Below, piece after piece: positions 1 through 64,000 of a stretch of 64,000 bases of DNA. The notes under the pieces were generated by a model, which was given only the letters and a program-made list of their open reading frames with translations, ran no database searches and was not told the origin of the DNA. A program made the position numbers and the translations under genes. Each line of letters opens with the position of its first letter. The first letter of the stretch is position 1. The stretch is from Zobellia barbeyronii (GTDB lineage: Bacteria; Bacteroidota; Bacteroidia; Flavobacteriales; Flavobacteriaceae). Where the stretch lies: assembly GCF_018603515.1 (NCBI RefSeq), contig NZ_JACATN010000003.1, positions 310,001 to 374,000 of the forward strand. Direction: 5' to 3'.

Positions 1-797
1 GAACTGCTTCCATTATAAAAGAACCAAAAATCCAATTCAAATATCAAAATGAGATTACAGAAAAAGAAACTATTTTTTATGGTAATGTAGTATTGATGTT
101 GGCTTCATTTTATCATCATCTAAAAATAGATTACACTCTTCGTAGAATACATTTGACAGAAAGTACAATAACCATAAAGAAAAGTGAGCAAAAAAACTAT
201 TTTGATAGAAATGGAAGTCTTAGGGGATTTGGAATTAATTGGAATTTCAATAAATTTCTTCAATCAAGTTGGCAAACAGAATCTATAACCAACTTTGGTA
301 TGCTTTCAAAAGCAATTACTTTGTTTAATCAATCGCATTTAGTTGACAATTCATCTGCATTTTTGATTCGTTATAATATTATTGAGATTTGTGACAAGCA
401 AAAACAAGACACAGAAAAGTTCACCCTTACTTTGAGCAAAAGACAAATAAAACAAAAACAAGAAGAAGCTTTATCAAATCTATTAGAGACAATTAAAACT
501 GATGAACAGCAAGTCTTTAAAAAGCGTTGGGCAAATGTTCTAACTTTATTACAGAACAAGCCTATGAAAAACCAATTGATTTCCTTTTTAGAAAACCAAA
601 GTTTAGACCCAAATACATTTCCAATTACAATTAGAGAATTAAAAGAACTAAGAAACAATATAACACATGGTAGTATCGATAAAGTAGATGTAGAATTACT
701 TAGAAAGGCTAATATCTTACTTTATAGAATTAGTGGTATACTAATCTTAAACTTAATGGGAATAAAAGATTGGAAATTAAACACGGAAATAAAGTAA
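1..797 (+). CDS. HEPN-like hypothetical protein, 5' end outside the window
   Basis: The reading frame is open from the first full codon at position 3, so the gene begins upstream and only its last 264 residues are visible. In-frame TTG (93) and ATG (96) are probably internal codons. The N-terminal visible part is beta-rich and unrecognised. The C-terminal third is helical and contains ELRNNITHG, an R-x4-H arrangement typical of HEPN domains, many of which are RNases in defence or toxin systems. A polyK/E stretch precedes this helical part. There is no partner gene in the window, so a toxin or defence role is only a possibility. The gene is convergent with the following minus-strand cluster and is followed by a short cassette-like spacer. 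Confidence 0.6.
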   Translation, partial: TASIIKEPKIQFKYQNEITEKETIFYGNVVLMLASFYHHLKIDYTLRRIHLTESTITIKKSEQKNYFDRNGSLRGFGINWNFNKFLQSSWQTESITNFGMLSKAITLFNQSHLVDNSSAFLIRYNIIEICDKQKQDTEKFTLTLSKRQIKQKQEEALSNLLETIKTDEQQVFKKRWANVLTLLQNKPMKNQLISFLENQSLDPNTFPITIRELKELRNNITHGSIDKVDVELLRKANILLYRISGILILNLMGIKDWKLNTEIK

Positions 798-909
798 CTG
801 TGCCTAACACGGTATAAAAAACATAAGTCATCTGTGCTAAACCGAAACAAAAGTGGTTATCACCTGCTCTACGCCTCAAACATTAGATTCATAAACACCA
901 CCCCCAACT

Positions 910-1542
910 CTACAAATCAACCAATTTTATATGGTATCGATTTAGTTTAACCTTGCCCATATTTTCCAGTTTTTTAAGCAACCTAGATATTACTACGCGA
1001 GAAGTATGTAGCTCGTAAGCTATTTCTTGGTGGGTACTATTTATAGTGGTGCTGCCTGTAACCCGAGATTTGTTTTTCAGGTATTTTAAAAGACGTTCAT
1101 CCATTTTTAAAAATGCGATGCTGTCTAAAGTTTCCAGCAATTCATTCAGCCTATTATGGTAACTTTCTAGAATAAAATTACGCCAGCTTGGGTATTTGGC
1201 CATCCATTCTTCCATTTTACTAATGGGCACCATAATTAACTTTGCTTCGGTTTCTGCCACCGCGCGTATTTCACTCTTTCTATGACCTACACAACAGTTT
1301 AGTGTCATGGCACAAGTATCGCCATGCTCAAGGAAATAAAGCAATAGCTCATCACCTTTGGCATCTTCCCTCAACACCTTTATTACTCCTGAGACCAGCA
1401 ACGGCATAGTTTTAATGAATTCCCCTATTTCTATAAGTTTAAATCCTTCAGGAATTTCTTTATACGTAGCTACGTTATCAATTTCTTGAAGAAGTTCTTC
1501 CTCAAAAATATGCCCGTAATTCTCTTGTAATGGCTGGTTCAT
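910..1542 (-). CDS. Crp/Fnr-family transcription regulator
   Basis: This is a 210-residue regulator with an N-terminal cyclic-nucleotide-binding-like beta barrel (about residues 20-130), a long dimerisation helix, and a C-terminal winged HTH (about 150-205). The recognition helix reads TSRVVISRLL: it keeps the Ser-Arg of Fnr (S186, R187) but has Val183 where Fnr has Glu. Its DNA target should therefore differ from TGA-N6-TCA. Three cysteines (C77, C83, C84) lie in a short loop of the sensor domain and could sense thiol or persulfide chemistry; this is inference. It is the last gene of a minus-strand cluster of sulfur genes, 13 bp after the DUF2892 gene. It probably controls the GTAAC-N4-GTTAC site upstream of the persulfide dioxygenase gene. 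Confidence 0.85.
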   Translation of the reverse strand: MNQPLQENYGHIFEEELLQEIDNVATYKEIPEGFKLIEIGEFIKTMPLLVSGVIKVLREDAKGDELLLYFLEHGDTCAMTLNCCVGHRKSEIRAVAETEAKLIMVPISKMEEWMAKYPSWRNFILESYHNRLNELLETLDSIAFLKMDERLLKYLKNKSRVTGSTTINSTHQEIAYELHTSRVVISRLLKKLENMGKVKLNRYHIKLVDL

Positions 1543-1555
1543 CTTAAAAATTTAA

Positions 1556-1762
1556 TCACTCTTTAATAGAACAGGTCTTAAACCCGAAAAGCGTGTATAA
1601 CGGACAGAAGTTTATAAAACTGGTTATAATAAAAATTGCAGCTACGCCCAACAGCACGTAAGCTAAAGTGCCCCCAATACTATTTTGCCAATAGAGTACA
1701 ATAACAATAGCGGCAAAAATAAATCTAATGATGCGGTCTGTACTTCCCATATTCTTTTTCAT
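1556..1762 (-). CDS. DUF2892 (YgaP-like) small membrane protein
   Basis: This is a small inner-membrane protein of about 68 residues. The first part, MGSTDRIIRF, is the usual opening of the DUF2892/YgaP transmembrane family. Two hydrophobic helices follow, separated by a short glycine turn, and then NFCPLYTLFG with a cysteine and a second cysteine near the C-terminus. I chose the internal ATG at 1762 because the 20 residues upstream in the longer frame do not belong to the family. In other bacteria this domain is joined to or sits beside rhodaneses (YgaP), which agrees with the rhodanese two genes upstream. Its exact role is unknown; involvement in sulfur or thiocyanate handling is plausible. 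Confidence 0.75.
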   Translation of the reverse strand: MKKNMGSTDRIIRFIFAAIVIVLYWQNSIGGTLAYVLLGVAAIFIITSFINFCPLYTLFGFKTCSIKE

Positions 1763-1869
1763 GGTTCTAAAATTTAGTTGGTTGAAGGTTTCTCGCATCA
1801 GAAATATTCTGGCTTCATCCAATTCCTGTCATACCCTTTATTCTGTATATTCAGTAATTGGAGGGCTCA

Positions 1870-2139
1870 CTACTTAGACATTTTACCACTCACACAACTA
1901 GCAAAAGAAATTGCCTTTGCGGCCATAGAATTAGCGCTGTCTATGGATGGGTAACCCAATGCTTTTAACTTGTCTTTTACAAGCAAGGCTACGTTTACAT
2001 CTTCATGCATAAAGGAAACCATAGAAGACTCTACATCTACCGAAAGGTTAGATATCTCATCTAACTCCGAAATTTTAGAAGTTATGGTTTTGGCGCAGCC
2101 GCCACATTTTAGGTTTTGAACTATAATAGTTGTTTTCAT
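1870..2139 (-). CDS. Heavy-metal-associated (HMA) domain protein
   Basis: An 89-residue protein with a ferredoxin-like HMA fold. The metal-binding motif appears early as KCGGCAKT (CxxC). The rest follows the beta-alpha-beta-beta-alpha-beta pattern, including a KLKALGYPS segment typical of the family. A C-terminal tail with one further cysteine extends beyond the usual 70 residues. I chose the start at 2139 because MKTTIIVQNL is the normal family N-terminus; the seven codons upstream are probably leader. It is a putative copper or other soft-metal chaperone, or a metal-responsive partner of the sulfur enzymes around it. It lies between the rhodanese and DUF2892 genes, probably in the same operon. 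Confidence 0.8.
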   Translation of the reverse strand: MKTTIIVQNLKCGGCAKTITSKISELDEISNLSVDVESSMVSFMHEDVNVALLVKDKLKALGYPSIDSANSMAAKAISFASCVSGKMSK

Positions 2140-2193
2140 AAAATTATTTTCTACGGCCACACAAAGGTGTTAACCGTTGGTTATTTATAAAAT

Positions 2194-2538
2194 TTAAGAC
2201 CATCTTGAATAGCCTCCTTTTAAATCAAAAATTTGCGAAAAGCCCATTTCTAGGAGTTTTCTAGATGCTTTCTGACTTCTTGCTCCTGAACGGCAATAGA
2301 CATAAACCGGTTTTGTTTTATCTAAGCTTGAAAAAGATTTTTCAAAAGCGGCTTGATTAAAAAAATCGATATTCTTAGCTCCTTTTATATGCCCACCGCT
2401 AAACTCATTGGCCGTACGAACATCTACCAATTGTACTTTTTTACCTGAAATAGCAGTTGCATATTCCTTTTTATCCAAGACTTTTATTTTATCTGAGGCT
2501 TCACTTTTATTACCGAATATTGAACTTAAGAATGACAT
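2194..2538 (-). CDS. Single-domain rhodanese-like sulfurtransferase
   Basis: This 114-residue protein is one rhodanese domain. The active-site loop is YCRSGARS, with the catalytic cysteine at about residue 82 and the usual preceding DVRTANEFSGGHIKGA segment. The N-terminal dozen residues are hydrophobic, which could mean weak membrane association. Such proteins move sulfane sulfur from persulfides or thiosulfate to acceptors. It is the first gene of the downstream part of the minus-strand cluster and is separated from the persulfide dioxygenase gene by a strong terminator. It may therefore have its own promoter, but I saw no clear operator for it. Confidence 0.9.
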   Translation of the reverse strand: MSFLSSIFGNKSEASDKIKVLDKKEYATAISGKKVQLVDVRTANEFSGGHIKGAKNIDFFNQAAFEKSFSSLDKTKPVYVYCRSGARSQKASRKLLEMGFSQIFDLKGGYSRWS

Positions 2539-2566
2539 AGTTTTTATTTTTTTTGAAGGAAGGATT

Positions 2567-2605
2567 AAAAAAAAGGAAACGGTCTAATTAATCCTGACCG
2601 TTTCC
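2567..2605 (-). terminator. Rho-independent terminator of the persulfide dioxygenase gene
   Basis: Perfect 10-bp inverted repeat (GGAAACGGTC at 2575-2584, complement at 2596-2605) with an 11-nt loop. Read on the minus strand, a run of eight T follows. It ends transcription of the gene at 2704-4119 before the rhodanese gene. Confidence 0.85.
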
Positions 2606-2703
2606 CAATAAAATAACCAACCAATTTTTTTTGTTGTTTCTATTTTATCGCCAGAAATCCCATTTATGTTATCAATAGAACTGCTGGTGTCTTAGCTTTT
2701 ATG

Positions 2704-4119
2704 TTAGAGCAATGTAGTAGGACAAACGTAGTCTGATACTCTTATGCCCGTATTTTTAATTTCTGCAAAACCACCTTCTACATCTACAAAATTATCCCAA
2801 CCTCTTTGTTTTAATATAGACGAGGCTATCATACTACGGTACCCGCCTGCACAGTGAATCACAAAAGGTTTTTCTTTAGGAAACTGTGCCAAATGCTGGT
2901 TGATTTCATTAAGCGGTACGTTAATAGCACCTATGACATGTTCAGAATCAAATTCGCTTTTCTTACGTACATCTATAACCAACGGTTTTTCCGCAGCGTA
3001 GGCTATCTCTAATTCTTTTGGTGTAATACGGCTAACGGTCTCAATCTCTTTCTTAGCTTCTTTCCATGTTTTGAATCCGTCTTTTAAATAACCAATAGTA
3101 TGGTCGTAGCCCACACGAGATAATCTGGTCATGGCTTCCTCCTGTTTACCGGGATAGGTAATTAAAAGAATTTCTTGTTTCACATCCGGAATCATCTCTC
3201 CTACCCATTGGGCAAAGCTTCCATCAAGACCTATATTTACGCTATTGGGAACAAACCCTTTTGCGAAATCTTTGGCATCTCTTGTATCTAATAACAAGGC
3301 TCCCGTTTCATTAGCAACCACTTCAAAAGCCTCTGCAGATAAAGGTTTTTTTGCACGGTCCATAACCGTATCCAAGCTATCATATCCTTTAATGTTCATC
3401 ATCACATTTTGTGGAAAATAACTAGGAGGCGTTGTTAAGCCCGTCAATAATTCTTTAATGAACTCTTCTTTGGTCATATCTGCTCGCAACGCATAGTTGG
3501 TAGCTTTTTGGTGTCCTAAAGTATCCGTAGTTTGCTTACTCATCTTCTTTCCACAAGCAGAACCGGCACCGTGGTTAGGGAATACCATTAAATCATCGCT
3601 CAGCGGCATAATTTTGTTGCGCAAAGAGTCATATAGGTAACCTGCCAACTTCTCTTCCGTTAAATCTGCAACTACATGTTGTGCTAAATCCGGTCTACCC
3701 ACATCGCCAATAAACAAAGTATCTCCGGTAATAAGGCCATACTCTTTTCCTTCTTCATTTATTAAAAGATAGGTTGTACTCTCCATTGTATGACCGGGAG
3801 TGTGAATGACCTTTATTTTATAATCACCAACATTAAAAATTTGACCATCTTCTGCAATCAACGCATCATAGCCAGGTTTTGCTGTTGGGCCAAAAACAAT
3901 CTCTGCTCCTGTTTTCTTTTTTAGGTCTATATGACCACTCACAAAATCTGCATGAAAATGAGTCTCAAATACATATTTAATTTTAGCATGGTCATTCATT
4001 GCCCTATCTATATAAGGTTGTACCTCACGTAGTGGGTCAAAAATAGCCGCTTCTCCATTACTTTCTACGTAATAGGCCGCATGTGCCAAACATCCTGTAT
4101 AAATCTGTTCTATCTTCAT
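2704..4119 (-). CDS. Persulfide dioxygenase-rhodanese fusion (CstB/ETHE1-like)
   Basis: A 471-residue three-domain enzyme. Residues 1-235 form a metallo-beta-lactamase fold with the ETHE1-type iron site: THFHAD (H54, H56, D58), H63, HTPGH (H110) and TGD (D133). Residues 260-355 are a rhodanese-homology domain whose active-site position lacks cysteine (ITYPGKQEE). Residues 365-465 are an active rhodanese with HCAGGYRS (C423). A further cysteine in GAGSACGK (C189) matches the one found in CstB-type enzymes. Members oxidise glutathione or other low-molecular-weight persulfides to sulfite and pass sulfur to form thiosulfate. This is the central enzyme of the sulfide detoxification cluster. It has its own promoter, with a Crp/Fnr-like palindrome, and its own terminator. 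Confidence 0.9.
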   Translation of the reverse strand: MKIEQIYTGCLAHAAYYVESNGEAAIFDPLREVQPYIDRAMNDHAKIKYVFETHFHADFVSGHIDLKKKTGAEIVFGPTAKPGYDALIAEDGQIFNVGDYKIKVIHTPGHTMESTTYLLINEEGKEYGLITGDTLFIGDVGRPDLAQHVVADLTEEKLAGYLYDSLRNKIMPLSDDLMVFPNHGAGSACGKKMSKQTTDTLGHQKATNYALRADMTKEEFIKELLTGLTTPPSYFPQNVMMNIKGYDSLDTVMDRAKKPLSAEAFEVVANETGALLLDTRDAKDFAKGFVPNSVNIGLDGSFAQWVGEMIPDVKQEILLITYPGKQEEAMTRLSRVGYDHTIGYLKDGFKTWKEAKKEIETVSRITPKELEIAYAAEKPLVIDVRKKSEFDSEHVIGAINVPLNEINQHLAQFPKEKPFVIHCAGGYRSMIASSILKQRGWDNFVDVEGGFAEIKNTGIRVSDYVCPTTLL

Positions 4120-4143
4120 TATGCTTTGCTTTTTTAATTAGGG

Positions 4144-4187
4144 TAAAGTTACAACGTACTGAAAACCTGCGAAGTAACATTAGTTAC
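4144..4187 (-). promoter_or_regulatory. GTAAC-N4-GTTAC operator and -7 element of the persulfide dioxygenase gene
   Basis: The perfect palindrome GTAACATTAGTTAC (4174-4187) has its centre 33.5 bp upstream of the TTTA of a minus-strand TAACTTTA (4151-4144). The predicted transcript starts about 20 bp before the ATG at 4119. The spacing equals a Crp/Fnr class II site near -41.5, but the half-site differs from the TGA-type sites elsewhere in the window. The Crp/Fnr protein at 910-1542 is the likely ligand. Confidence 0.65.
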
Positions 4188-4517
4188 AAAGCTCATGAAT
4201 TATAAAATCAAAAAAAATGATATCCGTCAGGTTAAAAAAATAAATAACACCCTTTTTAAATCAAGAAAAGAGCACCTGTTTTACCGTTATTCGTTCTTCA
4301 AAAAATAAGTTTAGCCTATACTCCACACCCATTTTTCACACTACCATAATACCCTAATAACCAACAAATAGCACCAATTAAGAACATTGAGAAAATCCTT
4401 TACGGTTTTATTAAGTTCATTCACTGATAACTTCCCATGATTCACTTAATGAAGCTATTTCATATGAAACCATTGCCAATATTTGTAGCTGTAAACACAA
4501 ATCATAAAACTAAAAAT
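4188..4517. other. Gene-free spacer before the EF-hand/YHYH cassettes
   Basis: AT-rich intergenic DNA between the divergent sulfur and EF-hand units. I see no TGAY-N4-RTCA palindrome here and no clear TAnnTTTG element at a convincing distance. A frame opening at 4437 runs into the EF-hand gene but its first 27 codons look like leader, not protein. The promoter of the cassette must lie here but I cannot place it. Confidence 0.5.
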
Positions 4518-4805
4518 ATGAGTGCAAAAGCAATGTTAATAGGTGTAACAACCATCGCAATAATGGCAGTTTCGTGCAAAAGCCAACAAGCTAGCAGTGA
4601 ACCTGCAAAACAAGGTCCACCTTCTGTTGATGCAATTTTTACTAAAATGGATTCTAATAAAGACGGTCTTCTTTCTAAAACTGAAGTAAACGGTCCTTTA
4701 AAAGAAAAGTTTACAGAGATTGATACCAACAAAGATGGTTTCTTATCAAAAGAAGAAGTAAAAAAGGCTCCAAAACCATCAGGAAAGAGACCTCAAAGAC
4801 AATAA
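4518..4805 (+). CDS. EF-hand lipoprotein (cassette copy 1)
   Basis: A 95-residue exported protein. The start at 4518 gives a proper lipoprotein signal with lipobox IMAVSC (cysteine about residue 20); the longer frame from 4437 would bury it. Two EF-hand loops follow, DSNKDGLLSKTE and DTNKDGFLSKEE, with Asp at positions 1, 5 and Glu at 12, so both should bind calcium. A basic, proline-rich C-terminus ends the protein. It is the first gene of a cassette repeated at 6543-8642, followed 41 bp later by the YHYH gene. Role: a periplasm- or surface-tethered calcium-binding protein of unknown purpose. Confidence 0.8.
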   Translation: MSAKAMLIGVTTIAIMAVSCKSQQASSEPAKQGPPSVDAIFTKMDSNKDGLLSKTEVNGPLKEKFTEIDTNKDGFLSKEEVKKAPKPSGKRPQRQ

Positions 4806-4846
4806 GCGTTTAAACAATCTTACTTATAATTTAAAATCTCCTTATC

Positions 4847-5848
4847 ATGAAAAATACGTTTTACCTTACTTTAGGCTGCTTTGCTTTTTTATTCTCTTTA
4901 AATAGCTGTAGCAACGATTCTGATGATACATCTGTAGACGATAGTGTTGATGAAGAAGTATCAACAGAGCTTGTAATGAATGTAGACCCCGAATACTTTA
5001 CAACAGATAATTTAACGATAACAACCGTACCCTGTACCTTATCTGACGGTACAGAAACAGATTGTTATAAAATAGTAACGGGCAGCACTCCTTCTGATCA
5101 CGAAATGGGTCCTTGGTGTCCTGATAATATTACGGACAATGCAGAGGCTGGAGGTATATGGTTAGAAAGCGGAGAAGTTTATGATGTAGATGGTGCTTTT
5201 ATTCAAAACATGGCCAATTTTTATAATGATGAAAAATGGCAAATGTATGATGAGAATGGTGATGTTTTTATTACCGCAACAGAAGATGATTGTATTAATG
5301 CAGCCAACCCAGATGTTGGGGCCGAATATGAAAATTTCTGTGTAGAATGTATTCCTTCTTACATCACCGATCTTTCGCAAACTTGGTTAATTCCGGTTAC
5401 ACCAGTTCTACAATCCGAAAAGGCTTATTTCTCCACAGGTGGTGGCGGTCCAATGACGGCAAGTACAATCCCTTCTACACGTGGTGTTGCTCTTAACGGA
5501 ATAGAATATTCTGCTCCAGCTCCAACAAATAGTATTTTAAGTGCCTATACCCTTGCTCCTTTTGATGATGCAGGTGGGCATATTAACGTACACCAAGGCT
5601 ACCATTATCATGCTGCTACAGGCTATAGCACTACTATAGATCAAGATGATGATCATGCGCCACTAATTGGGTACGCAATGGATGGTAATGGAATTTATGA
5701 AATGTTAGATGATAGTGGCAATGAATCTACAGATTTAGATGATTGTAGAGGTCACTCAGATGATATTAGAGGTTACCATTATCATATTGACGCTGCAGGA
5801 AACAACAACTTTATTAACTGTTTAAAAGGTGCTTATGTCATTGAATAA
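4847..5848 (+). CDS. YHYH-domain lipoprotein (cassette copy 1)
   Basis: A 333-residue exported lipoprotein: signal peptide, lipobox SLNSC, then an acidic Ser/Asp/Thr linker (residues 25-45) and a beta-rich body with several conserved cysteines. The YHYH signature appears twice, as GYHYHAATG and RGYHYHIDAAG near the C-terminus. Between them is PLIGYAMDGNGIYE, also typical of the family. The biochemical role of YHYH proteins is not established; the histidine clusters suggest metal binding. Its stop codon overlaps the start of the next gene by 14 bp, so translation is probably coupled. Confidence 0.8.
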   Translation: MKNTFYLTLGCFAFLFSLNSCSNDSDDTSVDDSVDEEVSTELVMNVDPEYFTTDNLTITTVPCTLSDGTETDCYKIVTGSTPSDHEMGPWCPDNITDNAEAGGIWLESGEVYDVDGAFIQNMANFYNDEKWQMYDENGDVFITATEDDCINAANPDVGAEYENFCVECIPSYITDLSQTWLIPVTPVLQSEKAYFSTGGGGPMTASTIPSTRGVALNGIEYSAPAPTNSILSAYTLAPFDDAGGHINVHQGYHYHAATGYSTTIDQDDDHAPLIGYAMDGNGIYEMLDDSGNESTDLDDCRGHSDDIRGYHYHIDAAGNNNFINCLKGAYVIE

Positions 5849-6488
5849 ATCCAGCAAAAGAAATGGGTTGCTTGTAGCCTTCTTATGGCTACTGCTCCCC
5901 ATGGTGGCCTTTGCCCACTCCCCTTCTCAATCAAGTACCATTTTAGTAGAAGGTAAGAATGGCGTTTGGACGCTTCAAATAAGAGCTTCCCTTACTGCTT
6001 TTGAGCAAGTAGTTCATGCGGAATACACAGCTGAAGGTTATAAAACACCAGAAGAATTTCAAGATTTAATGGGTACGCTTTTATCAAGAAACTTACATCT
6101 AAATATTGATGCTAAAGAGATAAACCTTGTTAAGCCTATTATTAAATTAGGCCATGAAACTATTGTGGTCTACAAGTTTGTTCCCCCGGCAAACTTTGAA
6201 ACTGTGAAATTGCAGAATACCCTGTTTAAAGATATAAACAGAAGTACCAGTAGTTTTATGGTCTTAAAAAATGGTTCCAAAAGAAACTTGTTTTCGTTGG
6301 ATAAAAAAAACCAATATGTAGCTCAGGTACATCTTGAAAACAATGAATTTGTACTTCAGGAAAAGTCCATTGGTTTAGCAGGTATCTCTGTTAATTGGTA
6401 TGTACTTGGATTGGTATTGATACTCGGAGCTTTTGGTATGGCAAAGAAATTTAAATCGAAGAAAAAATACCCTTTCGCCAAAAGTTAG
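5835..6488 (+). CDS. Exported, C-terminally anchored protein (cassette copy 1)
   Basis: About 217 residues. The ATG at 5835 is preferred over the in-frame GTG at 5829. A signal peptide ends at FAHSP, a predicted beta-rich domain of about 150 residues follows, then one transmembrane helix near the C-terminus and a basic tail (KKFKSKKK). This resembles a periplasmic domain anchored at the inner membrane. A related gene occupies the same place in the second cassette (8034-8642). I do not recognise the family with certainty. A small hairpin (ACCAAC/GTTGGT, 6493-6508) follows the stop codon but has no clear T-tract. Confidence 0.6.
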   Translation: MSLNKSSKRNGLLVAFLWLLLPMVAFAHSPSQSSTILVEGKNGVWTLQIRASLTAFEQVVHAEYTAEGYKTPEEFQDLMGTLLSRNLHLNIDAKEINLVKPIIKLGHETIVVYKFVPPANFETVKLQNTLFKDINRSTSSFMVLKNGSKRNLFSLDKKNQYVAQVHLENNEFVLQEKSIGLAGISVNWYVLGLVLILGAFGMAKKFKSKKKYPFAKS

Positions 6489-6542
6489 ATTGACCAACTC
6501 ATGTTGGTTTAAATCAATTTAAGTTGATATTAAATACGTTTT

Positions 6543-6923
6543 ATGAAATATAGAAGTATCCTAAAAATAGGGATGGTAACCATAGGGTTGGCACTATGTA
6601 CCGCTTGTGGTGAGAAACAAAAGAAAGATCAAGTTGATCAAAACAAGATGAATCAACGGCACGATGATAAAAGGCCATGCAAAGATGGCGAAGAACCTCC
6701 GCAAAGACCATCTGCAAAAGAAATGTTGGCAGAGATGGATAGCGATAAGGATGGAAGATTATCTGAAAGCGAAGTGAAAGGTCCTTTACAACATGATTTT
6801 TTAAAAATAGACACCAACAACGATGGTTACATTGAAGAAGAAGAATTAACTAACGCACCTAAACCCAAAGGTCATCCACCACATGGAAAACCGCCCAGAG
6901 GTGATAATAAAACTGGGAAATAG
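6543..6923 (+). CDS. EF-hand lipoprotein (cassette copy 2)
   Basis: A 126-residue lipoprotein with lipobox LCTAC (cysteine about residue 22). A hydrophilic Lys/Asp/Gln-rich segment follows, then two EF-hand loops, DSDKDGRLSESE and DTNNDGYIEEEE, each with acidic residues at the calcium-coordinating positions. The C-terminus is proline-, glycine- and histidine-rich. The line-up (PSAKEMLAEMDSDKDG and APKPKG after the second loop) matches the protein at 4518-4805, so the two are paralogs. It heads the second copy of the cassette. Confidence 0.8.
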   Translation: MKYRSILKIGMVTIGLALCTACGEKQKKDQVDQNKMNQRHDDKRPCKDGEEPPQRPSAKEMLAEMDSDKDGRLSESEVKGPLQHDFLKIDTNNDGYIEEEELTNAPKPKGHPPHGKPPRGDNKTGK

Positions 6924-7026
6924 TACTTGCTTTAGCAAGGCAACTTAACCCTGCGCTGATTAACGTAAATACTTGCTTTTAAAATGCTTTACGGTGCTTA
7001 TCCGTAATAATTAATCAATTAAAAAA

Positions 7027-8025
7027 ATGATCATGTTCAAATTCAATTACATCTTTGGATTCTTGACTTTTATTTCCCTCAATTTTGGGTCTTGCAGTTC
7101 CGATGAAAGTACAGATGGTAGTACAGACGCTGAAACTGAAACAGCTACGGATAGTGGCGATTATTTAATTACAGAAGCGGCTTTCAACAGTACTTCATTA
7201 GTCTCTTTTGAAACCGTTACCGCTACTTTAGAAGATGGTTCTAGTGCAGAATGTTTTCAATTAACTTTCTCAAGTAACCCAGTAGAAAGTGGCCCTTTTT
7301 GCCCTGAAACTATTAATGATATTGGTGGTTTAGGGGTTTATGATGGAGCTACAAATCCTGGTTTTCAAGTAATGAAAGCAGAATTGTTCAATGCTATGGA
7401 AGCAGATGGTTACGATATTGTAGATGACGAAGGCAACATTAACACAGATGATTTTGCTTCAGGACCTGTAGATGGAGATTTAGCTTATTGTTTACAAGCT
7501 GCTCCTGATAATAATTTACAATTGACATTTCTGATTCCTACAACACCAAAATTGGCATCTTCAAATAATGATATAGATACAATTGAATTGGTTGGTGTTT
7601 CAATAGATGGTGCTCCTATTAACGGCGCTCCACCTTCTGTTGCTAACCCAGGTAGAGAAAAAGCAGGTAATATCCCTTCTTTAGACCCTTGCGGTGGTCA
7701 TCATGATCCAGCTGGCTACTATCACTGGCATTTTGTGGCAGCATCCATGAACCAAGTCTTGGAGGCCAATAATATAACGGACGTTTCCTGTACATTGGTG
7801 GAACAGGTTGTTGACACCAAATTAATAGGTTTTGCTAAAGATGGTTTTCCAATATATGCCTATGGGGTTGAACCGGACGATTTAGATGATTGCGGCGGAA
7901 GAACTGCAGCTACAACAGAATACCCAAATGGTACATATCATTATGTTGCCAGTAATACAGATGCTCCAAACGTTCCAAAATGTCTTAAAGGAGTAGCGGC
8001 AAGCAACAACTTTAGTTACCAATAA
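7027..8025 (+). CDS. YHYH-domain lipoprotein (cassette copy 2)
   Basis: A 332-residue paralog of the protein at 4847-5848. The signal peptide ends in a lipobox-like FGSCS, followed by an acidic Ser/Thr linker. The YHYH signatures are altered: GYYHWHFVAAS and GTYHYVAS, with an added CGGHHDPAG just before the first. KLIGFAKDGFPIYAYG between them matches the family core. Cysteines around CGG and CLKG are shared with copy 1. The function is unknown; the histidine-rich motifs suggest metal binding. The next gene starts 8 bp after its stop. Confidence 0.8.
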   Translation: MIMFKFNYIFGFLTFISLNFGSCSSDESTDGSTDAETETATDSGDYLITEAAFNSTSLVSFETVTATLEDGSSAECFQLTFSSNPVESGPFCPETINDIGGLGVYDGATNPGFQVMKAELFNAMEADGYDIVDDEGNINTDDFASGPVDGDLAYCLQAAPDNNLQLTFLIPTTPKLASSNNDIDTIELVGVSIDGAPINGAPPSVANPGREKAGNIPSLDPCGGHHDPAGYYHWHFVAASMNQVLEANNITDVSCTLVEQVVDTKLIGFAKDGFPIYAYGVEPDDLDDCGGRTAATTEYPNGTYHYVASNTDAPNVPKCLKGVAASNNFSYQ

Positions 8026-8033
8026 GAAGCGTT

Positions 8034-8642
8034 ATGAAAAAGACTTTTATTTTTTGCTTACTTACTATGCTGACCATAAAAATGACGTACGCCCACAATC
8101 CATTGTCGGCTACCTACTATTTAGAGGTTAATCAAGAATTGGGAATATTGAACGTTAGTGTAAGTCAGGCTGGTTTTCAAGAGGCCCTAAACAAACATTA
8201 TCCAGAAATTAATTTCGATAAATTGTCTGATGTTGAGTATAAGAAATTAGCGGTAGGTTATATAAAAGATAATTTCAATTTAATGGTAAACGGTAATCAG
8301 GTCCAGCTTTTAAACGGCGGTCTGAAACTGGGAAACCACCAAACGGATTTAAAATTTATAACCTCAGATTTACCTCATAAGTTCAGCAACCTAGCTATTA
8401 AAATTGATGCATTCAAAGAGAACGACCACCATCAAACGGTTTTTTCATTGTCTTTGCATGGTGTATCGGACAAGGTTATTCTAACCGAAAAAAATGATTA
8501 CGCTACTTCTGTTAATTTCGAAAACAATAAAATGGTAGCCAAAACAGAAGGCTTTGACACAAAATATTTATGGTTTTTTACAGCGATTCCAATTCTTATA
8601 GTGGGTAAAAAGTTATTCTCATCTCAGAAGGATAGCGAATAG
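8034..8642 (+). CDS. Exported, C-terminally anchored protein (cassette copy 2)
   Basis: A 202-residue protein with an N-terminal signal ending at YAHNP, a beta-rich exported domain, a predicted transmembrane helix near the C-terminus and a basic tail. It shares with the 5835-6488 product the AH[SN]P mature N-terminus, an LKLG/IKLG-H motif in the middle, a ...NNK/NNE... strand before the anchor, and the overall layout, so I read them as paralogs. Function unknown. It is the last gene of the second cassette and is followed directly by a strong terminator. Confidence 0.6.
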   Translation: MKKTFIFCLLTMLTIKMTYAHNPLSATYYLEVNQELGILNVSVSQAGFQEALNKHYPEINFDKLSDVEYKKLAVGYIKDNFNLMVNGNQVQLLNGGLKLGNHQTDLKFITSDLPHKFSNLAIKIDAFKENDHHQTVFSLSLHGVSDKVILTEKNDYATSVNFENNKMVAKTEGFDTKYLWFFTAIPILIVGKKLFSSQKDSE

Positions 8643-8676
8643 GCAGCTATCCATTTCATTTTTAGTTCTTTATCAA

Positions 8677-8717
8677 AAATAGCTATGCAATCTAAGATTG
8701 CATAGCTATTTTTTTAT
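8677..8717 (+). terminator. Rho-independent terminator of the EF-hand/YHYH cassettes
   Basis: Perfect 16-bp inverted repeat (arms 8677-8692 and 8696-8711, 3-nt loop) whose right arm runs into a T-tract. It separates the cassette region from the stress island, whose first operator begins 2 bp later. Confidence 0.9.
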
Positions 8718-8718
8718 A

Positions 8719-8761
8719 TGACCTATGTCATAGTCAGTATTATCTTACTACAATACCTTTA
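8719..8761 (+). promoter_or_regulatory. TGAY-N4-RTCA operator and -7 element of the usp-glucoamylase operon
   Basis: Palindrome TGACCTATGTCA (8719-8730) has its centre 33.5 bp before the TTTA of TACCTTTA (8754-8761). The predicted start near 8766 leaves a leader of about 100 nt before the Usp gene. Confidence 0.75.
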
Positions 8762-8868
8762 GTCTTTAGAAAACAATCTAGTAACGCTTGGAAAAGAGGT
8801 TGTTAAAGCCTTGGAGCTACTAATTAATAGTGACCATAAGATATTTTAGAACTGAATAATTCTGTGAA

Positions 8869-9678
8869 ATGAAAAAAATTATAATTCCTACCGATTTTTC
8901 AAAAAATGCACAAAGGGCTATTGATTATGCACTTCTTCTTTTCAAAAATGAGACTTGCACATTTTATATCATACACGCATATCATGATGCGCCTTCTGCC
9001 CCAGGGTCTAAAATGACCTTTCAAGAAGACCTGAATAAACTTGTGAAAGAATTGCAGGCTCAAAACACGACTTATAATCATCGTTTTGAGGGAATCTTAG
9101 AAACCGATTCAGTTTTTAGCTTAACAAAGCGGACTGTAATTAGCGAAAAGGCAGATTATATATTTGTCGGAACAAAAGGCTTGTCTGCCCTCCGTGAAGC
9201 TTTTGTGGGAACTAATACGCTACAACTCATTAGAGATATTAAGAATTTCCCAATAATTTCTGTACCCTCTGTCTATACCATTAATAGTCTAAAGGAAATT
9301 GTTTTTGCAACGGACTTCAAACATACTTTCAAAACTGAAGAGCTCACCCCTATTGTTCAAATAGCTTTAATCTGTAATGCCGATTTGAACATAGCTCACA
9401 TTAAAACTGAAGAAGCTTTGAGCGATGAACAAAAAATAAACAAAGAAATATTGAGAAGCGGACTCAAAGGAGTGAAAGGTCATTTTTTTGAAATCGATTT
9501 ACAAGATTCTGTAGCCAATACATTGGTTCAAATAAAAAATACAAACCAAAATATAGGTATGCTATCCATTTTGAAGACGAAGCACGGTTTTTTTGAAAGC
9601 TTAACACGTGAGAACATCGTAAAAAGTATCGCTTTTAAAACTGAAGTGCCTTTTATGGTACTACCACAAATTGAATAA
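8869..9678 (+). CDS. Tandem UspA-domain universal stress protein
   Basis: A 269-residue cytoplasmic protein with two Usp folds (about 1-145 and 146-269). The first opens with KKIIIPTDFSKNAQRAIDYA and contains the nucleotide-loop-like VGTKGLSALREAFVGTNT. The second opens with KEIVFATDF and is more degenerate, lacking a clear GxxGx9GS. Usp proteins accumulate on starvation, oxygen limitation or oxidative stress and help survival; the molecular action is often unknown. It is the first gene of a likely operon with the ArsC-fold protein and the glucoamylase, driven by a TGAY-N4-RTCA promoter. A second Usp gene lies at 41851-42636. Confidence 0.9.
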   Translation: MKKIIIPTDFSKNAQRAIDYALLLFKNETCTFYIIHAYHDAPSAPGSKMTFQEDLNKLVKELQAQNTTYNHRFEGILETDSVFSLTKRTVISEKADYIFVGTKGLSALREAFVGTNTLQLIRDIKNFPIISVPSVYTINSLKEIVFATDFKHTFKTEELTPIVQIALICNADLNIAHIKTEEALSDEQKINKEILRSGLKGVKGHFFEIDLQDSVANTLVQIKNTNQNIGMLSILKTKHGFFESLTRENIVKSIAFKTEVPFMVLPQIE

Positions 9679-9735
9679 AACAAATTATTTGGAGGAGAAC
9701 AACACACAAAATAAATAGGTCTTGAAATTTAGATT

Positions 9736-10101
9736 ATGGGGGAAATAGCTACATCAAGCAAACAGATTACGTTTTACTATAGCTCAAAATCATTACGGGC
9801 AAAACAAGCCTTGGCCTATGCCAAAGCAGAAGGATTACCTGTAGAAGAAATTGATCTCCTCAAAAATAAACTCACTGGAACACAAATCTTAGAACTAGCG
9901 GAACGACTACAATTAGAAGTGGCGGACTTGGTAAACAAAGAGATTCCAGCCTATAAAAAACACTTTGAGCAGTATAGTTTATCTACAGATGATTGGATAA
10001 AAATGATGCGGTACAATCCTCAAATTATAAAACAACCTATTGCCCTACGTGGCAACAAGACCATCTTGGTCAAAAACCCTACAGATATAACTAAATTATA
10101 A
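9736..10101 (+). CDS. ArsC/Spx-fold protein lacking the catalytic cysteine
   Basis: A 121-residue thioredoxin-like protein of the arsenate reductase/Spx/YffB superfamily. The segment FYYSSKSLRAKQALAYAKAEG aligns with the family's NPRCSKSRxAL loop, with Ser or Lys where the cysteine should be; there is no cysteine anywhere in the protein. The C-terminal NPQIIKQPIALRGNKTIL matches the conserved RPI-loop of ArsC proteins. The catalytic route through cysteine is therefore impossible, and a binding or regulatory role (as Spx binds RNA polymerase) is more likely. It lies 57 bp after the Usp gene in the same direction. Confidence 0.7.
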   Translation: MGEIATSSKQITFYYSSKSLRAKQALAYAKAEGLPVEEIDLLKNKLTGTQILELAERLQLEVADLVNKEIPAYKKHFEQYSLSTDDWIKMMRYNPQIIKQPIALRGNKTILVKNPTDITKL

Positions 10102-10215
10102 TTCCTACTGCATATAACATGTACAAGTAAATAGAACGGTATTCGCATATGATGAAATAGAAAATGTACAAATGAAGCAGGAAGAACTGAATATCAATTT
10201 ATTACAACTTAAAAT

Positions 10216-12588
10216 ATGTCTCAGCAATCAGAGGCGCCCGGCGCACCAGGAATGGAGGCTAGATGGACTTCTAGTACAAAAACAGGAATAGGCAAAGCCT
10301 TAAATTCTGCATCAGATGTAACTTTCACCCTTAGTCACGGTATTCTTAACGAAGCTTATTACCCACGAGAAGATATTGCTTGCATACGTGATATGGGTTT
10401 TGTTGTTACCGATGGCCATGAGTTCTTTTCAGAAGAAAAAAGAGATACGGAACACTTTATAGAAACACTCAAAGATGGTATTCCCGCGTATCATATAGTT
10501 AATACGGACAAGTTCCAAAAATTTCAGATTACTAAAGAAGTCATTGTAGATCCTTATAGAAATACTATTCTACAACATATAGTTTTTGATCAGAAAGACC
10601 CCGAACTTCCTTTACGGCTATTTGCATTACTTGCTCCGCATCTAAACAATGAGGGTGGCCACAACACAGGATGGATTGGTGAATATAAAGGTGTTGAAAT
10701 GCTATTCGCTCAGAATGGAAACATTGCATTGGCTATGGCTTGTTCCACAAAATGGGTGAAACGTTCCGTAGGGTTTGTAGGAACATCTGACGGTTGGAGA
10801 GATATTCGCCAACATGGAAAATTAGAATGGGAATATGACCTTGCCATTAATGGAAATGTGGCACTTACTGGAGAAATAGATCTTACAGAAAAAGATTTTG
10901 TTTTGGCCATAAGTTTTGGAAGAACCCATATAGAAGCCGCCAATCACGCAAGGGCAAGTATTCTAAATGGTTTTGAAACCGCAAAAAGAAAATACATACA
11001 AGAATGGCAAACTTGGCAAGATACCCTACCAAATATACCTGCAGCAAATTTTAGAATGAGTGCTGCCATGTTGCGTATGCACGAGGCCAAAAATTTTCCC
11101 GGGGGAATTATTGCTAGTCTTTCCATTCCTTGGGGAAACACAAAAGGAGACTCGGACAAAAGTGGCTACCATGTAGTTTGGCCAAGAGATTTACTGGAAA
11201 CTGCAGGCGGATTTAATGCGTTGGAAACAAAAGCAGATGTATCCCGTATCGTTAACTATTTGATGTCTACCCAAAATGAAGATGGTAGTTGGCCACAAAA
11301 TATGTGGCTTCAAGGAGAACCTAACTGGGATGGCCTGCAGATGGATCAAATTGCCCTGCCAATTTTGGAAATACTCAAAGGCTACTTACGCAACACAATG
11401 GGTGTAAGCCGGATGAAAAGATATTGGCCTTTAGCAAAAAAAGCGATTACATTTCTATTGAAAAATGGCCCGTATACCAGTCAAGACCGTTGGGAAGAAG
11501 AAGATGGTTTTTCTCCCTTTACGATGGCCACAGAAATTGCCGCATTATTGGCCGGAGCCGAACTGGCAGAAGTAAGTGACGAAAAAGATTTTGCCATCTA
11601 TTGCCGCGAAACCGCAGATAGTTGGAACGATACTATAGAATACCGCACCTATGTTACGGGTACTCCCCTAGCCCAAAAACACGGTGTAGACGGGTATTAT
11701 ATTCGTATTAATCCATTTTCAGATATTCCTGCAACGGAATTGGGTGACCGAACTATTAAACTTAAAAATCACCATTCTGATTATGGAGAAACAAAAATAA
11801 ACGAACTGATCAGTGTAGACGCTTTAGCGCTAGTCAGGTTTGGTCTTCGGGCAGCCGATGACCCCAAAATTCTGAACACATTAAAAGTTATAGACGCTGA
11901 ATTAAAGGTTGCAACTCCTAATGGTGATTGCTGGTACCGTTATAATGGTGATGGTTATGGTGAGCAAGAAAACGGAGACCCTTATGATGGTACCGGAATA
12001 GGTCGTGCATGGCCACTGTTGACCGGAGAAAGAGGTCATTATGAAATAGCCGCCGGTAATATGGAAGCAGCTACTAAGCATTTAATAGCTATGGAAGCCT
12101 TTGCAAACAATGGTTTGTTACCGGAACAAATATGGGACAAAGCTGATATTCCCGAAAAGGGCTTATACTTTGGTGAACATACTGGTTCTGCAATGCCACT
12201 AACTTGGGCACATGCAGAATATATTAAACTCTGCATTTCTATACAGCACAAAAATGTTTTTGACATGCCCAGCCAAACGTGCGAACGTTATCTGAGGAAA
12301 AAAAAGAAATCAGATTATAAAATATGGCGTTTTGATAATGGAACCAGAACACTACCTAAAGACAAAACATTACGAATTGAGACCTTAACGGAATGTACGG
12401 TTCATTGGACAGATGATGATTGGAAAAGTACGTTTATTACAGAATCCGAAAATATGAAATTCGGCATTTTTGTAACCAATATTATACCCACAACACCCCA
12501 GTCTACTGCATTGCAATTTACATTTCATTGGAAAGAAGCAGACAAGTGGGAACAGAGAAATTATTCTGTAAGTATAGCTAATGAATAA
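10216..12588 (+). CDS. Cytoplasmic GH15 glucoamylase-type glucan hydrolase
   Basis: A 790-residue protein of glycoside hydrolase family 15. The N-terminal beta-sandwich (about 1-270) resembles the glucodextranase/bacterial glucoamylase N domain. The (alpha/alpha)6 catalytic domain follows, with YHVVWPRDLLETAGGF, PQNMWLQGEPNWDGLQMDQ, a WEEEDGFSPFTMA segment that fits the general acid region, and LPEQIWD...GSAMPLTWAHAEY near the end. A C-terminal beta domain of about 110 residues closes it. There is no signal peptide, so the substrate is probably intracellular alpha-glucan or imported oligosaccharide, releasing glucose. It probably shares the Usp promoter and feeds glucose to the glk-pfkB-fbaB genes at 38-41 kb. 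A terminator follows. Confidence 0.85.
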   Translation: MSQQSEAPGAPGMEARWTSSTKTGIGKALNSASDVTFTLSHGILNEAYYPREDIACIRDMGFVVTDGHEFFSEEKRDTEHFIETLKDGIPAYHIVNTDKFQKFQITKEVIVDPYRNTILQHIVFDQKDPELPLRLFALLAPHLNNEGGHNTGWIGEYKGVEMLFAQNGNIALAMACSTKWVKRSVGFVGTSDGWRDIRQHGKLEWEYDLAINGNVALTGEIDLTEKDFVLAISFGRTHIEAANHARASILNGFETAKRKYIQEWQTWQDTLPNIPAANFRMSAAMLRMHEAKNFPGGIIASLSIPWGNTKGDSDKSGYHVVWPRDLLETAGGFNALETKADVSRIVNYLMSTQNEDGSWPQNMWLQGEPNWDGLQMDQIALPILEILKGYLRNTMGVSRMKRYWPLAKKAITFLLKNGPYTSQDRWEEEDGFSPFTMATEIAALLAGAELAEVSDEKDFAIYCRETADSWNDTIEYRTYVTGTPLAQKHGVDGYYIRINPFSDIPATELGDRTIKLKNHHSDYGETKINELISVDALALVRFGLRAADDPKILNTLKVIDAELKVATPNGDCWYRYNGDGYGEQENGDPYDGTGIGRAWPLLTGERGHYEIAAGNMEAATKHLIAMEAFANNGLLPEQIWDKADIPEKGLYFGEHTGSAMPLTWAHAEYIKLCISIQHKNVFDMPSQTCERYLRKKKKSDYKIWRFDNGTRTLPKDKTLRIETLTECTVHWTDDDWKSTFITESENMKFGIFVTNIIPTTPQSTALQFTFHWKEADKWEQRNYSVSIANE

Positions 12589-12646
12589 TGCTTGATTAGT
12601 GATTGAGAAACTCAACTAGTAGTAAAATCATAAGATTACTCTTTAG

Positions 12647-12678
12647 AAAAAAGTAGACATGCAGATGTCTACTTTTTT
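12647..12678 (+). terminator. Rho-independent terminator after the glucoamylase gene
   Basis: GTAGACAT and its complement ATGTCTAC around a 4-nt loop, flanked by A-rich and T-rich tracts, so it can act on both strands. A second imperfect inverted repeat with ACAGGC ends lies at about 12708-12751, and the stop of the next minus-strand gene overlaps an AAAAAGCC/GGCTTTTT pair (12786-12822). Confidence 0.8.
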
Positions 12679-12811
12679 TTGTTCTGTATCATAAATATTG
12701 ACAAAAAAACAGGCGGTAGAAAGTGATATTCACCTCTGCTGCCTGTCTTCCAATTACCAACCAACTCTAATCATACCAGTGTCTTAAAAAGCCAATGGTG
12801 TTTTTCTTGTA

Positions 12812-13345
12812 CTAGGCTTTTTTATGATGATTCAAAATTTTGCCTTTTGCATTCGTATGTACATGTATTTTTTTACCATGGTTTTCTAGGATAACTCTAT
12901 AACGTTTTTTTGCTTTCCCATTTCCCAATTGAACCATGTCGTAAGAATCTTTTTCAAATTTCCATTCAGGATATTCTTTTGCAATAGATTTACTTACGGC
13001 ATAAGGTAGCGCTACATTTTTAAAATGCTCTGTAGTTTTAACAAGGTTACCGTCTCTGTCATAAGTAGCAGTAAGTTCTTTTCCTTTCTCTTTCATTACT
13101 ATTTGAAAGGTATCGTAATCTGCATTAGAATCTATATTTGGGTTGATGTAAACATCTCCCTCTACATATTCTACGGGTATCGCATTGTACTCCACAATTG
13201 AGAAATCCGGAAAATCTTCTTCCACAGCGGTTACTACTAGTTCTGGTACTTCTTCTACTTCCAATTTAGCTCTAAAGAGCATGTCTTGTGCATTAGATTG
13301 AAAAGCCAATCCCATTAAAACTGCACTTAATACTACTGTTTTCAT
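12812..13345 (-). CDS. Exported PepSY-like (BLIP-like) protein
   Basis: A 177-residue protein with a cleavable signal peptide (ends at SNAQD). Two repeats of the PepSY-like/DUF2874 type follow: VVTAVEEDFPDFSIVEY and AVSKSIAKEYPEWKFEKD, each followed by strands ending in a YxV or FQIV pattern. Such proteins are common periplasmic proteins of Bacteroidota with unknown function. It lies 46 bp after the YflT-like gene on the same strand and is probably cotranscribed from that gene's TGAY-N4-RTCA promoter. Confidence 0.75.
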   Translation of the reverse strand: MKTVVLSAVLMGLAFQSNAQDMLFRAKLEVEEVPELVVTAVEEDFPDFSIVEYNAIPVEYVEGDVYINPNIDSNADYDTFQIVMKEKGKELTATYDRDGNLVKTTEHFKNVALPYAVSKSIAKEYPEWKFEKDSYDMVQLGNGKAKKRYRVILENHGKKIHVHTNAKGKILNHHKKA

Positions 13346-13391
13346 TTTCTTATAATTTAATATGAATTTCAGTTAAAATTATTTTTGATAC

Positions 13392-13916
13392 TTATGCAGA
13401 TACCGCTTCATCTGAATGGTTATCTACTTTAGTAGCTGAATCTGACATTATTTTTTTTGCTTTCTCTAGTTCTTCAGGGGTGCCGTTAGCAATTACTAGA
13501 AACTTATCTGCTTTAAGAGCAGTCTCATATTGTAATACGCTATCTTTTGGAATTCCAATACCAAAAAGAGCACCACCAAGGGCAGATAATCCCCCAACAA
13601 CTACAGCTCCTTCAAGAGCACCTACTAAAGATGATATTATAGGACCTGCCAACATAACCGGTCCAACACCTGGTATTAAGAAAAAACCGGCACCAAAAAC
13701 AAGTCCCCAGATACCTCCCCAGAAAGCTCCTGCCGACCCCCAGTTTTTCATTCTATCACCAGTGTTATAAAACCCCATTACTTTGTCTTCCTCGTGGTAA
13801 TCTTTACCAACAATAGAAAGCTTTTTCATATCAAAGCCAGACTCTTGTAGTTCTTTAACCACTTTTTCGGCTTTTTGATGCGAGTCGCATATAGCGACTG
13901 TTACTCCATTTTTCAT
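13392..13916 (-). CDS. YflT-like general stress protein with glycine-rich membrane segment
   Basis: A 174-residue protein. Residues 1-50 match the N-terminal domain of Bacillus general stress protein YflT/17M (VAICDSHQKAEKVVKELQESGFDMKKLSIVGKD shortened here by pattern: alternating helix then LSIVG). A hydrophobic, Gly/Ala-rich middle (about 60-125) could insert in a membrane. The C-terminal part (SVLQYETALKADKFLVIANG) closes the fold. It is related to the protein at 58072-58578. Genes of this kind respond to general stress in other bacteria; the mechanism is unknown. Transcription is predicted from a TGAY-N4-RTCA promoter 52 nt upstream. Confidence 0.7.
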   Translation of the reverse strand: MKNGVTVAICDSHQKAEKVVKELQESGFDMKKLSIVGKDYHEEDKVMGFYNTGDRMKNWGSAGAFWGGIWGLVFGAGFFLIPGVGPVMLAGPIISSLVGALEGAVVVGGLSALGGALFGIGIPKDSVLQYETALKADKFLVIANGTPEELEKAKKIMSDSATKVDNHSDEAVSA

Positions 13917-13972
13917 ATGATTCTTATTTAATTATTAATTAAACTTCAAATTCTTATCATCTTTTGATAGGT

Positions 13973-14015
13973 CAAAATTATCTTGATTGATAAGCGATAA
14001 GAATGACCCAGATCA
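13973..14015 (-). promoter_or_regulatory. TGAY-N4-RTCA operator and -7 element of the YflT-like gene
   Basis: TGACCCAGATCA (14004-14015) has its centre 33.5 bp before TTTG of the minus-strand TAATTTTG (13980-13973). Predicted start near 13968. The identical 12-mer controls the ClC gene at 15523. Confidence 0.75.
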
Positions 14016-14120
14016 GTTACCCTTAGTTTTAATATTTTTTTAACAAAGCAGTTATTTATTCTTAAAATTGATAAGCAATTGATAAACAGTATTTTATATT
14101 GAAACATGGCATTGTAATTT

Positions 14121-15452
14121 CTATAGGGAGCTCTCGTCTTTATTCAAAACACGTTTAAGTAATATGGAATAAATAGGTGCATTACCTAGCATGGTAGTAC
14201 AAACTGATGCCGTAACCGCAGTAAAAATCAACGGTAATATCAACTCATAATTTGCCGTCATTTCTACGGAAAGCGCCAAACCCGTGAGTGGAGCCCTAAT
14301 GGTTGAGGCAAAGATGCCCGCCATACCGGCAACACCAAAAATAGCTGGATCAGGCACCAGGTCTGGGAAAAAATGTTGCGCTACTCCGCCAAAAAGCATC
14401 CCTAGAATAACCCCTAAAGTTATTAAAGGAGTAAAAATACCTCCTGGTACTCCCGAGCCATAACTAAGAACAGAAAGAACAAAACGGACAATAAACAGCG
14501 CTAGAAGAAACTTTAACGTAAAAGAACTATTATATACATGTGAAATAGTGCTGTAACCTGCTCCAATCATATCTTCTGAATACAATCCTACCGCAGTAAT
14601 TATAAACGCCATACAGAGCGCAATGATGACATAACTTACTTTCAGTTTTTTAAATAAATCCAAAGCGCCAATCAATAATTTGTTAAACATAATTCCGATT
14701 ACGCTAAGCACAAGCCCCAACAAGACAAACAACCATATGCCAGATAATTCTTCAAAAGTAAAAATGGTTGTTTTAAGGACAGGTCCACTCCCAACCAACA
14801 ACCGTACTACCATATCTGCAGAACCGGCACCGATCATAAGCGCTGCTAGTGAATAAAAATTAAACTTAAAATGGCCGTTCATTTCTTCAATAACAAAAAT
14901 GATACCTGCAAAAGGAGCGTTAAAGGCACTTGCCAAACCTGATGCCGCACCTGCGCTGATTAATGGATTATCCTCTTCTGAAGATTGCTTAAAAACGTCT
15001 TCTGCCATCTTACCAACGTTGGCACCTATCTGTACTGTTGGTCCTTCACGACCCAATAGCAAGCCACTACTTAATGAAAATATAGAAGCGATGAATTTAA
15101 TAGGTAAAACCCTGCGCCATCTCACCGGTCTTAAACCATCTAGAGCACCTTCAATTTCCTGAATACCACTACCAGCAGTTTCAGGAGCGTATTTTTTGAC
15201 CAAGAATATTGAAAACCAAATACCAAAAAAAGTAAAAAGCATAGGCCAGAGCCAATCTTGCCAAGCCTGACCAATCTCACCTATTTGAAAAGTTGTTCTA
15301 AGCGCAGCTAAACGAGCAAGAACCAACCTAAAAGCAGAACTCAATAGACCTGTAACCAAACCCACCAAAAGTGCATAAAATAAAAGTCTATAATTACTGA
15401 CATCTAGATCTACTAACCTATATCGTGACCGGGTTATTTTTCTATTGTTCAT
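14121..15452 (-). CDS. ClC-family chloride channel or H+/Cl- exchanger
   Basis: A 443-residue inner-membrane protein with about ten hydrophobic helices. ClC landmarks are GSGIQEIE (selectivity filter, Ser), GREGPTVQIGANVG (gating glutamate), AFNAPFAGIIFVIEE and GSGVPGGIFTPLITLG. The presence of the gating Glu is compatible with either a channel or a proton-coupled exchanger. No C-terminal CBS domains are present, unlike many longer ClC proteins. It is transcribed divergently from the MCE/Mla genes, each side with its own TGAY-N4-RTCA operator. A role in pH or charge balance during stress is inferred. Confidence 0.9.
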   Translation of the reverse strand: MNNRKITRSRYRLVDLDVSNYRLLFYALLVGLVTGLLSSAFRLVLARLAALRTTFQIGEIGQAWQDWLWPMLFTFFGIWFSIFLVKKYAPETAGSGIQEIEGALDGLRPVRWRRVLPIKFIASIFSLSSGLLLGREGPTVQIGANVGKMAEDVFKQSSEEDNPLISAGAASGLASAFNAPFAGIIFVIEEMNGHFKFNFYSLAALMIGAGSADMVVRLLVGSGPVLKTTIFTFEELSGIWLFVLLGLVLSVIGIMFNKLLIGALDLFKKLKVSYVIIALCMAFIITAVGLYSEDMIGAGYSTISHVYNSSFTLKFLLALFIVRFVLSVLSYGSGVPGGIFTPLITLGVILGMLFGGVAQHFFPDLVPDPAIFGVAGMAGIFASTIRAPLTGLALSVEMTANYELILPLIFTAVTASVCTTMLGNAPIYSILLKRVLNKDESSL

Positions 15453-15491
15453 GGCTGTGCTTAAACTGTATCCAAATTGAATATAGATTCA

Positions 15492-15534
15492 CAAAATTAA
15501 ACCGTGTATACTGCATCAAGAATGACCCAGATCA
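15492..15534 (-). promoter_or_regulatory. TGAY-N4-RTCA operator and -7 element of the ClC gene
   Basis: TGACCCAGATCA (15523-15534) has its centre 33.5 bp before TTTG of the minus-strand TAATTTTG (15499-15492). Predicted start near 15487, 35 nt before the ATG. Confidence 0.8.
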
Positions 15535-15569
15535 GTTGTTAAAAACAATACTCATTTATTTTTTAGATA

Positions 15570-15612
15570 TGACCCAAGTCATTCTTATTGGGTGGGAAGT
15601 CGGTTAATTTTG
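15570..15612 (+). promoter_or_regulatory. TGAY-N4-RTCA operator and -7 element of the MCE/Mla operon
   Basis: TGACCCAAGTCA (15570-15581) has its centre 33.5 bp before TTTG of TAATTTTG (15605-15612). The predicted start near 15617 lies downstream of the first open codon of the permease frame (TTG 15588), so that codon cannot be the translation start. Confidence 0.8.
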
Positions 15613-15647
15613 AGGGTTGCATAGCGCTACAAATTCAAAAAATAGAT

Positions 15648-16424
15648 TTGAAAATCAAGACTCCAAATAAGATAAGGCAATCACTGACTGAGATCGGGGA
15701 ACTCTCCTATTTTGCAGGTCGCTTTTTTAAAGAGGCGTTACGGCCACCTTTTGAATTCAACGAATTCTTGCGGCAATGCTACCAGATTGGTTATAGATCG
15801 CTAACCTTGGTACTGGTTACGGGTTTCATTATAGGATTGGTTTTAGATTTACAATCACGTCCTACAATGCTTCAATTTGGTGCTGTTTCTTGGATGCCTA
15901 ATATGGTAGGGATTTCAATCGTACGAGAATTAGGTCCTGTTATTACAGCTTTAGTTTGTGCTGGTAGAATTTCTTCAGGAATTGGCGCGGAGTTAGGTTC
16001 CATGCGGGTTACAGAACAGATTGATGCCATGGAGGTATCTGGTACCAACCCTTTTAAATATTTAGTGGTTACAAGAGTTATGGCATCTATACTAATGCTT
16101 CCGTTGCTAGTTGTTGTGAGTGATGCGGTATCTCTTTTTGGTTCGGCTTTAATTGAAAACATACAGGGAAACGTTTCTTTTCAATTGTATTTCAATACTA
16201 TTTTTGACGCCCTGTCCTATACAGATTTAATACCCGCGCTTATTAAAACATTCTTCTTTGGTTTTGCCATTGGACTAGTGGGTTGTTTTAAAGGCTATTA
16301 TAGTAAAAAAGGAACAGCAGGTGTTGGTGTAGCAGCAAATACGGCTGTAGTAATGACCTCTTTACTTTTATTCGTCATAGATTTTGTAGCAGTTTTTATA
16401 TCCAACATATTTTTTGATGTGTAA
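15648..16424 (+). CDS. mlaE: MlaE-family lipid ABC transporter permease
   Basis: About 258 residues of the MlaE/YrbE permease family, with roughly five membrane helices. Typical segments are the N-terminal amphipathic helix FAGRFFKEALRPP, GFIIGLVLDLQSR, SIVRELGPVITALVCAGRISSGIGAELGSMRVTEQIDAMEVSG (described by its ELGPV and GRISSGIGAE parts) and AGVGVAANTAVV. The frame is open from 15588 but contains no ATG before the family core; I choose TTG at 15648 because the predicted promoter makes the transcript begin near 15617. The stop codon overlaps the MlaF start (TAATG). With MlaF and MlaD it should move phospholipids between membranes. Confidence 0.8.
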   Translation: MKIKTPNKIRQSLTEIGELSYFAGRFFKEALRPPFEFNEFLRQCYQIGYRSLTLVLVTGFIIGLVLDLQSRPTMLQFGAVSWMPNMVGISIVRELGPVITALVCAGRISSGIGAELGSMRVTEQIDAMEVSGTNPFKYLVVTRVMASILMLPLLVVVSDAVSLFGSALIENIQGNVSFQLYFNTIFDALSYTDLIPALIKTFFFGFAIGLVGCFKGYYSKKGTAGVGVAANTAVVMTSLLLFVIDFVAVFISNIFFDV

Positions 16425-17206
16425 TGAAAAACCAAAAAAACATAGACGTAATGGAACAGGCTAAAGGCCAGAAGGAAGTCATTATAGAAATCAAAGATCT
16501 CTATAAAAGTTTTGGTGACCATAAGGTGCTGGACGGGTTTCATATGGAGCTATACAAGGGTGAAAACCTTGTAGTCATGGGCAAGTCTGGTTCTGGAAAA
16601 TCTGTAATGATAAAATGTTTAGTGGGTTTAATGCAACCAGATAGTGGCTATATCTCTGTTCTAGGTAATGAAATAAAGAATTTAGATCGTGAAACCTTAG
16701 ATGTACTTAGGTCAGATATTGGATTTTTATTTCAAGGGAGTGCGCTTTATGATTCTATGACCGTACGGGAAAATTTAGAATTCCCCATGCGGCGGCACAA
16801 AGAAAAGTTTGGTGAAATTAAGGATACTACGCCGTTAGTAATGGATGCCTTGGAAAGTGTTGGTCTCGTAAATACAATTGACCTTATGCCAGAAGAACTC
16901 TCTGGTGGAATGCAACGCAGAATTGCTTTGGCACGCACATTAATTTTACAACCTAAAATTATTTTATACGATGAGCCTACTACGGGATTAGACCCAATTA
17001 CATCCAAAGAAATTATTGAGTTAATGCGTAACATTCAGATAAAATATGGCACATCTTCATTAATCATTACGCATGATGTGGATTGCGCTAGGGTAATTTC
17101 TGATCGGATGATTCTATTGGTAGACGGTATAAATTATGCAGAAGGCAAATACACGGATTTGATACAATCAAACGACCCTAAAATAGAGGCCTTTTTTAAA
17201 AAATAG
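16424..17206 (+). CDS. mlaF: MlaF-family ABC transporter ATPase
   Basis: A 260-residue ABC ATPase. Walker A is GKSGSGKS, the Q-loop is FLFQGSALYDSMTV (typical of Mkl/MlaF), the signature is LSGGMQRRIALAR, Walker B is IILYDEPTTGLDP, and the switch histidine is in IITHDVD. It couples ATP hydrolysis to lipid movement through the MlaE permease. The start overlaps the permease stop by 1 bp and MlaD begins 3 bp after its stop, so the three genes form one operon. Confidence 0.92.
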   Translation: MKNQKNIDVMEQAKGQKEVIIEIKDLYKSFGDHKVLDGFHMELYKGENLVVMGKSGSGKSVMIKCLVGLMQPDSGYISVLGNEIKNLDRETLDVLRSDIGFLFQGSALYDSMTVRENLEFPMRRHKEKFGEIKDTTPLVMDALESVGLVNTIDLMPEELSGGMQRRIALARTLILQPKIILYDEPTTGLDPITSKEIIELMRNIQIKYGTSSLIITHDVDCARVISDRMILLVDGINYAEGKYTDLIQSNDPKIEAFFKK

Positions 17207-17209
17207 ATC

Positions 17210-18190
17210 ATGGAAAAATCAGCATCGGAAAAATTCAGATTAGGGGTTTTTGTTCTCATAGGTTCGGTATTGTTAATCATCGTAATCTATATGATAGGTA
17301 ACAAACAAAATATGTTTGGGAACACCTTTACCCTTAACGTCACTTTTGACAACATACGTGGGCTCCAGAACGGTAATAATGTTCGTTATGCGGGTATTAG
17401 TATTGGTACGGTAAAAGACATTGAGATGATCAATGATACCACCATACAAGTAGGTATGCTTATAGACAATAAAATGCAAAAACATATCAAAAACAATTCA
17501 ATTGCTAATATTGGTTCAGATGGTTTGGTAGGTAGTATGATTATTAACATCGTTCCTGGAACCGGTGAAGCACCCTATGTTAAGTCTGGTGATGAGATAA
17601 AGTCTTATAGCAACGCTGCTACAGCAGACATGATGAATACATTAAACGTAACCAATGAAAATGCCGCGGTATTAACAGAGCAATTGCTAACTATTACACG
17701 CTCCATAAATGATGGAAAGGGTACATTGGGCCGTTTACTTAATGATACCATTATGGGGCATAATTTAAATCAAACATTAATCAACCTAAAATACACGACT
17801 AATGACGCCCAAGAGACCATGCACAAACTAAACGCTCTTGTAGAAAGTTTTGATACCAAAGAAAGTGTTGTCGGAACCTTATTGAGTGATCCGCTATCCG
17901 GAGAAAAAATCCGTAATGTACTTAACCATTTAGAGAATTCATCTATAGAAATTGAGAAAACAGCCAAAAACCTCAACACGGTAGTTGACCGTGTCAACGG
18001 CGGTGACGGAGCTATTAACTATCTATCTACAGATACCACATTGGTACATCAGCTTCAAAACTCAATGAAAAATGTAGATGAAGGTGTGCTGAAATTCAAT
18101 GAAAACATGGAGGCATTAAAACATAATTTCTTGACCCGTGGTTATTTCAAAAAACAGGAAAAGCAGAAAGAAAAAGAACAGAAAGAATAA
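17210..18190 (+). CDS. mlaD: MlaD-family MCE substrate-binding protein
   Basis: A 326-residue protein with one N-terminal transmembrane helix (about 10-28) and one MCE domain (about 35-115: TFDNIRGLQNGNNVRYAGISIG and GLVGSMIINI). The remainder is a long, mainly helical region (120-300), longer than the E. coli MlaD tail, ending in a Lys/Glu/Gln-rich tip. MCE domains form a hexameric ring that passes lipids across the periplasm. No MlaB- or MlaC-like gene is present in the window. There is no terminator between this gene and the following enolase promoter. Confidence 0.9.
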   Translation: MEKSASEKFRLGVFVLIGSVLLIIVIYMIGNKQNMFGNTFTLNVTFDNIRGLQNGNNVRYAGISIGTVKDIEMINDTTIQVGMLIDNKMQKHIKNNSIANIGSDGLVGSMIINIVPGTGEAPYVKSGDEIKSYSNAATADMMNTLNVTNENAAVLTEQLLTITRSINDGKGTLGRLLNDTIMGHNLNQTLINLKYTTNDAQETMHKLNALVESFDTKESVVGTLLSDPLSGEKIRNVLNHLENSSIEIEKTAKNLNTVVDRVNGGDGAINYLSTDTTLVHQLQNSMKNVDEGVLKFNENMEALKHNFLTRGYFKKQEKQKEKEQKE

Positions 18191-18229
18191 CGGAAAACAG
18201 GAATAGTCAGCTTTAAATTCATTCGTTCA

Positions 18230-18272
18230 TGATTTGTATCATACATCATTTTTAAATACTGTAATACCTTCA
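18230..18272 (+). promoter_or_regulatory. TGAY-N4-RTCA operator and -7 element of the enolase gene
   Basis: TGATTTGTATCA (18230-18241) has its centre 33.5 bp before TTCA of TACCTTCA (18265-18272), a weaker -7 match. Predicted start near 18277, leader about 100 nt. Confidence 0.6.
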
Positions 18273-18377
18273 TCCCATCAAAATAATTAATGAGCAGAAA
18301 CAAGTTCTTCTCCCTGTTGATTAGGAGAAATATTCTTTTACATAAAAGGAATAAAGTAACACTATATATTCAATAAG

Positions 18378-19649
18378 ATGAATTCAAAAATAACATCTAT
18401 TTCGGCTCTCGAGATATTAGACTCTCGAGGAAACCCTACGCTAAGGGCGTATGTAACTTTAGAAGATGGAACCAGAACTTCTGCTTCCGTACCTTCAGGA
18501 GCATCAACCGGTATGAACGAAGCTTTAGAACTGCGCGATGACGAAAAACGTTACAGCGGAAAAGGCGTTCAAAAGGCTGTAGAAAACGTTAATAAAAAGA
18601 TAGCTGCAGCCCTAACAGGAATGCATGCCGTTGACCAAAAAGATATTGATTACACCATGATTGCATTAGATGGTACCGAGAATAAATCTCAGCTTGGTGC
18701 CAATGCTATTTTGGGCGTTTCCATGGCAGTTGCTAAAGCGGCAGCCGTTTCATCTAACCTTCCGCTATATCGTTATTTGGGCGGATCCAATACCTTACGT
18801 GTTCCCGTGCCGTGCATGAATATCCTAAACGGTGGCGAACATGCAGATAATAGTGTAGATTTTCAAGAGTTCATGCTCGTACCACACGGAGCTCCAGATT
18901 TTAAGGAAGGGTTACGTTACGTTGCAGAAACTTTTCATGTACTAAAAAAAATATTGAAAGATAAAGGCCTCGCTACCAGTGTTGGTGATGAAGGTGGCTT
19001 TGCACCTAATTGTGCCAGCAATGAAATAGCTATAGAATTTATTATTGCAGCAATTGAACAAGCAGGGTACCAACCTGGTATAGATTTGTCTGTTGCTATT
19101 GATAGTGCTGCCAATTCCTTTTCTCCTAATTTGGATAACAAGTATGACCTTACAAAGTCAGGTGCCGGTAAAATGACAACTAATGAGCTTATTGACCTGT
19201 CTGGCGAGTGGTTAAAAAAATATCCTATCATCTCATGGGAAGACCCCCTTTCTGAAGGTGATTGGGATGGGTTTGCAAAATTCACCAAAAAATTTGGCGA
19301 TAAAATCGAAGTAGTTGGTGATGATATTTTTGTTACCAACAGAAAATATATTAGTAGAGGAATTAGCGAGAAAACCGCTAATTCGGCACTTATTAAATTA
19401 AATCAGATTGGGTCGGTTACAGAAACCATAGAAGCAGTACGCATGTGTCGTGAAGCCGGATGGCGTTATTTTCTATCTCACCGCTCAGGAGAAACTGAAG
19501 ATACTTTTTTAGCAGATTTTGCCGTGGCTATGGATGGTGGACATTTAAAATCTGGTTCTGCATGTAGAGGTGAACGTGTTGCTAAATACAACCGTTTATT
19601 AGAAATAGAACATGAGCTTAAAGGACGCTCAGAATATCGTTGGAAATAA
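18378..19649 (+). CDS. eno: Enolase
   Basis: A 423-residue phosphopyruvate hydratase, close to the usual 430. Family landmarks: ALEILDSRGNPT at the N-terminus, SVPSGASTG loop, the metal-binding and catalytic segments SVGDEGGFAP, SWEDPLSEGDW and VGDDIFVTN, and LSHRSGETEDTFLADFAVA with GSACRGER near the end. It interconverts 2-phosphoglycerate and phosphoenolpyruvate. Promoter and context place it in the stress regulon, away from a housekeeping locus; since a genome usually has one enolase, this may be either the only copy or a stress paralog. It links the gpmA and ppsA products encoded at 34-38 kb. Confidence 0.95.
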   Translation: MNSKITSISALEILDSRGNPTLRAYVTLEDGTRTSASVPSGASTGMNEALELRDDEKRYSGKGVQKAVENVNKKIAAALTGMHAVDQKDIDYTMIALDGTENKSQLGANAILGVSMAVAKAAAVSSNLPLYRYLGGSNTLRVPVPCMNILNGGEHADNSVDFQEFMLVPHGAPDFKEGLRYVAETFHVLKKILKDKGLATSVGDEGGFAPNCASNEIAIEFIIAAIEQAGYQPGIDLSVAIDSAANSFSPNLDNKYDLTKSGAGKMTTNELIDLSGEWLKKYPIISWEDPLSEGDWDGFAKFTKKFGDKIEVVGDDIFVTNRKYISRGISEKTANSALIKLNQIGSVTETIEAVRMCREAGWRYFLSHRSGETEDTFLADFAVAMDGGHLKSGSACRGERVAKYNRLLEIEHELKGRSEYRWK

Positions 19650-19741
19650 ATAAGTATCTTATCATATACAAGAACATTTCTTGGAAGTAAATGCTATATT
19701 TATATAGTTTAGAACATGCATTTTTATAATAAATTAGAATT

Positions 19742-20194
19742 ATGATGGACATATCAGTTAGCGAAAGTACCCGCGTTCTTAGGGATAATTATAGTGGTCA
19801 TCTTGCCTATATTGCAGACGGGAAACCTTATGTTATACCTATCACCTACTTTTTTGATGCTGAAGACAACAGTATTATAAGCTATACGGCAGAAGGGCAT
19901 AAGATAGATTCCATGCGGGAAAACGATTCTGTGTCTGTGGTAGTGGAACAAATACAATCTATGGTCAATTGGGAGTCTGCTCTTATTCATGGTACTTTTG
20001 AAGAACTAGAAGGTATTACTGCAAAACAAAAATTGCATTTATTTACAGAAGGCGTAAAAGCAATTATACGTCGCAAAGAACATAAAAACCCAGAGTTCAT
20101 CAATGAGTTTTCAAGTAAGTCTTATACTAGAGGTAATCCTATTGTATACAGGATTAATATTCTTGAGATTACCGGTAAACGTCGGGAGGCCTAA
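19742..20194 (+). CDS. Pyridoxamine 5'-phosphate oxidase-like flavin-binding protein
   Basis: A 150-residue protein with the split-barrel fold of the PNPOx-like/NimA family. The N-terminal helix ESTRVLRDNYSGHLAYIADGKPYVIPITYFF and the strand ...SYTAEGHKIDSMRENDSVSVVVEQ are typical, described here by the HLAY, PYVIP and AEGHK motifs. A W-x-S segment (NWESALIHG) follows. Members bind FMN or F420 and include nitroimidazole-resistance and heme-related proteins; the substrate is unknown. It is 92 bp after enolase with no terminator between and is followed by one, so the two are probably cotranscribed. Confidence 0.8.
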   Translation: MMDISVSESTRVLRDNYSGHLAYIADGKPYVIPITYFFDAEDNSIISYTAEGHKIDSMRENDSVSVVVEQIQSMVNWESALIHGTFEELEGITAKQKLHLFTEGVKAIIRRKEHKNPEFINEFSSKSYTRGNPIVYRINILEITGKRREA

Positions 20195-20249
20195 AAAAAA
20201 TTATAAATCAAATTGAGAATCAATTCTCGATATTGATCATTATCTAAAG

Positions 20250-20308
20250 CTGTTTTAAAATGTGCTACGGAATTAAAAATCGTGACTCATTTTAAAACAG
20301 TTTTTTTT
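20250..20308 (+). terminator. Rho-independent terminator after the enolase operon
   Basis: CTGTTTTAAAATG (20250-20262) and its complement (20288-20300) followed by eight T. A shorter inverted repeat GAGAATCAATTCTC lies at 20215-20228, just after the stop codon. Confidence 0.85.
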
Positions 20309-20581
20309 ATTCATATTCTATTTTCTACCTTCTTTATAGCCGGTCAAAGCAGACTATATTATATAATATATCTTCACTATTCTTCTCTGCACATTATGTG
20401 CCTTTTCTCTCATTTAAGTTCTCGCTAGATAATCATTTTGCAGAGGTATGATTGAGCGTCACAACTAGGCATTTTAAAAGGTATAAAGTAGCAAAAAAGT
20501 AAGCTTTTGATAAGAAATCACTTGCCAAAAATCATAGTAAATCTTCAATACTAAAAATTTTATAAATAATATCCTTCTGCA
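20309..20581. other. Gene-free AT-rich spacer before the exporter operon
   Basis: Together with the terminator and the promoter on either side, this makes a 480-bp gap. It has an AT palindrome (TATATTATATAATATA, about 20354-20369) but no credible ORF. I see no second operator in it. Confidence 0.5.
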
Positions 20582-20624
20582 TGATTTGAATCATAAATAC
20601 AAATCATACTACCTCCTACTTTTG
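20582..20624 (+). promoter_or_regulatory. TGAY-N4-RTCA operator and -7 element of the TolC-ABC exporter operon
   Basis: TGATTTGAATCA (20582-20593) has its centre 33.5 bp before TTTG of TACTTTTG (20617-20624). Predicted start near 20629, 49 nt before the ATG. A half-site repeat (AAATCAT) follows at 20601-20607. Confidence 0.8.
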
Positions 20625-20677
20625 TATAAAATTAAAGCCATCATCAGTAAAGATGGTTCGTACTAAAAGTCAATATA

Positions 20678-21949
20678 ATGAAACGTCGCTCAATAATTTT
20701 ACTAGCTATAATGCTCTTACCAATAAGCTGGGCCTATTCTCAAACTTTAGAGTTAGACTACTGTCAAGAGAGAGCCAGATCTCTTAGTCCTATTAAAAAA
20801 CAAGAGCTATTATATGAAACCCAAGCAAATCTGAATATCAAAAATTTAAATACCCTAAACCTGCCGCAATCGCGTTTAAATGGGGCTTATAATTATGTGT
20901 CTGACGTGTTGGATATTGGTATTGATATTCCTGGTTTGGATATCGCAGAAATTCCTCAAAACCAATACACCTTAACATTAGATATCTCTCAAAAAATCTA
21001 TGATGGGGGTTATGTAAAAAATGCCAAAAAAATGCAAGAAGCACAATTAGCTGCCAATGTAAAGGGAATGGAGGTTGATTTGTTTGAGATAAAGGGAATG
21101 ATAAACACGCTTTATTTTAATGCACTGGTTTATCAAGAAAATGAAAAATTACTAGGTACTGTAGTAGACGAATTGAATAAGCAACTTAAGAAAATAAATT
21201 CTCAAGTAGAAAATGGTGCTATGCTTAAGAGTAACGCCAACATTCTTAATCAGCAAATATTAAAAATTCAACAACAAATATTAGAAGTGCAATTAGGCCG
21301 TAAGGCAATGATAGATATGTTAAGCGATTGGATAGGAGAACCTATTTCTCCTAATGCCGAATTTACACTACCACTTATAGCAGACCAGGAATTAAGCCAA
21401 GATATAAGTAGGCCAGAACAGCAATATTTTGATTTGATGGAGGAAAATTTAGAATCTCAAAAAAAAGTATTGAATGCCCAAGTTTTGCCTAGTCTGTCTG
21501 GTATAGCTCAGTTAGGAGTCGGGAGCCCTAACCCTTTAAATTATTTTGAAACGGATGCCACAGAATATTATGTAGTTGGAGCAAGATTGAAATGGAATTT
21601 TTGGGATTGGAAACAAACATCCCGAAAAAAGAAAGTACTAGAGATTAACAAAGAAATTCTATCCAGTAAAAAAGAAGACTTTGAAAAGAAAATCAACATA
21701 GCATCCATCCGTGATAAATCTAGTATTGACACCTATAGCCAACTTATAGAAAAGGATAAAAAAATATTAGAGCTACAGGAAGATATCGTTAGAAAAAGCT
21801 ATTCCCAATTTCAAAATGGTGTAATCACATCAACAGAATACATCATAGAAGTTAACAAAAGAACTGAGGCCCAATTGAATCTTCAGATACACGGAATACA
21901 AAAAATACAATCAGAAATTAATTATCTGACTACTAAAGGAAATTTGTAA
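20678..21949 (+). CDS. TolC-family outer-membrane efflux protein
   Basis: A 423-residue exported protein with signal peptide (ends at WAYSQ). The two-repeat layout of TolC is visible: long amphipathic helices around residues 90-215 and 300-400, and short beta segments (NQYTLTLDISQKIYDGGYVKN; VVGARLKWNFWDWKQ) that form the barrel. It is the outer-membrane exit duct for the adaptor and two-ATPase ABC exporter encoded next. First gene of a six-gene operon. Confidence 0.9.
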   Translation: MKRRSIILLAIMLLPISWAYSQTLELDYCQERARSLSPIKKQELLYETQANLNIKNLNTLNLPQSRLNGAYNYVSDVLDIGIDIPGLDIAEIPQNQYTLTLDISQKIYDGGYVKNAKKMQEAQLAANVKGMEVDLFEIKGMINTLYFNALVYQENEKLLGTVVDELNKQLKKINSQVENGAMLKSNANILNQQILKIQQQILEVQLGRKAMIDMLSDWIGEPISPNAEFTLPLIADQELSQDISRPEQQYFDLMEENLESQKKVLNAQVLPSLSGIAQLGVGSPNPLNYFETDATEYYVVGARLKWNFWDWKQTSRKKKVLEINKEILSSKKEDFEKKINIASIRDKSSIDTYSQLIEKDKKILELQEDIVRKSYSQFQNGVITSTEYIIEVNKRTEAQLNLQIHGIQKIQSEINYLTTKGNL

Positions 21950-21968
21950 CCATTAAATAAACAAAAAA

Positions 21969-22877
21969 ATGAAATATTTTATAGGTGTTATCATTTTATG
22001 CTTTGGACTTATAAGCTGCTCCGGCGAGAAATTATCGGATGCATACGGCAATTTTGAAGCAGATGAAGTGATTGTTGGCTCTGAAGGCCAAGGCAAAATA
22101 CTTTCCTTTAATGTAAAGGAAGGAGAGCAAATAAAAGCGGGTGCTATAGTGGGTTATATTGATACTATGCAGCTATCCCTTAAAAAACAACAGTTGGTTG
22201 CCAGTATCAATTCGGTCACAGCGCAAACCATGGATGTTCAAAGTCAGTTAAACATTTACAGGGAACAGAAAAACAACATTCTACGTGAAAAGCGTAGAGT
22301 AGAACATATGTTGAAGGATGAAGCAGCTACCCAAAAAGAACTAGACAATATAACCGGAAATATAGAGGTGGTAGACCGTGAGATTGAAGCGGCCCGTAAA
22401 AAATTAGAAACTGGTAACAGAGGCATTCTAAGCCAAATAGAGCCCATAGAAAAACAAATAGATCAGATTAATGATCAAATAAACAAAAGCCTAATTATTA
22501 ATCCTGTTTCTGGAACGGTTCTCACCAAATATTCCGAAGAAATGGAGTTGGCCGGTTATGGCACGCCCCTATACAAAATTGCAGGGTTAGATGAAATCAC
22601 ACTCAAGGTTTATGTGAGCGGTGATCAACTACCTCATATAAAACTAGGGCAAGAAGTAGAAGTGTTGATTGATGACACTAAAAAAGAAAACCGCTCTTTA
22701 AAGGGTACCATTAAATGGATTGCTTCCGAAGCTGAGTTTACCCCAAAAATTGTTCAAACTAAAGACGAACGGGTAGATATGGTTTATGCTGTTAAAGTGC
22801 TTGTCGTGAATGATGGGTACTTAAAAATTGGTATGCCTGGAGAAATAAATTTCATGAGTAGTTCTGAAAAGGACTGA
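21969..22877 (+). CDS. HlyD-family membrane fusion lipoprotein
   Basis: A 302-residue adaptor. The signal ends in lipobox LISCSGEK. A lipoyl-like half-motif (VIVGSEGQGKILSFNVKEGEQIKAG) precedes a long coiled-coil hairpin (about 65-165), then the second lipoyl half (INPVSGTVLTKYSEEME) and a beta-barrel domain. It bridges the inner-membrane ABC permeases and TolC, as in the YbhG/YhiI family. It is 19 bp after the TolC gene. Confidence 0.9.
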   Translation: MKYFIGVIILCFGLISCSGEKLSDAYGNFEADEVIVGSEGQGKILSFNVKEGEQIKAGAIVGYIDTMQLSLKKQQLVASINSVTAQTMDVQSQLNIYREQKNNILREKRRVEHMLKDEAATQKELDNITGNIEVVDREIEAARKKLETGNRGILSQIEPIEKQIDQINDQINKSLIINPVSGTVLTKYSEEMELAGYGTPLYKIAGLDEITLKVYVSGDQLPHIKLGQEVEVLIDDTKKENRSLKGTIKWIASEAEFTPKIVQTKDERVDMVYAVKVLVVNDGYLKIGMPGEINFMSSSEKD

Positions 22878-22917
22878 TCAGTTGAGAAAAAATAAATGTA
22901 ACGGTTAAGACAAAACG

Positions 22918-23847
22918 ATGACTCCAATTTCAGCAGAAAATATTGTAATGAATTATGGTAAGGTCAAAGCATTGGACGCAGTTTCCCTAAAAGTGGAAAA
23001 AGGCGAATTGTTTGGACTTATTGGTCCTGACGGTGCTGGAAAAACCAGTCTTATCAAGATTCTAGGCACGCTACTATTGGCAAATAGTGGTACTGCTGAA
23101 ATAGAAGGGATGGATGTTGTAAAACAATACCAAAATATACGCCGACAAATTGGGTACATGCCCGGTAAATTTTCGCTATATCAAGATCTAACGGTTGAAG
23201 AGAACCTTAACTTTTATGCCTCCATTTTTGGAACAACTCTAGAAGAGAACTACGATCTTATCAAGGACATATATAAGCAAATCGAGCCTTTTAAAAAACG
23301 AAGAGCAGGTAAACTCTCTGGTGGGATGAAACAAAAATTAGCCCTTTCATGTGCTTTGATTCACAAACCCAAAGTACTGTTTTTAGATGAGCCTACCAGA
23401 GGTGTAGACCCTGTTTCCAGACAAGACCTTTGGGATATGCTTCAAAGTTTAAAGAAAGATAACATCACAATCTTGGTTTCCACAGCCTATATGGAAGAGG
23501 CCCTTCTCTGCGATCGAATATCCCTTATGGATCATGGTAAAATATTGGCTACGAATAGCCCTGACGGACTTATCGCAAATTTTGAAAAGCCATTGTACGC
23601 CATACGTTCTGGAAACTCCTTTAAAGTTATTAAAAAACTAAAGGATTATGAGCATGCCAACTCAGTTTATCCTTTTGGAGATTGGGTTCATTATACGGAC
23701 AAACGTGATACGATTGACCCATTAGAAATAAAATCCTATCTGGAGAATAATGATACCACCAATGTTGAAATAAAACAAATAAAAGCAAGCGTTGAAGATT
23801 GCTATATGTCACTTACCTCTAAAAATCAAAATTATGAGCCAGCCTGA
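22918..23847 (+). CDS. ABC transporter ATPase (drug/lipid-export type), first
   Basis: A 309-residue ABC ATPase: Walker A GPDGAGKTS, signature LSGGMKQKLALS, Walker B VLFLDEPTRGVDP, switch at VSTAYMEEALLCDR (Tyr region where His is usual). The C-terminal 70 residues form the domain typical of ABC-2-type exporters. It overlaps the next ATPase gene by 14 bp. With its partner it resembles the two halves of YbhF-type double ATPases, encoded here as separate genes. Confidence 0.9.
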   Translation: MTPISAENIVMNYGKVKALDAVSLKVEKGELFGLIGPDGAGKTSLIKILGTLLLANSGTAEIEGMDVVKQYQNIRRQIGYMPGKFSLYQDLTVEENLNFYASIFGTTLEENYDLIKDIYKQIEPFKKRRAGKLSGGMKQKLALSCALIHKPKVLFLDEPTRGVDPVSRQDLWDMLQSLKKDNITILVSTAYMEEALLCDRISLMDHGKILATNSPDGLIANFEKPLYAIRSGNSFKVIKKLKDYEHANSVYPFGDWVHYTDKRDTIDPLEIKSYLENNDTTNVEIKQIKASVEDCYMSLTSKNQNYEPA

Positions 23848-24601
23848 AAAAGCATATAGCATTAGTGTTGAAAATCTGACCAAAAAATTCGACGATTTTG
23901 TGGCTGTGGATAAAATTACATTCAATGTGAAAAAAGGCGAAATATTCGGTTTTTTAGGAGCTAACGGCGCAGGTAAAACAACTGCTATGCGTATGCTCAT
24001 TGGGGTATTAGAACCTACTAGTGGTAAAGGCGAAGTAGCGGGCTTTGATATCTTTAAAAACTCTAGAAAGCTCAAAAAGCACATCGGCTATATGAGCCAA
24101 AAATTCTCTTTATATGATGATTTAACAGCAAAAGAGAACATGCGTTTTTTTGGTGGAATCTACGGTCTTACTAATAAAGAAATTCGCAATCGCACCAAAG
24201 AATTATTAACCCATTTTGGGATGGAACATATTGAAAAAGAACGCGTAAGCTCCTTACCCTTGGGTTGGAAGCAAAAACTAGCGTTCTGTACTGCTTTGAT
24301 GCACAAACCGGATGTAGTCTTTTTGGATGAACCTACTAGTGGCGTTGACCCATCTATAAGAAGACAATTTTGGGAAATGATCTATGAAACTGCAGAAGGT
24401 GGTGTAACTGTTTTAGTAACTACTCATAATATGGATGAAGCCGAATATTGTCATCGAATATCAATGATGGTCGCCGGAAAAATGATAACAGTAGATACGC
24501 CCCAAAATTTAAAAGATAAATATAAGCTTGAAACAATGGGAGAAGTATTTCTCCATTTGGCAAGAGGTTACGAAAAAGAACATGCAATTACTGCAAGCTA
24601 A
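23834..24601 (+). CDS. ABC transporter ATPase (drug/lipid-export type), second
   Basis: A 255-residue ABC ATPase. ATG at 23834 is the start; the longer frame from 23792 lies within the previous gene. Walker A is GANGAGKTT, Walker B VVFLDEPTSGVDP, and the switch histidine is in TTHNMDEAEYC. The ABC signature is altered to LPLGWKQKLAF, where LSGG is expected. Such degenerate signatures occur in the second half of YbhF/RbbA-type pumps, so one composite site may be weak. It pairs with the upstream ATPase and the two permeases downstream. Confidence 0.88.
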   Translation: MSQPEKAYSISVENLTKKFDDFVAVDKITFNVKKGEIFGFLGANGAGKTTAMRMLIGVLEPTSGKGEVAGFDIFKNSRKLKKHIGYMSQKFSLYDDLTAKENMRFFGGIYGLTNKEIRNRTKELLTHFGMEHIEKERVSSLPLGWKQKLAFCTALMHKPDVVFLDEPTSGVDPSIRRQFWEMIYETAEGGVTVLVTTHNMDEAEYCHRISMMVAGKMITVDTPQNLKDKYKLETMGEVFLHLARGYEKEHAITAS

Positions 24602-24635
24602 CCGGCTTAAGTCATTGAAGTTATAAAAAAGCAAA

Positions 24636-25751
24636 ATGAAAAATTTCAAGATATTCAAAGGACTTGTTCGTAAGGAGTTTCTCCATATCCTAAGAGATTG
24701 GCGTTCCTTAACGATGCTATTGGGCATACCCATAGTCTTGGTTCTGTTATTTGGTTCTGTAATGACCATGGAAATCAAAGATGCTAATATTGCGGTTGTG
24801 GACCATGCCAAGGACCACGATTCAAAAGAATTAATTAATTTAATAAGCACTTCTGAATTTTTTAAACTAGTAAAATACCTAGATACTTCTGATGAAATTG
24901 ATGAAGAATTTAAAAAAGGTACCATTCGTATGGCCTTTGTTTTTGATAAAGACTTTGGCTATAAACTACACCACGAAGGTCATGCGCAGATACAGTTAAT
25001 TGCTGATGGATCTAAGATATTGACCTCCCCTAGCCTTATCTCATATGGTAAAATTATAATCAATAAACACATTGCAAGCAAAAACCCGCCAAGCAGAGCC
25101 GGATACTACATTATACCCACAGTGCGTATGATGTACAACAAGAATCTTAATGGTAGGTATATGACCGTACCTGGTATTATGTCTACAGTGATTTTACTGG
25201 TAGGGGCTTTGATGACTTCGTTATCAATTACCAAAGAAAAAGAATTAGGTACTATGGAGTTACTGTTAAGTACCCCCATAAATAGATTTCTGATCATGTT
25301 CGCTAAAATAGTGCCCTATCTAATAACCTCTTTTATTAGTGCATTATCTATTATTTGGGCCGCAAAATATGTGTTTGAGGTACCTGTTTCAGGGAGTATG
25401 GGACTTTTGCTATTGAATACTGTTCTCTACATTCTTACAGCTCTAGCTTTGGGTTTGTTGATTTCTACTTTCGCAAATTCTCAGCTAACAGCTATGATGA
25501 TTACTATGACTTTATTGATGCTGCCCACAGAAGTTTTATCGGGAATGACTTTCCCTACAGATAGTCTGCCTGTGGTGTTACAATGGTTAGGGAAATTACT
25601 GCCTTCCACTTGGTTTAATATTATAAGTAAAGGTATCCTGCTACAAGGTGCTAAGGGCGGTAGTCTTTTCTTTGAAACAACCATCCTTGTAGTCATGGTA
25701 ATGGTGTTTTATTTCTGGAGTGTTATACGGTTCAAACCAAGACTCCAATAA
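24636..25751 (+). CDS. ABC-2 type permease, first
   Basis: A 371-residue ABC-2/YhhJ-type permease: one N-terminal helix (about 25-45), a large periplasmic loop of about 130 residues, then five membrane helices after residue 180. The family motif KEKELGTMELLLSTPI before the second helix is clear. Translocates an unknown substrate together with the other exporter genes. The gene at 25777 is a paralog of similar length and layout. Confidence 0.9.
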   Translation: MKNFKIFKGLVRKEFLHILRDWRSLTMLLGIPIVLVLLFGSVMTMEIKDANIAVVDHAKDHDSKELINLISTSEFFKLVKYLDTSDEIDEEFKKGTIRMAFVFDKDFGYKLHHEGHAQIQLIADGSKILTSPSLISYGKIIINKHIASKNPPSRAGYYIIPTVRMMYNKNLNGRYMTVPGIMSTVILLVGALMTSLSITKEKELGTMELLLSTPINRFLIMFAKIVPYLITSFISALSIIWAAKYVFEVPVSGSMGLLLLNTVLYILTALALGLLISTFANSQLTAMMITMTLLMLPTEVLSGMTFPTDSLPVVLQWLGKLLPSTWFNIISKGILLQGAKGGSLFFETTILVVMVMVFYFWSVIRFKPRLQ

Positions 25752-25776
25752 GAATTAACAGTTAAAATAAAGAGAG

Positions 25777-26892
25777 ATGCGTATCATAAGATTCATCATC
25801 GTTAAAGAATTTATCCAGATTTTCCGGAATCCACTGTTGGTACTCATTATTTTGTCTCAACCTTTCATACAGGTTCTTCTATTGGGTACAGCTGGGGGTG
25901 ATATTAATTATGCCAGTGTTTATGTAGTAGATGAGGATTTATCTTCTACCTCTAGAGAGATAATCTCTAAAATGGAGGGTTCAGATTTCTTTGATATCAG
26001 AGGGGCTGCTCTAACCATGGATGAAGCCTATAAAGTAATGGAGTACAAAAACATTAATCTGATTGTACATTTTCCTCCAAATTTCGAAAAAAAACTAATC
26101 AAAGAACATAGCAGTAAAGTGCAGTTAGTTACTAATGCTATTGATGCTATTACCGCCAGTCTTACCTATGCGTACTCCAGCGAAATTATAGGCGCTGTAA
26201 ATAAAGATGTAGCTATAAAATGGGGCAGTAAAAGCCTATCAAATAAAGCATCAACAGTTAGTATTCCCTATTCTTACTGGTATAATAGAGCGCTAATTAG
26301 TCAGTATATCATGGTGCCAGCTATGTGCGTAGCAATGGTTGTTATGATAACAATTCTATTGTCAGGAATGAATATCGTAAAGGAAAAAGAAATAGGCACC
26401 ATGGAACAATTGAATGTGACTCCCATGAGAAAGACTCATTTTATTATGGGAAAAATTATTCCGGTTTGGATTATTAACATTGTACTTCTTGCCATTGGTT
26501 TAATTTTAAGTAGCCTTGTATTTCACGTACCTGTAGTAGGAAGTCTGTGGCTTGTTTTCTTTTTATCCGGTGTTGTAATGTTCCTGCTTTTGGCAGTAGG
26601 CGTATTAATCTCGGTAATTTCCAACACCCAACAACAAGCTATGTTTTTCACCTTTTTTATTATCATGATATTTGTGATTTTTGGTGATTTTATAACACCT
26701 ATTGACAATATGCCTTCATGGGGTAAAGCGATGGCTGATTTAAACCCACAAGCCTACTATTCACGAATGATTCACTTGGTAATCACAAAAGGTAGTGGCA
26801 TAAAGGATATCTTACCTGATCTACTAAAAGTATCTGGTTTAACCTTTGCTACTCTAGCCGTTTCACTATGGATTTTTAATAAAAAAGACTAG
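25777..26892 (+). CDS. ABC-2 type permease, second
   Basis: A 371-residue paralog of the preceding permease, with the same topology and motif (VKEKEIGTMEQLNVTPM). The pair forms the heterodimeric membrane part of a YbhFSRG-like exporter. It is the last gene of the TolC operon; a strong hairpin shared with the convergent ATPase operon follows. Confidence 0.9.
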   Translation: MRIIRFIIVKEFIQIFRNPLLVLIILSQPFIQVLLLGTAGGDINYASVYVVDEDLSSTSREIISKMEGSDFFDIRGAALTMDEAYKVMEYKNINLIVHFPPNFEKKLIKEHSSKVQLVTNAIDAITASLTYAYSSEIIGAVNKDVAIKWGSKSLSNKASTVSIPYSYWYNRALISQYIMVPAMCVAMVVMITILLSGMNIVKEKEIGTMEQLNVTPMRKTHFIMGKIIPVWIINIVLLAIGLILSSLVFHVPVVGSLWLVFFLSGVVMFLLLAVGVLISVISNTQQQAMFFTFFIIMIFVIFGDFITPIDNMPSWGKAMADLNPQAYYSRMIHLVITKGSGIKDILPDLLKVSGLTFATLAVSLWIFNKKD

Positions 26893-26968
26893 AAAAGGTA
26901 ACGGTAAATTTATACTCCACCCCTATTATACTGGAAAAGTCTCTAGCTGAAATTGAAATTATAGATGC

Positions 26969-27012
26969 AAAAAAATACGGCTATCGTAAGTTACAATAGC
27001 CGTATTTTTTTT
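26969..27012. terminator. Bidirectional terminator between exporter and N-ATPase operons
   Basis: AAATACGGCTAT and its complement around an 11-nt loop, with A-tract on the left and T-tract on the right, so it can end both convergent operons. Confidence 0.88.
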
Positions 27013-27038
27013 TAAAACTTAATAGAAGAGTTTAACTC

Positions 27039-27929
27039 CTAATCATTCTTTAAGGCCGTAAAACCAGAGACCACATCAAAAAGCTCTTCGTCTATGGAAC
27101 TTTGTCTTAAACGATGGTAGGTATGCCCTATATCATCCAGCAATTCTTCAATATTCTTTTCTGCACGTTGCATGGCATTCAACCTACTTAAGTTTTCACT
27201 AGCTAACGATTCCGTACAGGTCTTATAAAGCGTAACAAAGAGATATTCTCTAATTAAACGACGTATAAGCTTACTACTATCACCAATAACTTCAGGTTGT
27301 TTTTGAGTAGGCCATTTTAGCTGTGCTTTTTCCTGGCGCCATTCTGCATCTAGGGGAAATAATCGTAATTTTTCTTGTTCGTAGGACCCTTCGTTTACCA
27401 AGTGGTTATGGAAAAGATAATACTCATCTACGTTTCCGTTTTGCCGGTTTTCCTCTACCTGTACCAAAATTGAACCTATAAGTGCGGTAATGGCATTTAT
27501 AGAATTTGGAAGGTTAAATTCTTTGGTCACCGTCAGTCCCATATCCGCCAGTAATAAAGGTACCCGGACACCAACGGTCCAGATTTCCAATTTACCTCTG
27601 TGAGTAGATAAAGACTCTTGGACGTATTGCGAAAGGGAGTCATTAAATTGCCCAACAAAACCTTGGTCCGATCCAAAAACAATAGCGCAAATAGATTTTT
27701 CGCCTTTACTATTGTTCTCGTTCTCTCTAACATCCTGGTTGTCCAAACCAATATCTTTTAAATAGGCTACAAGCCCTAAAGACACATTGGTCCAATAATC
27801 ATCCAACGATTCCATGGCCCTTTCATATTGGCCAATATTAGCTGCTGCCATGGCCTTCATAGTTCGTACTATGGAGTTTAGCTCTTTGGCTCCGGTAATC
27901 TGTCTTGTTAAGCTTTCCAGCGAATCCAT
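27039..27929 (-). CDS. atpG: N-ATPase gamma subunit
   Basis: A 296-residue rotor subunit. The N-terminal coiled-coil helix (LTRQITGAKELNSIVRTMKAMAAANIGQYERA by its TRQITGAK and MKAMAA motifs) and the C-terminal helix with SRLNAMQRAEKNIEELLDD match F-type gamma, though the middle domain is divergent. Gamma turns inside the alpha-beta hexamer. It is the last gene of the nine-gene operon, as expected for the N-ATPase gene order. Confidence 0.9.
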   Translation of the reverse strand: MDSLESLTRQITGAKELNSIVRTMKAMAAANIGQYERAMESLDDYWTNVSLGLVAYLKDIGLDNQDVRENENNSKGEKSICAIVFGSDQGFVGQFNDSLSQYVQESLSTHRGKLEIWTVGVRVPLLLADMGLTVTKEFNLPNSINAITALIGSILVQVEENRQNGNVDEYYLFHNHLVNEGSYEQEKLRLFPLDAEWRQEKAQLKWPTQKQPEVIGDSSKLIRRLIREYLFVTLYKTCTESLASENLSRLNAMQRAEKNIEELLDDIGHTYHRLRQSSIDEELFDVVSGFTALKND

Positions 27930-27947
27930 GGCTATGATTTTTAGTGG

Positions 27948-29477
27948 TTACTCTGCCTTTTGAAATTCCTTGAGTGCAGTTTTTGTAGCCGCTAACATAC
28001 TTTCTCGGCCTGCATCATCTAACCCTTTATCGGAATACAAACTTTTTTGAATAGCTTCTGGTAACGTGGCTATACTTTTTATCACCGCCTTTTCTGCTTC
28101 GCGCATGTTTTCAAGTGAAATCGTATCAAAAAAGCCTTGGGTCAGCGTTAGAAGTACTCCTATCTGTTCTGCCACGGACAACGGTTGAAGTTCATTCTGT
28201 TTAAGAATTTCCCGAATACGTTTACCGTGTTCAATAACATTTTTTGTTTCTTCATCTAAATGAGAACCAAAACGGGCAAAAGTCTCCAATTCTTCAAATT
28301 GTGAAAATCCAAGTTTTAAATCGCCCGCAATGGCTCGGTAAGCAGGTAATTGTGCCTTACCACCCACACGAGAAACCGATTTGCCAACCTCAACCGCAGG
28401 TAAAATACCTAACTCAAATTGTTTAGGTGATAGGTAAATCTGCCCATCCGTAATTGAAATTAAATTGGTGGGAATATAAGCCGACATGTTCTGCGCTTCA
28501 GTCTCTATTATGGGAAGGGCAGTCAATGATCCGCCGCCAAGTTCATCGCTTAAATGCGTAGAACGTTCCAATAATCTGGAATGGATATAAAAAATATCAC
28601 CAGGAAAAGCCTCCCGGCCAGGCGGTCTTTTTAGTAAAAGGGAAAGCTCACGATAGGCTCTGGCATGATTTGTTAAATCATCATATACAATAAGTACATC
28701 TTTACCAATTTGCATAAAATATTCAGCAATACTAGTTGCTGCATAGGGAGCAATATATTGTAATCCTGGAGAATCGTTTCCTTCTGTGACCATAACAATG
28801 GTATACTCCATTGCCCCATTCTCTTTTAAATCTGCAATAACTTTAGCTACGGCAGAAGCCCGTTGCCCAATAGCACAGTAGACACATATAACATCTTTAT
28901 CTTTTTGATTGACAATAGTATCCAATGCAATGGCCGTCTTACCTGTTTGGCGATCACCTAAAATCAACTCTCTTTGTCCGCGCCCTATTGGGATCAGTGC
29001 ATCTATAACTTTAATACCCGTTTGCAAAGGCATGCTTACCCCAGAGCGATCCATAATAGGTGTAGCGCTCCGCTCTATAGGCAATCTTTTTTCATAGGAA
29101 ATAGCACCTTTATCATCCATAGGTTCTCCCAAAGGCCCTATCACTCTTCCTAGGAGTGCTTTGCCTACAGGAACATCCATTACGCGATTTGTGCGTTCTA
29201 CAAGGTCTCCAGCATCTAAATCCGAATCTTCACCTAAAAGAATGGCGCCTATTTCGTCTTCTTCAATACTAAAGGCTATACCATACAAATTACCAGGGAA
29301 TTTTAATAACTCCTCATAACCTACGTTGGGCAAACCTGAGACTTTTACCACACCGGCAGAAACACTGGTAACACGGCCTACCTCTTTTGGCGCCAGATTA
29401 AACTCGTGCTCTTTTGTATGCTTTGCAAGTTCATCAAACGTATCGTTTACTAAACTTTTATAATCTGTTGCGCCCAT
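27948..29477 (-). CDS. atpA: N-ATPase alpha subunit
   Basis: A 509-residue F1 alpha subunit. Walker A is [30 protein letters not shown] and [15 protein letters not shown] are typical. The DELSEED-like C-terminal helical domain is present. Compared with housekeeping AtpA the N-terminus lacks the membrane-facing delta-binding sequence seen in E. coli, in line with the missing atpH gene. It catalyses, with beta, ATP hydrolysis coupled to ion export. Confidence 0.92.
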
Positions 29478-29493
29478 GTCATTTCATTTTCGA

Positions 29494-30264
29494 TTATTCA
29501 TTCGTGTCCATTTCAACCTTTTTACCAGCTTCAACATCTTCTTCAAGAGATTTTAAATAGTCCGTAACACTCCAAGATAGTTTGTACCCATTGGTTAAAA
29601 TCTCAATACCATTTATCAATTCTGGCCTGGTTTTAAACTCGTAGGTATTCTCTGTTTTCAACAACCCACTTATTGTTTTTTGTATAACACCTTGCTGATT
29701 AGCAGAAAGGGCAAAAGCACTTTGTACCAATATGGGCTTACCTCCTTTTAGAGCCTCAGAAAATTTTGCTTTCTCATTGGCTTGTAGTTCATTTATTCTT
29801 TTCAAAAAGACTTCTACGGTCTGCCCCTCTAAGCTAACAGATGAGAGATCTGTTAATGTTTTTCTTGCCATGTCAAGAACCTCATCTTTTAACCTTTTAG
29901 CCATGTTATTATTTTTATTAGCTTGATCTTCAGCAAAAGCTTTTTCTAATCTATCCTTGAGTTCATTAGCTTCATTCCTTGCATTTTCTTTAAGCTTATC
30001 TCCTTCGGATTTGGCTTCTGCAGCGGCCTTTTGCATTAATTCATCCCTTTCTTTATTGAAAATTTCATTTTTATGGTTGAATTCATCCTTAGCTTTTGCT
30101 GCCTCTTTTTTCTGAGATTCGGCATCCAAGAGTTTGTTCTTTATATTAGTTTCCCGTTCATCTATTGATGATAAAATAGGTTGATAAAGAAAACGTTTCA
30201 ATAACCACATTAACACCAAAAAATTGATGATTTGAGCTATTACGGTAAACCAGTCGATTTTCAT
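29494..30264 (-). CDS. atpF: N-ATPase b subunit with a delta-like C-terminal part
   Basis: A 256-residue stator subunit, longer than the usual 160 of F-type b. One N-terminal membrane helix (5-25) has the family form LVLMWLLKRFLYQPI. A long Lys/Glu/Ala coiled coil covers 35-140. Residues 145-240 resemble the end of the delta/OSCP subunit: a helix before VQSAFALSANQQG, then RPELINGIEILTNG and SVTDYL. No separate atpH gene exists in this operon, so this protein probably supplies both functions, as proposed for N-ATPases. Confidence 0.85.
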   Translation of the reverse strand: MKIDWFTVIAQIINFLVLMWLLKRFLYQPILSSIDERETNIKNKLLDAESQKKEAAKAKDEFNHKNEIFNKERDELMQKAAAEAKSEGDKLKENARNEANELKDRLEKAFAEDQANKNNNMAKRLKDEVLDMARKTLTDLSSVSLEGQTVEVFLKRINELQANEKAKFSEALKGGKPILVQSAFALSANQQGVIQKTISGLLKTENTYEFKTRPELINGIEILTNGYKLSWSVTDYLKSLEEDVEAGKKVEMDTNE

Positions 30265-30271
30265 TTTTTAA

Positions 30272-30541
30272 TTATTTAGCGATGAAATAATTCCAGAAAG
30301 GATTGGCAAAAATCAAAATCATTGAAATCACAAAACAATAGATTGCCAATGATTCTAACATCGCCAGCCCCACAAAGAGGGTACGTGTAACCGTCTGACT
30401 TGCATCTGGCTGTTGGGCCATTGAACTTAAAGCGGTTGAAATAGATTTACCCTGACCTAAAGCAGGTATCATACAGCCAATTCCTGTTGTTATTCCGGCT
30501 GTAATGATAGAGACCATTGCGATTATTGTAGCATTATCCAT
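30272..30541 (-). CDS. atpE: N-ATPase c subunit with Na+-binding residues
   Basis: An 89-residue hairpin of two membrane helices that forms the rotor ring. The second helix has the ion-carrying glutamate in LESLAIY (E63). Residues Q30, E63, S64 and Y68 keep exactly the spacing of the Na+ ligands Q32, E65, S66 and Y70 known from the Ilyobacter tartaricus c ring, and M61 sits where V63 gives its backbone carbonyl. This strongly suggests Na+ rather than H+ transport. The polar loop is GKSISTALSSMAQQPDAS. Confidence 0.92.
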   Translation of the reverse strand: MDNATIIAMVSIITAGITTGIGCMIPALGQGKSISTALSSMAQQPDASQTVTRTLFVGLAMLESLAIYCFVISMILIFANPFWNYFIAK

Positions 30542-30615
30542 AATATTAAATTTTGATGTTATACCAATTTTTAGTTTGAAATTAAATTTAAAAAAAGGGG
30601 TTTATTCCCTTTGTA

Positions 30616-31341
30616 TTACGCTTCTATTACTGTTTGATTTTTATGCTTTATTCTTTTGTTTCTAGTCTTCTTTTTTTCTGATTCTTCAGTTGCTGCGGCA
30701 ATGTATACCGTTGCCAAAATGCTAAATATATACGCTTGTATAACACCTGTAATAAGTCCTAAAACAGTCATTAAAACCGGAAAAAATAAGGGCGCAATAC
30801 TCAAGAGAATAGTAACAATTAGACCACCACTCATAATATTACCAAAGAGACGCACCGCCAATGCCAACGTACGTGATATTTCACTTATAATATTAAAGGG
30901 AAGCATGATGAACGTGGGCTCTATAAATGTTTTCAAATATTGTAAAACACCGTTTTCTGCAATGCCGAAAATAGGCGTTGCCAGAAAGACACAAATAGCC
31001 AAAGCTGCTGTTGTAGACAATGAACTTGTAGGAGGTTCATAACCTGGAAAAATAATACACAAATTGGCAAAAGCTATAAAAATGAACAGTGTTCCTATAA
31101 AGCCCAAAAACTTCTCAGATTTCTTAAGTCCAACTTCTTTTATCTGTTCATTCATACCGGTTACCAGCATTTCTAAAATGCATTGCCACCGCGATATCTT
31201 TAAATCGGTACGGAGTTTTCTGGTTATCAAAATGGACACAAGCACCAATACAAACATTAATACCCAAGTGGTAACCAATGTAAGATTGATGGTGATAAAG
31301 CCATTTTGCCAAAAAATCGTTTCGTCAGGACTGAGTTCCAT
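30616..31341 (-). CDS. atpB: N-ATPase a subunit
   Basis: A 241-residue membrane subunit with about five to six helices. The essential stator arginine lies in SRTLALAVRLFGNIMSG (about R164). LGLITGVIQAYIFSILATVYI is the typical last helix. The subunit provides half-channels for the c ring. The basic C-terminal tail (KKKTRNKRIKHK) is longer than usual. It lies 1 bp before AtpR and about 75 bp from atpE; operon. Confidence 0.9.
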   Translation of the reverse strand: MELSPDETIFWQNGFITINLTLVTTWVLMFVLVLVSILITRKLRTDLKISRWQCILEMLVTGMNEQIKEVGLKKSEKFLGFIGTLFIFIAFANLCIIFPGYEPPTSSLSTTAALAICVFLATPIFGIAENGVLQYLKTFIEPTFIMLPFNIISEISRTLALAVRLFGNIMSGGLIVTILLSIAPLFFPVLMTVLGLITGVIQAYIFSILATVYIAAATEESEKKKTRNKRIKHKNQTVIEA

Positions 31342-31342
31342 T

Positions 31343-31645
31343 TTAATACTCTTTTTCTAGTTCTATTGGTTTCATCTCTTTGGTTTTGGTCATACGAATC
31401 ACAATAAATCGGGCGCTTATAAAACCCAAGAGGCAAATCAACATATACTTAAAATTGTTTTGGCCCATGTAATAGAAACCCAAAAGGGTAAGCCCCACCC
31501 TTGTGAACAAACTTCCCAAATACCATAATACCGGCTTTGGGGAGGATAACATCTTCTTTGAAGTAAACCATAGCCCTCCAAAAAATAGAAAGCCTAAGCA
31601 AGAGCCGCCAAATAGAACCATTAAGGTCATTACTAAATCATTCAT
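31343..31645 (-). CDS. atpR: AtpR, N-ATPase-specific small membrane subunit
   Basis: A 100-residue protein with three predicted helices. LGSLFTRVGLTLLGFYYMG and ISARFIVIRM recall AtpR, the small protein found only in N-ATPase operons between AtpQ and AtpB. It contains two arginines buried in helices, as noted in that family. AtpR is thought to help assemble the c ring with AtpQ; precise function unproven. The gene overlaps atpQ by 8 bp. Confidence 0.85.
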   Translation of the reverse strand: MNDLVMTLMVLFGGSCLGFLFFGGLWFTSKKMLSSPKPVLWYLGSLFTRVGLTLLGFYYMGQNNFKYMLICLLGFISARFIVIRMTKTKEMKPIELEKEY

Positions 31646-31970
31646 CTTTCTTATTTTTATGTTCGTGCATTGATTTGTTTTCTTTGTCTATCCATTGCCA
31701 AGCAAGGACACAACCAACAAACAGCCCCGCTAGCAATAAGGTTAGTGTCCAAGAAAAAGTCTGCGGATATCTCTGATCTAACCATACCCCAACAACGGCT
31801 CCTAATACGGTTGGTACTGCAACGGACCAACCCACCATTCCGAATGTGCCAAAACCTCTCCACTCACTCCTTTTCTCTTCATTTCTGGCATGCAACATTT
31901 GTCTTTCTTTGCTATCCACTTGATCCATGAAGCCTTTTTCCCTTTTCTTATCCTCCGTATTTTTGCTCAT
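31638..31970 (-). CDS. atpQ: AtpQ (AtpI-like) N-ATPase membrane protein
   Basis: A 110-residue protein with a hydrophilic, charged N-terminus (1-45) and two membrane helices (about 46-68 and 75-93). GWSVAVPTVLGAVVGVWLDQRYP fits the AtpI/AtpQ family. It sits in the expected position atpC-atpQ-atpR. AtpI proteins assist c-ring assembly. It overlaps atpC by 4 bp and atpR by 8 bp, which supports coupled translation. Confidence 0.85.
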   Translation of the reverse strand: MSKNTEDKKREKGFMDQVDSKERQMLHARNEEKRSEWRGFGTFGMVGWSVAVPTVLGAVVGVWLDQRYPQTFSWTLTLLLAGLFVGCVLAWQWIDKENKSMHEHKNKKDE

Positions 31971-32356
31971 GACTGACGAAGTTTTTTAATCCCGTGAATA
32001 AATTCACTTTCTAATTTGGCAACGGCCTTCCGTACATCTCTTTCCTCTTCATCTAAATTCACAAACTGACTTTCTACGGCACTTCTAAGTTTTCCTAAAT
32101 CAGCTCCTGCAATTGCATTTCTAACTGATATCTCTACAAAACCGTCCCTCTTTGTGAGTATACCTTCATCCATTGCTACATAATGTTCTTGGCCATCCCT
32201 AGTCTCATAGGTCAATATGCCAGGTACCAGAGCAGCTACACAATCTAACCTGTGAGGTAAAAATCCGTATGAACCGGCATTGGTATCTACTACAATGCGG
32301 AGCACTCCAGAGATTTTAAGAAATATCTTAAACGGAAGTAAAATATGTAACTCCAT
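31967..32356 (-). CDS. atpC: N-ATPase epsilon subunit
   Basis: A 129-residue epsilon subunit. The N-terminal beta-sandwich (1-80) includes PHRLDCVAALVPGIL and DGQEHYVAMDEGILTKRDG. The C-terminal helical part (90-129) keeps a basic helix-turn-helix, so regulation by epsilon is possible. It is placed second after atpD, the N-ATPase order. Confidence 0.88.
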   Translation of the reverse strand: MELHILLPFKIFLKISGVLRIVVDTNAGSYGFLPHRLDCVAALVPGILTYETRDGQEHYVAMDEGILTKRDGFVEISVRNAIAGADLGKLRSAVESQFVNLDEEERDVRKAVAKLESEFIHGIKKLRQS

Positions 32357-32373
32357 TATTTTTAGTTCTAGAT

Positions 32374-33910
<1,537 letters not shown>

Positions 33911-33931
33911 TGACGCAATTTTTTTCCTCCA

Positions 33932-33974
33932 TGACCTAGGTCATTTTCATTGGCAAGGAAACATCGGAGATTCG
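33932..33974 (+). promoter_or_regulatory. TGAY-N4-RTCA operator of the ppsA-glycolysis operon
   Basis: A second perfect TGACCTAGGTCA (33932-33943), 33 bp from the first, so both lie on about the same DNA face. At the standard distance the -7 element would be GAGATTCG (33967-33974), a poor match. The site may use a non-standard promoter or a different start. Confidence 0.6.
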
Positions 33975-34018
33975 TAGTCTATAATCTTGGCCGGAGACGA
34001 CCTTTAAAATATATAGCG

Positions 34019-36427
34019 ATGAAAAATTACATACGTCACTTTAGTGAAATTGACATTAACGATGTACCAACTGTAGGAGGTAAAAATGCCTCTCTCGGAG
34101 AAATGTTTCAAAAGCTAACCTCTAAAGGAGTCCAGATTCCTGATGGCTTTGCTACTACAGCAGAAGCGTATTGGCACTTTCTGCAAGAAGTACACATTCA
34201 AGAAGAGATTTTTGGTCTTTTAGCAAAGTTGAATACTACAGATTTTTCGAACTTAAAGGAGATTGGTGCTAGCGTAAGGAAAGCTATTTTAGATACAGAA
34301 CTTCCAAAAGATCTTAAAGATGCTATTGAAGAAGGATACGATGCCCTTTCTAAAAAATATAATGGTGATATTTCGTTAGCGGTAAGAAGTAGCGCTACTG
34401 CAGAAGATTTACCCACGGCGAGTTTTGCGGGCCAACAAGACAGTTATTTAAACGTAAAAGGAATAGATGAGCTTGTTGATGCTTGTAAAAGATGTTACGC
34501 ATCACTATTTAATGACCGTGCAATAAAATACAGAGAAGATAACAACTTTGACCATACTAAAGTAGCGTTATCCATTGGTATACAAATGATGGTACGTTCA
34601 GATTTGGCTGCTTCCGGAGTAAACTTCACCTTAGATCCAGACACTGGTTTTGACCAAGTGGTAATGGTTTCCAGCATATATGGTTTGGGCGAAAATATTG
34701 TACAGGGCAGCATTAACCCAGATGATTATTTTGTTTTTAAACCCAGCTTAAAGAATGGTATTGAACAACCTATTGTATCTAGACGTTTGGGGAGCAAAGA
34801 AAAAACCATGGTCTATGATACATCTGGTAGTGGTACTATAAATCTTGATACTCCTATGGAGAAACAAGAACAATATGTACTTACAGATGCCGAAGTAGTA
34901 AAACTAGCGCAGTGGTCATTAATTATTGAGGATCACTATAAACGCCCTATGGATATTGAATGGGCAAAAGACGGACAAACAAATGAGCTTTTCATAGTTC
35001 AAGCTAGACCGGAAACTGTTCAGAGTGCGAAAACGAATAAATTAAAAATCAACACCTATACCTTACTTAAAAAAGGTAAAGAGCTTACTCACGGAATGGG
35101 CTTGGGTAACAAAATAGCATCGGGTAAAGCCCGCATATTACATAGCCCAGCAGAATCTGATAAACTTCAAAGAGGTGAAATATTGGTTACCGAACGTACC
35201 AATCCCGATTGGGATCCGATTCTTAAAAAAGCAGCGGGTATTGTTACAAATCAAGGTGGGCGAACCAGCCATGCGGCTATTGTTGCCCGTGAAGTTGGTG
35301 CTGCCGCAATAGTAGGAAGTAACAATGCTACAGAAGTGATTAAAGACGGACAAGAAATTACCATTTCTTGCGCAGAAGGCGATACAGGCGTCGTTTATGA
35401 TGGCCTTTTAGAATGGGACGAAACCGAAGTGGACCTAACTACCTTAGGAAAGCCAAAAACGCAACCTATGCTTATTTTGGCAGATCCAGACCAGGCATTC
35501 AAATTTTCATTTTATCCTTCTGAAGGAGTTGGATTGATGCGTATGGAGTTCGTTATCAACAACTCTATTCAAATTCACCCTATGGCCTTAAAACATTTTG
35601 ACACGTTAAAAGACCAAGCGGTTAAAGATAAAATCCAGAAACTAACACACCACTACCCAGACAAGTCAGATTATTTTGTACACAAACTTGCCGAAGGTAT
35701 TGGAACAATAGCTGCAGCCTTTTATCCAAAAGATGTCATTGTTCGTACCAGTGATTTTAAAACCAACGAATATGCCAGCTTAATTGGTGGTTCTGAGTTT
35801 GAACCTGTAGAGTCAAATCCAATGTTAGGTTTTAGGGGCGCTTCTAGATATTACAATCCTAAGTACCAAGATGCTTTTGAACTAGAATGTAAAGCACTAA
35901 AAAGAGTACGGGAAACTATGGGGTTGACCAACGTAAAAATTATGATTCCATTCTGCCGTACACTAAAAGAAGCTGCAAAAATAGTAGCCGTTTTAGAGAA
36001 AAACGGTTTGAAAAGAGGTGAAAATGGACTTCAGCTTTACATGATGACAGAGATACCTAACAACATCATCTTAGCAGAACAATTTGCTGAGTTCTTTGAT
36101 GGGTTTTCAATTGGTTCAAACGATTTGACACAATTGACTTTAGGTGTAGATAGAGATTCTGAATTGTTGAGTGACATCTTTGACATCAATGATATAGGAG
36201 TTAAAAAAATGATTGCGATGGTGATTAAATCAGCTAACAAAACCAATACCAAAATTGGATTATGTGGCCAGGCGCCAAGTGATTTTCCCGAGTTTGCCCA
36301 GTTTCTTGTAGAGCAAGGCATTAACTCCGTATCCTTTAATCCTGATGCATTGATTTCAGGTATTAAAAACATTAATAAGGCTGAGAAAAGCAAGACTGCA
36401 TACGGAATGGCAGAAAGCAGCAATTAA
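34019..36427 (+). CDS. ppsA: Phosphoenolpyruvate synthase
   Basis: An 802-residue enzyme of the PEP synthase/PPDK family. ATG at 34019 starts the family core (HFSEIDINDVPTVGGKNASLGEM region); the longer frame from 33950 would overlap the promoter. The N-terminal ATP-grasp domain (1-330) contains AVRSSATAEDLPTASFAGQQ. The phosphohistidine domain has GGRTSHAAIVAREVG with the catalytic histidine. The C-terminal TIM barrel (470-802) has GSNDLTQLTLGVDRDS and GLCGQAPSD. It interconverts pyruvate, ATP and PEP. No pyruvate kinase is nearby, so it may run either way. First gene of a six-gene operon. Confidence 0.93.
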   Translation: MKNYIRHFSEIDINDVPTVGGKNASLGEMFQKLTSKGVQIPDGFATTAEAYWHFLQEVHIQEEIFGLLAKLNTTDFSNLKEIGASVRKAILDTELPKDLKDAIEEGYDALSKKYNGDISLAVRSSATAEDLPTASFAGQQDSYLNVKGIDELVDACKRCYASLFNDRAIKYREDNNFDHTKVALSIGIQMMVRSDLAASGVNFTLDPDTGFDQVVMVSSIYGLGENIVQGSINPDDYFVFKPSLKNGIEQPIVSRRLGSKEKTMVYDTSGSGTINLDTPMEKQEQYVLTDAEVVKLAQWSLIIEDHYKRPMDIEWAKDGQTNELFIVQARPETVQSAKTNKLKINTYTLLKKGKELTHGMGLGNKIASGKARILHSPAESDKLQRGEILVTERTNPDWDPILKKAAGIVTNQGGRTSHAAIVAREVGAAAIVGSNNATEVIKDGQEITISCAEGDTGVVYDGLLEWDETEVDLTTLGKPKTQPMLILADPDQAFKFSFYPSEGVGLMRMEFVINNSIQIHPMALKHFDTLKDQAVKDKIQKLTHHYPDKSDYFVHKLAEGIGTIAAAFYPKDVIVRTSDFKTNEYASLIGGSEFEPVESNPMLGFRGASRYYNPKYQDAFELECKALKRVRETMGLTNVKIMIPFCRTLKEAAKIVAVLEKNGLKRGENGLQLYMMTEIPNNIILAEQFAEFFDGFSIGSNDLTQLTLGVDRDSELLSDIFDINDIGVKKMIAMVIKSANKTNTKIGLCGQAPSDFPEFAQFLVEQGINSVSFNPDALISGIKNINKAEKSKTAYGMAESSN

Positions 36428-36447
36428 TATCTCTTTAGAATTCTAAA

Positions 36448-37437
36448 ATGAAAATAGCAATATTCAACGTCCATAATTGGGAAAAAGACTATTTACAAAA
36501 TGCAAGTAATGGCAAGCACACTTTAAAAATGTTTGATACCTATCTGACTTTAGATACGGTTGATTTAGCTAAAGATTGTGATGCCATATGCATTTTTACA
36601 GAAGACAATGCATCTGCACCCATCTTAGATAGGTTGCATGAACTTGGTGTTAAATATGTAGCCCTACGTTCGGCCGGTTTTAATAACATAGATGTGCCAC
36701 ATGCAAAAAAATTGGGTATTCGCATGGCGCGGGTACCTGAATATTCTCCCTACGCCATTGCCGAATTTACGGTAGGTGTTATGCTTGCCCTTAACCGAAA
36801 ATTAGTCAGAACCCACTACCGGATTATGGAAATGAATTTTTCATTAAACGGGCTGGTTGGTTTTGATATGAATGGCAAAACGGTGGGCATTATAGGCACG
36901 GGGAAAATTGGCCGTGTAGTGGCTAAGATTTTACACGGATTTGGTTGTAAACTATTGCTTTATGACATTTTTGAAGATAAATCTTTGGTAGAAAAATATG
37001 ATGCTACTTACACAGATTTAGATTCTTTGTGCAAGCAGTCTGATATCATTACCCTCCATGCTCCTCTAAATGCAGAAACACATCACCTTATTGATGAGGC
37101 TAGAATTGCGGATATGAAAAAAGGCGTGATGCTTATTAATGCTGGCCGTGGCGGATTGGTAAAAACCATAGATGTTATAAACGGACTTAAATCAGGTCAA
37201 ATAGGCTATTTCGGGATGGATGTGTATGAAGAGGAAAAAGGACTCTATTTTGAAGATCATTCCGAAGATATTCTTCAAGATGATTCCATGGCGCGTTTAA
37301 TGACCCTTAGAAATGTATTGATAAGTAGTCACCAAGCATTTTTGACCGATACAGCCCTAAACAATATTTCACGAATAACCTTTGACAATCTGGAATGTAT
37401 GGAAAAAGGAGATTCTTGTATTAACGAGATAAAATAA
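36448..37437 (+). CDS. ldhA: D-lactate dehydrogenase (LdhA type)
   Basis: A 329-residue D-isomer-specific 2-hydroxyacid dehydrogenase closely matching E. coli LdhA. Landmarks are RSAGFNNIDV, VPEYSPYAIAEFTVGVMLALNR, the NAD-binding GIIGTGKIGR, the catalytic NAGRGG arginine, DVYEEEKGLYFEDHS (catalytic Glu region) and SSHQAFLTDTA with the catalytic histidine. It reduces pyruvate to D-lactate and regenerates NAD+, a fermentation step. It lies 20 bp after ppsA in the same operon. Confidence 0.93.
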   Translation: MKIAIFNVHNWEKDYLQNASNGKHTLKMFDTYLTLDTVDLAKDCDAICIFTEDNASAPILDRLHELGVKYVALRSAGFNNIDVPHAKKLGIRMARVPEYSPYAIAEFTVGVMLALNRKLVRTHYRIMEMNFSLNGLVGFDMNGKTVGIIGTGKIGRVVAKILHGFGCKLLLYDIFEDKSLVEKYDATYTDLDSLCKQSDIITLHAPLNAETHHLIDEARIADMKKGVMLINAGRGGLVKTIDVINGLKSGQIGYFGMDVYEEEKGLYFEDHSEDILQDDSMARLMTLRNVLISSHQAFLTDTALNNISRITFDNLECMEKGDSCINEIK

Positions 37438-37444
37438 GCCTAGC

Positions 37445-38134
37445 ATGGGAAAATTAATATTGGTCAGGCACGGTAAAAGTCTATGGAACGTAAAAAATGT
37501 TTTTACAGGGTGGACGGATGTTGATTTGGCACCGGAAGGAATGGAAGAGGCAAAAAAAGCTGGGGAACTTATCAAATCAAATCTTATTGATATTGATATT
37601 TGTTTCTCTTCTTATCTAAAAAGAGCCATCCGTACCGCATGGATTCTATTGGAAACAGCAGAAATGATGCATGTAGACACCAAGTATAGCTGGAAGCTAA
37701 ATGAAAGGCATTATGGAGATTGGCAAGGAAAGAACAAAGATGAAGTTTTAGAAGAAGTAGGAGAAGAATTCTTTTTAAGCGTGCGCAGAGGCTATGCCAC
37801 TCCCCCTCCCAGTCTTTCTATAAACGATAAACGAAATCCAAAATTCGATTCTAATTATAAAGCTTTGGATGCATCTGTATTACCATTGGCAGAATCGCTT
37901 AAGGATACTTCAAAAAGAGTAGTCAATTACTTTTTTGAAGCTATTGCTCCAGAATTGGCCAAGGGCAAAACCGTATTGATATCCGCACACGGAAATTCAT
38001 TGCGCGCTCTTATAGAATATCTAGAGCATATATCATCCGAAGAAATTGCAAAAGTTGAAGTAGCTACGGGTGTTCCACACTTGTATGAGTTTGATGGTAA
38101 ACTGAATGTTGTAGAACATTACCAATTAAAATAA
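37445..38134 (+). CDS. gpmA: 2,3-bisphosphoglycerate-dependent phosphoglycerate mutase
   Basis: A 229-residue histidine phosphatase-fold enzyme. LVRHGKSLWN holds the phosphorylated histidine, FTGWTDVDLAPEG and NERHYGDWQGKNK are diagnostic of the dPGM family, and ISAHGNSLRAL holds the second histidine. It isomerises 3- and 2-phosphoglycerate, one step before enolase. It lies 7 bp after ldhA. Confidence 0.94.
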   Translation: MGKLILVRHGKSLWNVKNVFTGWTDVDLAPEGMEEAKKAGELIKSNLIDIDICFSSYLKRAIRTAWILLETAEMMHVDTKYSWKLNERHYGDWQGKNKDEVLEEVGEEFFLSVRRGYATPPPSLSINDKRNPKFDSNYKALDASVLPLAESLKDTSKRVVNYFFEAIAPELAKGKTVLISAHGNSLRALIEYLEHISSEEIAKVEVATGVPHLYEFDGKLNVVEHYQLK

Positions 38135-38164
38135 GACAAAAAAACGAGTTTAAAACTTATTAAA

Positions 38165-39118
38165 ATGGCACGTATAATTACACTCACCGTAAACCCCGCT
38201 ATTGATAAGAGTACTACCGTAGCGGGAATTGGCCCTAATACAAAATTACGTTGTACCCAACCTACATTTGATGCGGGCGGTGGTGGAATAAATGTATCAC
38301 GAGCTATAAAAAAGTTAGGCGGCACATCGCTTTGTAGCTACTTTTCCGGTGGTCCTTCAGGAGCTTATTTGAAACAACTTTTAGATGAAAAAGATATAGA
38401 ACAATCTATAACCCCGATTAAGGGGTTTACACGTGAGAACCTTGCGGTAACGGATACCAGCACCAATCAACAATACAGATTTGGAATGCCGGGTCCACCA
38501 ATACAGGAAGCAGAATGGCAAAATGCCTTAAAGCAATTGGAACTGCAGCTCAATAAGGGAGATTATTTAGTTGCAAGTGGAAAGTTACCTCCCAACATAC
38601 CAGATGATTTTTACGTAAAAATAAGCCGTATAGCAGAAAATAAAGAAGCACTTTTTATTCTTGATACTTCTGGTGAGGCACTTATAAAAGCAGCGAAATC
38701 CCGTGTTTATATGCTAAAACCCAACTTGGCAGAATTAGGCGCGTTATGTGGGGTTACCTCTATAACAGACTTAGACCTGAAATCATTGGCACAAGAATTT
38801 TTAGAAAATAATGATTGCCAAATTCTTGTCGTCTCCCTAGGGCCAAAAGGGGCCTTACTGGTTACCAAAAATGAAATGGTACAAGTACCAGCTCCCGTGG
38901 TTCACCAAAAAAGTACTATTGGTGCAGGTGACAGTATGGTTGCCGGAATGGTCATGAGCCTTATATGGGGTAAATCTCTAGTTGACATGGTAAGGTATGG
39001 CGTGGCATGCGGAACTGCTGCCACAATGCACCATGGCACACAACTATGTATTAAAGAAGATGCGGACAAGCTGTATGAATGGATAAAACAGCAAGCACCC
39101 ATTTTAGAAACTAATTAA
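38165..39118 (+). CDS. pfkB: 6-phosphofructokinase II (PfkB family)
   Basis: A 317-residue ribokinase-fold sugar kinase. The N-terminus ([11 protein letters not shown]) and [16 protein letters not shown] closely resemble E. coli PfkB; the catalytic aspartate lies in [11 protein letters not shown]. The [10 protein letters not shown] segment matches PfkB rather than 1-phosphofructokinases. It phosphorylates fructose 6-phosphate to the 1,6-bisphosphate. It lies next to the FBP aldolase gene. Confidence 0.9.
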
Positions 39119-39125
39119 AACACTA

Positions 39126-40175
39126 ATGATGGAAATTGAAAAATATTTAAAAGAAGAAACCTTCTACCTGCTAGATCATGAATGTATTACTATTCCTAAG
39201 GATAAAATCCACCTTCCAGGCCCCGATTTTAATGATAGGATAATGGCTTTGTCCGATAGATCTAACCGGGTTTTAGGAAGTTTACAACAGTTATTTGACC
39301 ACGGGAGACTAGGAGGTACAGGCCATCTTTCCCTATTGCCGGTAGATCAAGGTGTAGAACATTCCGCAGGTGCCAGTTTTGCACCAAACCCTGAGTATTT
39401 TGACCCTGAGAATATTGTAAAACTTGCCATTGAAGGGGGCTGTAATGCAGTAGCTTCCACATTAGGTGTACTAGGAGCAGTATCCAGAAAATACGCTCAT
39501 AAAATTCCTTTTTTGGTTAAATTGAACCATAATGAGTTACTTACGTATCCCAACACTTTTGATCAAATTTATTTTGCACAAGTAGAACAAGCTTGGGACA
39601 TGGGTGCTGTAGCTGTAGGAGCTACAATTTATTTTGGCTCTCCAGAATCCGATAGACAAATACAAGAAACCAGCAAAGCATTTAAACGTGCGCATGAATT
39701 GGGTATGGCCACAGTTCTTTGGTGTTATCTGCGTAATGACGCATTTAAAAAGGATAAGGACTATTCCGTTAGTGCTGATTTAACCGGGCAGGCCAATCAC
39801 CTTGGTGTAACGATTGAGGCCGATATCATCAAACAAAAACAGCCAAGTAATAATGGTGGTTTTAATGCTTTGAAAAATTTCGGAAAAACTAATGACCTTG
39901 TCTATAGTAAACTAACAACAGACCACCCTATTGACCTGACCAGATACCAAGTTGCGAATTGCTACATGGGGAGAGCTGGACTTATTAATTCCGGTGGTGC
40001 TTCAGGTGATGATGATTTTGCAGCCGCTGCACGTACTGCGGTAATTAACAAAAGAGCTGGTGGTATGGGATTGATTTCGGGCAGAAAAGCTTTCCAAAGA
40101 CCAATGAAAGAAGGTGTTAAACTATTAAACCTTATACAAGATATCTACTTAGACCCAGCAATTACGATAGCTTAA
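39126..40175 (+). CDS. fbaB: Class I fructose-bisphosphate aldolase (FbaB/DhnA type)
   Basis: A 349-residue Schiff-base aldolase almost identical in layout to E. coli FbaB (350 residues). [25 protein letters not shown] (lysine), [11 protein letters not shown] and [14 protein letters not shown] are visible. The Schiff-base lysine should be in the [10 protein letters not shown] or IKQKQ region. It cleaves fructose 1,6-bisphosphate. Class I enzymes need no metal, which may suit stress. It sits between pfkB and glk. Confidence 0.93.
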
Positions 40176-40187
40176 AAATATACGATT

Positions 40188-41261
40188 ATGAAAATGACGG
40201 AAAAACTTTCTTTGCCCTTAGCTCATAAATCTCTGATTCCTTTGGCAGTTGGTTCTAAAACGAGTTTAGGTCATACAAATGGAAATGTGTTAGCGGGTGA
40301 TATAGGAGGAACTAAGACTAATCTAGCACTTTACGAATATAAAGATGGTCACCTTTTTCTAGTCAAACAAAAATCATATAGAACAAAGAACCACTCCTCT
40401 TTACTAGAAATCATAGAAGATTTTGAAATAGAAGAAATGGCTAAGATAGATAGTATATGTTTTGGTGTAGCCGGTCCCATAACCAAAGGAAAGGTGCATG
40501 GCACCAATTTCCCTTGGCGAATTGATACCAAAAAGCTCATCAAAGCACTTCATCTTAAATCCATTTTTTTAATAAATGACATGCAGGCCAACGCCTATGG
40601 GCTGGCCGCACTAGAGGAAAAGGATTTAGATCATTTAAAATATGGTTCAAAAATAGAAGGTAATGCTGTTATTATTTCTCCAGGAACTGGTTTAGGGGAA
40701 GCCGGCCTATTTTGGGACGGCTCTGCATACCATCCTTTTGCCACAGAAGGAGGCCATTGCGATTTTAGTCCGAGAAACGATTTTGACCTTGAAATATGGA
40801 AATATTTTCAGCAGAAATATGGCCATGTAAGTTGGGAGCGTTTGCTATCAGGACAAGGTATATGTGATACCTATCAACTGATACGTAATGTTAGTGGTGA
40901 AAAAGAAACCGATGCTTTTAAAGCAAAAATGGCCAAAGAAGATCCGGCTGCCGTTATCACCAAAACGGCTTTGGAAGGTTCTGATGTAGTCTGCAGGGAA
41001 ACCTTAGATCTTTTTGTTCGATTTTTAGCAATAGAAACTTCTCAACTTGCCTTAAAATTTAAGGCTACCGGAGGTATTTATATTGGTGGAGGAATTATGC
41101 CCAAGATTATAAAAGGAATGAATAGAGAAGTATTTACAGATAATTTTATGCAGTCTGGACGCATGAACTCTCTTTTACAAATGGTTCCCGTAGATGTTAT
41201 TCTTAATGATAATACAGCTTTGATGGGAGCGGCATATTATGCTGCAATGAATCTTGAGTAA
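40188..41261 (+). CDS. glk: Glucokinase (Glk family)
   Basis: A 357-residue sugar kinase of the bacterial glucokinase family. The phosphate-binding GDIGGTKTNLALY starts at about residue 38, after an N-terminal extension of some 35 residues that is not part of the family core. INDMQANAYGL has the catalytic Asp, ISPGTGLGEAG and EGGHCDFSPR are typical Glk motifs. It phosphorylates glucose, which the cytoplasmic glucoamylase at 10.2 kb could release. It is the last gene of the operon. Confidence 0.9.
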   Translation: MKMTEKLSLPLAHKSLIPLAVGSKTSLGHTNGNVLAGDIGGTKTNLALYEYKDGHLFLVKQKSYRTKNHSSLLEIIEDFEIEEMAKIDSICFGVAGPITKGKVHGTNFPWRIDTKKLIKALHLKSIFLINDMQANAYGLAALEEKDLDHLKYGSKIEGNAVIISPGTGLGEAGLFWDGSAYHPFATEGGHCDFSPRNDFDLEIWKYFQQKYGHVSWERLLSGQGICDTYQLIRNVSGEKETDAFKAKMAKEDPAAVITKTALEGSDVVCRETLDLFVRFLAIETSQLALKFKATGGIYIGGGIMPKIIKGMNREVFTDNFMQSGRMNSLLQMVPVDVILNDNTALMGAAYYAAMNLE

Positions 41262-41282
41262 AGTTCAACCTATTTGAAGTAA

Positions 41283-41331
41283 AAAAGACAGCAGGTCTTG
41301 AATCATAATGACTCAAGACCTGTTGTCTTTT
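41283..41331. terminator. Bidirectional terminator after glk
   Basis: Nineteen-base arms (41283-41301 and 41313-41331) with one wobble position and an 11-nt loop. A- and T-rich ends on both sides allow termination of glk and of the convergent gene at 41370. Confidence 0.85.
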
Positions 41332-41369
41332 TAGAAATTCTAAGACCTTTCTTCACTTAATTTCGTGGG

Positions 41370-41801
41370 CTACATCTTATCGACTTCTACATCCATTTCT
41401 ATGACTTTGAACAATTCCCTTCTATTTCTTCTAGTGTTCTTGATAAATTTAGTCACTTCTTCTTCAAGCTCGTTATGCTCCACCCTGAACGTTTTATAAT
41501 TTTGTTTTTCAGGGTCATCAATTATTGCCGCTATATGTAATAAATGCTTACCAACTCGCTCTAACAACTCGTCACAATCTCTTGAATCCTTAAGGATACT
41601 TTCCCCAGCTCTTCTTATGTTATCCAAATCTGCTTGTGCCTTAATCCACAAGAAATATTTATCCTCTAAGTGTCTTAAAAACCTAAGGTCATCCTTATAA
41701 AACAAAAGGTCTGACTTCCAATGTTCCGTTAAAATATATAGTTCTTGCCAGTCACCATTTTCAATAAAATCACCTTTGGGCCTGATTCTAAAATTTTCCA
41801 T
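41370..41801 (-). CDS. Small helical protein, W-x5-F[YW]KD family (member A)
   Basis: A 143-residue, highly charged, mostly helical soluble protein. It shares the segment HWKSDLLFYKDDLRFL with two other proteins in the window (46349-46735 and 56637-57044): a tryptophan, six residues on an aromatic pair and Lys-Asp. The rest is likely a four-helix bundle with a long coiled-coil segment at 90-135. I do not recognise a named family. It lies 49 bp after a Usp gene on the same strand and should share its promoter. Confidence 0.7.
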   Translation of the reverse strand: MENFRIRPKGDFIENGDWQELYILTEHWKSDLLFYKDDLRFLRHLEDKYFLWIKAQADLDNIRRAGESILKDSRDCDELLERVGKHLLHIAAIIDDPEKQNYKTFRVEHNELEEEVTKFIKNTRRNRRELFKVIEMDVEVDKM

Positions 41802-41850
41802 GTCTTATATTATTTTAAAAAATAACAGTTTTGATTTTTTCTTGTTCTTG

Positions 41851-42636
41851 TTATTCTAAAACAAGTATGGGTACTTTAGAGTTTAGAATCAACATTTGCG
41901 TCAATTCCCCTTCAGTAGGCTCACTGTGCATAGTTTGATTTCTAGGAAGAATGGCCACAACATCAATATCATTCTTTATCGCGTATGTATTTATTCCTTC
42001 TATAACATCATTATTCTTAATGAACACACGCTCTTTATAAAACGTTTCTAGATAATATTCTATAGCATTCTCATTCTTCTCTTCTTCTTTGCTATACCCA
42101 TAAAGACCAGGCTGGTTTTCTACAGTCAACACATGTACCTTAGCATTACATTTACGGGCTATCATTAAAAGCGTTCCTAATTTTTTGGTATCATCAATCT
42201 CTTCCCTACCAATAACCAATGCAATATTGGCTAGATTGTAATCTTGACAATCATGAGGTATAACCAAAACTGGACATTTACCCTTTAAAACAAGGTTTGC
42301 TGTATTTGTATGTTGCTTAATTTCTTTTTTGTCTTTACCAGATGTTCCCATTATGATAAGATCTATCTTATCTTTTTTCCGGATTTTAATTAAGGTCTCA
42401 ATAAGCTTTCCATCTTGAATTTCCCACTCCAATTTATTCTTAAGAATGCCTCTATATTCTTTCTCCAGCCTTTCAAAATTTTCGGGTAGCAATTCAAGAT
42501 TACAGTTTCCAGAAACATAGGCTAATACAATTTTAATATCGTCCAGTCTACCAACGAAACCTGCAGCATACTCCAATGCTTTTTTTGATGCCTTCGTAAA
42601 ATCAAAGGGAATGAGTATTGTTTCAATTTTGTCCAT
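41851..42636 (-). CDS. Tandem UspA-domain universal stress protein
   Basis: A 261-residue protein with two Usp domains. ATG at 42636 begins MDKIETILIPFDFTKASKKALEYA; the longer frame lies upstream of the predicted transcript start (near 42672). The first domain contains IIMGTSGKDKKEIKQHTNTA, close to the ATP-loop pattern GxxG; the second is less conserved but ends with NSKVPILVLE as Usp proteins do. It is the first gene of an operon with a small helical protein. A second Usp gene is at 8869. Confidence 0.9.
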   Translation of the reverse strand: MDKIETILIPFDFTKASKKALEYAAGFVGRLDDIKIVLAYVSGNCNLELLPENFERLEKEYRGILKNKLEWEIQDGKLIETLIKIRKKDKIDLIIMGTSGKDKKEIKQHTNTANLVLKGKCPVLVIPHDCQDYNLANIALVIGREEIDDTKKLGTLLMIARKCNAKVHVLTVENQPGLYGYSKEEEKNENAIEYYLETFYKERVFIKNNDVIEGINTYAIKNDIDVVAILPRNQTMHSEPTEGELTQMLILNSKVPILVLE

Positions 42637-42651
42637 GTTGTGTTTCTTTAC

Positions 42652-42673
42652 GTATGGCTTTCGTAAGCCATAC
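42652..42673 (-). other. 5'-end hairpin of the Usp transcript
   Basis: Perfect 9-bp inverted repeat (42652-42660 and 42665-42673, 4-nt loop). The predicted transcription start near 42672 is at the base of the stem, so the mRNA would begin with the hairpin. It ends 15 nt before the ATG and may stabilise the message or affect translation. Confidence 0.55.
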
Positions 42674-42676
42674 ACT

Positions 42677-42719
42677 CAAATTTAGTCTTAGATTATAAGA
42701 AAATACATGACTTTGGTCA
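42677..42719 (-). promoter_or_regulatory. TGAY-N4-RTCA operator and -7 element of the Usp operon
   Basis: TGACTTTGGTCA (42708-42719) has its centre 33.5 bp before TTTG of the minus-strand TAAATTTG (42684-42677). Confidence 0.8.
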
Positions 42720-42774
42720 TATGCGAATACGTAACACATATGACCAAAACATGCTAGTTAATTAACTTACTGCT

Positions 42775-43434
42775 TCAATCTTGAAGTTTAGGCTTAACAA
42801 TTTTCCAGGTATTAGTTTTATCTTTCACAGCTAAGAGATTTTTTGAAATCAACCTAGCCTGTAATTCAGGTAATTTATATAGTTTTTTAGACATCACAAT
42901 GTCTTGCCTTTCTTGTATTGGCCACAGCATTTCACCAGCTTGGTTCACTACTACCTCGGTAAAATCATAATCATATATTTTTAGTTGAAAGGAATTCTTT
43001 CCCCGTAATTCCTTGCTTTCGTAGATACCCACTGCAACGCCATCACTAAACTGACTCACATTTAAAAAATCAGTTGGTACAACTATGTTGCCCTTTTTGT
43101 CCATAAACCCGTATCGCGCAATACCATCTTCCTTAATTGTTTTTACGGCACAAAGTCCATCTTTAAATTTAGGGGATTCAATGCCTTCTATGCCAAAATT
43201 GTTAGTGTTTGGTGTTTTGTTCCATACCAAATCTCCTCTAAATCCAATAACCAACTGACCGTCTTCATCAATAAAACCCCATTGGCTTCCTTTTTTAACT
43301 GCTGCTAAACCTTCACTAAAAGGCTCAATCTGATCAAGTTCGCCAACTATAGGTTTATTGATGTCCTCTACTGACTGCGAAATACCCAAAATAGGTATTG
43401 ACAGTAAAAACGAAATAATAAATAAGCGTTTCAT
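42775..43434 (-). CDS. Exported WG-repeat protein
   Basis: A 219-residue protein with an N-terminal signal peptide (ends at GISQS). It contains WG-type repeats such as AVKKGSQWGFIDEDGQLVIG and YGFMDKKGNIVVP, common in Bacteroidota, each about 30-40 residues with a Phe/Trp-Gly-Phe-Ile/Met-Asp pattern. The C-terminal part is different and lacks repeats. Function unknown. The predicted transcript starts only 19 nt before the ATG. Confidence 0.8.
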   Translation of the reverse strand: MKRLFIISFLLSIPILGISQSVEDINKPIVGELDQIEPFSEGLAAVKKGSQWGFIDEDGQLVIGFRGDLVWNKTPNTNNFGIEGIESPKFKDGLCAVKTIKEDGIARYGFMDKKGNIVVPTDFLNVSQFSDGVAVGIYESKELRGKNSFQLKIYDYDFTEVVVNQAGEMLWPIQERQDIVMSKKLYKLPELQARLISKNLLAVKDKTNTWKIVKPKLQD

Positions 43435-43457
43435 CTCTAAATGTTTTTGTGTTCACT

Positions 43458-43500
43458 CAAAGGTATAGGGGTCTTTTTCAATTTTAAATGACCTACGTCA
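43458..43500 (-). promoter_or_regulatory. TGAY-N4-RTCA operator and -7 element of the WG-repeat gene
   Basis: TGACCTACGTCA (43489-43500) has its centre 33.5 bp before TTTG of the minus-strand TACCTTTG (43465-43458). The rest of the 309-bp gap to the next gene holds one further operator (43636) and no ORF. Confidence 0.8.
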
Positions 43501-43635
43501 GTTGCCTATTATTTTTAAACGCATCAAAAGAAATCTTTCAAAATACTTCTCAGTTACTTCAGTCTCAATTTATAGGTATGGGAACAGCCTCATCCCCCTA
43601 CCTTCCTCCAAAACCTATAATTTCCTAGAGGCTAC

Positions 43636-43678
43636 TGATTTAAATCATATTTAAACTTGAGGATTTAAAATAGCTTTG
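43636..43678 (+). promoter_or_regulatory. TGAY-N4-RTCA operator and -7 element of the AhpD-like/ftsH operon
   Basis: TGATTTAAATCA (43636-43647) has its centre 33.5 bp before TTTG of TAGCTTTG (43671-43678). Predicted start near 43683. Confidence 0.8.
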
Positions 43679-43743
43679 AACTGGTTTTGATTACACTAGA
43701 AAAAATCATTTCTAAAACTGTATAAATTCTAAAATACTTCGTC

Positions 43744-44091
43744 ATGATAAAAGATTATGGAAAACACTACAACGACCTCACAAGATTAATAAAGGAATTA
43801 GGGACTAATATACCCGACACTATAAGTGGCTTCAATAGTTTACACAAGGCCAGTACTGCAGAAGGTGTACTTTCTACCCAAACCAAGGAACTTATTGCTC
43901 TGGGTATCGCCATTACAGTTCGCTGCGACGGTTGTATTGCCTTTCATGTGCACGATGCCATTGAAGCAGGCGCTAGTTCCGAAGAAATTATAGAAACCAT
44001 AGGCGTGGCTGTTATGATGGGTGGAGGTCCCGCTCTCATGTACGGTTGTGAAGCTTTGGAAGCATTGAACCAATTTGTGGTACTCCAATAA
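43744..44091 (+). CDS. AhpD-like (carboxymuconolactone decarboxylase family) protein
   Basis: A 115-residue all-helical protein. The AhpD-type motif CDGCIAFHVHDA has the CxxC pair and the following histidine; EAGASSEEIIETIGVAVMMGGGPA is also typical. Such proteins act as alkylhydroperoxidase-like thiol enzymes or unknown decarboxylases. FtsH starts 1 bp after its stop, so expression is likely linked. Confidence 0.9.
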   Translation: MIKDYGKHYNDLTRLIKELGTNIPDTISGFNSLHKASTAEGVLSTQTKELIALGIAITVRCDGCIAFHVHDAIEAGASSEEIIETIGVAVMMGGGPALMYGCEALEALNQFVVLQ

Positions 44092-44092
44092 T

Positions 44093-46075
44093 ATGAAACA
44101 GCAACCAAACAAAAAAGACACCGGTACGCCGAAGGATAAAAACTCAAAATCGCCTTTTGGCGGATTCAATTCTAATTGGATTCTCATTTTGGTTTTTGGG
44201 TCTTTTGCCTTGTTCACTTTTATCTCCAGCCCTGTTTCTGCTACACAAAAAATAAGTTGGACGTTTCTTCAAGATTCGCTTTTAGCGAAACGTGAGGTTT
44301 CAAAAATAATAGTGGTCAATAAGGAATTTGCAGAATTCTATATTAAAAAAGATACCGCTGCAAACAAAGCTTCAAAAGATAGTGCCGAGAGTTTGTTTGG
44401 TAATATTCAAGGGCCTAAATACAGAATGACTATTGGCTCTGTTGAGAATTTTGAAAATAAGTTAGAACAAGCGCAAAGTTCTTTTTCGTCTCCAAACAAA
44501 ATTGATGTTCAGTATCAAAACCGTACAAGTTGGGGTTCTACCCTATCTTGGATTTTACCACTAGTGGTACTTATGGCTTTCTGGTTTTTTATGCTGAAGC
44601 GAATGGGAAATGGTAGCGGCATGGGAAGTTCTATGATGAACATAGGAAAGTCTACTGCTAAACTGGCTAAAAAGGACACTAAAAGCTCCGTAACTTTTAA
44701 CGATGTAGCAGGTTTAAAAGAAGCGAAAATTGAAGTCATGGAAGTCGTAGACTTTCTAAAGAACCCAGAAATGTATACGGAGTTGGGAGCAAAAATTCCA
44801 AAAGGCGTTTTGCTCGTAGGACCTCCTGGTACAGGAAAAACTCTGATAGCAAAAGCCGTAGCCGGAGAAGCCCAAGTTCCTTTCTTTTCTATGTCCGGTT
44901 CTGAATTTGTTGAAATGTTCGTTGGTGTTGGTGCATCTAGGGTGCGTGATTTATTTAAACGTGCAAAAGAAAAAACTCCAAGTATTATTTTTATTGATGA
45001 AATTGATGCCGTAGGCCGTTCCCGTGGTAAAGGCGGTGGTTTTCAGTCTAATGATGAGCGTGAAAATACATTGAACCAATTACTTACCGAACTAGATGGT
45101 TTTGGCCCCAATACTGGCGTAATTGTATTGGCCGCAACCAACCGCCCAGATGTGCTTGATAAAGCCTTATTGAGACCCGGAAGGTTTGACCGGCATATAT
45201 ATCTTGAACTACCTACCAAGGATGAGCGTGAAGAAATTTTCAAAGTGCACCTTAGACCACTTAAACTTGCGGGAGATGTAAAACCAAAGGATTTGGCTAA
45301 ATTAAGTCCGGGATTTTCAGGAGCGGACATTGCCAATATCTGTAATGAAGCTGCACTTATTGCCGCTCGTAAAAAAGAGAAAAAAGTACATTCTCATGAT
45401 TTTATGGATGCAAGGGACCGTGTTGTTGGAGGAATGGAACGAAAAAGTAAAATTATAGCACCAAAAGAAAAAGAAACCGTTGCACATCATGAAGCAGGTC
45501 ATGCCGTGGTAAGTTGGTACTTGAAAAATGTAGATGCCTTGGTTAAAGTCTCTATTATCCCACGGGGTAAATCTTTGGGTGCTGCATGGTATTTACCAGA
45601 AGAAAGACAAATTGTTACCAAAGCCCAATTTATAGATCAGATGTGCGCCTCATTGGGGGGAAGGGCTGCAGAAGAAATTGTTTTTAACGAGATTTCTTCA
45701 GGAGCTTTAGATGATTTGGAAAAAGCAACAAAACAAGCCTATGCCATGGTATCTTACTACGGACTTGACGAAAAAATAGGCCCAATGAGTTTTTATGACT
45801 CCTCAGGACAAAATGACCGTCTTGTAGGGAAACCTTATAGTGAATCTATGGCCAAGCTTATAGATCAGGAAGCTCAATCTCTAATTCTCAATGCCTACAA
45901 GAAAACTAAAGCCGTATTAGTTGAGCACAGAGCGGAGCTAGAGAAACTTGCCCAACATTTGCTGGAGCATGAAGTAGCCGAGAAAGAGGATTTGGAAGCT
46001 ATTCTTGGAAAAAGAATAGAATTTATTCCTAAAAATGCAGATGTAAATGACGATACCCAATTATCTGTCATCTAA
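44093..46075 (+). CDS. ftsH: FtsH-type ATP-dependent zinc metalloprotease
   Basis: A 660-residue membrane protease. ATG at 44093 is used (the earlier in-frame ATG at 44075 lies inside the previous gene). Two N-terminal membrane helices flank a periplasmic domain of about 100 residues. The AAA+ domain has GPPGTGKTL (Walker A), IIFIDEIDA (Walker B) and the R-rich SRH. The zinc site is HHEAGHAVV. It degrades membrane and some soluble proteins. The placement in the regulon suggests a stress paralog; a housekeeping FtsH elsewhere is likely. Confidence 0.94.
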
Positions 46076-46090
46076 AATAAAAAAGCCATG

Positions 46091-46171
46091 TTTTATCAAT
46101 CTATTTGATAAAATTTAATGATACGCTAGGTCATTTTTTAGAGGGTGCATTATACTTATAATGTACCCTCT
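46091..46171 (+). terminator. Terminator region after ftsH
   Basis: Two hairpins: TTTTATCAA/TTGATAAAA (46091-46113) and a near-perfect 32-nt repeat with AGAGGGT ends (46140-46171). The T-tracts are weak, so the second, larger hairpin is the better candidate. It may also be a decaying operator region, with a lone half-site CTAGGTCAT between them (about 46126-46134). Confidence 0.55.
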
Positions 46172-46251
46172 ATTCTTTTAAAATGATTTCCTAAACTAGA
46201 TTGTTCATATTTCTATTTACTATATTTAAAGTTAACTATACTAGCAAAGTA

Positions 46252-46294
46252 TGACTTGCGTCATATCTAATGTGCTAGGAAAATTACACCTTTG
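46252..46294 (+). promoter_or_regulatory. TGAY-N4-RTCA operator and -7 element of the helical protein/ABC1 kinase operon
   Basis: TGACTTGCGTCA (46252-46263) has its centre 33.5 bp before TTTG of CACCTTTG (46287-46294). Predicted start near 46299. Confidence 0.75.
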
Positions 46295-46348
46295 ACTATA
46301 GATTAAATTTTAAGTAAAACTCTTAGTTAATAATTTTATAGACAGGTT

Positions 46349-46735
46349 ATGAAAACAGCAGTTATTTACAATTCCGATTTACACTTTGAACACAAACAAT
46401 GGGAGTCTGAACTTGCTTTTTGGAAGGACGAATTAAAATCTTTCAATAACAGATTAGGTGAACTTGTAACACGTTGGACGGATAAGGATGTTCTTGCGCA
46501 ACTCGAACATTATCAGAATGAATTTATTCTACATGGTAATGTAATTGAAGATTTACAAGAAGCGATGGAAAAGCATGAAATGAACATTTCCGAGCATAGT
46601 AATAAACTAGGTGACACTATGGATGTTCCTATGTTTAGTACACATAAAGAGATTCGTGAAAAAATGGAAACCCAGAGACAGATTTACGCTGATCTTAAAA
46701 AAGATTTTTTCCGGTTTCTGTCAAAATATATGTAA
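46349..46735 (+). CDS. Small helical protein, W-x5-F[YW]KD family (member B)
   Basis: A 128-residue charged helical protein. QWESELAFWKDELKSF matches the shared motif of the proteins at 41370-41801 and 56637-57044. The remaining residues form at least three long amphipathic helices with a KKDFFRFLSKYM end, like the FKKMVFGYVKSL end of the third member. Family not recognised. First gene of an operon with the ABC1 kinase (14 bp apart) and an MgtC-type protein. Confidence 0.7.
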   Translation: MKTAVIYNSDLHFEHKQWESELAFWKDELKSFNNRLGELVTRWTDKDVLAQLEHYQNEFILHGNVIEDLQEAMEKHEMNISEHSNKLGDTMDVPMFSTHKEIREKMETQRQIYADLKKDFFRFLSKYM

Positions 46736-46749
46736 TAACACCATAAAAT

Positions 46750-48432
46750 ATGGCTGCATTTAAAATTCCGAAACAAAAAGAAATAAAAAGGTATGCCACC
46801 TTATTCAACGTCCTCGCCAAGTATGGTTTTGAGGACGTTTTGGTAAATAGCGGTATCTCTAAGGCGATTCCAAAAAGTTATTTGAACGGACATCCCGATA
46901 CCGAAAAAAACCTTTCTTTTTCAACATACGAACGTATTCGTATGGTGCTCGAAGAACTAGGACCAAGCTACGTAAAGCTAGGCCAGATTTTCAGCAATCG
47001 GGAAGACATGCTTCCACCTGAACTCATAAAGGAATTAGAGAAACTACAAGACCATGCGCCCAATTTAAAAAACTTTGATGTACAAAAAACCATTGAAGAC
47101 GAGTTAGAAATTACCTTGGCCGATTATTTCTTGTCCGTCAATCCAGAACCCTTAGCGGCAGCATCTTTAGCCCAAGTACACAGGGCCATATTATTGAACG
47201 GTGATGAAGTGGTTCTTAAAATTCAGCGCCCAAATATAGAAGAAGTTATTGAGAGCGATTTGTTGATTATGAAACAAGTTGCCAAAGCATTGGAGAAATA
47301 CAGTACCCAAGCACAAGCTTTACAACCCGTGCGTATTATAGCCTCTTTTGAACAAAGTATTCGCGAAGAACTTCAGTTTTTGCGAGAGATGGATAATACT
47401 GAAAGATTCGCTCGCAATTTTGAGGGCAATGAAATGATTCATGTTCCGGTAATCTATCGTTCGCTGTCTACCAATCGTATGATCTGCATGGAATTTATTG
47501 ACGGGATAAAAGTATCCGAAGTCAATACGCTAAAAGCTGCAAACATAGATCCAGCGGCAGTAGCTAAAGTTGGAGTTGACCTGTATATAGAACAAATTCT
47601 TGAGCATGGTTTCTTTCATGCGGATCCACACCCAGGAAACATTTTTGTACTTCCGGCTACGGGCCAAATCTGCTTTTTAGATTTTGGCATGATGGGTACG
47701 GTAATGCCTAATGATAAAGAAGCCCTTGGCGACCTTCTTCTCTATTTCTTGAGAAAAGACGTTAAGAAAATTATTATTCTACTTGAGAAAATTGCGGTAA
47801 AAACAGATATACCCGATTACAAAAAACTAGAACAAGATTTATATGAACTGGTTTCTGGAATAAGTGACATTTCACTTCAAAATGTGAAAATAGGAACTAT
47901 TCTCATTCAGTTTAAAACTGTACTGTACGAGAATAGAATTGTCCTACCACACTATCTATATATGCTGATAAGGGGACTTATTATAATAGAAGGCGTAGGT
48001 AGAAAATTAGACCCAGATTTTAATATTACGGATAATTTAGAGCCTTATACCTCTAAAATTATTCGCAGAAGATTCAGCCTAAAACGGCTATTCAAAAAGA
48101 ACCTAAGTCGCTTTCAAGATATTAATGATCTCATAGACACCCTGCCCGATGACGTCAATGCCATACTTAAAAAAATAAAAGATGGTAAACTGTTAGTCAT
48201 CCACGAACACAAGGGGTTAAATGAATTTCAAACGGCAATGAGTAAATCTGTGAACCGTTTGGTCTTTGCTGTAATCATAGCAGCCCTTTCTATTGGGTCT
48301 TCTATCTTGGTTATGGCAAAAATGCCTCCTCTGGTTAATGGTATTCCACTATTGGGAGCTATTGGTTTTGTGCTATCGGCCGTATTGGGTTTTTACATTG
48401 TAATATCAATTTTTAAAAACAATCAATTTTAA
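46750..48432 (+). CDS. ABC1/UbiB-family atypical kinase
   Basis: A 560-residue protein of the ABC1/AarF/UbiB family. The N-terminal extension has the diagnostic KxGQ motif in YVKLGQIFSNREDMLP. The kinase-like domain includes AAASLAQVHRA (A-rich loop in place of the P-loop), EELQFLREMDNTERF, and HADPHPGNIF with FLDFGMMG for metal binding. Two C-terminal membrane helices occupy about 505-555. These proteins support ubiquinone/menaquinone or lipid metabolism through ATPase activity; the target here is unknown. Confidence 0.9.
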   Translation: MAAFKIPKQKEIKRYATLFNVLAKYGFEDVLVNSGISKAIPKSYLNGHPDTEKNLSFSTYERIRMVLEELGPSYVKLGQIFSNREDMLPPELIKELEKLQDHAPNLKNFDVQKTIEDELEITLADYFLSVNPEPLAAASLAQVHRAILLNGDEVVLKIQRPNIEEVIESDLLIMKQVAKALEKYSTQAQALQPVRIIASFEQSIREELQFLREMDNTERFARNFEGNEMIHVPVIYRSLSTNRMICMEFIDGIKVSEVNTLKAANIDPAAVAKVGVDLYIEQILEHGFFHADPHPGNIFVLPATGQICFLDFGMMGTVMPNDKEALGDLLLYFLRKDVKKIIILLEKIAVKTDIPDYKKLEQDLYELVSGISDISLQNVKIGTILIQFKTVLYENRIVLPHYLYMLIRGLIIIEGVGRKLDPDFNITDNLEPYTSKIIRRRFSLKRLFKKNLSRFQDINDLIDTLPDDVNAILKKIKDGKLLVIHEHKGLNEFQTAMSKSVNRLVFAVIIAALSIGSSILVMAKMPPLVNGIPLLGAIGFVLSAVLGFYIVISIFKNNQF

Positions 48433-48458
48433 GCAGTGACCACTAATCTAAAAACTAG

Positions 48459-49730
48459 ATGATAAAGTTTGAAGGCATAAGTGAATTTACGGACAGCTAC
48501 ATTTTAGGTGTGCTCATAAGTATGGGAATTGGCTTGATTATTGGCTTGGAAAGAGAATATGATAAGTTAAAAGATCAAGGGTTTGCCGGTATTCGTACTT
48601 TTCCTATTGTTGCCATTCTAGGCTTTACCTTAGAAAACCTCACCGATAAATTCACGGTTTGGATATTGATTATCAGTTTAGGAGCTTTCATACTGTTTTT
48701 AGCGTTCAATCATATTTATCAAAAACAGGAAGAATATGGCAAAGGATTAACCACCAACTTAGCCTTGATCGCTACGTTTGTTTTAGGTATCATGGTATCC
48801 GCAGAGTATTATAGAGATGCCGTTGCTACAGCGGTTATTATAGTAACCTTACTTTCATTAAAAACAAGATTCCGAACGGTAATCAGCAACATTACTTCAG
48901 AAGAGCTTTTTGCTTTTATTAAGTTCTCGATTATATCACTTTTGATTCTGCCTTTCCTTCCTAACAAAGTCTACGGCCCCAGTGGCTTATTGAATCCGTT
49001 TGAAATTGGATCCATAGTTGTTATTGTATCTTTTTTGAATTTTATAGGCTATTTTTTGGTCAAATATGTAGGTTCAAAAAAGGGAATATTATTAACAGCG
49101 ATTCTAGGTGGTCTCATATCCAGCACAGCGGTTACATGGAGCTATGCTTCTCGAAGCGAAGAATCTCCCGAGCTCTCAAAAAAGTACGCAGCAGGTATCA
49201 TTATTGCTTCCGCAATTATGTTTCCTAGACTTGCGCTTTTGGCGTATATTTTTAATGGAGACCTTCTGATATATTTAGCACTCCCCTTTTGCCTTTTAAC
49301 CATAATATGTATAGTAGTCTCGTTAGTCCTCATCCAAAGAGATACAAAAAAACCAGATACCAATATTAAGTTAGGAAACCCACTTAACATATTAAATGCT
49401 ATTGGTTTTGGAGCTATTTATGTGGTAATCCTATTTGCTGTTTTCTACAGTAATAAGTTTTTTGGCGAAAGTGGTCTGTATTATTCCGCCTTAATTTCGG
49501 GGTTAGCAGATACGGATGCTATTACCATAAGTATGGCAAAATTTTCATTGGATTCAGAAAAACTAGAATTGGCATCTTTGGTCATCATTGCTGCCATTTC
49601 AAGCAATATGCTCGTGAAGTTAGGCATCAGTATATTTAAGGGCTCAAAAACTACAGGAAAGCTCGTAGGCTATACTTTTGGTTCCATCATTCTTGTAGGT
49701 GTCATCTATATCCTTGTGAACAACGTTTAA
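48459..49730 (+). CDS. MgtC/SapB-DUF4010 membrane protein
   Basis: A 423-residue protein with about 12 membrane helices. The N-terminal third is the MgtC-type domain (ISMGIGLIIGLEREYDKLKDQGFAGIRTF by its GLIIGLERE and GIRTF motifs); the remainder matches DUF4010, with GGLISSTAVTWSYASRS and ISGLADTDAITISMAK. Function is not established; roles in ion or envelope homeostasis are suspected. Last gene of its operon. Confidence 0.88.
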   Translation: MIKFEGISEFTDSYILGVLISMGIGLIIGLEREYDKLKDQGFAGIRTFPIVAILGFTLENLTDKFTVWILIISLGAFILFLAFNHIYQKQEEYGKGLTTNLALIATFVLGIMVSAEYYRDAVATAVIIVTLLSLKTRFRTVISNITSEELFAFIKFSIISLLILPFLPNKVYGPSGLLNPFEIGSIVVIVSFLNFIGYFLVKYVGSKKGILLTAILGGLISSTAVTWSYASRSEESPELSKKYAAGIIIASAIMFPRLALLAYIFNGDLLIYLALPFCLLTIICIVVSLVLIQRDTKKPDTNIKLGNPLNILNAIGFGAIYVVILFAVFYSNKFFGESGLYYSALISGLADTDAITISMAKFSLDSEKLELASLVIIAAISSNMLVKLGISIFKGSKTTGKLVGYTFGSIILVGVIYILVNNV

Positions 49731-49855
49731 TCCTAGCCAAAAAAGCATCTACTTAAATAAATTTTCTAATCTGTCTTCAGCAAGATGGGCTAGCCCTTAT
49801 TTTCTTAAACTATCACCTGGATAAACAACTGAAATTTCATGTTTTTACGTGTGCA

Positions 49856-49898
49856 TGACCTAGGTCAGTTTATCATCTCGCGCCTTCCCATAACTTTG
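49856..49898 (+). promoter_or_regulatory. TGAY-N4-RTCA operator and -7 element of the oleate hydratase genes
   Basis: The perfect palindrome TGACCTAGGTCA (49856-49867) has its centre 33.5 bp before TTTG of TAACTTTG (49891-49898). The predicted start near 49903 gives a leader of about 190 nt, the longest in the set. The rest of the 360-bp gap holds a possible leader peptide (50022-50084). Confidence 0.85.
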
Positions 49899-50021
49899 AA
49901 TACGGATTTTTCAAGTAGGCTTTTGCTAGAATGCAATTGTAAACTTCAAACCCCTATTATAACTAAAAAACCGCACAAAATAATGTAGCTCTTAGATAGA
50001 CCCGAAGACTTTAATCAGGCG

Positions 50022-50084
50022 ATGATGATGCTGAAGAAACTTACTGGCCAACTACGAATTACGATAAATAATAATTTAAAATAA
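50022..50084 (+). CDS. Possible 20-codon leader ORF
   Basis: ATG-ATG-ATG start followed by KKLTGQLRITINNN and a TAA stop 6 nt before the oleate hydratase ATG. Position inside the long predicted leader is suggestive of a leader peptide. There is no independent coding evidence. Confidence 0.2.
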   Translation: MMMLKKLTGQLRITINNNLK

Positions 50085-50090
50085 TTTATT

Positions 50091-51692
50091 ATGGATATTC
50101 AAAACAGTGACAGAAAAGCGTACTTCATTGGTGGTGGAATAGGATCACTAGCCGGAGCAGCATTTCTAATTCGTGATGGCGGAGTATCAGGTAGCAATAT
50201 TACCATCTATGAGAGCTTGCCAGTCCTTGGCGGTAGTTTGGATGCTGGAGGAAATCCTGAGCAAGGGTATACGTTGCGTGGTTCCCGTATGTTAACCTTA
50301 AATATTTATGAATGTACTTGGGCATTGTTTAATACAATTCCATCACTTACAGACCCCAATACCTCTGTATACGAAGAAACTGTTGCGTTTAACGAACGCG
50401 TAAAATCTAACGCAAAAGCACGTCTTATTGATAAAAACCGAGCCATTGTTGATTCTTCTAAACTAGGTCTTACCATGGCCAACCGTACAGAACTTCTTAA
50501 ACTGAGTGAGGCAAGTGAAGAAAAATTAGGTAATAGTTCAATTTACGATTGGTTTACCCCTTCGTTTTTCGAAAGCAATTTCTGGTTTATGTGGCGAACA
50601 AGTTTTGCTTTCTCTCCTTGGCATAGTGCTGTTGAATTTAAACGTTACCTACATAGATTTATGCAGGAGTTTCCCAATGTTGAAACCATGACGGGAGTTA
50701 GACGTACAGTTTATAACCAGTATGACTCTATGATTCTTCCTTTGGAAGTCTGGCTTAAATCTCACGGTGTCACTTTTATGAGAGGCAGTACGGTTACTGA
50801 CTTGGATACAGAATATGGTCTTGATCCAAAAACGGGAAGCGAAAAAGTAATTGTAAAAAACCTTGTTTACGAAAATGCAAGAAATAGCAAAACAATTGAA
50901 ATTAAAGATGGTGATTTGGTATTCTATCAAAATGGATCAATGACAGATGCTTCTAGTTATGGTTCCATGACAAGTGCTCCTAAATTCTATACAAAAGCAG
51001 ATAGCCAAGGATGGACCTTATGGGAAAAACTAGCTAAAAAATATCCGGAATTCGGTAATCCTGCAGTATTCAATTCTAACATAGCAGAATCCTTTTGGGA
51101 ATCTTTTACAGTAACCTTAAAAGACACTGCCTTTTTTGACCAGATGGAAAAATTCTCTGGTAATAAAGCAGGAACAGGTAGCCAGGTAACTCTAAAAGAC
51201 TCTAACTGGTTTATGAGTTTTTCACTAAACCAACAACCACATTATAAAGATCAACCATCAGATGTTCAGGTATTCTTTACGTATGGGCTACACCCTGACC
51301 GTGTTGGAAATTTTGTAGGCAAACCTATGACAGAGTGTTCTGGAGAAGAAATTCTTAGAGAACTCGCCGGACATCTAAAATTTGATTATGATGTTGTATT
51401 TGCGAATGCTATTTGTATTCCTTGTAGAATGCCGTATATCACAAGTATGTTCATGCCACGTTTAAAAACGGATAGACCCCTACCAGTCCCTAAAAACTCA
51501 AAAAACTTGGCATTTATTAGTCAGTTTGTAGAAATACCTGATGATGTTGTTTTCACGGTTGAATACTCAATTAGGGCTGCTCAAATGGCAGTGTATGAAT
51601 TACTTGAGATTGATCTTGAAATTCCGCCAATAACCAAATTTGATAAAACGGTAAAAGTGGAAGTAGAAACGGTAATGAAAGCATTTCATTAA
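50091..51692 (+). CDS. Oleate hydratase-family flavoprotein lacking the RGGREME motif
   Basis: A 533-residue member of the oleate hydratase (myosin-cross-reactive antigen) family. The FAD-binding GGGIGSLAGAAFLIRDG opens the protein and the C-terminal VEIPDDVVFTVEYSIRAAQMAVYELL is typical. The motif that carries the catalytic glutamate in Elizabethkingia OhyA (RGGREME) reads RGSRMLT here, so Glu is absent; the YNQYD tyrosine segment is kept (VYNQYDSMILPLEVWL). Other hydratase subfamilies also lack this Glu. The activity, hydration of unsaturated fatty acids, is therefore uncertain. Starts a two-hydratase unit. Confidence 0.8.
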   Translation: MDIQNSDRKAYFIGGGIGSLAGAAFLIRDGGVSGSNITIYESLPVLGGSLDAGGNPEQGYTLRGSRMLTLNIYECTWALFNTIPSLTDPNTSVYEETVAFNERVKSNAKARLIDKNRAIVDSSKLGLTMANRTELLKLSEASEEKLGNSSIYDWFTPSFFESNFWFMWRTSFAFSPWHSAVEFKRYLHRFMQEFPNVETMTGVRRTVYNQYDSMILPLEVWLKSHGVTFMRGSTVTDLDTEYGLDPKTGSEKVIVKNLVYENARNSKTIEIKDGDLVFYQNGSMTDASSYGSMTSAPKFYTKADSQGWTLWEKLAKKYPEFGNPAVFNSNIAESFWESFTVTLKDTAFFDQMEKFSGNKAGTGSQVTLKDSNWFMSFSLNQQPHYKDQPSDVQVFFTYGLHPDRVGNFVGKPMTECSGEEILRELAGHLKFDYDVVFANAICIPCRMPYITSMFMPRLKTDRPLPVPKNSKNLAFISQFVEIPDDVVFTVEYSIRAAQMAVYELLEIDLEIPPITKFDKTVKVEVETVMKAFH

Positions 51693-51762
51693 ATATACTC
51701 ACGGTCAACCTTAAGGAATTAATAAAAAAGAACATTTATTAAACAGGCAAATTAAGACTCTG

Positions 51763-51778
51763 CTCCGAAGCTTCGGAG
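51763..51778. repeat. 16-bp perfect palindrome between the oleate hydratase genes
   Basis: CTCCGAAGCTTCGGAG without loop, in a GC-rich island of the otherwise AT-rich spacer. No T-tract follows on either strand, so it is not a standard terminator. Function unknown. Confidence 0.5.
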
Positions 51779-51856
51779 GGGTCAGGATAGAAAAACAATG
51801 AAAGCAAACTTTTTATACCTAGCCTTAATTGCACAATGCTCAGAAAATTAGAAAAC

Positions 51857-53797
51857 ATGGGAAAAATAACAGAAAAATTCGACAAAGTATTAAATGCATC
51901 ACCATTCCCCGGACATGTAGATCATGCTCCAGATGCCAGTAAAGAAGTAGTACGCAATTCTAAAGATCAACCCATGCCTTTTGCTGATCTTACCGGAAAC
52001 TACCAACGTAATAAGGGTATTCCACCTATATCTTTTAAAGACAGTAAAGTTTATATTGTAGGTACTGGTATTGCTGGTCTATCTGCTGCATATTACTTTA
52101 TAAGAGATGGGCACATACCTGGCAAAAATATCGTTTTCCTTGACAAAATAGCTATTGAAGGTGGTTCTTTAGATGGATCAGGAAATGCTGAAGATGGCTA
52201 CCTTATAAGAGGTGGCAGAGAACTGGAAATGAACTATGAGAACCTATGGGATATTTTTCAAGATATTCCTGCTTTAGAAATGCCCGCTCCTTATAGTGTT
52301 CTAGACGAATTTCGTTTACTAAATGATAACGACCCCAATTATTCAAAAGCTAGATTAATTCATAATAATGGAGAAGTACTAGATTTTAGCAAATTTAATT
52401 TAAACAAACTAGATCAATTAGCTGTTGTAAAACTTTTACTAAAAAAGAAAGAAGAGTTAGATGATGTTACCGTTGAAAGTTATTTCAGTGACTCCTTTTT
52501 TGAAAGTAACTTTTGGGCGCTTTTCCGTACCATGTTCGCTTTTGAAAACTGGCACAGTTTACTAGAGTGCAAATTATATATGCACCGGTTTTTACACCGT
52601 ATTGATGGTTTTAATGACCTATCATGCTTGGTATTTCCAAAATACAATCAGCATGATACTTTTGTAAAACCTCTAACAGAACATCTAAAATCTAAAGGGG
52701 TTCAAATTCAGTTCAACACCTTCGTTAAAGATTTAGATATACAAATAAATACAGAAGGTAAAGTTGTTAAAGGTATAATTACCCAACAAGAAGATAAAGA
52801 AGTAACCATCCCTGTAACTGAAAACGATTTTGTAATTGTTACCACAGGTTCTATGACAGAGGACACTCGTTATGGAGATAATACAAATGCACCAATTGAA
52901 GGTATTGATAGTATTAAAGGTGGTGAAAGTGACGGATGGCAGTTATGGAAAAACTTAGCTACAAAATCTATTGAATTTGGTAAACCTGAAAAGTTCTACA
53001 GTTCTGTTGAAAAATCTTCTTGGGAATCTGCTACATTAACGTGTCGCCCTTCTGCTTTAACTGAAAAATTTAAAGAATACTGTGTAAACGACCCATATTC
53101 CGGAAAATCGGCAACCGGAGGTATTGTAACTATTACAGACTCTAACTGGTTAATGAGTTTCACCATTAATCGCCAACCGCACTTTCCTGAACAACCAGAT
53201 GATATTTTGGTGGTATGGGTCTATGCTTTATTTATGGATAAAGACGGGAACTATAGTAAAAAATCAATGCCACAATGCACAGGTAATGAAATATTAGCTG
53301 AGTTATGTTTTCATATTGGTTTAGAGAATAAAATTGATACTATTATTAAAAATACTATTGTAAAAACCAGCTTTATGCCCTACATAACTTCTATGTTTAT
53401 GCCTAGAGCAGCAGGAGACAGACCAGAAGTTGTACCAAATGGTTCTAAGAACTTAGGTCTTGTAGGACAGTTTGTAGAAACACATAATGATGTAGTGTTC
53501 ACCGTAGATACTTCAATTAGAACTGCTAGAATAGCTGTTTATGAATTAATGAATCTTAACAAGCAAGTACCAGATATTGCTGCTGGTCAGTATGATATTC
53601 GTCAACTATTAAAAGCAGCTAAGGCTTTAAACGATTACAAACCTTTTCCTGGTGAAAGTGTTCTAAAGCGTGTACTAAAAAACACCTACTTTGAACATAT
53701 TTTACCTGAAGGAATAGAAGACGAAGGTCAACATGATTCTTTTCTTTATGAACAGTTAGATAAAATTAAAGGGTGGGCAAAAGAGCTTACACATTAA
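51857..53797 (+). CDS. ohyA: Oleate hydratase
   Basis: A 646-residue FAD-dependent hydratase. The ATG at 51857 is preferred to 51836. After an N-terminal extension of about 60 residues (found in Elizabethkingia OhyA too), the FAD motif is [37 protein letters not shown] keeps the glutamate after RGGREL, equivalent to the catalytic E122. The family's YNQY tyrosine segment reads [11 protein letters not shown], one Tyr replaced by His. It should add water to cis double bonds of free fatty acids such as oleate, a detoxifying reaction. It is longer by about 110 residues than its upstream paralog. Confidence 0.88.
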
Positions 53798-53866
53798 CTT
53801 TTTATCTGACTTGCAGAAAATACGTTAACAGTTATTACGCTGCATCTTATAATATTTACATTTAAG

Positions 53867-53913
53867 AAATACAGATTCAGCAACTTTAGTTAGTTGCTAA
53901 TCTGTATTTTTTT
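53867..53913 (+). terminator. Rho-independent terminator after the oleate hydratase pair
   Basis: Long inverted repeat (AAATACAGATT...AGCAACT with complement 53892-53910; one bulge) followed by a T-tract. Confidence 0.85.
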
Positions 53914-54007
53914 GTGCTTACAGGTCTACGGTTCTGGATGTTTCTAAGTGCTATCTACCATTAAAAACTACTCTTCTTTTTTTAAATTTTTATAAAAAGT
54001 AGCTACA

Positions 54008-54050
54008 TGATTTAAATCAGTATAATCGTTTTTCAATCGCTATACCTTTG
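54008..54050 (+). promoter_or_regulatory. TGAY-N4-RTCA operator and -7 element of the dps gene
   Basis: TGATTTAAATCA (54008-54019), the same 12-mer as at 43636, has its centre 33.5 bp before TTTG of TACCTTTG (54043-54050). Predicted start near 54055, 23 nt before the ATG. Confidence 0.85.
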
Positions 54051-54077
54051 AATAGGTATTAATTAAAAACTATAAAA

Positions 54078-54554
54078 ATGAAAACACCTAACATCGGAAT
54101 TTCAGCAGAAAATAGACAGGCCATAGCAGACCAATTATCAAAAGTATTAGCAGACGAATTCGTACTTTATTCAAAAACCCTAAATTTCCATTGGAACCTT
54201 GAAGGTCCTGATTTTCATTCTGTACATCTGTATTTAGAAACTTTGTATGAAGAGCAACAAGAAGTAGTTGATACCGTGGCCGAAAAAATACGCATGGTAG
54301 GTCATTATGTACCAGCTACGTTAAAAAACTACTCTCAATTGACTCATCTTACCGAAAAATTAAAAGGTAAAAATGATAGTCAAAGCATATTTGCCGAGTT
54401 ATTGGAGGACCATGAGAGCATTATTATCTTTCTAAGAGAAGAAATTCAACCTATTGCAGAAAAATGGAAGGCTGAAGGCATTAGCGATTATATTACAGGG
54501 TTAATGGAACAGCATGAGAAAACTGCTTGGATGCTGCGATCACATTTAGCTTAG
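54078..54554 (+). CDS. dps: Dps-family DNA-binding ferritin-like protein
   Basis: A 158-residue ferritin-fold protein. TLNFHWNLEGPDFHSVHLYLETLYEEQQEVVDTVAEKI gives the Dps ferroxidase ligands (His in NFHWN, His/Asp/Glu in the DFHSVH..E..YEEQ part). Dps forms 12-subunit shells that oxidise iron with peroxide and protect DNA in starved cells. Starts an operon with the DUF1566 gene 21 bp downstream. Confidence 0.93.
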   Translation: MKTPNIGISAENRQAIADQLSKVLADEFVLYSKTLNFHWNLEGPDFHSVHLYLETLYEEQQEVVDTVAEKIRMVGHYVPATLKNYSQLTHLTEKLKGKNDSQSIFAELLEDHESIIIFLREEIQPIAEKWKAEGISDYITGLMEQHEKTAWMLRSHLA

Positions 54555-54575
54555 TTCAATTAAAGCAAACCTATT

Positions 54576-55859
54576 ATGAAACGGATTGTAAAACCTAAAA
54601 AACGTACATCAATTGTATTCGGTTTTTGTTGTGTACTCATAGTTATTGTTTTGGTATTAAGCTCTGCCAAAAACTTGTCATCTAGTAGTATTGCTCAAAA
54701 TACCAAAAGGAATTTAGACTATCCAATAGTTGGCACGAATCAGACTAAATTCTACGACAACAGTACTGAAATTAATACTCAAACCGTTGGCGATGATTTT
54801 TACGGGCAAAATGCAAATTACCCTAAAAATACTCCTAAATATAAAGACAACGGTGATGGTACAGTTACCGATTTAGTGACCAGTTTAATGTGGCAACAGA
54901 GCCCGGACACCAATGGTGATGGAAAAATTACGGCAAGAGATAAAATGACCTACAAGGAAGCAGTTGCCGGTGCAGCTTCTTTTAATTTAGGAGGGTATAC
55001 AGATTGGAGATTACCCACAATTAAAGAACAGTATTCGTTAATTGTTTTTAGCGGAGTTGACCCTAGTGGTTATAAAGGTTCGACTTTAGATGGTTTAAAG
55101 CCTTTTATAGATACAGATTATTTCAAATTTGCTTACGGTGATACAAATGATGGAGAACGTATTATTGATTCTCAATATGCTAGTTCTACCATGTATGTAG
55201 ATGGAGAATTATTATTTGGAGTCAATTTTGCCGATGGTCGTATAAAAGGCTACGGATTAAAAATGCCATTTGGTCCTGGAGATAAAACGTTTTTTGTAAC
55301 CTATGTTAGAGGAAACAAGAACTATGGCATTAATAAATTTAATGATAATGGTGATGGTACCATCTCTGATAAGGCTACAGGTCTTATGTGGATGCAAAAC
55401 GATAATAAAAAAGGCACAACATGGCAAGAAGCATTGAACTATGCGGAAAACTATGAATTTGCAGGGTATTCTGATTGGAGGCTGCCCAACGTAAAAGAAT
55501 TACAGAGCATAGTTGATTATTCTAGATCTCCTAACACTTCTGACTCTGCGGCTATAGATCCAATTTTCAATTGTTCAGAAATCGTAAATGAAGCTGGTCA
55601 AAAAGACTATCCTTTTTATTGGTCAAGTACAACGCATTCTAACTGGTCTACGGACATGAATGGTAGAAATGCATCTTATGTTTCTTTTGGAAGAGCTATG
55701 GGCTATATGGATGGCAAATGGATGGATGTACACGGTGCAGGTGCGCAGCGTAGCGACCCAAAAATTGGTAACCCTAAAGATTGGCCCGAAGGCCACGGCC
55801 CGCAAGGTGATGCGCAAAGAATTAATAATTATGTGCGGTTGGTAAGGGATATTAAATAA
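54576..55859 (+). CDS. Membrane-anchored DUF1566 (Lcl-like) protein
   Basis: A 427-residue exported protein with one N-terminal hydrophobic helix (about 12-32, no cleavage site seen). It has two DUF1566/Lcl C-terminal-type repeats: KYKDNGDGTVTDLVTSLMWQQ with GGYTDWRLPTIKEQ, and KFNDNGDGTISDKATGLMWMQ with AGYSDWRLPNVKEL. The first repeat also includes NGDGKITARDK, an EF-hand-like loop. Function unknown; the domain resembles surface-exposed binding modules of other proteins. Cotranscribed with dps. Confidence 0.85.
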   Translation: MKRIVKPKKRTSIVFGFCCVLIVIVLVLSSAKNLSSSSIAQNTKRNLDYPIVGTNQTKFYDNSTEINTQTVGDDFYGQNANYPKNTPKYKDNGDGTVTDLVTSLMWQQSPDTNGDGKITARDKMTYKEAVAGAASFNLGGYTDWRLPTIKEQYSLIVFSGVDPSGYKGSTLDGLKPFIDTDYFKFAYGDTNDGERIIDSQYASSTMYVDGELLFGVNFADGRIKGYGLKMPFGPGDKTFFVTYVRGNKNYGINKFNDNGDGTISDKATGLMWMQNDNKKGTTWQEALNYAENYEFAGYSDWRLPNVKELQSIVDYSRSPNTSDSAAIDPIFNCSEIVNEAGQKDYPFYWSSTTHSNWSTDMNGRNASYVSFGRAMGYMDGKWMDVHGAGAQRSDPKIGNPKDWPEGHGPQGDAQRINNYVRLVRDIK

Positions 55860-55860
55860 C

Positions 55861-55907
55861 AATAGCTTCTGATTTTTTATCACTTAAAAATCAGAAGCTA
55901 TTTTTTT
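55861..55907 (+). terminator. Rho-independent terminator after the dps operon
   Basis: AATAGCTTCTGATTTTT and its complement around an 8-nt loop, ending in seven T. The remaining 180 bp to the next (minus-strand) gene show nothing notable. Confidence 0.9.
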
Positions 55908-56085
55908 ATTTTAGTTTTTTAATGCGAGGTCTTACTCTAGCTTAACATTGAAATTTCTGCTGATAGAGTTTTAGAAATTACCTTTTCCTAACTCCACCAA
56001 TTATTTACTGGAAAAACTCTAAGGTCTTCCGCTATTTAAAAATATAAGCTACAAGAAGAATTCTTTCTTAGCTTATACAAAAATT

Positions 56086-56451
56086 CTAATGGGTATAACC
56101 GCCACCTAAGAAGCTCTCTAACACCTTGAGTTGCCACTTACCTACTATTGAAAGTTTGGTTTCAGCATTCATTAATACAAGACCATAACCCAAACGAGAT
56201 AATTTACAATCACTTATAACCTCATCAGCAATACTACTAAAAACAGGTCTGAAATGCTCTCGTAAATTCATTTTAGAAGACTTGGCCACATCCATAGCTT
56301 TCGCTACCGCAGAGCTAATTTGCTTTGGTGATAGTCCTTTATACAATAAATCGCTAGCAAAGAAATGCATACGCAAACCGTAGTAAAGATCCATGAAGTT
56401 GTTAATGCTGTCTGCGGTTTGGTTTTCTTGCTTATAAATAGAGACTTGCAT
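56086..56451 (-). CDS. Hypothetical helical protein
   Basis: A 121-residue protein with no recognised family. It is soluble and mainly helical, with a hydrophobic LYYGLRMHFFASDLL segment and a GLSPKQISSAVAKAMDVAKSS helix that might resemble a UBA- or HTH-like turn, though I would not claim DNA binding. It is the third gene after the sigma-like gene, but a set of hairpins at 56495-56628 separates it from the second, so its transcription may be reduced or separate. Confidence 0.55.
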   Translation of the reverse strand: MQVSIYKQENQTADSINNFMDLYYGLRMHFFASDLLYKGLSPKQISSAVAKAMDVAKSSKMNLREHFRPVFSSIADEVISDCKLSRLGYGLVLMNAETKLSIVGKWQLKVLESFLGGGYTH

Positions 56452-56494
56452 AATAATATTAGTTTAGAACATTTTATAGTTTGAATTAAAAATA

Positions 56495-56628
56495 AACAAG
56501 CCGAGATCAATTTTTTCAAGAACTTCTTTTCTCAATATTTGACTCGGCTTGTTCTGGTAAATAGCGCAAATAACTTGCGCTACACTTGCTTAGAGAGATT
56601 AAATCCCCACAATCTTTATATCTCTAAG
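56495..56628 (-). terminator. Three successive hairpins between two minus-strand genes
   Basis: CTTAGAGA/TCTCTAAG (56589-56628), TAGCGCAA/TTGCGCTA (56562-56582) and AACAAGCCGAG/CTCGGCTTGTT (56495-56553, long loop). The last is followed on the minus strand by a TTTATTTTT run, so it works as a terminator; the first two may be a structured 3' end or a small RNA. Confidence 0.6.
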
Positions 56629-56636
56629 CTAAAAAG

Positions 56637-57044
56637 TTAAAGACTTTTTACATACCCGAAAACCATCTTTTTGAACTGACGAAAGTTATTTGTAAAACCT
56701 TCCATCCTTTGTTTAAGTTGGCGGTGTTTATCTCTATAGTCGGCATCGGCCAAACCTTTTTCACCTAATTCTAAACGAGACAGTAATTTTTCATGTTCTA
56801 TTATATCATTCTCTAAATAATCGAACAATTCTTTATGTACGGTATCTAGATTTTCAAGAATTTGGCCGTAGGCTGTTTGTGCAGCATCATTGGTCTTTCT
56901 TTTCTCTATTAAATCAGCAAAAAATCTAGTCTCGTCTTTATAAAAGGCAATGTTGCTCAACCATTCCTCACTTTCAAAATGAAGAACGTCTAACCCGGCA
57001 CCTATTAATAATTCCGTTTTTGGATTCAACGTTTCTGTTTTCAT
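56637..57044 (-). CDS. Small helical protein, W-x5-F[YW]KD family (member C)
   Basis: A 135-residue charged helical protein. EEWLSNIAFYKDETRFFADL gives the family motif shared with 41370-41801 and 46349-46735. The C-terminal FRQFKKMVFGYVKSL corresponds to the end of member B. Coiled-coil character between residues 55 and 120. Follows the sigma-like gene by 86 bp and probably depends on its operator-controlled promoter. Name not known. Confidence 0.7.
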   Translation of the reverse strand: MKTETLNPKTELLIGAGLDVLHFESEEWLSNIAFYKDETRFFADLIEKRKTNDAAQTAYGQILENLDTVHKELFDYLENDIIEHEKLLSRLELGEKGLADADYRDKHRQLKQRMEGFTNNFRQFKKMVFGYVKSL

Positions 57045-57130
57045 AATGTACTATTTAAATTTGTTGTTTTATAAATTACCTGGCTCAACTGAGCTGGGAT
57101 TTTATAGCTATTTGATAGTAACGTATCAAT

Positions 57131-57901
57131 TTATTTTTCTATCTCATACCTATTGAAAAAACTAGCTTCAAGGCTCTTACGGGCATTATCTAAAAGCACT
57201 TTTACCTCGCCTATACTTTGATTACGGATCATGGCTATTTGACTAATAGAAAATTCATATTCCGTAGCTAATTCAAACACGGTACGCATTGGCTTTGGCA
57301 AATAATGCAAGACCATGGCCGCATGTTTTTTGATACTCTCTTTATCCAAATCCTTATCAATTTTATCCATCAGTTCTTTTTTATCGTCTTCGATAAAAAC
57401 ATGGTTTAATATGTAATCATTCTTTGGGTATGACATATCATCTAGCTCATCTATCATAACTAAATCGCCACCACCATCTGTACTAAATTTTTCTTCCATC
57501 TCATCCCATTCCGGACGGGAATAATCATCAATATTTTTCAAAAAATAATCATCAAAGTCTTCATCTAGTATGGTGTTCTCTAAAAGTTCATCTGCTTTTT
57601 TAAACAACCAAGGATGCAAATCATCTTCACTTCTAACCTCTTCAAAATGATCAAAGACTACAATAAAGAGCTGATCAATAAAATCATCTACCTTATATTT
57701 TCCTTTTGGAAGGTTTCCTTTAGTTAGTGCAGTTGCCAATCTTTTGGTAACGTAATGTTTTACCTGACTTAAGTCTTTCAATAATAAATTATTGAATAAG
57801 GACTTATCACCCTCCTTTTTAAAGTGTTTTAAATCTGAAAACGTACTTGCTACAAATACATTAAATTCCTTTTTACTTTCATAATATTCAAGAGTGTCCA
57901 T
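57131..57901 (-). CDS. Divergent sigma-70-like (ECF-type) factor
   Basis: A 256-residue protein. Residues 45-110 resemble sigma region 2 (VDDFIDQLFIVVFDHFEEV, then HPWLFKKADELLEN), and residues 190-248 resemble region 4 with a helix-turn-helix (VLHYLPKPMRTVFELATEYEFSISQIAMIRNQSIGEVKV by its LPKPMRTVFEL and ISQIAMI motifs). The 80-residue acidic link between them is much longer than in ordinary ECF factors. No anti-sigma gene is adjacent. I take it as a regulatory sigma-like protein; promoter recognition is unproven. Confidence 0.65.
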   Translation of the reverse strand: MDTLEYYESKKEFNVFVASTFSDLKHFKKEGDKSLFNNLLLKDLSQVKHYVTKRLATALTKGNLPKGKYKVDDFIDQLFIVVFDHFEEVRSEDDLHPWLFKKADELLENTILDEDFDDYFLKNIDDYSRPEWDEMEEKFSTDGGGDLVMIDELDDMSYPKNDYILNHVFIEDDKKELMDKIDKDLDKESIKKHAAMVLHYLPKPMRTVFELATEYEFSISQIAMIRNQSIGEVKVLLDNARKSLEASFFNRYEIEK

Positions 57902-57929
57902 GTTGTTTGCTTTAAATTATAATACGATA

Positions 57930-57972
57930 TAAAAATGCGTACATATGAGGTAGATTACTATGACCTAGGTCA
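57930..57972 (-). promoter_or_regulatory. TGAY-N4-RTCA operator and -7 element of the sigma-like gene
   Basis: The perfect palindrome TGACCTAGGTCA (57961-57972) has its centre 33.5 bp before TTTA of the minus-strand CATTTTTA (57937-57930), a weaker -7 match. Predicted start near 57925, 24 nt before the ATG. Confidence 0.75.
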
Positions 57973-58071
57973 GCCGTTCCAAAATAAAACCGATTTAGAC
58001 CTTAAGATTTCCTCTGAAAAATCTAATCAATAAACAGCCGTACTAACTTCTTATAATGCTACGTATATTTG

Positions 58072-58578
58072 TTAATTACCCAATTTATCTTCCAGTTGAT
58101 TTCCTAATTGATTCTCCAATTTCTGAATATCAGAAAGGTTTCCTCTGGCAACCAGTAAATACGTTTTATCTTTTAATTTACTAATGCTAGCAATAGCATC
58201 TTTTTCAGTTATACCAAAACCCCTCAATATTCCATATGGGCCTCCAGAAAGTTCTCCTATACCCCTCTTTCCTACAGAATTAAGAAATGTCTCAACCAAG
58301 AACCCAGCTACAAATAAGCGTCCTAACTCAGCATTATAAAAAGTGTCAAAAGCGGTAGTAGTACCCAGTAACTCCTTAAAGAAAGGGCTTAATTGGTTTT
58401 CTATAGTTGTTAACTCTTTACTCTCATTTATATACTCTTCTCCAAGATTTCCGATTACCGATACGGCCATTTTATCAAAATTTGTTTGGCGGACGGTTTT
58501 TAAAGCATTTTCCAAATCCGAAACCAGTTCGTACGGTTTTAGAAAAATCTGTTTTTGTTCTGTTTTTGACATGTCCAT
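58072..58578 (-). CDS. YflT-like general stress protein
   Basis: A 168-residue protein related to 13392-13916: an N-terminal helix then FDKMAVSVIGNLGEE (against FDMKKLSIVGKDYHEE), a Gly-rich loop (GGPYGILRGFGITEKD against GALFGIGIPKD), and a closing strand LLVARG (FLVIANG). The hydrophobic middle is less marked than in the paralog. The start may also be the second ATG at 58572. A stress role is inferred. Controlled by the divergent operator at 58660-58671. Confidence 0.65.
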   Translation of the reverse strand: MDMSKTEQKQIFLKPYELVSDLENALKTVRQTNFDKMAVSVIGNLGEEYINESKELTTIENQLSPFFKELLGTTTAFDTFYNAELGRLFVAGFLVETFLNSVGKRGIGELSGGPYGILRGFGITEKDAIASISKLKDKTYLLVARGNLSDIQKLENQLGNQLEDKLGN

Positions 58579-58628
58579 TTTAATAAAAATTTAGAGATTG
58601 CTGTGTTTGGTCGGGGCGTTCTCTAGGG

Positions 58629-58671
58629 TAAAATTACAAGTAGATATTTTTAATACTACTGACCTAAGTCA
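58629..58671 (-). promoter_or_regulatory. Shared operator, minus-strand promoter of the YflT-like gene
   Basis: TGACCTAAGTCA (58660-58671) has its centre 33.5 bp before TTTA of the minus-strand TAATTTTA (58636-58629). The same palindrome serves the plus strand. Confidence 0.75.
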
Positions 58672-58702
58672 TGAAGACAAAAAATTAACTTAGTTAAATT
58701 TG
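58660..58702 (+). promoter_or_regulatory. Shared operator, plus-strand promoter of the YtxH operon
   Basis: The same palindrome's centre is also 33.5 bp before TTTG of TAAATTTG (58695-58702). One site thus sits at the class II distance from both divergent -7 elements. Predicted start near 58707. Confidence 0.8.
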
Positions 58703-58737
58703 TTGTACAGATTTAATACTAATTAAAAATTTATATC

Positions 58738-59067
58738 ATGGCAAACGATAGTGGAAATGTACTTCTAGCATTATTCACGGGAGCAGCAATTGGTGCAGGC
58801 TTCGGAATATTATATGCTCCTGAAAAAGGAGCTGAAACAAGGCATAAAATCAAAGACAGAGCTTTGGAAGCCAAACATGATCTTTCTGATCGCGTAACAC
58901 ACGCCAAAGATGAGTTGACTAAAACAGCCAACGAAAAGAAGGAAGATTTTGAACGTAAATTAGATGAGACCATTAGCCATATGAGCTACAAAGCAGATGA
59001 TATTATTGCTACTTTGGAACGCAAATTGGAAGAGCTTAAAAAGCAAAACGCACAACTACACAAATAA
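58738..59067 (+). CDS. YtxH-domain protein
   Basis: A 109-residue protein. The N-terminal hydrophobic segment with FTGAAIGAGFGILYAPEKGAETR is the YtxH signature (membrane-associated), and a long coiled coil with repeated Lys/Glu/Asp follows (40-105). YtxH is linked to general stress in Gram-positives. It is the first of three tightly linked small genes. Confidence 0.88.
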   Translation: MANDSGNVLLALFTGAAIGAGFGILYAPEKGAETRHKIKDRALEAKHDLSDRVTHAKDELTKTANEKKEDFERKLDETISHMSYKADDIIATLERKLEELKKQNAQLHK

Positions 59068-59073
59068 TGCATT

Positions 59074-59424
59074 ATGGCATTTGAAACATTAAAAAAAGAC
59101 CTCGTTGATGTAGATACAGATATGAGGTCTTATCTTGAAACTAGCGAAGAATATTATAAACTAAAGGTTTTTAAAGTTCTAATGGGTACTGTTACGACAA
59201 TAACGCAGTCCCTGTTCATTGGAGCTGTAGTATTTCTTGCGCTATTCATGCTATCTATTGGAGTGTCTATTGCTCTTAATGAGGCTATGGGTAACTTCTA
59301 TTCCGGGTTTTTAATTGTTGGTGCTTTCTATATTCTAGTTGCCATTTGCAGCTATGTTTTTAAAAATGTTCTCCACAGACCTTTATTACAAAAATTTTCG
59401 AAACATTATTTCAATAGACCATGA
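59074..59424 (+). CDS. Holin-superfamily-III-like small membrane protein
   Basis: A 116-residue protein with two predicted membrane helices (about 42-65 and 76-95) after a charged amphipathic N-terminus, and a basic C-terminus. The layout resembles the phage-holin-3_6 family often found next to YtxH genes in Flavobacteria; it is not evidence of phage. Overlaps the next gene by 4 bp. Confidence 0.7.
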   Translation: MAFETLKKDLVDVDTDMRSYLETSEEYYKLKVFKVLMGTVTTITQSLFIGAVVFLALFMLSIGVSIALNEAMGNFYSGFLIVGAFYILVAICSYVFKNVLHRPLLQKFSKHYFNRP

Positions 59425-59651
59425 CAAAAAAATATAGCTCATTTTCTGAAATAGATAACGATTTAAAAATCTTAAAGCTTAAGCAAGAAATTGCCAAAGA
59501 AAATTTGAAGCTTGATCTTAAAAGCACAAAAAGTCATTTAAGTCCTGTACAAATGGTAAGTACCACAAGTTTTGGTGTTAAACAATTAGCGGTAGATTTT
59601 GCTTTGAGCAAAGGGTTGGATTGGCTTCATAGGTTACGACGCAAACCATAG
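59421..59651 (+). CDS. Small conserved protein of the YtxH cluster
   Basis: A 76-residue protein: a charged helix (LKILKLKQEIAKENLKLD) followed by a hydrophobic helix (SFGVKQLAVDFALSKGLDWL) and a basic end (HRLRRKP). Similar small genes accompany YtxH and holin-like genes in Flavobacteria. Function unknown. It converges on the response regulator gene; only 20 bp separate the stops and no terminator is visible. Confidence 0.65.
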   Translation: MTKKYSSFSEIDNDLKILKLKQEIAKENLKLDLKSTKSHLSPVQMVSTTSFGVKQLAVDFALSKGLDWLHRLRRKP

Positions 59652-59671
59652 CTCAAAACAACCTCTGCATA

Positions 59672-60739
59672 CTACCCAAAATCTGCAACTTGCTGTAATT
59701 GTTTTTTATCCGAAAGGATAATTCTACGGGATTCACCCAGTTCTATCAATCCCTTATCCTTAAAACTTGAAAGTACACGTATTGCGGTCTCGGTAGCTGT
59801 ACCTATTAAACCTGCAAAATCTTCCCTAGAAATACTAATACCCAAATGAGCATCTTTAATCAGCCCTTTGTCATATAATTCCAAAAGAGCTGTAGCTGCT
59901 CTTTTCCGAACCGAATCAAAAGCCATACCCATTAGCTGTTCTCTCATGTGCAACACATCATTAGAGACCATACCAATAAACTTATGTGATACTTCTTTAT
60001 TATTGAATAAAAGTTGCGTGAAATCATTTTTAGGAATAGAGCATATCTCACAATTAGTGAGTGCTACGGCCGTTTCTGTATATAAACCCGAATTACCCAA
60101 AACACATAGCTGGCCTATAAAATCTCCGGCTTTAAACATACCTGTAACATACTCCTTGCCATTTTCATTGTGCTTGTATGTTTTAACTTCCCCACTGTGA
60201 ATAAAATATAGATTATGAGCAGAACTATCTTCCGAAAAAATCTCTTCTTTTGCTTTGTATTTGCTCAGTTCTCTATCTTCAGAAAGGTCTTTTAAGTTTT
60301 GATATTTTGAGGCTTCTTGAATAAATTCATTGAGGCCTTGAACACTTCTCGAAAATTCCTTCCGTAAAAAAGAACTCTTTTTAAGCCTAGCCTCTATGGC
60401 CTCAATTAAATCTTCTGCTTCAAAAGGCTTGGTCAAGTAGTCATCTGCTCCCATGGTCATTCCCTTACGGAAATCTGCCTTTTCAGATTTAGCGGTTAGA
60501 AAAATAAACGGAATACTGGCAGTAGCTTGATCCTCACTTAATTGCTCATAAACACCGTAACCATCTAATTCTGGCATCATTATATCGCAGAGAATAATAT
60601 CTGGCGTAAATGATCTTGCTTTTTCAACACCAATCTTACCGTTTTCTGCAGTAGTCACTTCATAATTCTCAAGTTCCAGAATTTCCGCGGTCATTTCGCG
60701 TACATCTAGATTGTCTTCAATAAGTAGTATTTTTTTCAT
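59672..60739 (-). CDS. Response regulator with receiver, cNMP-binding and Crp-type HTH domains
   Basis: A 355-residue protein. The receiver domain (1-120) has the phosphoacceptor D52 in ILCDIMMPELDG, T82 and K104 (TKPFE). A cNMP-binding-like domain (about 150-260: FIHSGEVKTY, GDFIGQL) and a winged HTH (about 275-345) follow. The recognition helix reads ATETAIRVL: E317 and R321 match E209 and R213 of E. coli Fnr, the pair that contacts TGA-type half-sites. So the TGAY-N4-RTCA sites of this window fit its expected DNA preference. The 3' end of the kinase gene overlaps its start by 23 bp. It is the candidate master activator of the island. Confidence 0.9.
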   Translation of the reverse strand: MKKILLIEDNLDVREMTAEILELENYEVTTAENGKIGVEKARSFTPDIILCDIMMPELDGYGVYEQLSEDQATASIPFIFLTAKSEKADFRKGMTMGADDYLTKPFEAEDLIEAIEARLKKSSFLRKEFSRSVQGLNEFIQEASKYQNLKDLSEDRELSKYKAKEEIFSEDSSAHNLYFIHSGEVKTYKHNENGKEYVTGMFKAGDFIGQLCVLGNSGLYTETAVALTNCEICSIPKNDFTQLLFNNKEVSHKFIGMVSNDVLHMREQLMGMAFDSVRKRAATALLELYDKGLIKDAHLGISISREDFAGLIGTATETAIRVLSSFKDKGLIELGESRRIILSDKKQLQQVADFG

Positions 60740-63700
60740 TTTTCAATAGATTTAAGGGGAGTTCTATAGTAAAAGTTGTGCCTTGGTCAAGATTACTCTT
60801 AAAGGTAATATTTCCTTTCATTAAAAGAACATATTGCCTTACGATGTTCAACCCCAAACCGGTACCCTCATAATTAGCCGCATTTTTAGCTCTATAAAAA
60901 CGCTGAAATAAATGAACTTGGTCTTCGGTAGGTATGCCAATACCTTGATCCGTAATTTCAATAAAAAGATTAGTTTTCTTAGTATCAATTTTCAGGGATA
61001 TTTTTTTGTTCTCTTGTGAATATTTAATGGCGTTAGACAACAAATTATATACAATGTGCCTTAATAGTTTAGGATCAAGCTGCACTTCTATATTAGACTG
61101 GCTATTTATAATCTCAATTATTTGACCTGTTTTTTTGACTCCCTGTATCTCCTCTACCAAAGATTCTAAAAATTCAACCAAATCAAATAAAGTAGGTTGT
61201 GATATAACTTTTCCTTCTTCCAACTTACTCAATGATAGAAAGTCATTCAATATTCCCACTAAATTCTTAACACTGACTTTTATCTTACTTATATACTTTA
61301 TTCTTTTTTCTTCTTGACCAACTTCATTCTGCCTTTCAATAAGATTTGTAGCAGAAAGTATGGTGCTTAATGGAGTTCTAAACTCGTGTGAGGCCATTGA
61401 AATAAAACGAGATTTCAATTCGTTTAACTCTTTTTCTTTTTCTAGCGTATTCCTTATCTCAACTTCTACCCTTTTCTGATCAGAAATATTGTTGTAAACC
61501 AGTAATGCCCTTGTTACCAAATGATCTTCATTAAATAAAGGGGTTGTATTTACCAAATAAGATGTGTTCTCTACTTTTACTTCAAAAGAACAGTGCTCGC
61601 CTTTTAATGTTTTCTGAACATTTTCCTTAACCTTTTTCTTTAGCTGAATTGGTACATTACTTAACTCATCTATTCTTTTTCCAACTTGTATGGCTTCTCT
61701 AAACCCAACAGCATCTAGGTCTTCTCCTTCAATAAATACCACAGACAGATTCAAATCTACTACGCCTACAAAACCCCTTGGGAAATTTTTAAAAATGGTT
61801 TCCAACAATTTTTGACTGTCTATCGCACTATTCTCGGCAGTTTTTGTAATCTGAATCTGGTCCTCAAGACTTAAATTAGACTCTACCAATTTCTGAACCA
61901 TATCCTTTAACTCCACCGTCCGATCGGCTACCTTACTTTCTAATGCTCCCGCATAAGCAGCCAATTCTTCCCTACTATTTTTTAAGGCAACGCCTTCATT
62001 GTGTTGGTCAATAGCCACACTTGTAGCCTGCGTTATATTGTAGATGATTTCTTTTTCTGTATCTAGAGGTTTTCTTGAAACGGGAAAATAAATAGCAAAG
62101 GTTCCCAACAGTTCCTTATTAGATGAAAATATAGGAAATGACCAACAAGCTTTAATGTTGTCTTTCAACGCCAATTCTCTGAAAGCTTCCCACAACGGAT
62201 CATTAAACGTATCTGAAACAATTACCTCTTCTTTTAAATATGCGGTTGTACCAGAAGATCCATTTCCTGGCCCCACAAACATATTTTCTATAGCTTTCGT
62301 ATAGATTTCGGACAGGTTTGGAGCTGCCAATATCTCTAATTTTCTAGATAATTTATCTAACAAAAGAATAGAACCTTGGCAGTTAGGAATTGCCGTTTCT
62401 ATAGTCTCAATAATCTTATATGCTATACTTTTTAATGGTTCATGCTGAATAATCATATCCATAACATGAGACTGTCCTATTTTAAAGAACTCATTAATCT
62501 TGTGAGTGGTAACATCATTTTGTACTCCTACAAAATGAGTCATTATTTTTTTGCTGTTATATATAGGCGTAATACTGATGTCATTCCAGAATAAAGAGCC
62601 ATCTTTTCTGTAGTTACGCAAAACCACGCGGCATGCTTCTCCTTTTTCAATGGCAACAGACATTATTTTAATCTCAATTTGCTCCTTATCTTCATCTTGT
62701 AAGAAACGGCAATTTTTACCCATGAAATCTACCTTCTCATACCCTGTTATTCTGGTAAAAGCTTCATTACCATATATAATAGGAAAATCTGGCTTTTGGG
62801 TATCGCAAATAATAATTCCGCTAGCCGTGGCACCCAATGCACGATTACGGACATACAAAATATCTTCTATTGCCCTCTCTTGCGTGATATCTCTAATGAT
62901 GGTCAAAAGCTTATTCTTGCCCATAGGAACAATCCTACCTTCATAAAACTGCCGTCCGTTTTCTCCATCAAAATCATACTCTACAAACTGAAGTTCTCCT
63001 GTTTCAATAGTTTTATCCATTCCCTTACGTACAGCCTCAGCAATATGAGCAGGTAACAATTCATTTATATTCCCGCCTATTAAACCATCTGGTGGAGCAA
63101 AAAGTTTTTCGGGCTCTGGTGTATAGCTATCCAGAAATTTACCTTTATAATCTAGAATAAACGTCATGTCCGGCAATGCGTTTAACAAAGCCTTGTTCTT
63201 AGCTAAATTTTCTTCTAGCCGCTGTTCTATTTCTTTTTGTTCCGTTATATCTTGTATCGTCCCAAACCATTCTAAAGGTTCTCCCATAGCATCATAAGAT
63301 GCTCTACCATGAGCCGTGATATGTCTTACCGTACCATCTGCTCTTACTATTCTTACATTATTTGAAAAAGCCGTGCCGTTTTCAATTGCAAAATCTACAG
63401 ATTCTTTAGTCTCTTGCCGTTCATCTGGGTGAATAAAGTTAAAGGCAGTTTCATTAGTAAGTTGCTCATCACCAGGTGGCAGACCACATATTCTATAAAA
63501 CTCATCAGACCAATTTCTTTCACCTGTCTTCAGATTCCAGAACCAACTACCAACATGAGCCAGACTTTGAGCCTCGTTCATTTTTTCTGTATTGATAGCT
63601 GCTTTTTTCTGAGCTAATAATCGTTCTGTAATATCTATTACAAACGCTACAACTAAATGCTCATCCTTTATATCTGTTGGGCTTAGACTTATTTCTACTG

Positions 63701-63995
63701 GAATTTGCACTCCATCTTTTCTAAGTCCCCATAAATCTTCCCCTTTACCCATAGCCCTACTTGAGGGAGATTTCGCAAAACCTTTTCTATGATTTTCATG
63801 AGATTTTTCAAATTGATGCGGGATAAGGTTTTCCACTTTTTTACCCACTAACTCGCCTAGTTCGTAGCCGAACATTTTTTCAACAGAAGGGTTCGCCTTG
63901 ATAATTTGGCCTTGCTCATCTACTACCAAAATACCTTCTACCGAGGATTGAAATATACCCTTGAAGAGTTCGCTATCGTTAAGTTTTTCTACCAT
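60717..63995 (-). CDS. Multi-PAS/LOV-GAF hybrid sensor histidine kinase
   Basis: A 1092-residue soluble kinase with no membrane helix. Domains in order: PAS (10-125), PAS (140-252), PAS-like (265-372), LOV (about 385-497), GAF (510-665), coiled coil (670-725), PAS-like (728-845), HisKA (858-925, phosphohistidine H870 in MASHEFRTPLS) and HATPase (970-1085, N boxes NLLSN, DQGIGIP, GTGLGLNI). The LOV domain shows GKNCRFLQ with the flavin-adduct cysteine C429 (codon 62709-62711), then NYRKDG, FWND and GVQNDVT, all flavin-contacting in known LOV photoreceptors. It should sense blue light plus other cues. Its start at 63995 is 5 bp from the window edge and could be slightly longer. It pairs with the overlapping response regulator. 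Confidence 0.9.
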   Translation of the reverse strand: MVEKLNDSELFKGIFQSSVEGILVVDEQGQIIKANPSVEKMFGYELGELVGKKVENLIPHQFEKSHENHRKGFAKSPSSRAMGKGEDLWGLRKDGVQIPVEISLSPTDIKDEHLVVAFVIDITERLLAQKKAAINTEKMNEAQSLAHVGSWFWNLKTGERNWSDEFYRICGLPPGDEQLTNETAFNFIHPDERQETKESVDFAIENGTAFSNNVRIVRADGTVRHITAHGRASYDAMGEPLEWFGTIQDITEQKEIEQRLEENLAKNKALLNALPDMTFILDYKGKFLDSYTPEPEKLFAPPDGLIGGNINELLPAHIAEAVRKGMDKTIETGELQFVEYDFDGENGRQFYEGRIVPMGKNKLLTIIRDITQERAIEDILYVRNRALGATASGIIICDTQKPDFPIIYGNEAFTRITGYEKVDFMGKNCRFLQDEDKEQIEIKIMSVAIEKGEACRVVLRNYRKDGSLFWNDISITPIYNSKKIMTHFVGVQNDVTTHKINEFFKIGQSHVMDMIIQHEPLKSIAYKIIETIETAIPNCQGSILLLDKLSRKLEILAAPNLSEIYTKAIENMFVGPGNGSSGTTAYLKEEVIVSDTFNDPLWEAFRELALKDNIKACWSFPIFSSNKELLGTFAIYFPVSRKPLDTEKEIIYNITQATSVAIDQHNEGVALKNSREELAAYAGALESKVADRTVELKDMVQKLVESNLSLEDQIQITKTAENSAIDSQKLLETIFKNFPRGFVGVVDLNLSVVFIEGEDLDAVGFREAIQVGKRIDELSNVPIQLKKKVKENVQKTLKGEHCSFEVKVENTSYLVNTTPLFNEDHLVTRALLVYNNISDQKRVEVEIRNTLEKEKELNELKSRFISMASHEFRTPLSTILSATNLIERQNEVGQEEKRIKYISKIKVSVKNLVGILNDFLSLSKLEEGKVISQPTLFDLVEFLESLVEEIQGVKKTGQIIEIINSQSNIEVQLDPKLLRHIVYNLLSNAIKYSQENKKISLKIDTKKTNLFIEITDQGIGIPTEDQVHLFQRFYRAKNAANYEGTGLGLNIVRQYVLLMKGNITFKSNLDQGTTFTIELPLNLLKNEKNTTY

Positions 63996-64000
63996 ATACG

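Follow-up and report, generated by a model that had tools for sequence, protein, structure and literature searches.

Copies of the palindrome TGAY-N4-RTCA stand in front of stress, energy and transport genes along a 64,000-nucleotide stretch of the Zobellia barbeyronii genome, referred to here as the window. Do they form one regulon, and which protein reads them? We favor, with a probability of about 0.73, a two-component regulon in which a PAS histidine kinase would signal to a receiver-Crp fusion (REC-Crp) and the latter would activate persistence genes at class II promoters. A literature search, largely confined to papers outside subscription, returned no description of this regulon or of the REC-Crp regulator.

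Palindromes and promoter spacing

The window holds 19 palindromes. Dinucleotide shuffles (n = 300) gave 3.85, with a maximum of 9; the first-pass annotation had expected approximately four per 64 kb. All 16 palindromes listed there are real, but a promoter site at 4218 had been overlooked. The remaining two, at 40865 and 53593, are intragenic, show at least three box mismatches in either direction and lack one or both of the flanking bases described below. The distance of 33.5 bp between the palindrome center and the first T of TTTG in the TAnnTTTG box proved exact. When offsets from −119.5 to +120.5 were scanned, ten exact boxes were found at +33.5, two at the runner-up and a mean of 0.025 elsewhere. 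The shuffles yielded 0.017 exact geometries (maximum 1) against ten in the window, and 0.067 with at most one mismatch (maximum 1) against 15.

Perfect boxes precede, on the minus strand, the YflT-domain gene (13973..14015, palindrome 14004), ClcA (15492..15534, palindrome 15523), Usp2 (42677..42719, palindrome 42708) and the WG-repeat gene (43458..43500, palindrome 43489). On the plus strand, where the promoter interval begins with the palindrome, they precede the MlaEFD operon (15570..15612), the OEP/HlyD/ABC exporter operon (20582..20624), the CMD-FtsH operon (43636..43678), the MCRA (oleate hydratase-like) genes (49856..49898), the Dps/ferritin-like gene (54008..54050) and the YtxH-like gene (58660..58702). 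One mismatch is present in the boxes of Usp1, assigned to the Usp family by Pfam (8719..8761, plus, TACCTTTA), of the N-ATPase operon (33868..33910, minus, palindrome 33899, TACTTTTA, in 5/5 Zobellia with REC-Crp), of the orf46349-ABC1 kinase-DUF4010 operon (46252..46294, plus, CACCTTTG, likewise in 5/5) and of orf58072 (58629..58671, minus, TAATTTTA), which has palindrome 58660 in common with the YtxH-like gene. Two mismatches occur in front of enolase (18230..18272, plus, TACCTTCA, with an identical box in G002 and G006) and of the sigma-like gene (57930..57972, minus, palindrome 57961, CATTTTTA, CAnnTTTA in 5/5 Zobellia with REC-Crp). The site of the ppsA-LDH-PGM-PfkB-FbaI-Glk operon (33932..33974, plus) has a poor box with two mismatches, GAGATTCG, although palindrome and box are identical in all five Zobellia with REC-Crp. 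A recount thus returned the earlier tally of ten perfect boxes, six with one or two mismatches and a poor one for ppsA. The overlooked palindrome at 4218 serves the MBL-rhodanese gene (2704-4119; promoter and site 4187..4229, minus strand) with a one-mismatch box, GAGCTTTG, both flanks and a predicted leader of about 60 nt. Since it adds to the listed set, the total is 18 promoters from 17 sites and not 17 promoters as counted before; the proposed bidirectional use of 58660 stands, and this divergent pair is kept in the other four Zobellia.

The motif as first described is the core of a longer site. The full site is the 14-mer (A/C)TGAY-N4-RTCA(T/G), both flanks of which are present in 17/17 promoter sites and in neither intragenic decoy. 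According to transcription start mapping in F. psychrophilum, TAnnTTTG occupies −12 to −5 (PMC9723704), which centers the palindrome at −41.5, where class II activators bind. This holds, with predicted starts, for the 33.5-bp spacing of all 18 promoters, including the ten with perfect boxes, and the suggestion of the first-pass annotation, that the sites form one regulon of class II Crp/Fnr geometry, remains the best reading. Leader lengths were computed with a start 11 nt past the first T of TTTG; the −12 to −5 numbering puts it 8 nt past this base, so that true leaders would be about 3 nt longer.

The regulon is not limited to 50 kb, as had been thought. The whole genome (4.98 Mb) contains 26 exact palindrome-box pairs (reversed control, 0) and 56 with at most one mismatch (reversed control, 12). 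The window accounts for ten of the 26 exact pairs, and the segment 213-378 kb of its contig for 15. The regulon also takes in the kinase/REC-Crp operon itself, whose conserved predicted promoter site is at contig 374162-374204, just past the window edge. Equal frequency inside genes had been named as evidence against the regulon; it was not found, since no stop-free stretch longer than 450 nt covers 21 of the 26 exact sites. The other five (L012, L008, L006, L023, L024) fall within one, which in L012 and L008 looks like an upstream extension of the downstream frame.

Conservation across Zobellia and the family

In the five Zobellia with REC-Crp, orthologous promoters keep palindrome, flanks and box, whereas spacer and surroundings diverge. 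The zero change at TGA/TCA, and partly in the box, is a selection effect of the conservation count, which takes the 58660 palindrome twice, once per direction; bases −1 and +12 are free of it. These flanking bases fit the 14-mer in 76/76 Zobellia sites with the geometry versus 23/39 palindromes without it, and in other genera in 95/101 versus 23/38. The flanked 14-mer gave 48 exact matches at 33.5 in the five Zobellia against a mean of 0.18 per other offset, and 43 against 0.20 in nine other genera of the family. These nine come from a set of ten genomes outside Zobellia whose REC-Crp is 54% identical or more (G056 was omitted), and they carry 101 palindromes with the 33.5 geometry around REC-Crp. 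The targets are reshuffled there, including Usp, Hsp20, BON, Dps, PEP synthase and PfkB.

Within the genus, exact pairs number 26, 26, 18, 21 and 19 in genomes with REC-Crp versus 4, 4, 4 and 3 in those without. The narrower pattern MTGAYYNNRRTCAK-N22-TANNTTTR occurs 16, 17, 6, 12 and 6 times versus 0, 0, 0 and 0. This contrast is confounded, because target genes are co-absent (the four REC-Crp-less Zobellia have neither ppsA nor a P-type ATPase target) and because a second Crp-family protein (910..1542, minus strand, Pfam) has the same distribution. A ferredoxin-reductase-like gene (C11:403526) retains a similar palindrome in an unchanged position in 9/9 Zobellia, the four without REC-Crp included; together with the co-absent P-type ATPase this means that the confounding of regulator and targets stands. 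In 199 genomes of the family, the pattern TGAYYNNRRTCA-N23-TANNTTTG was matched in 65 of 86 with REC-Crp (E ≤ 1e-50) versus 33 of 113 without (Fisher p 6.5e-11, uncorrected for kinship). A match is absent from 21 of the 86. G148, whose REC-Crp is 79% identical, has none, yet 12 promoters with the general palindrome and at most one box mismatch were found there within 40 kb.

The central bases (Y-N2-R for REC-Crp, A-N2-T for FNR) were considered as a discriminator and rejected. The split is clean in Zobellia only, with MTGAYYNNRRTCAK-N22-TANNTTTR, and fails outside the genus because of the zero matches in G148 and the 33 matching genomes without REC-Crp. In G007, which has no REC-Crp, a Y-N2-R palindrome persists together with an imperfect box.

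REC-Crp and its partner kinase

The proposed activator, REC-Crp (59672..60739, minus strand), consists of a receiver domain, a cNMP-binding fold (PF00027) and a Crp HTH (PF13545), and overlaps by 23 nt with a histidine kinase (60717..63995, minus strand) for which Pfam reports several PAS domains and a GAF domain. D52, E317 and R321 of REC-Crp are invariant in 80/80 aligned sequences. The latter two align with the CRP residues that we take to be Glu181 and Arg185, so that fold, HTH and the TGA-reading Glu/Arg pair all place the protein in the Crp/Fnr superfamily. CRP binds cAMP through Glu72 and Arg82. REC-Crp has Q210 and Y220 at these positions, and only 4/80 relatives have Glu at 210 and 4/80 Arg at 220. 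The Fe-S cluster of FNR has no counterpart either: the Crp module is preceded by the receiver domain, with a single Cys (C51). The phospho-acceptor Asp D52 and the partner kinase fit a response regulator with putative phosphotransfer. ORFs of at least 400 codons lie directly upstream of REC-Crp at 57/80 loci, and 52 of these 57 match the first PAS domain of the kinase (PAS1). The DNA-binding module matches the NCBIfam FixK model with 78 bits (cutoff 300).

The nearest structures of PAS1 are 10jx, DosP and FixL, and 13 of its 15 PDB relatives are DosP/YddU/EcDos or FixL. His66 aligns with the DosP histidine that is presumably the heme ligand; of the 58 kinases given, 53 could be aligned and 50 of these have it, whereas the PAS1 of three relatives has lost it. 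The distal Arg is replaced by Glu in the window kinase and occurs in 14/53 kinases. A FixL-like signature was found in five partner kinases. The heme-PAS-like domain and the gene content suggest low oxygen as the signal.

We consider REC-Crp the best candidate for the regulator of these sites because of its genus-wide co-occurrence with them, the sites surrounding it in other genera, its invariant recognition residues and the site of its own operon. The heme-PAS-like N-terminal domain of the kinase may sense low oxygen or a related gas or redox cue; alternatively, the kinase may respond to the cellular energy state. It would then phosphorylate Asp52 of REC-Crp, and the active dimer would bind the 14-mer centered at −41.5 and recruit RNA polymerase to TAnnTTTG promoters through class II contacts. 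Universal stress proteins, Dps, FtsH and N-ATPase would be switched on as a persistence program, as would gluconeogenic/glycolytic enzymes, lipid transport, export and the operon of REC-Crp itself.

Competing readings and known systems

REC-Crp is the best candidate, but the fixed geometry is not peculiar to it, being common to a resident FNR-like paralogue (C32:597161). The sites could be those of this paralogue, or of both regulators, and reflect an ordinary anaerobic FNR regulon enriched regionally. The paralogue has the same key recognition residues and a TATE-x-x-IR helix in common with REC-Crp, and sites with the 33.5 geometry and an A-N2-T center precede the fnr-like gene and a gene that, judged by eye, is HemN-like. 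G010 and G012, which have no REC-Crp match, contain 15 exact general pairs each, and the C11:403526 site persists in Zobellia lacking REC-Crp. Given the shared helix and the same-geometry sites, part of the set may belong to FNR or to both regulators. We nevertheless regard this reading as unlikely for the set: the four REC-Crp-less Zobellia keep a paralogue of this type (27-28% matches over the Crp part), yet have the few exact pairs and the empty narrow pattern given above, and in the nine other genera the sites cluster around REC-Crp with different target genes. A far less probable binder is the second Crp-family protein (910-1542), encoded at the margin of this island. Its orthologue (89-100% identity) occurs in exactly the same 5/9 Zobellia as REC-Crp, but in G005 the coordinates put it about 4 Mb away from the island, and in G008 it is on a separate contig. 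The protein gives no significant alignment with REC-Crp, its recognition helix SRVVISR, read by eye, lacks the Glu of TGA-binding relatives, and it adjoins rhodanese genes.

Regulon and regulator may also be as we propose but answer to energy starvation or stationary phase, or include repression, a tentative reading with the odds somewhat against it; it overlaps with ours, and the two probabilities should not be summed. The targets are general stress genes, any of the several PAS and GAF domains may dominate, and three relatives miss the PAS1 histidine. Against this reading speak the −41.5 center, which is the classical activating position, the DosP- and FixL-type relatives of PAS1, the FixL-like partner kinases and a similar Burkholderia gene set that answers low oxygen. 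The DNA is AT-rich and TAnnTTTG a common promoter box, but chance or local composition, whose probability is negligible, is ruled out by the shuffles and the offset scan and further refuted by the flanking bases and orthologous conservation.

Our preferred REC-Crp regulon resembles E. coli CRP/FNR class II promoters in its TGA-type palindrome, the Glu and Arg of the Crp HTH and the −41.5 center. It differs from them in the Bacteroidota TAnnTTTG promoter and in a regulator with a receiver domain, without the cAMP contact residues of CRP and without an N-terminal cysteine cluster. With the FixL-FixJ-FixK cascade it shares a PAS kinase with a FixL/DosP-like PAS1 and a FixK-like DNA-binding module; the FixJ-to-FixK step is absent, because a single protein combines receiver and Crp module. 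FixJ and DosR both have LuxR-type outputs. In gene content the regulon is similar to the lxa locus of Burkholderia cenocepacia, from a different phylum, where about 50 co-regulated genes include six Usp, alpha-crystallin, a BON protein, an MBL-superfamily protein and phosphofructokinase (PMC6127331, PMC9060813). The suggested regulator of lxa is a separate CRP protein, BCAM0049, and the word 'phosphoenolpyruvate' is absent from the main text of that report (PMC6127331). The Mycobacterium DosR dormancy regulon is alike in content, being Usp-rich and hypoxia-induced with alpha-crystallin and phosphofructokinase, according to the discussion of the same report. In Myxococcus, the heme-dependent NmpRSTU kinase pathway controls Usp and HemN genes when oxygen is low (PMC11841059), but with an NtrC-like regulator and a protoglobin kinase sensor.

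Few regulons have, to our knowledge, been defined in environmental Bacteroidota. We hold it to be an even bet that Bacteroidota have their own equivalent of DosR/lxa for anoxic persistence, with a response regulator-Crp fusion, a FixL/DosP-like kinase, a 14-bp site at −41.5 and targets, even distant ones, gained and lost with the regulator; in Zobellia, N-ATPase and reversible glycolysis would provide energy without respiration. Should low oxygen prove to be the signal, similar persistence toolkits would have been assembled under different regulators in three distant phyla. The sharp 14-bp site makes the survival gene set readable genome by genome, and the regulator is directly testable. As to common control of Usp, alpha-crystallin and phosphofructokinase, both Usp genes and the PfkB operon of the window carry sites, the latter behind the poor box. 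Hsp20 was sought in the window and in four further stretches of the same genome and not found there. It is present, together with a site, in the islands of the four other Zobellia and, by eye, in eight of the nine other genera, in one of which it was confirmed by Pfam.

Sites and promoter geometry

The window is 64 kb of N-free sequence with 36.6% GC, positions 310001-374000 of contig C31. It contains all 16 TGAY-N4-RTCA palindromes listed by the first-pass annotation, and three more were found at 4218, 40865 and 53593. The one at 4218 showed the promoter geometry, 33.5 bp from the palindrome centre to the first T of TTTG in a TAnnTTTG box; the other two, within the glucokinase gene (40865) and the second MCRA gene (53593), did not. 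In 300 dinucleotide shuffles, palindromes averaged 3.85 (vs 19 in the window), and exact pairs, i.e. palindrome plus perfect box at 33.5 bp, averaged 0.017 as compared to 10 in the window. The distance was indeed fixed: between offsets −119.5 and +120.5, 33.5 bp was the sole peak with 10 boxes, the runner-up offset having 2. The proposed genome-wide scan (4.98 Mb) yielded 26 exact pairs vs 0 in the reversed control; a 165-kb stretch surrounding this island accounts for 15 of the 26. Some units of the island had no site: none was found at the tandemly duplicated EF-hand/YHYH gene pair (4437-8642) or at the window's GH15 gene, although the GH15 genes of two compared genomes (G005, G008) each have one. 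The original observation is correct and stronger than claimed, and its interpretation is supported in its core.

In an alignment of 78 promoter instances (19 promoters, five Zobellia), TGA was preceded without exception by A or C (48/30), and TCA was followed without exception by T or G (67/11), two invariants absent from the first-pass annotation. Pairwise divergence was 0.02 and 0.00 at these two bases, compared with 0.28 in the 23-bp spacer and 0.38 across the 12 bp upstream. The full site is (A/C)TGAY-N4-RTCA(T/G). Both flanking bases were present at 17/17 promoter sites of the window; one or both were missing from the palindromes at 40865 and 53593. Atypical boxes 5' of orf46349 (CACCTTTG), ppsA (GAGATTCG) and the sigma-like gene (CAnnTTTA) recurred in all five Zobellia. 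As far as the excerpts of PMC9723704 go, TAnnTTTG lies at −12 to −5 of mapped starts in Flavobacterium psychrophilum; with this numbering, the centre of the palindrome falls at −41.5, as expected for the class II site already suggested.

The regulator

REC-Crp, the receiver-Crp fusion at 59672..60739 (minus strand), has its closest named relative in Zobellia uliginosa (89%) and, counting orthologues (85-94%) and the window's own, occurs in five of nine Zobellia. Extended to these genomes, as had been proposed, the scan found 26, 26, 18, 21 and 19 exact pairs where REC-Crp was present vs 4, 4, 4 and 3 in the four without it; a narrower pattern with both flanks gave 16, 17, 6, 12 and 6 vs 0 in all four others. 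This contrast is confounded: the four genomes without the regulator also lack ppsA and a target lying about 100 kb off, a P-type ATPase, while the Crp at 910-1542 is distributed across Zobellia exactly like REC-Crp.

Stronger support for REC-Crp as the putative binder came from outside Zobellia. When 40 kb surrounding REC-Crp were scanned in each of nine other genera, the geometry was seen at 101 palindromes, allowing up to one mismatch; 95 of these had both flanking bases, although the target genes behind the sites differ. Homologues of orf58072 were present in seven of the nine (six with a site) and of YtxH in five (5/5 with a site). Among 199 Flavobacteriaceae genomes, at least one instance of a stricter palindrome-N23-box pattern was found in 65 of the 86 with a REC-Crp match vs 33 of the 113 without, related genomes not being independent. 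Asp52, Glu317 and Arg321 were invariant among 80 REC-Crp proteins (the window's plus 79); HMMER aligned the latter two with Glu181 and Arg185 of CRP. The cAMP contacts of CRP are not kept.

The own genome also encodes an FNR-like protein (C32:597161, N-terminal CENC) with a recognition helix nearly identical to that of REC-Crp. A-N2-T-centred sites of the same geometry precede the fnr-like gene itself and a HemN-like gene, among others, and the palindrome of a ferredoxin-reductase-like gene is kept in 9/9 Zobellia. Because of these likenesses, 33.5 bp is probably a geometry common to this Crp/Fnr group in the family and not the private mark of REC-Crp, and cross-talk is likely. Neither class II Crp/Fnr control nor a low-oxygen persistence island is new as a kind; in the literature searched we found no description of the putative receiver-Crp fusion regulon, its 14-bp grammar or its family-wide extent.

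A second REC-Crp type (about 43-46% identity) is widespread. A site lies within 50 bp after it in G153, G178, G140, G172, G068 and G192, and in G018 and G014 the site after it precedes a Usp homologue. G002 has, ~10 kb away from its main pair, another REC-Crp (41%) with a kinase (C2 2868000-2875500, L150); next to them are five Usp homologues, of which four carry sites of their own.

Island genes, kinase and a possible low-oxygen role

Gene identities were taken from Pfam, except for a class I aldolase named separately. Besides this aldolase, the window encodes Usp, ArsC, YflT, a ClcA-type exchanger, MlaEFD, an exporter, MgtC/DUF4010, GH15, enolase, PEP synthase, PfkB, glucokinase, an N-ATPase including AtpR, D-2-hydroxyacid dehydrogenase, a phosphoglycerate-mutase-like histidine phosphatase, FtsH, a Dps/ferritin-like protein, YtxH, a sigma-like protein and two copies of MCRA (oleate hydratase). 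The sigma-like protein (57131-57901, 256 aa), in which Pfam recognises sigma region 4 only, lies near REC-Crp in many relatives from other genera; its gene has its own site, and it is a possible second regulatory tier. Next to these, the genes of REC-Crp and the multi-PAS kinase (60717..63995, minus strand) overlap by 23 nt. Their operon has its own exact site at C31:374162, just outside the window, also present in the four other Zobellia with the operon, which suggests feedback.

Of the 15 distinct solved sequences that the N-terminal PAS domain of the kinase matched, 13 are DosP/YddU/EcDos or FixL, and the best match is 10jx, a multi-sensor kinase. Among the 53 partner kinases that could be aligned, 50 retain the proximal His of this domain, three relatives being without it, and five carry the FixL-like HDxY...IIGxGRE signature. 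The window kinase has Glu where the distal Arg would stand.

Targets in other genera include Hsp20, BON, Dps, peroxiredoxin, PCMT/erythromycin esterase, LigD polymerase domain and Usp, and further patatin, dodecin and phosphate acetyltransferase; eight of these kinds were confirmed by Pfam with one representative each, and the others were assigned on visual inspection or from their likeness to genes of the window. Six Usp are encoded in the Burkholderia lxa locus, together with alpha-crystallin, phosphofructokinase, a BON protein and an MBL-superfamily protein; in the excerpts of PMC6127331, its authors liken this locus to DosR. From the gene content and the PAS resemblance we infer that the regulon may be a low-oxygen persistence programme. 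Hsp20 stands behind a site in the four other Zobellia islands; none was found behind the orthologous promoter in the window's own genome (C31:377536, minus strand; L166:3567), an apparent orphan that would have been left by loss of the gene.

Variant sites elsewhere

Offsets of 55.5/56.5 bp formed a secondary peak, which came from L083-L112 and L134, mostly Dyadobacter loci (e.g. L086:1108, plus strand). There, a TCATC half-site precedes GTAGTTTTG and a full palindrome lies some two helical turns farther upstream; the arrangement reads as if it were a tandem of full and half site. Several Flavobacteriaceae (e.g. G044, G061, G070, G145, G182, G205, G017) share a recurrent variant, TGAY-N4-GTCACTGCA, which keeps the geometry and possibly marks another regulon. 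Finally, a site TGACTTTTGTCAC precedes a 125-aa cysteine-containing protein in the own genome (G000:C31:289290, L009) and in G005 and G018; the stretch downstream of it is unusually conserved.
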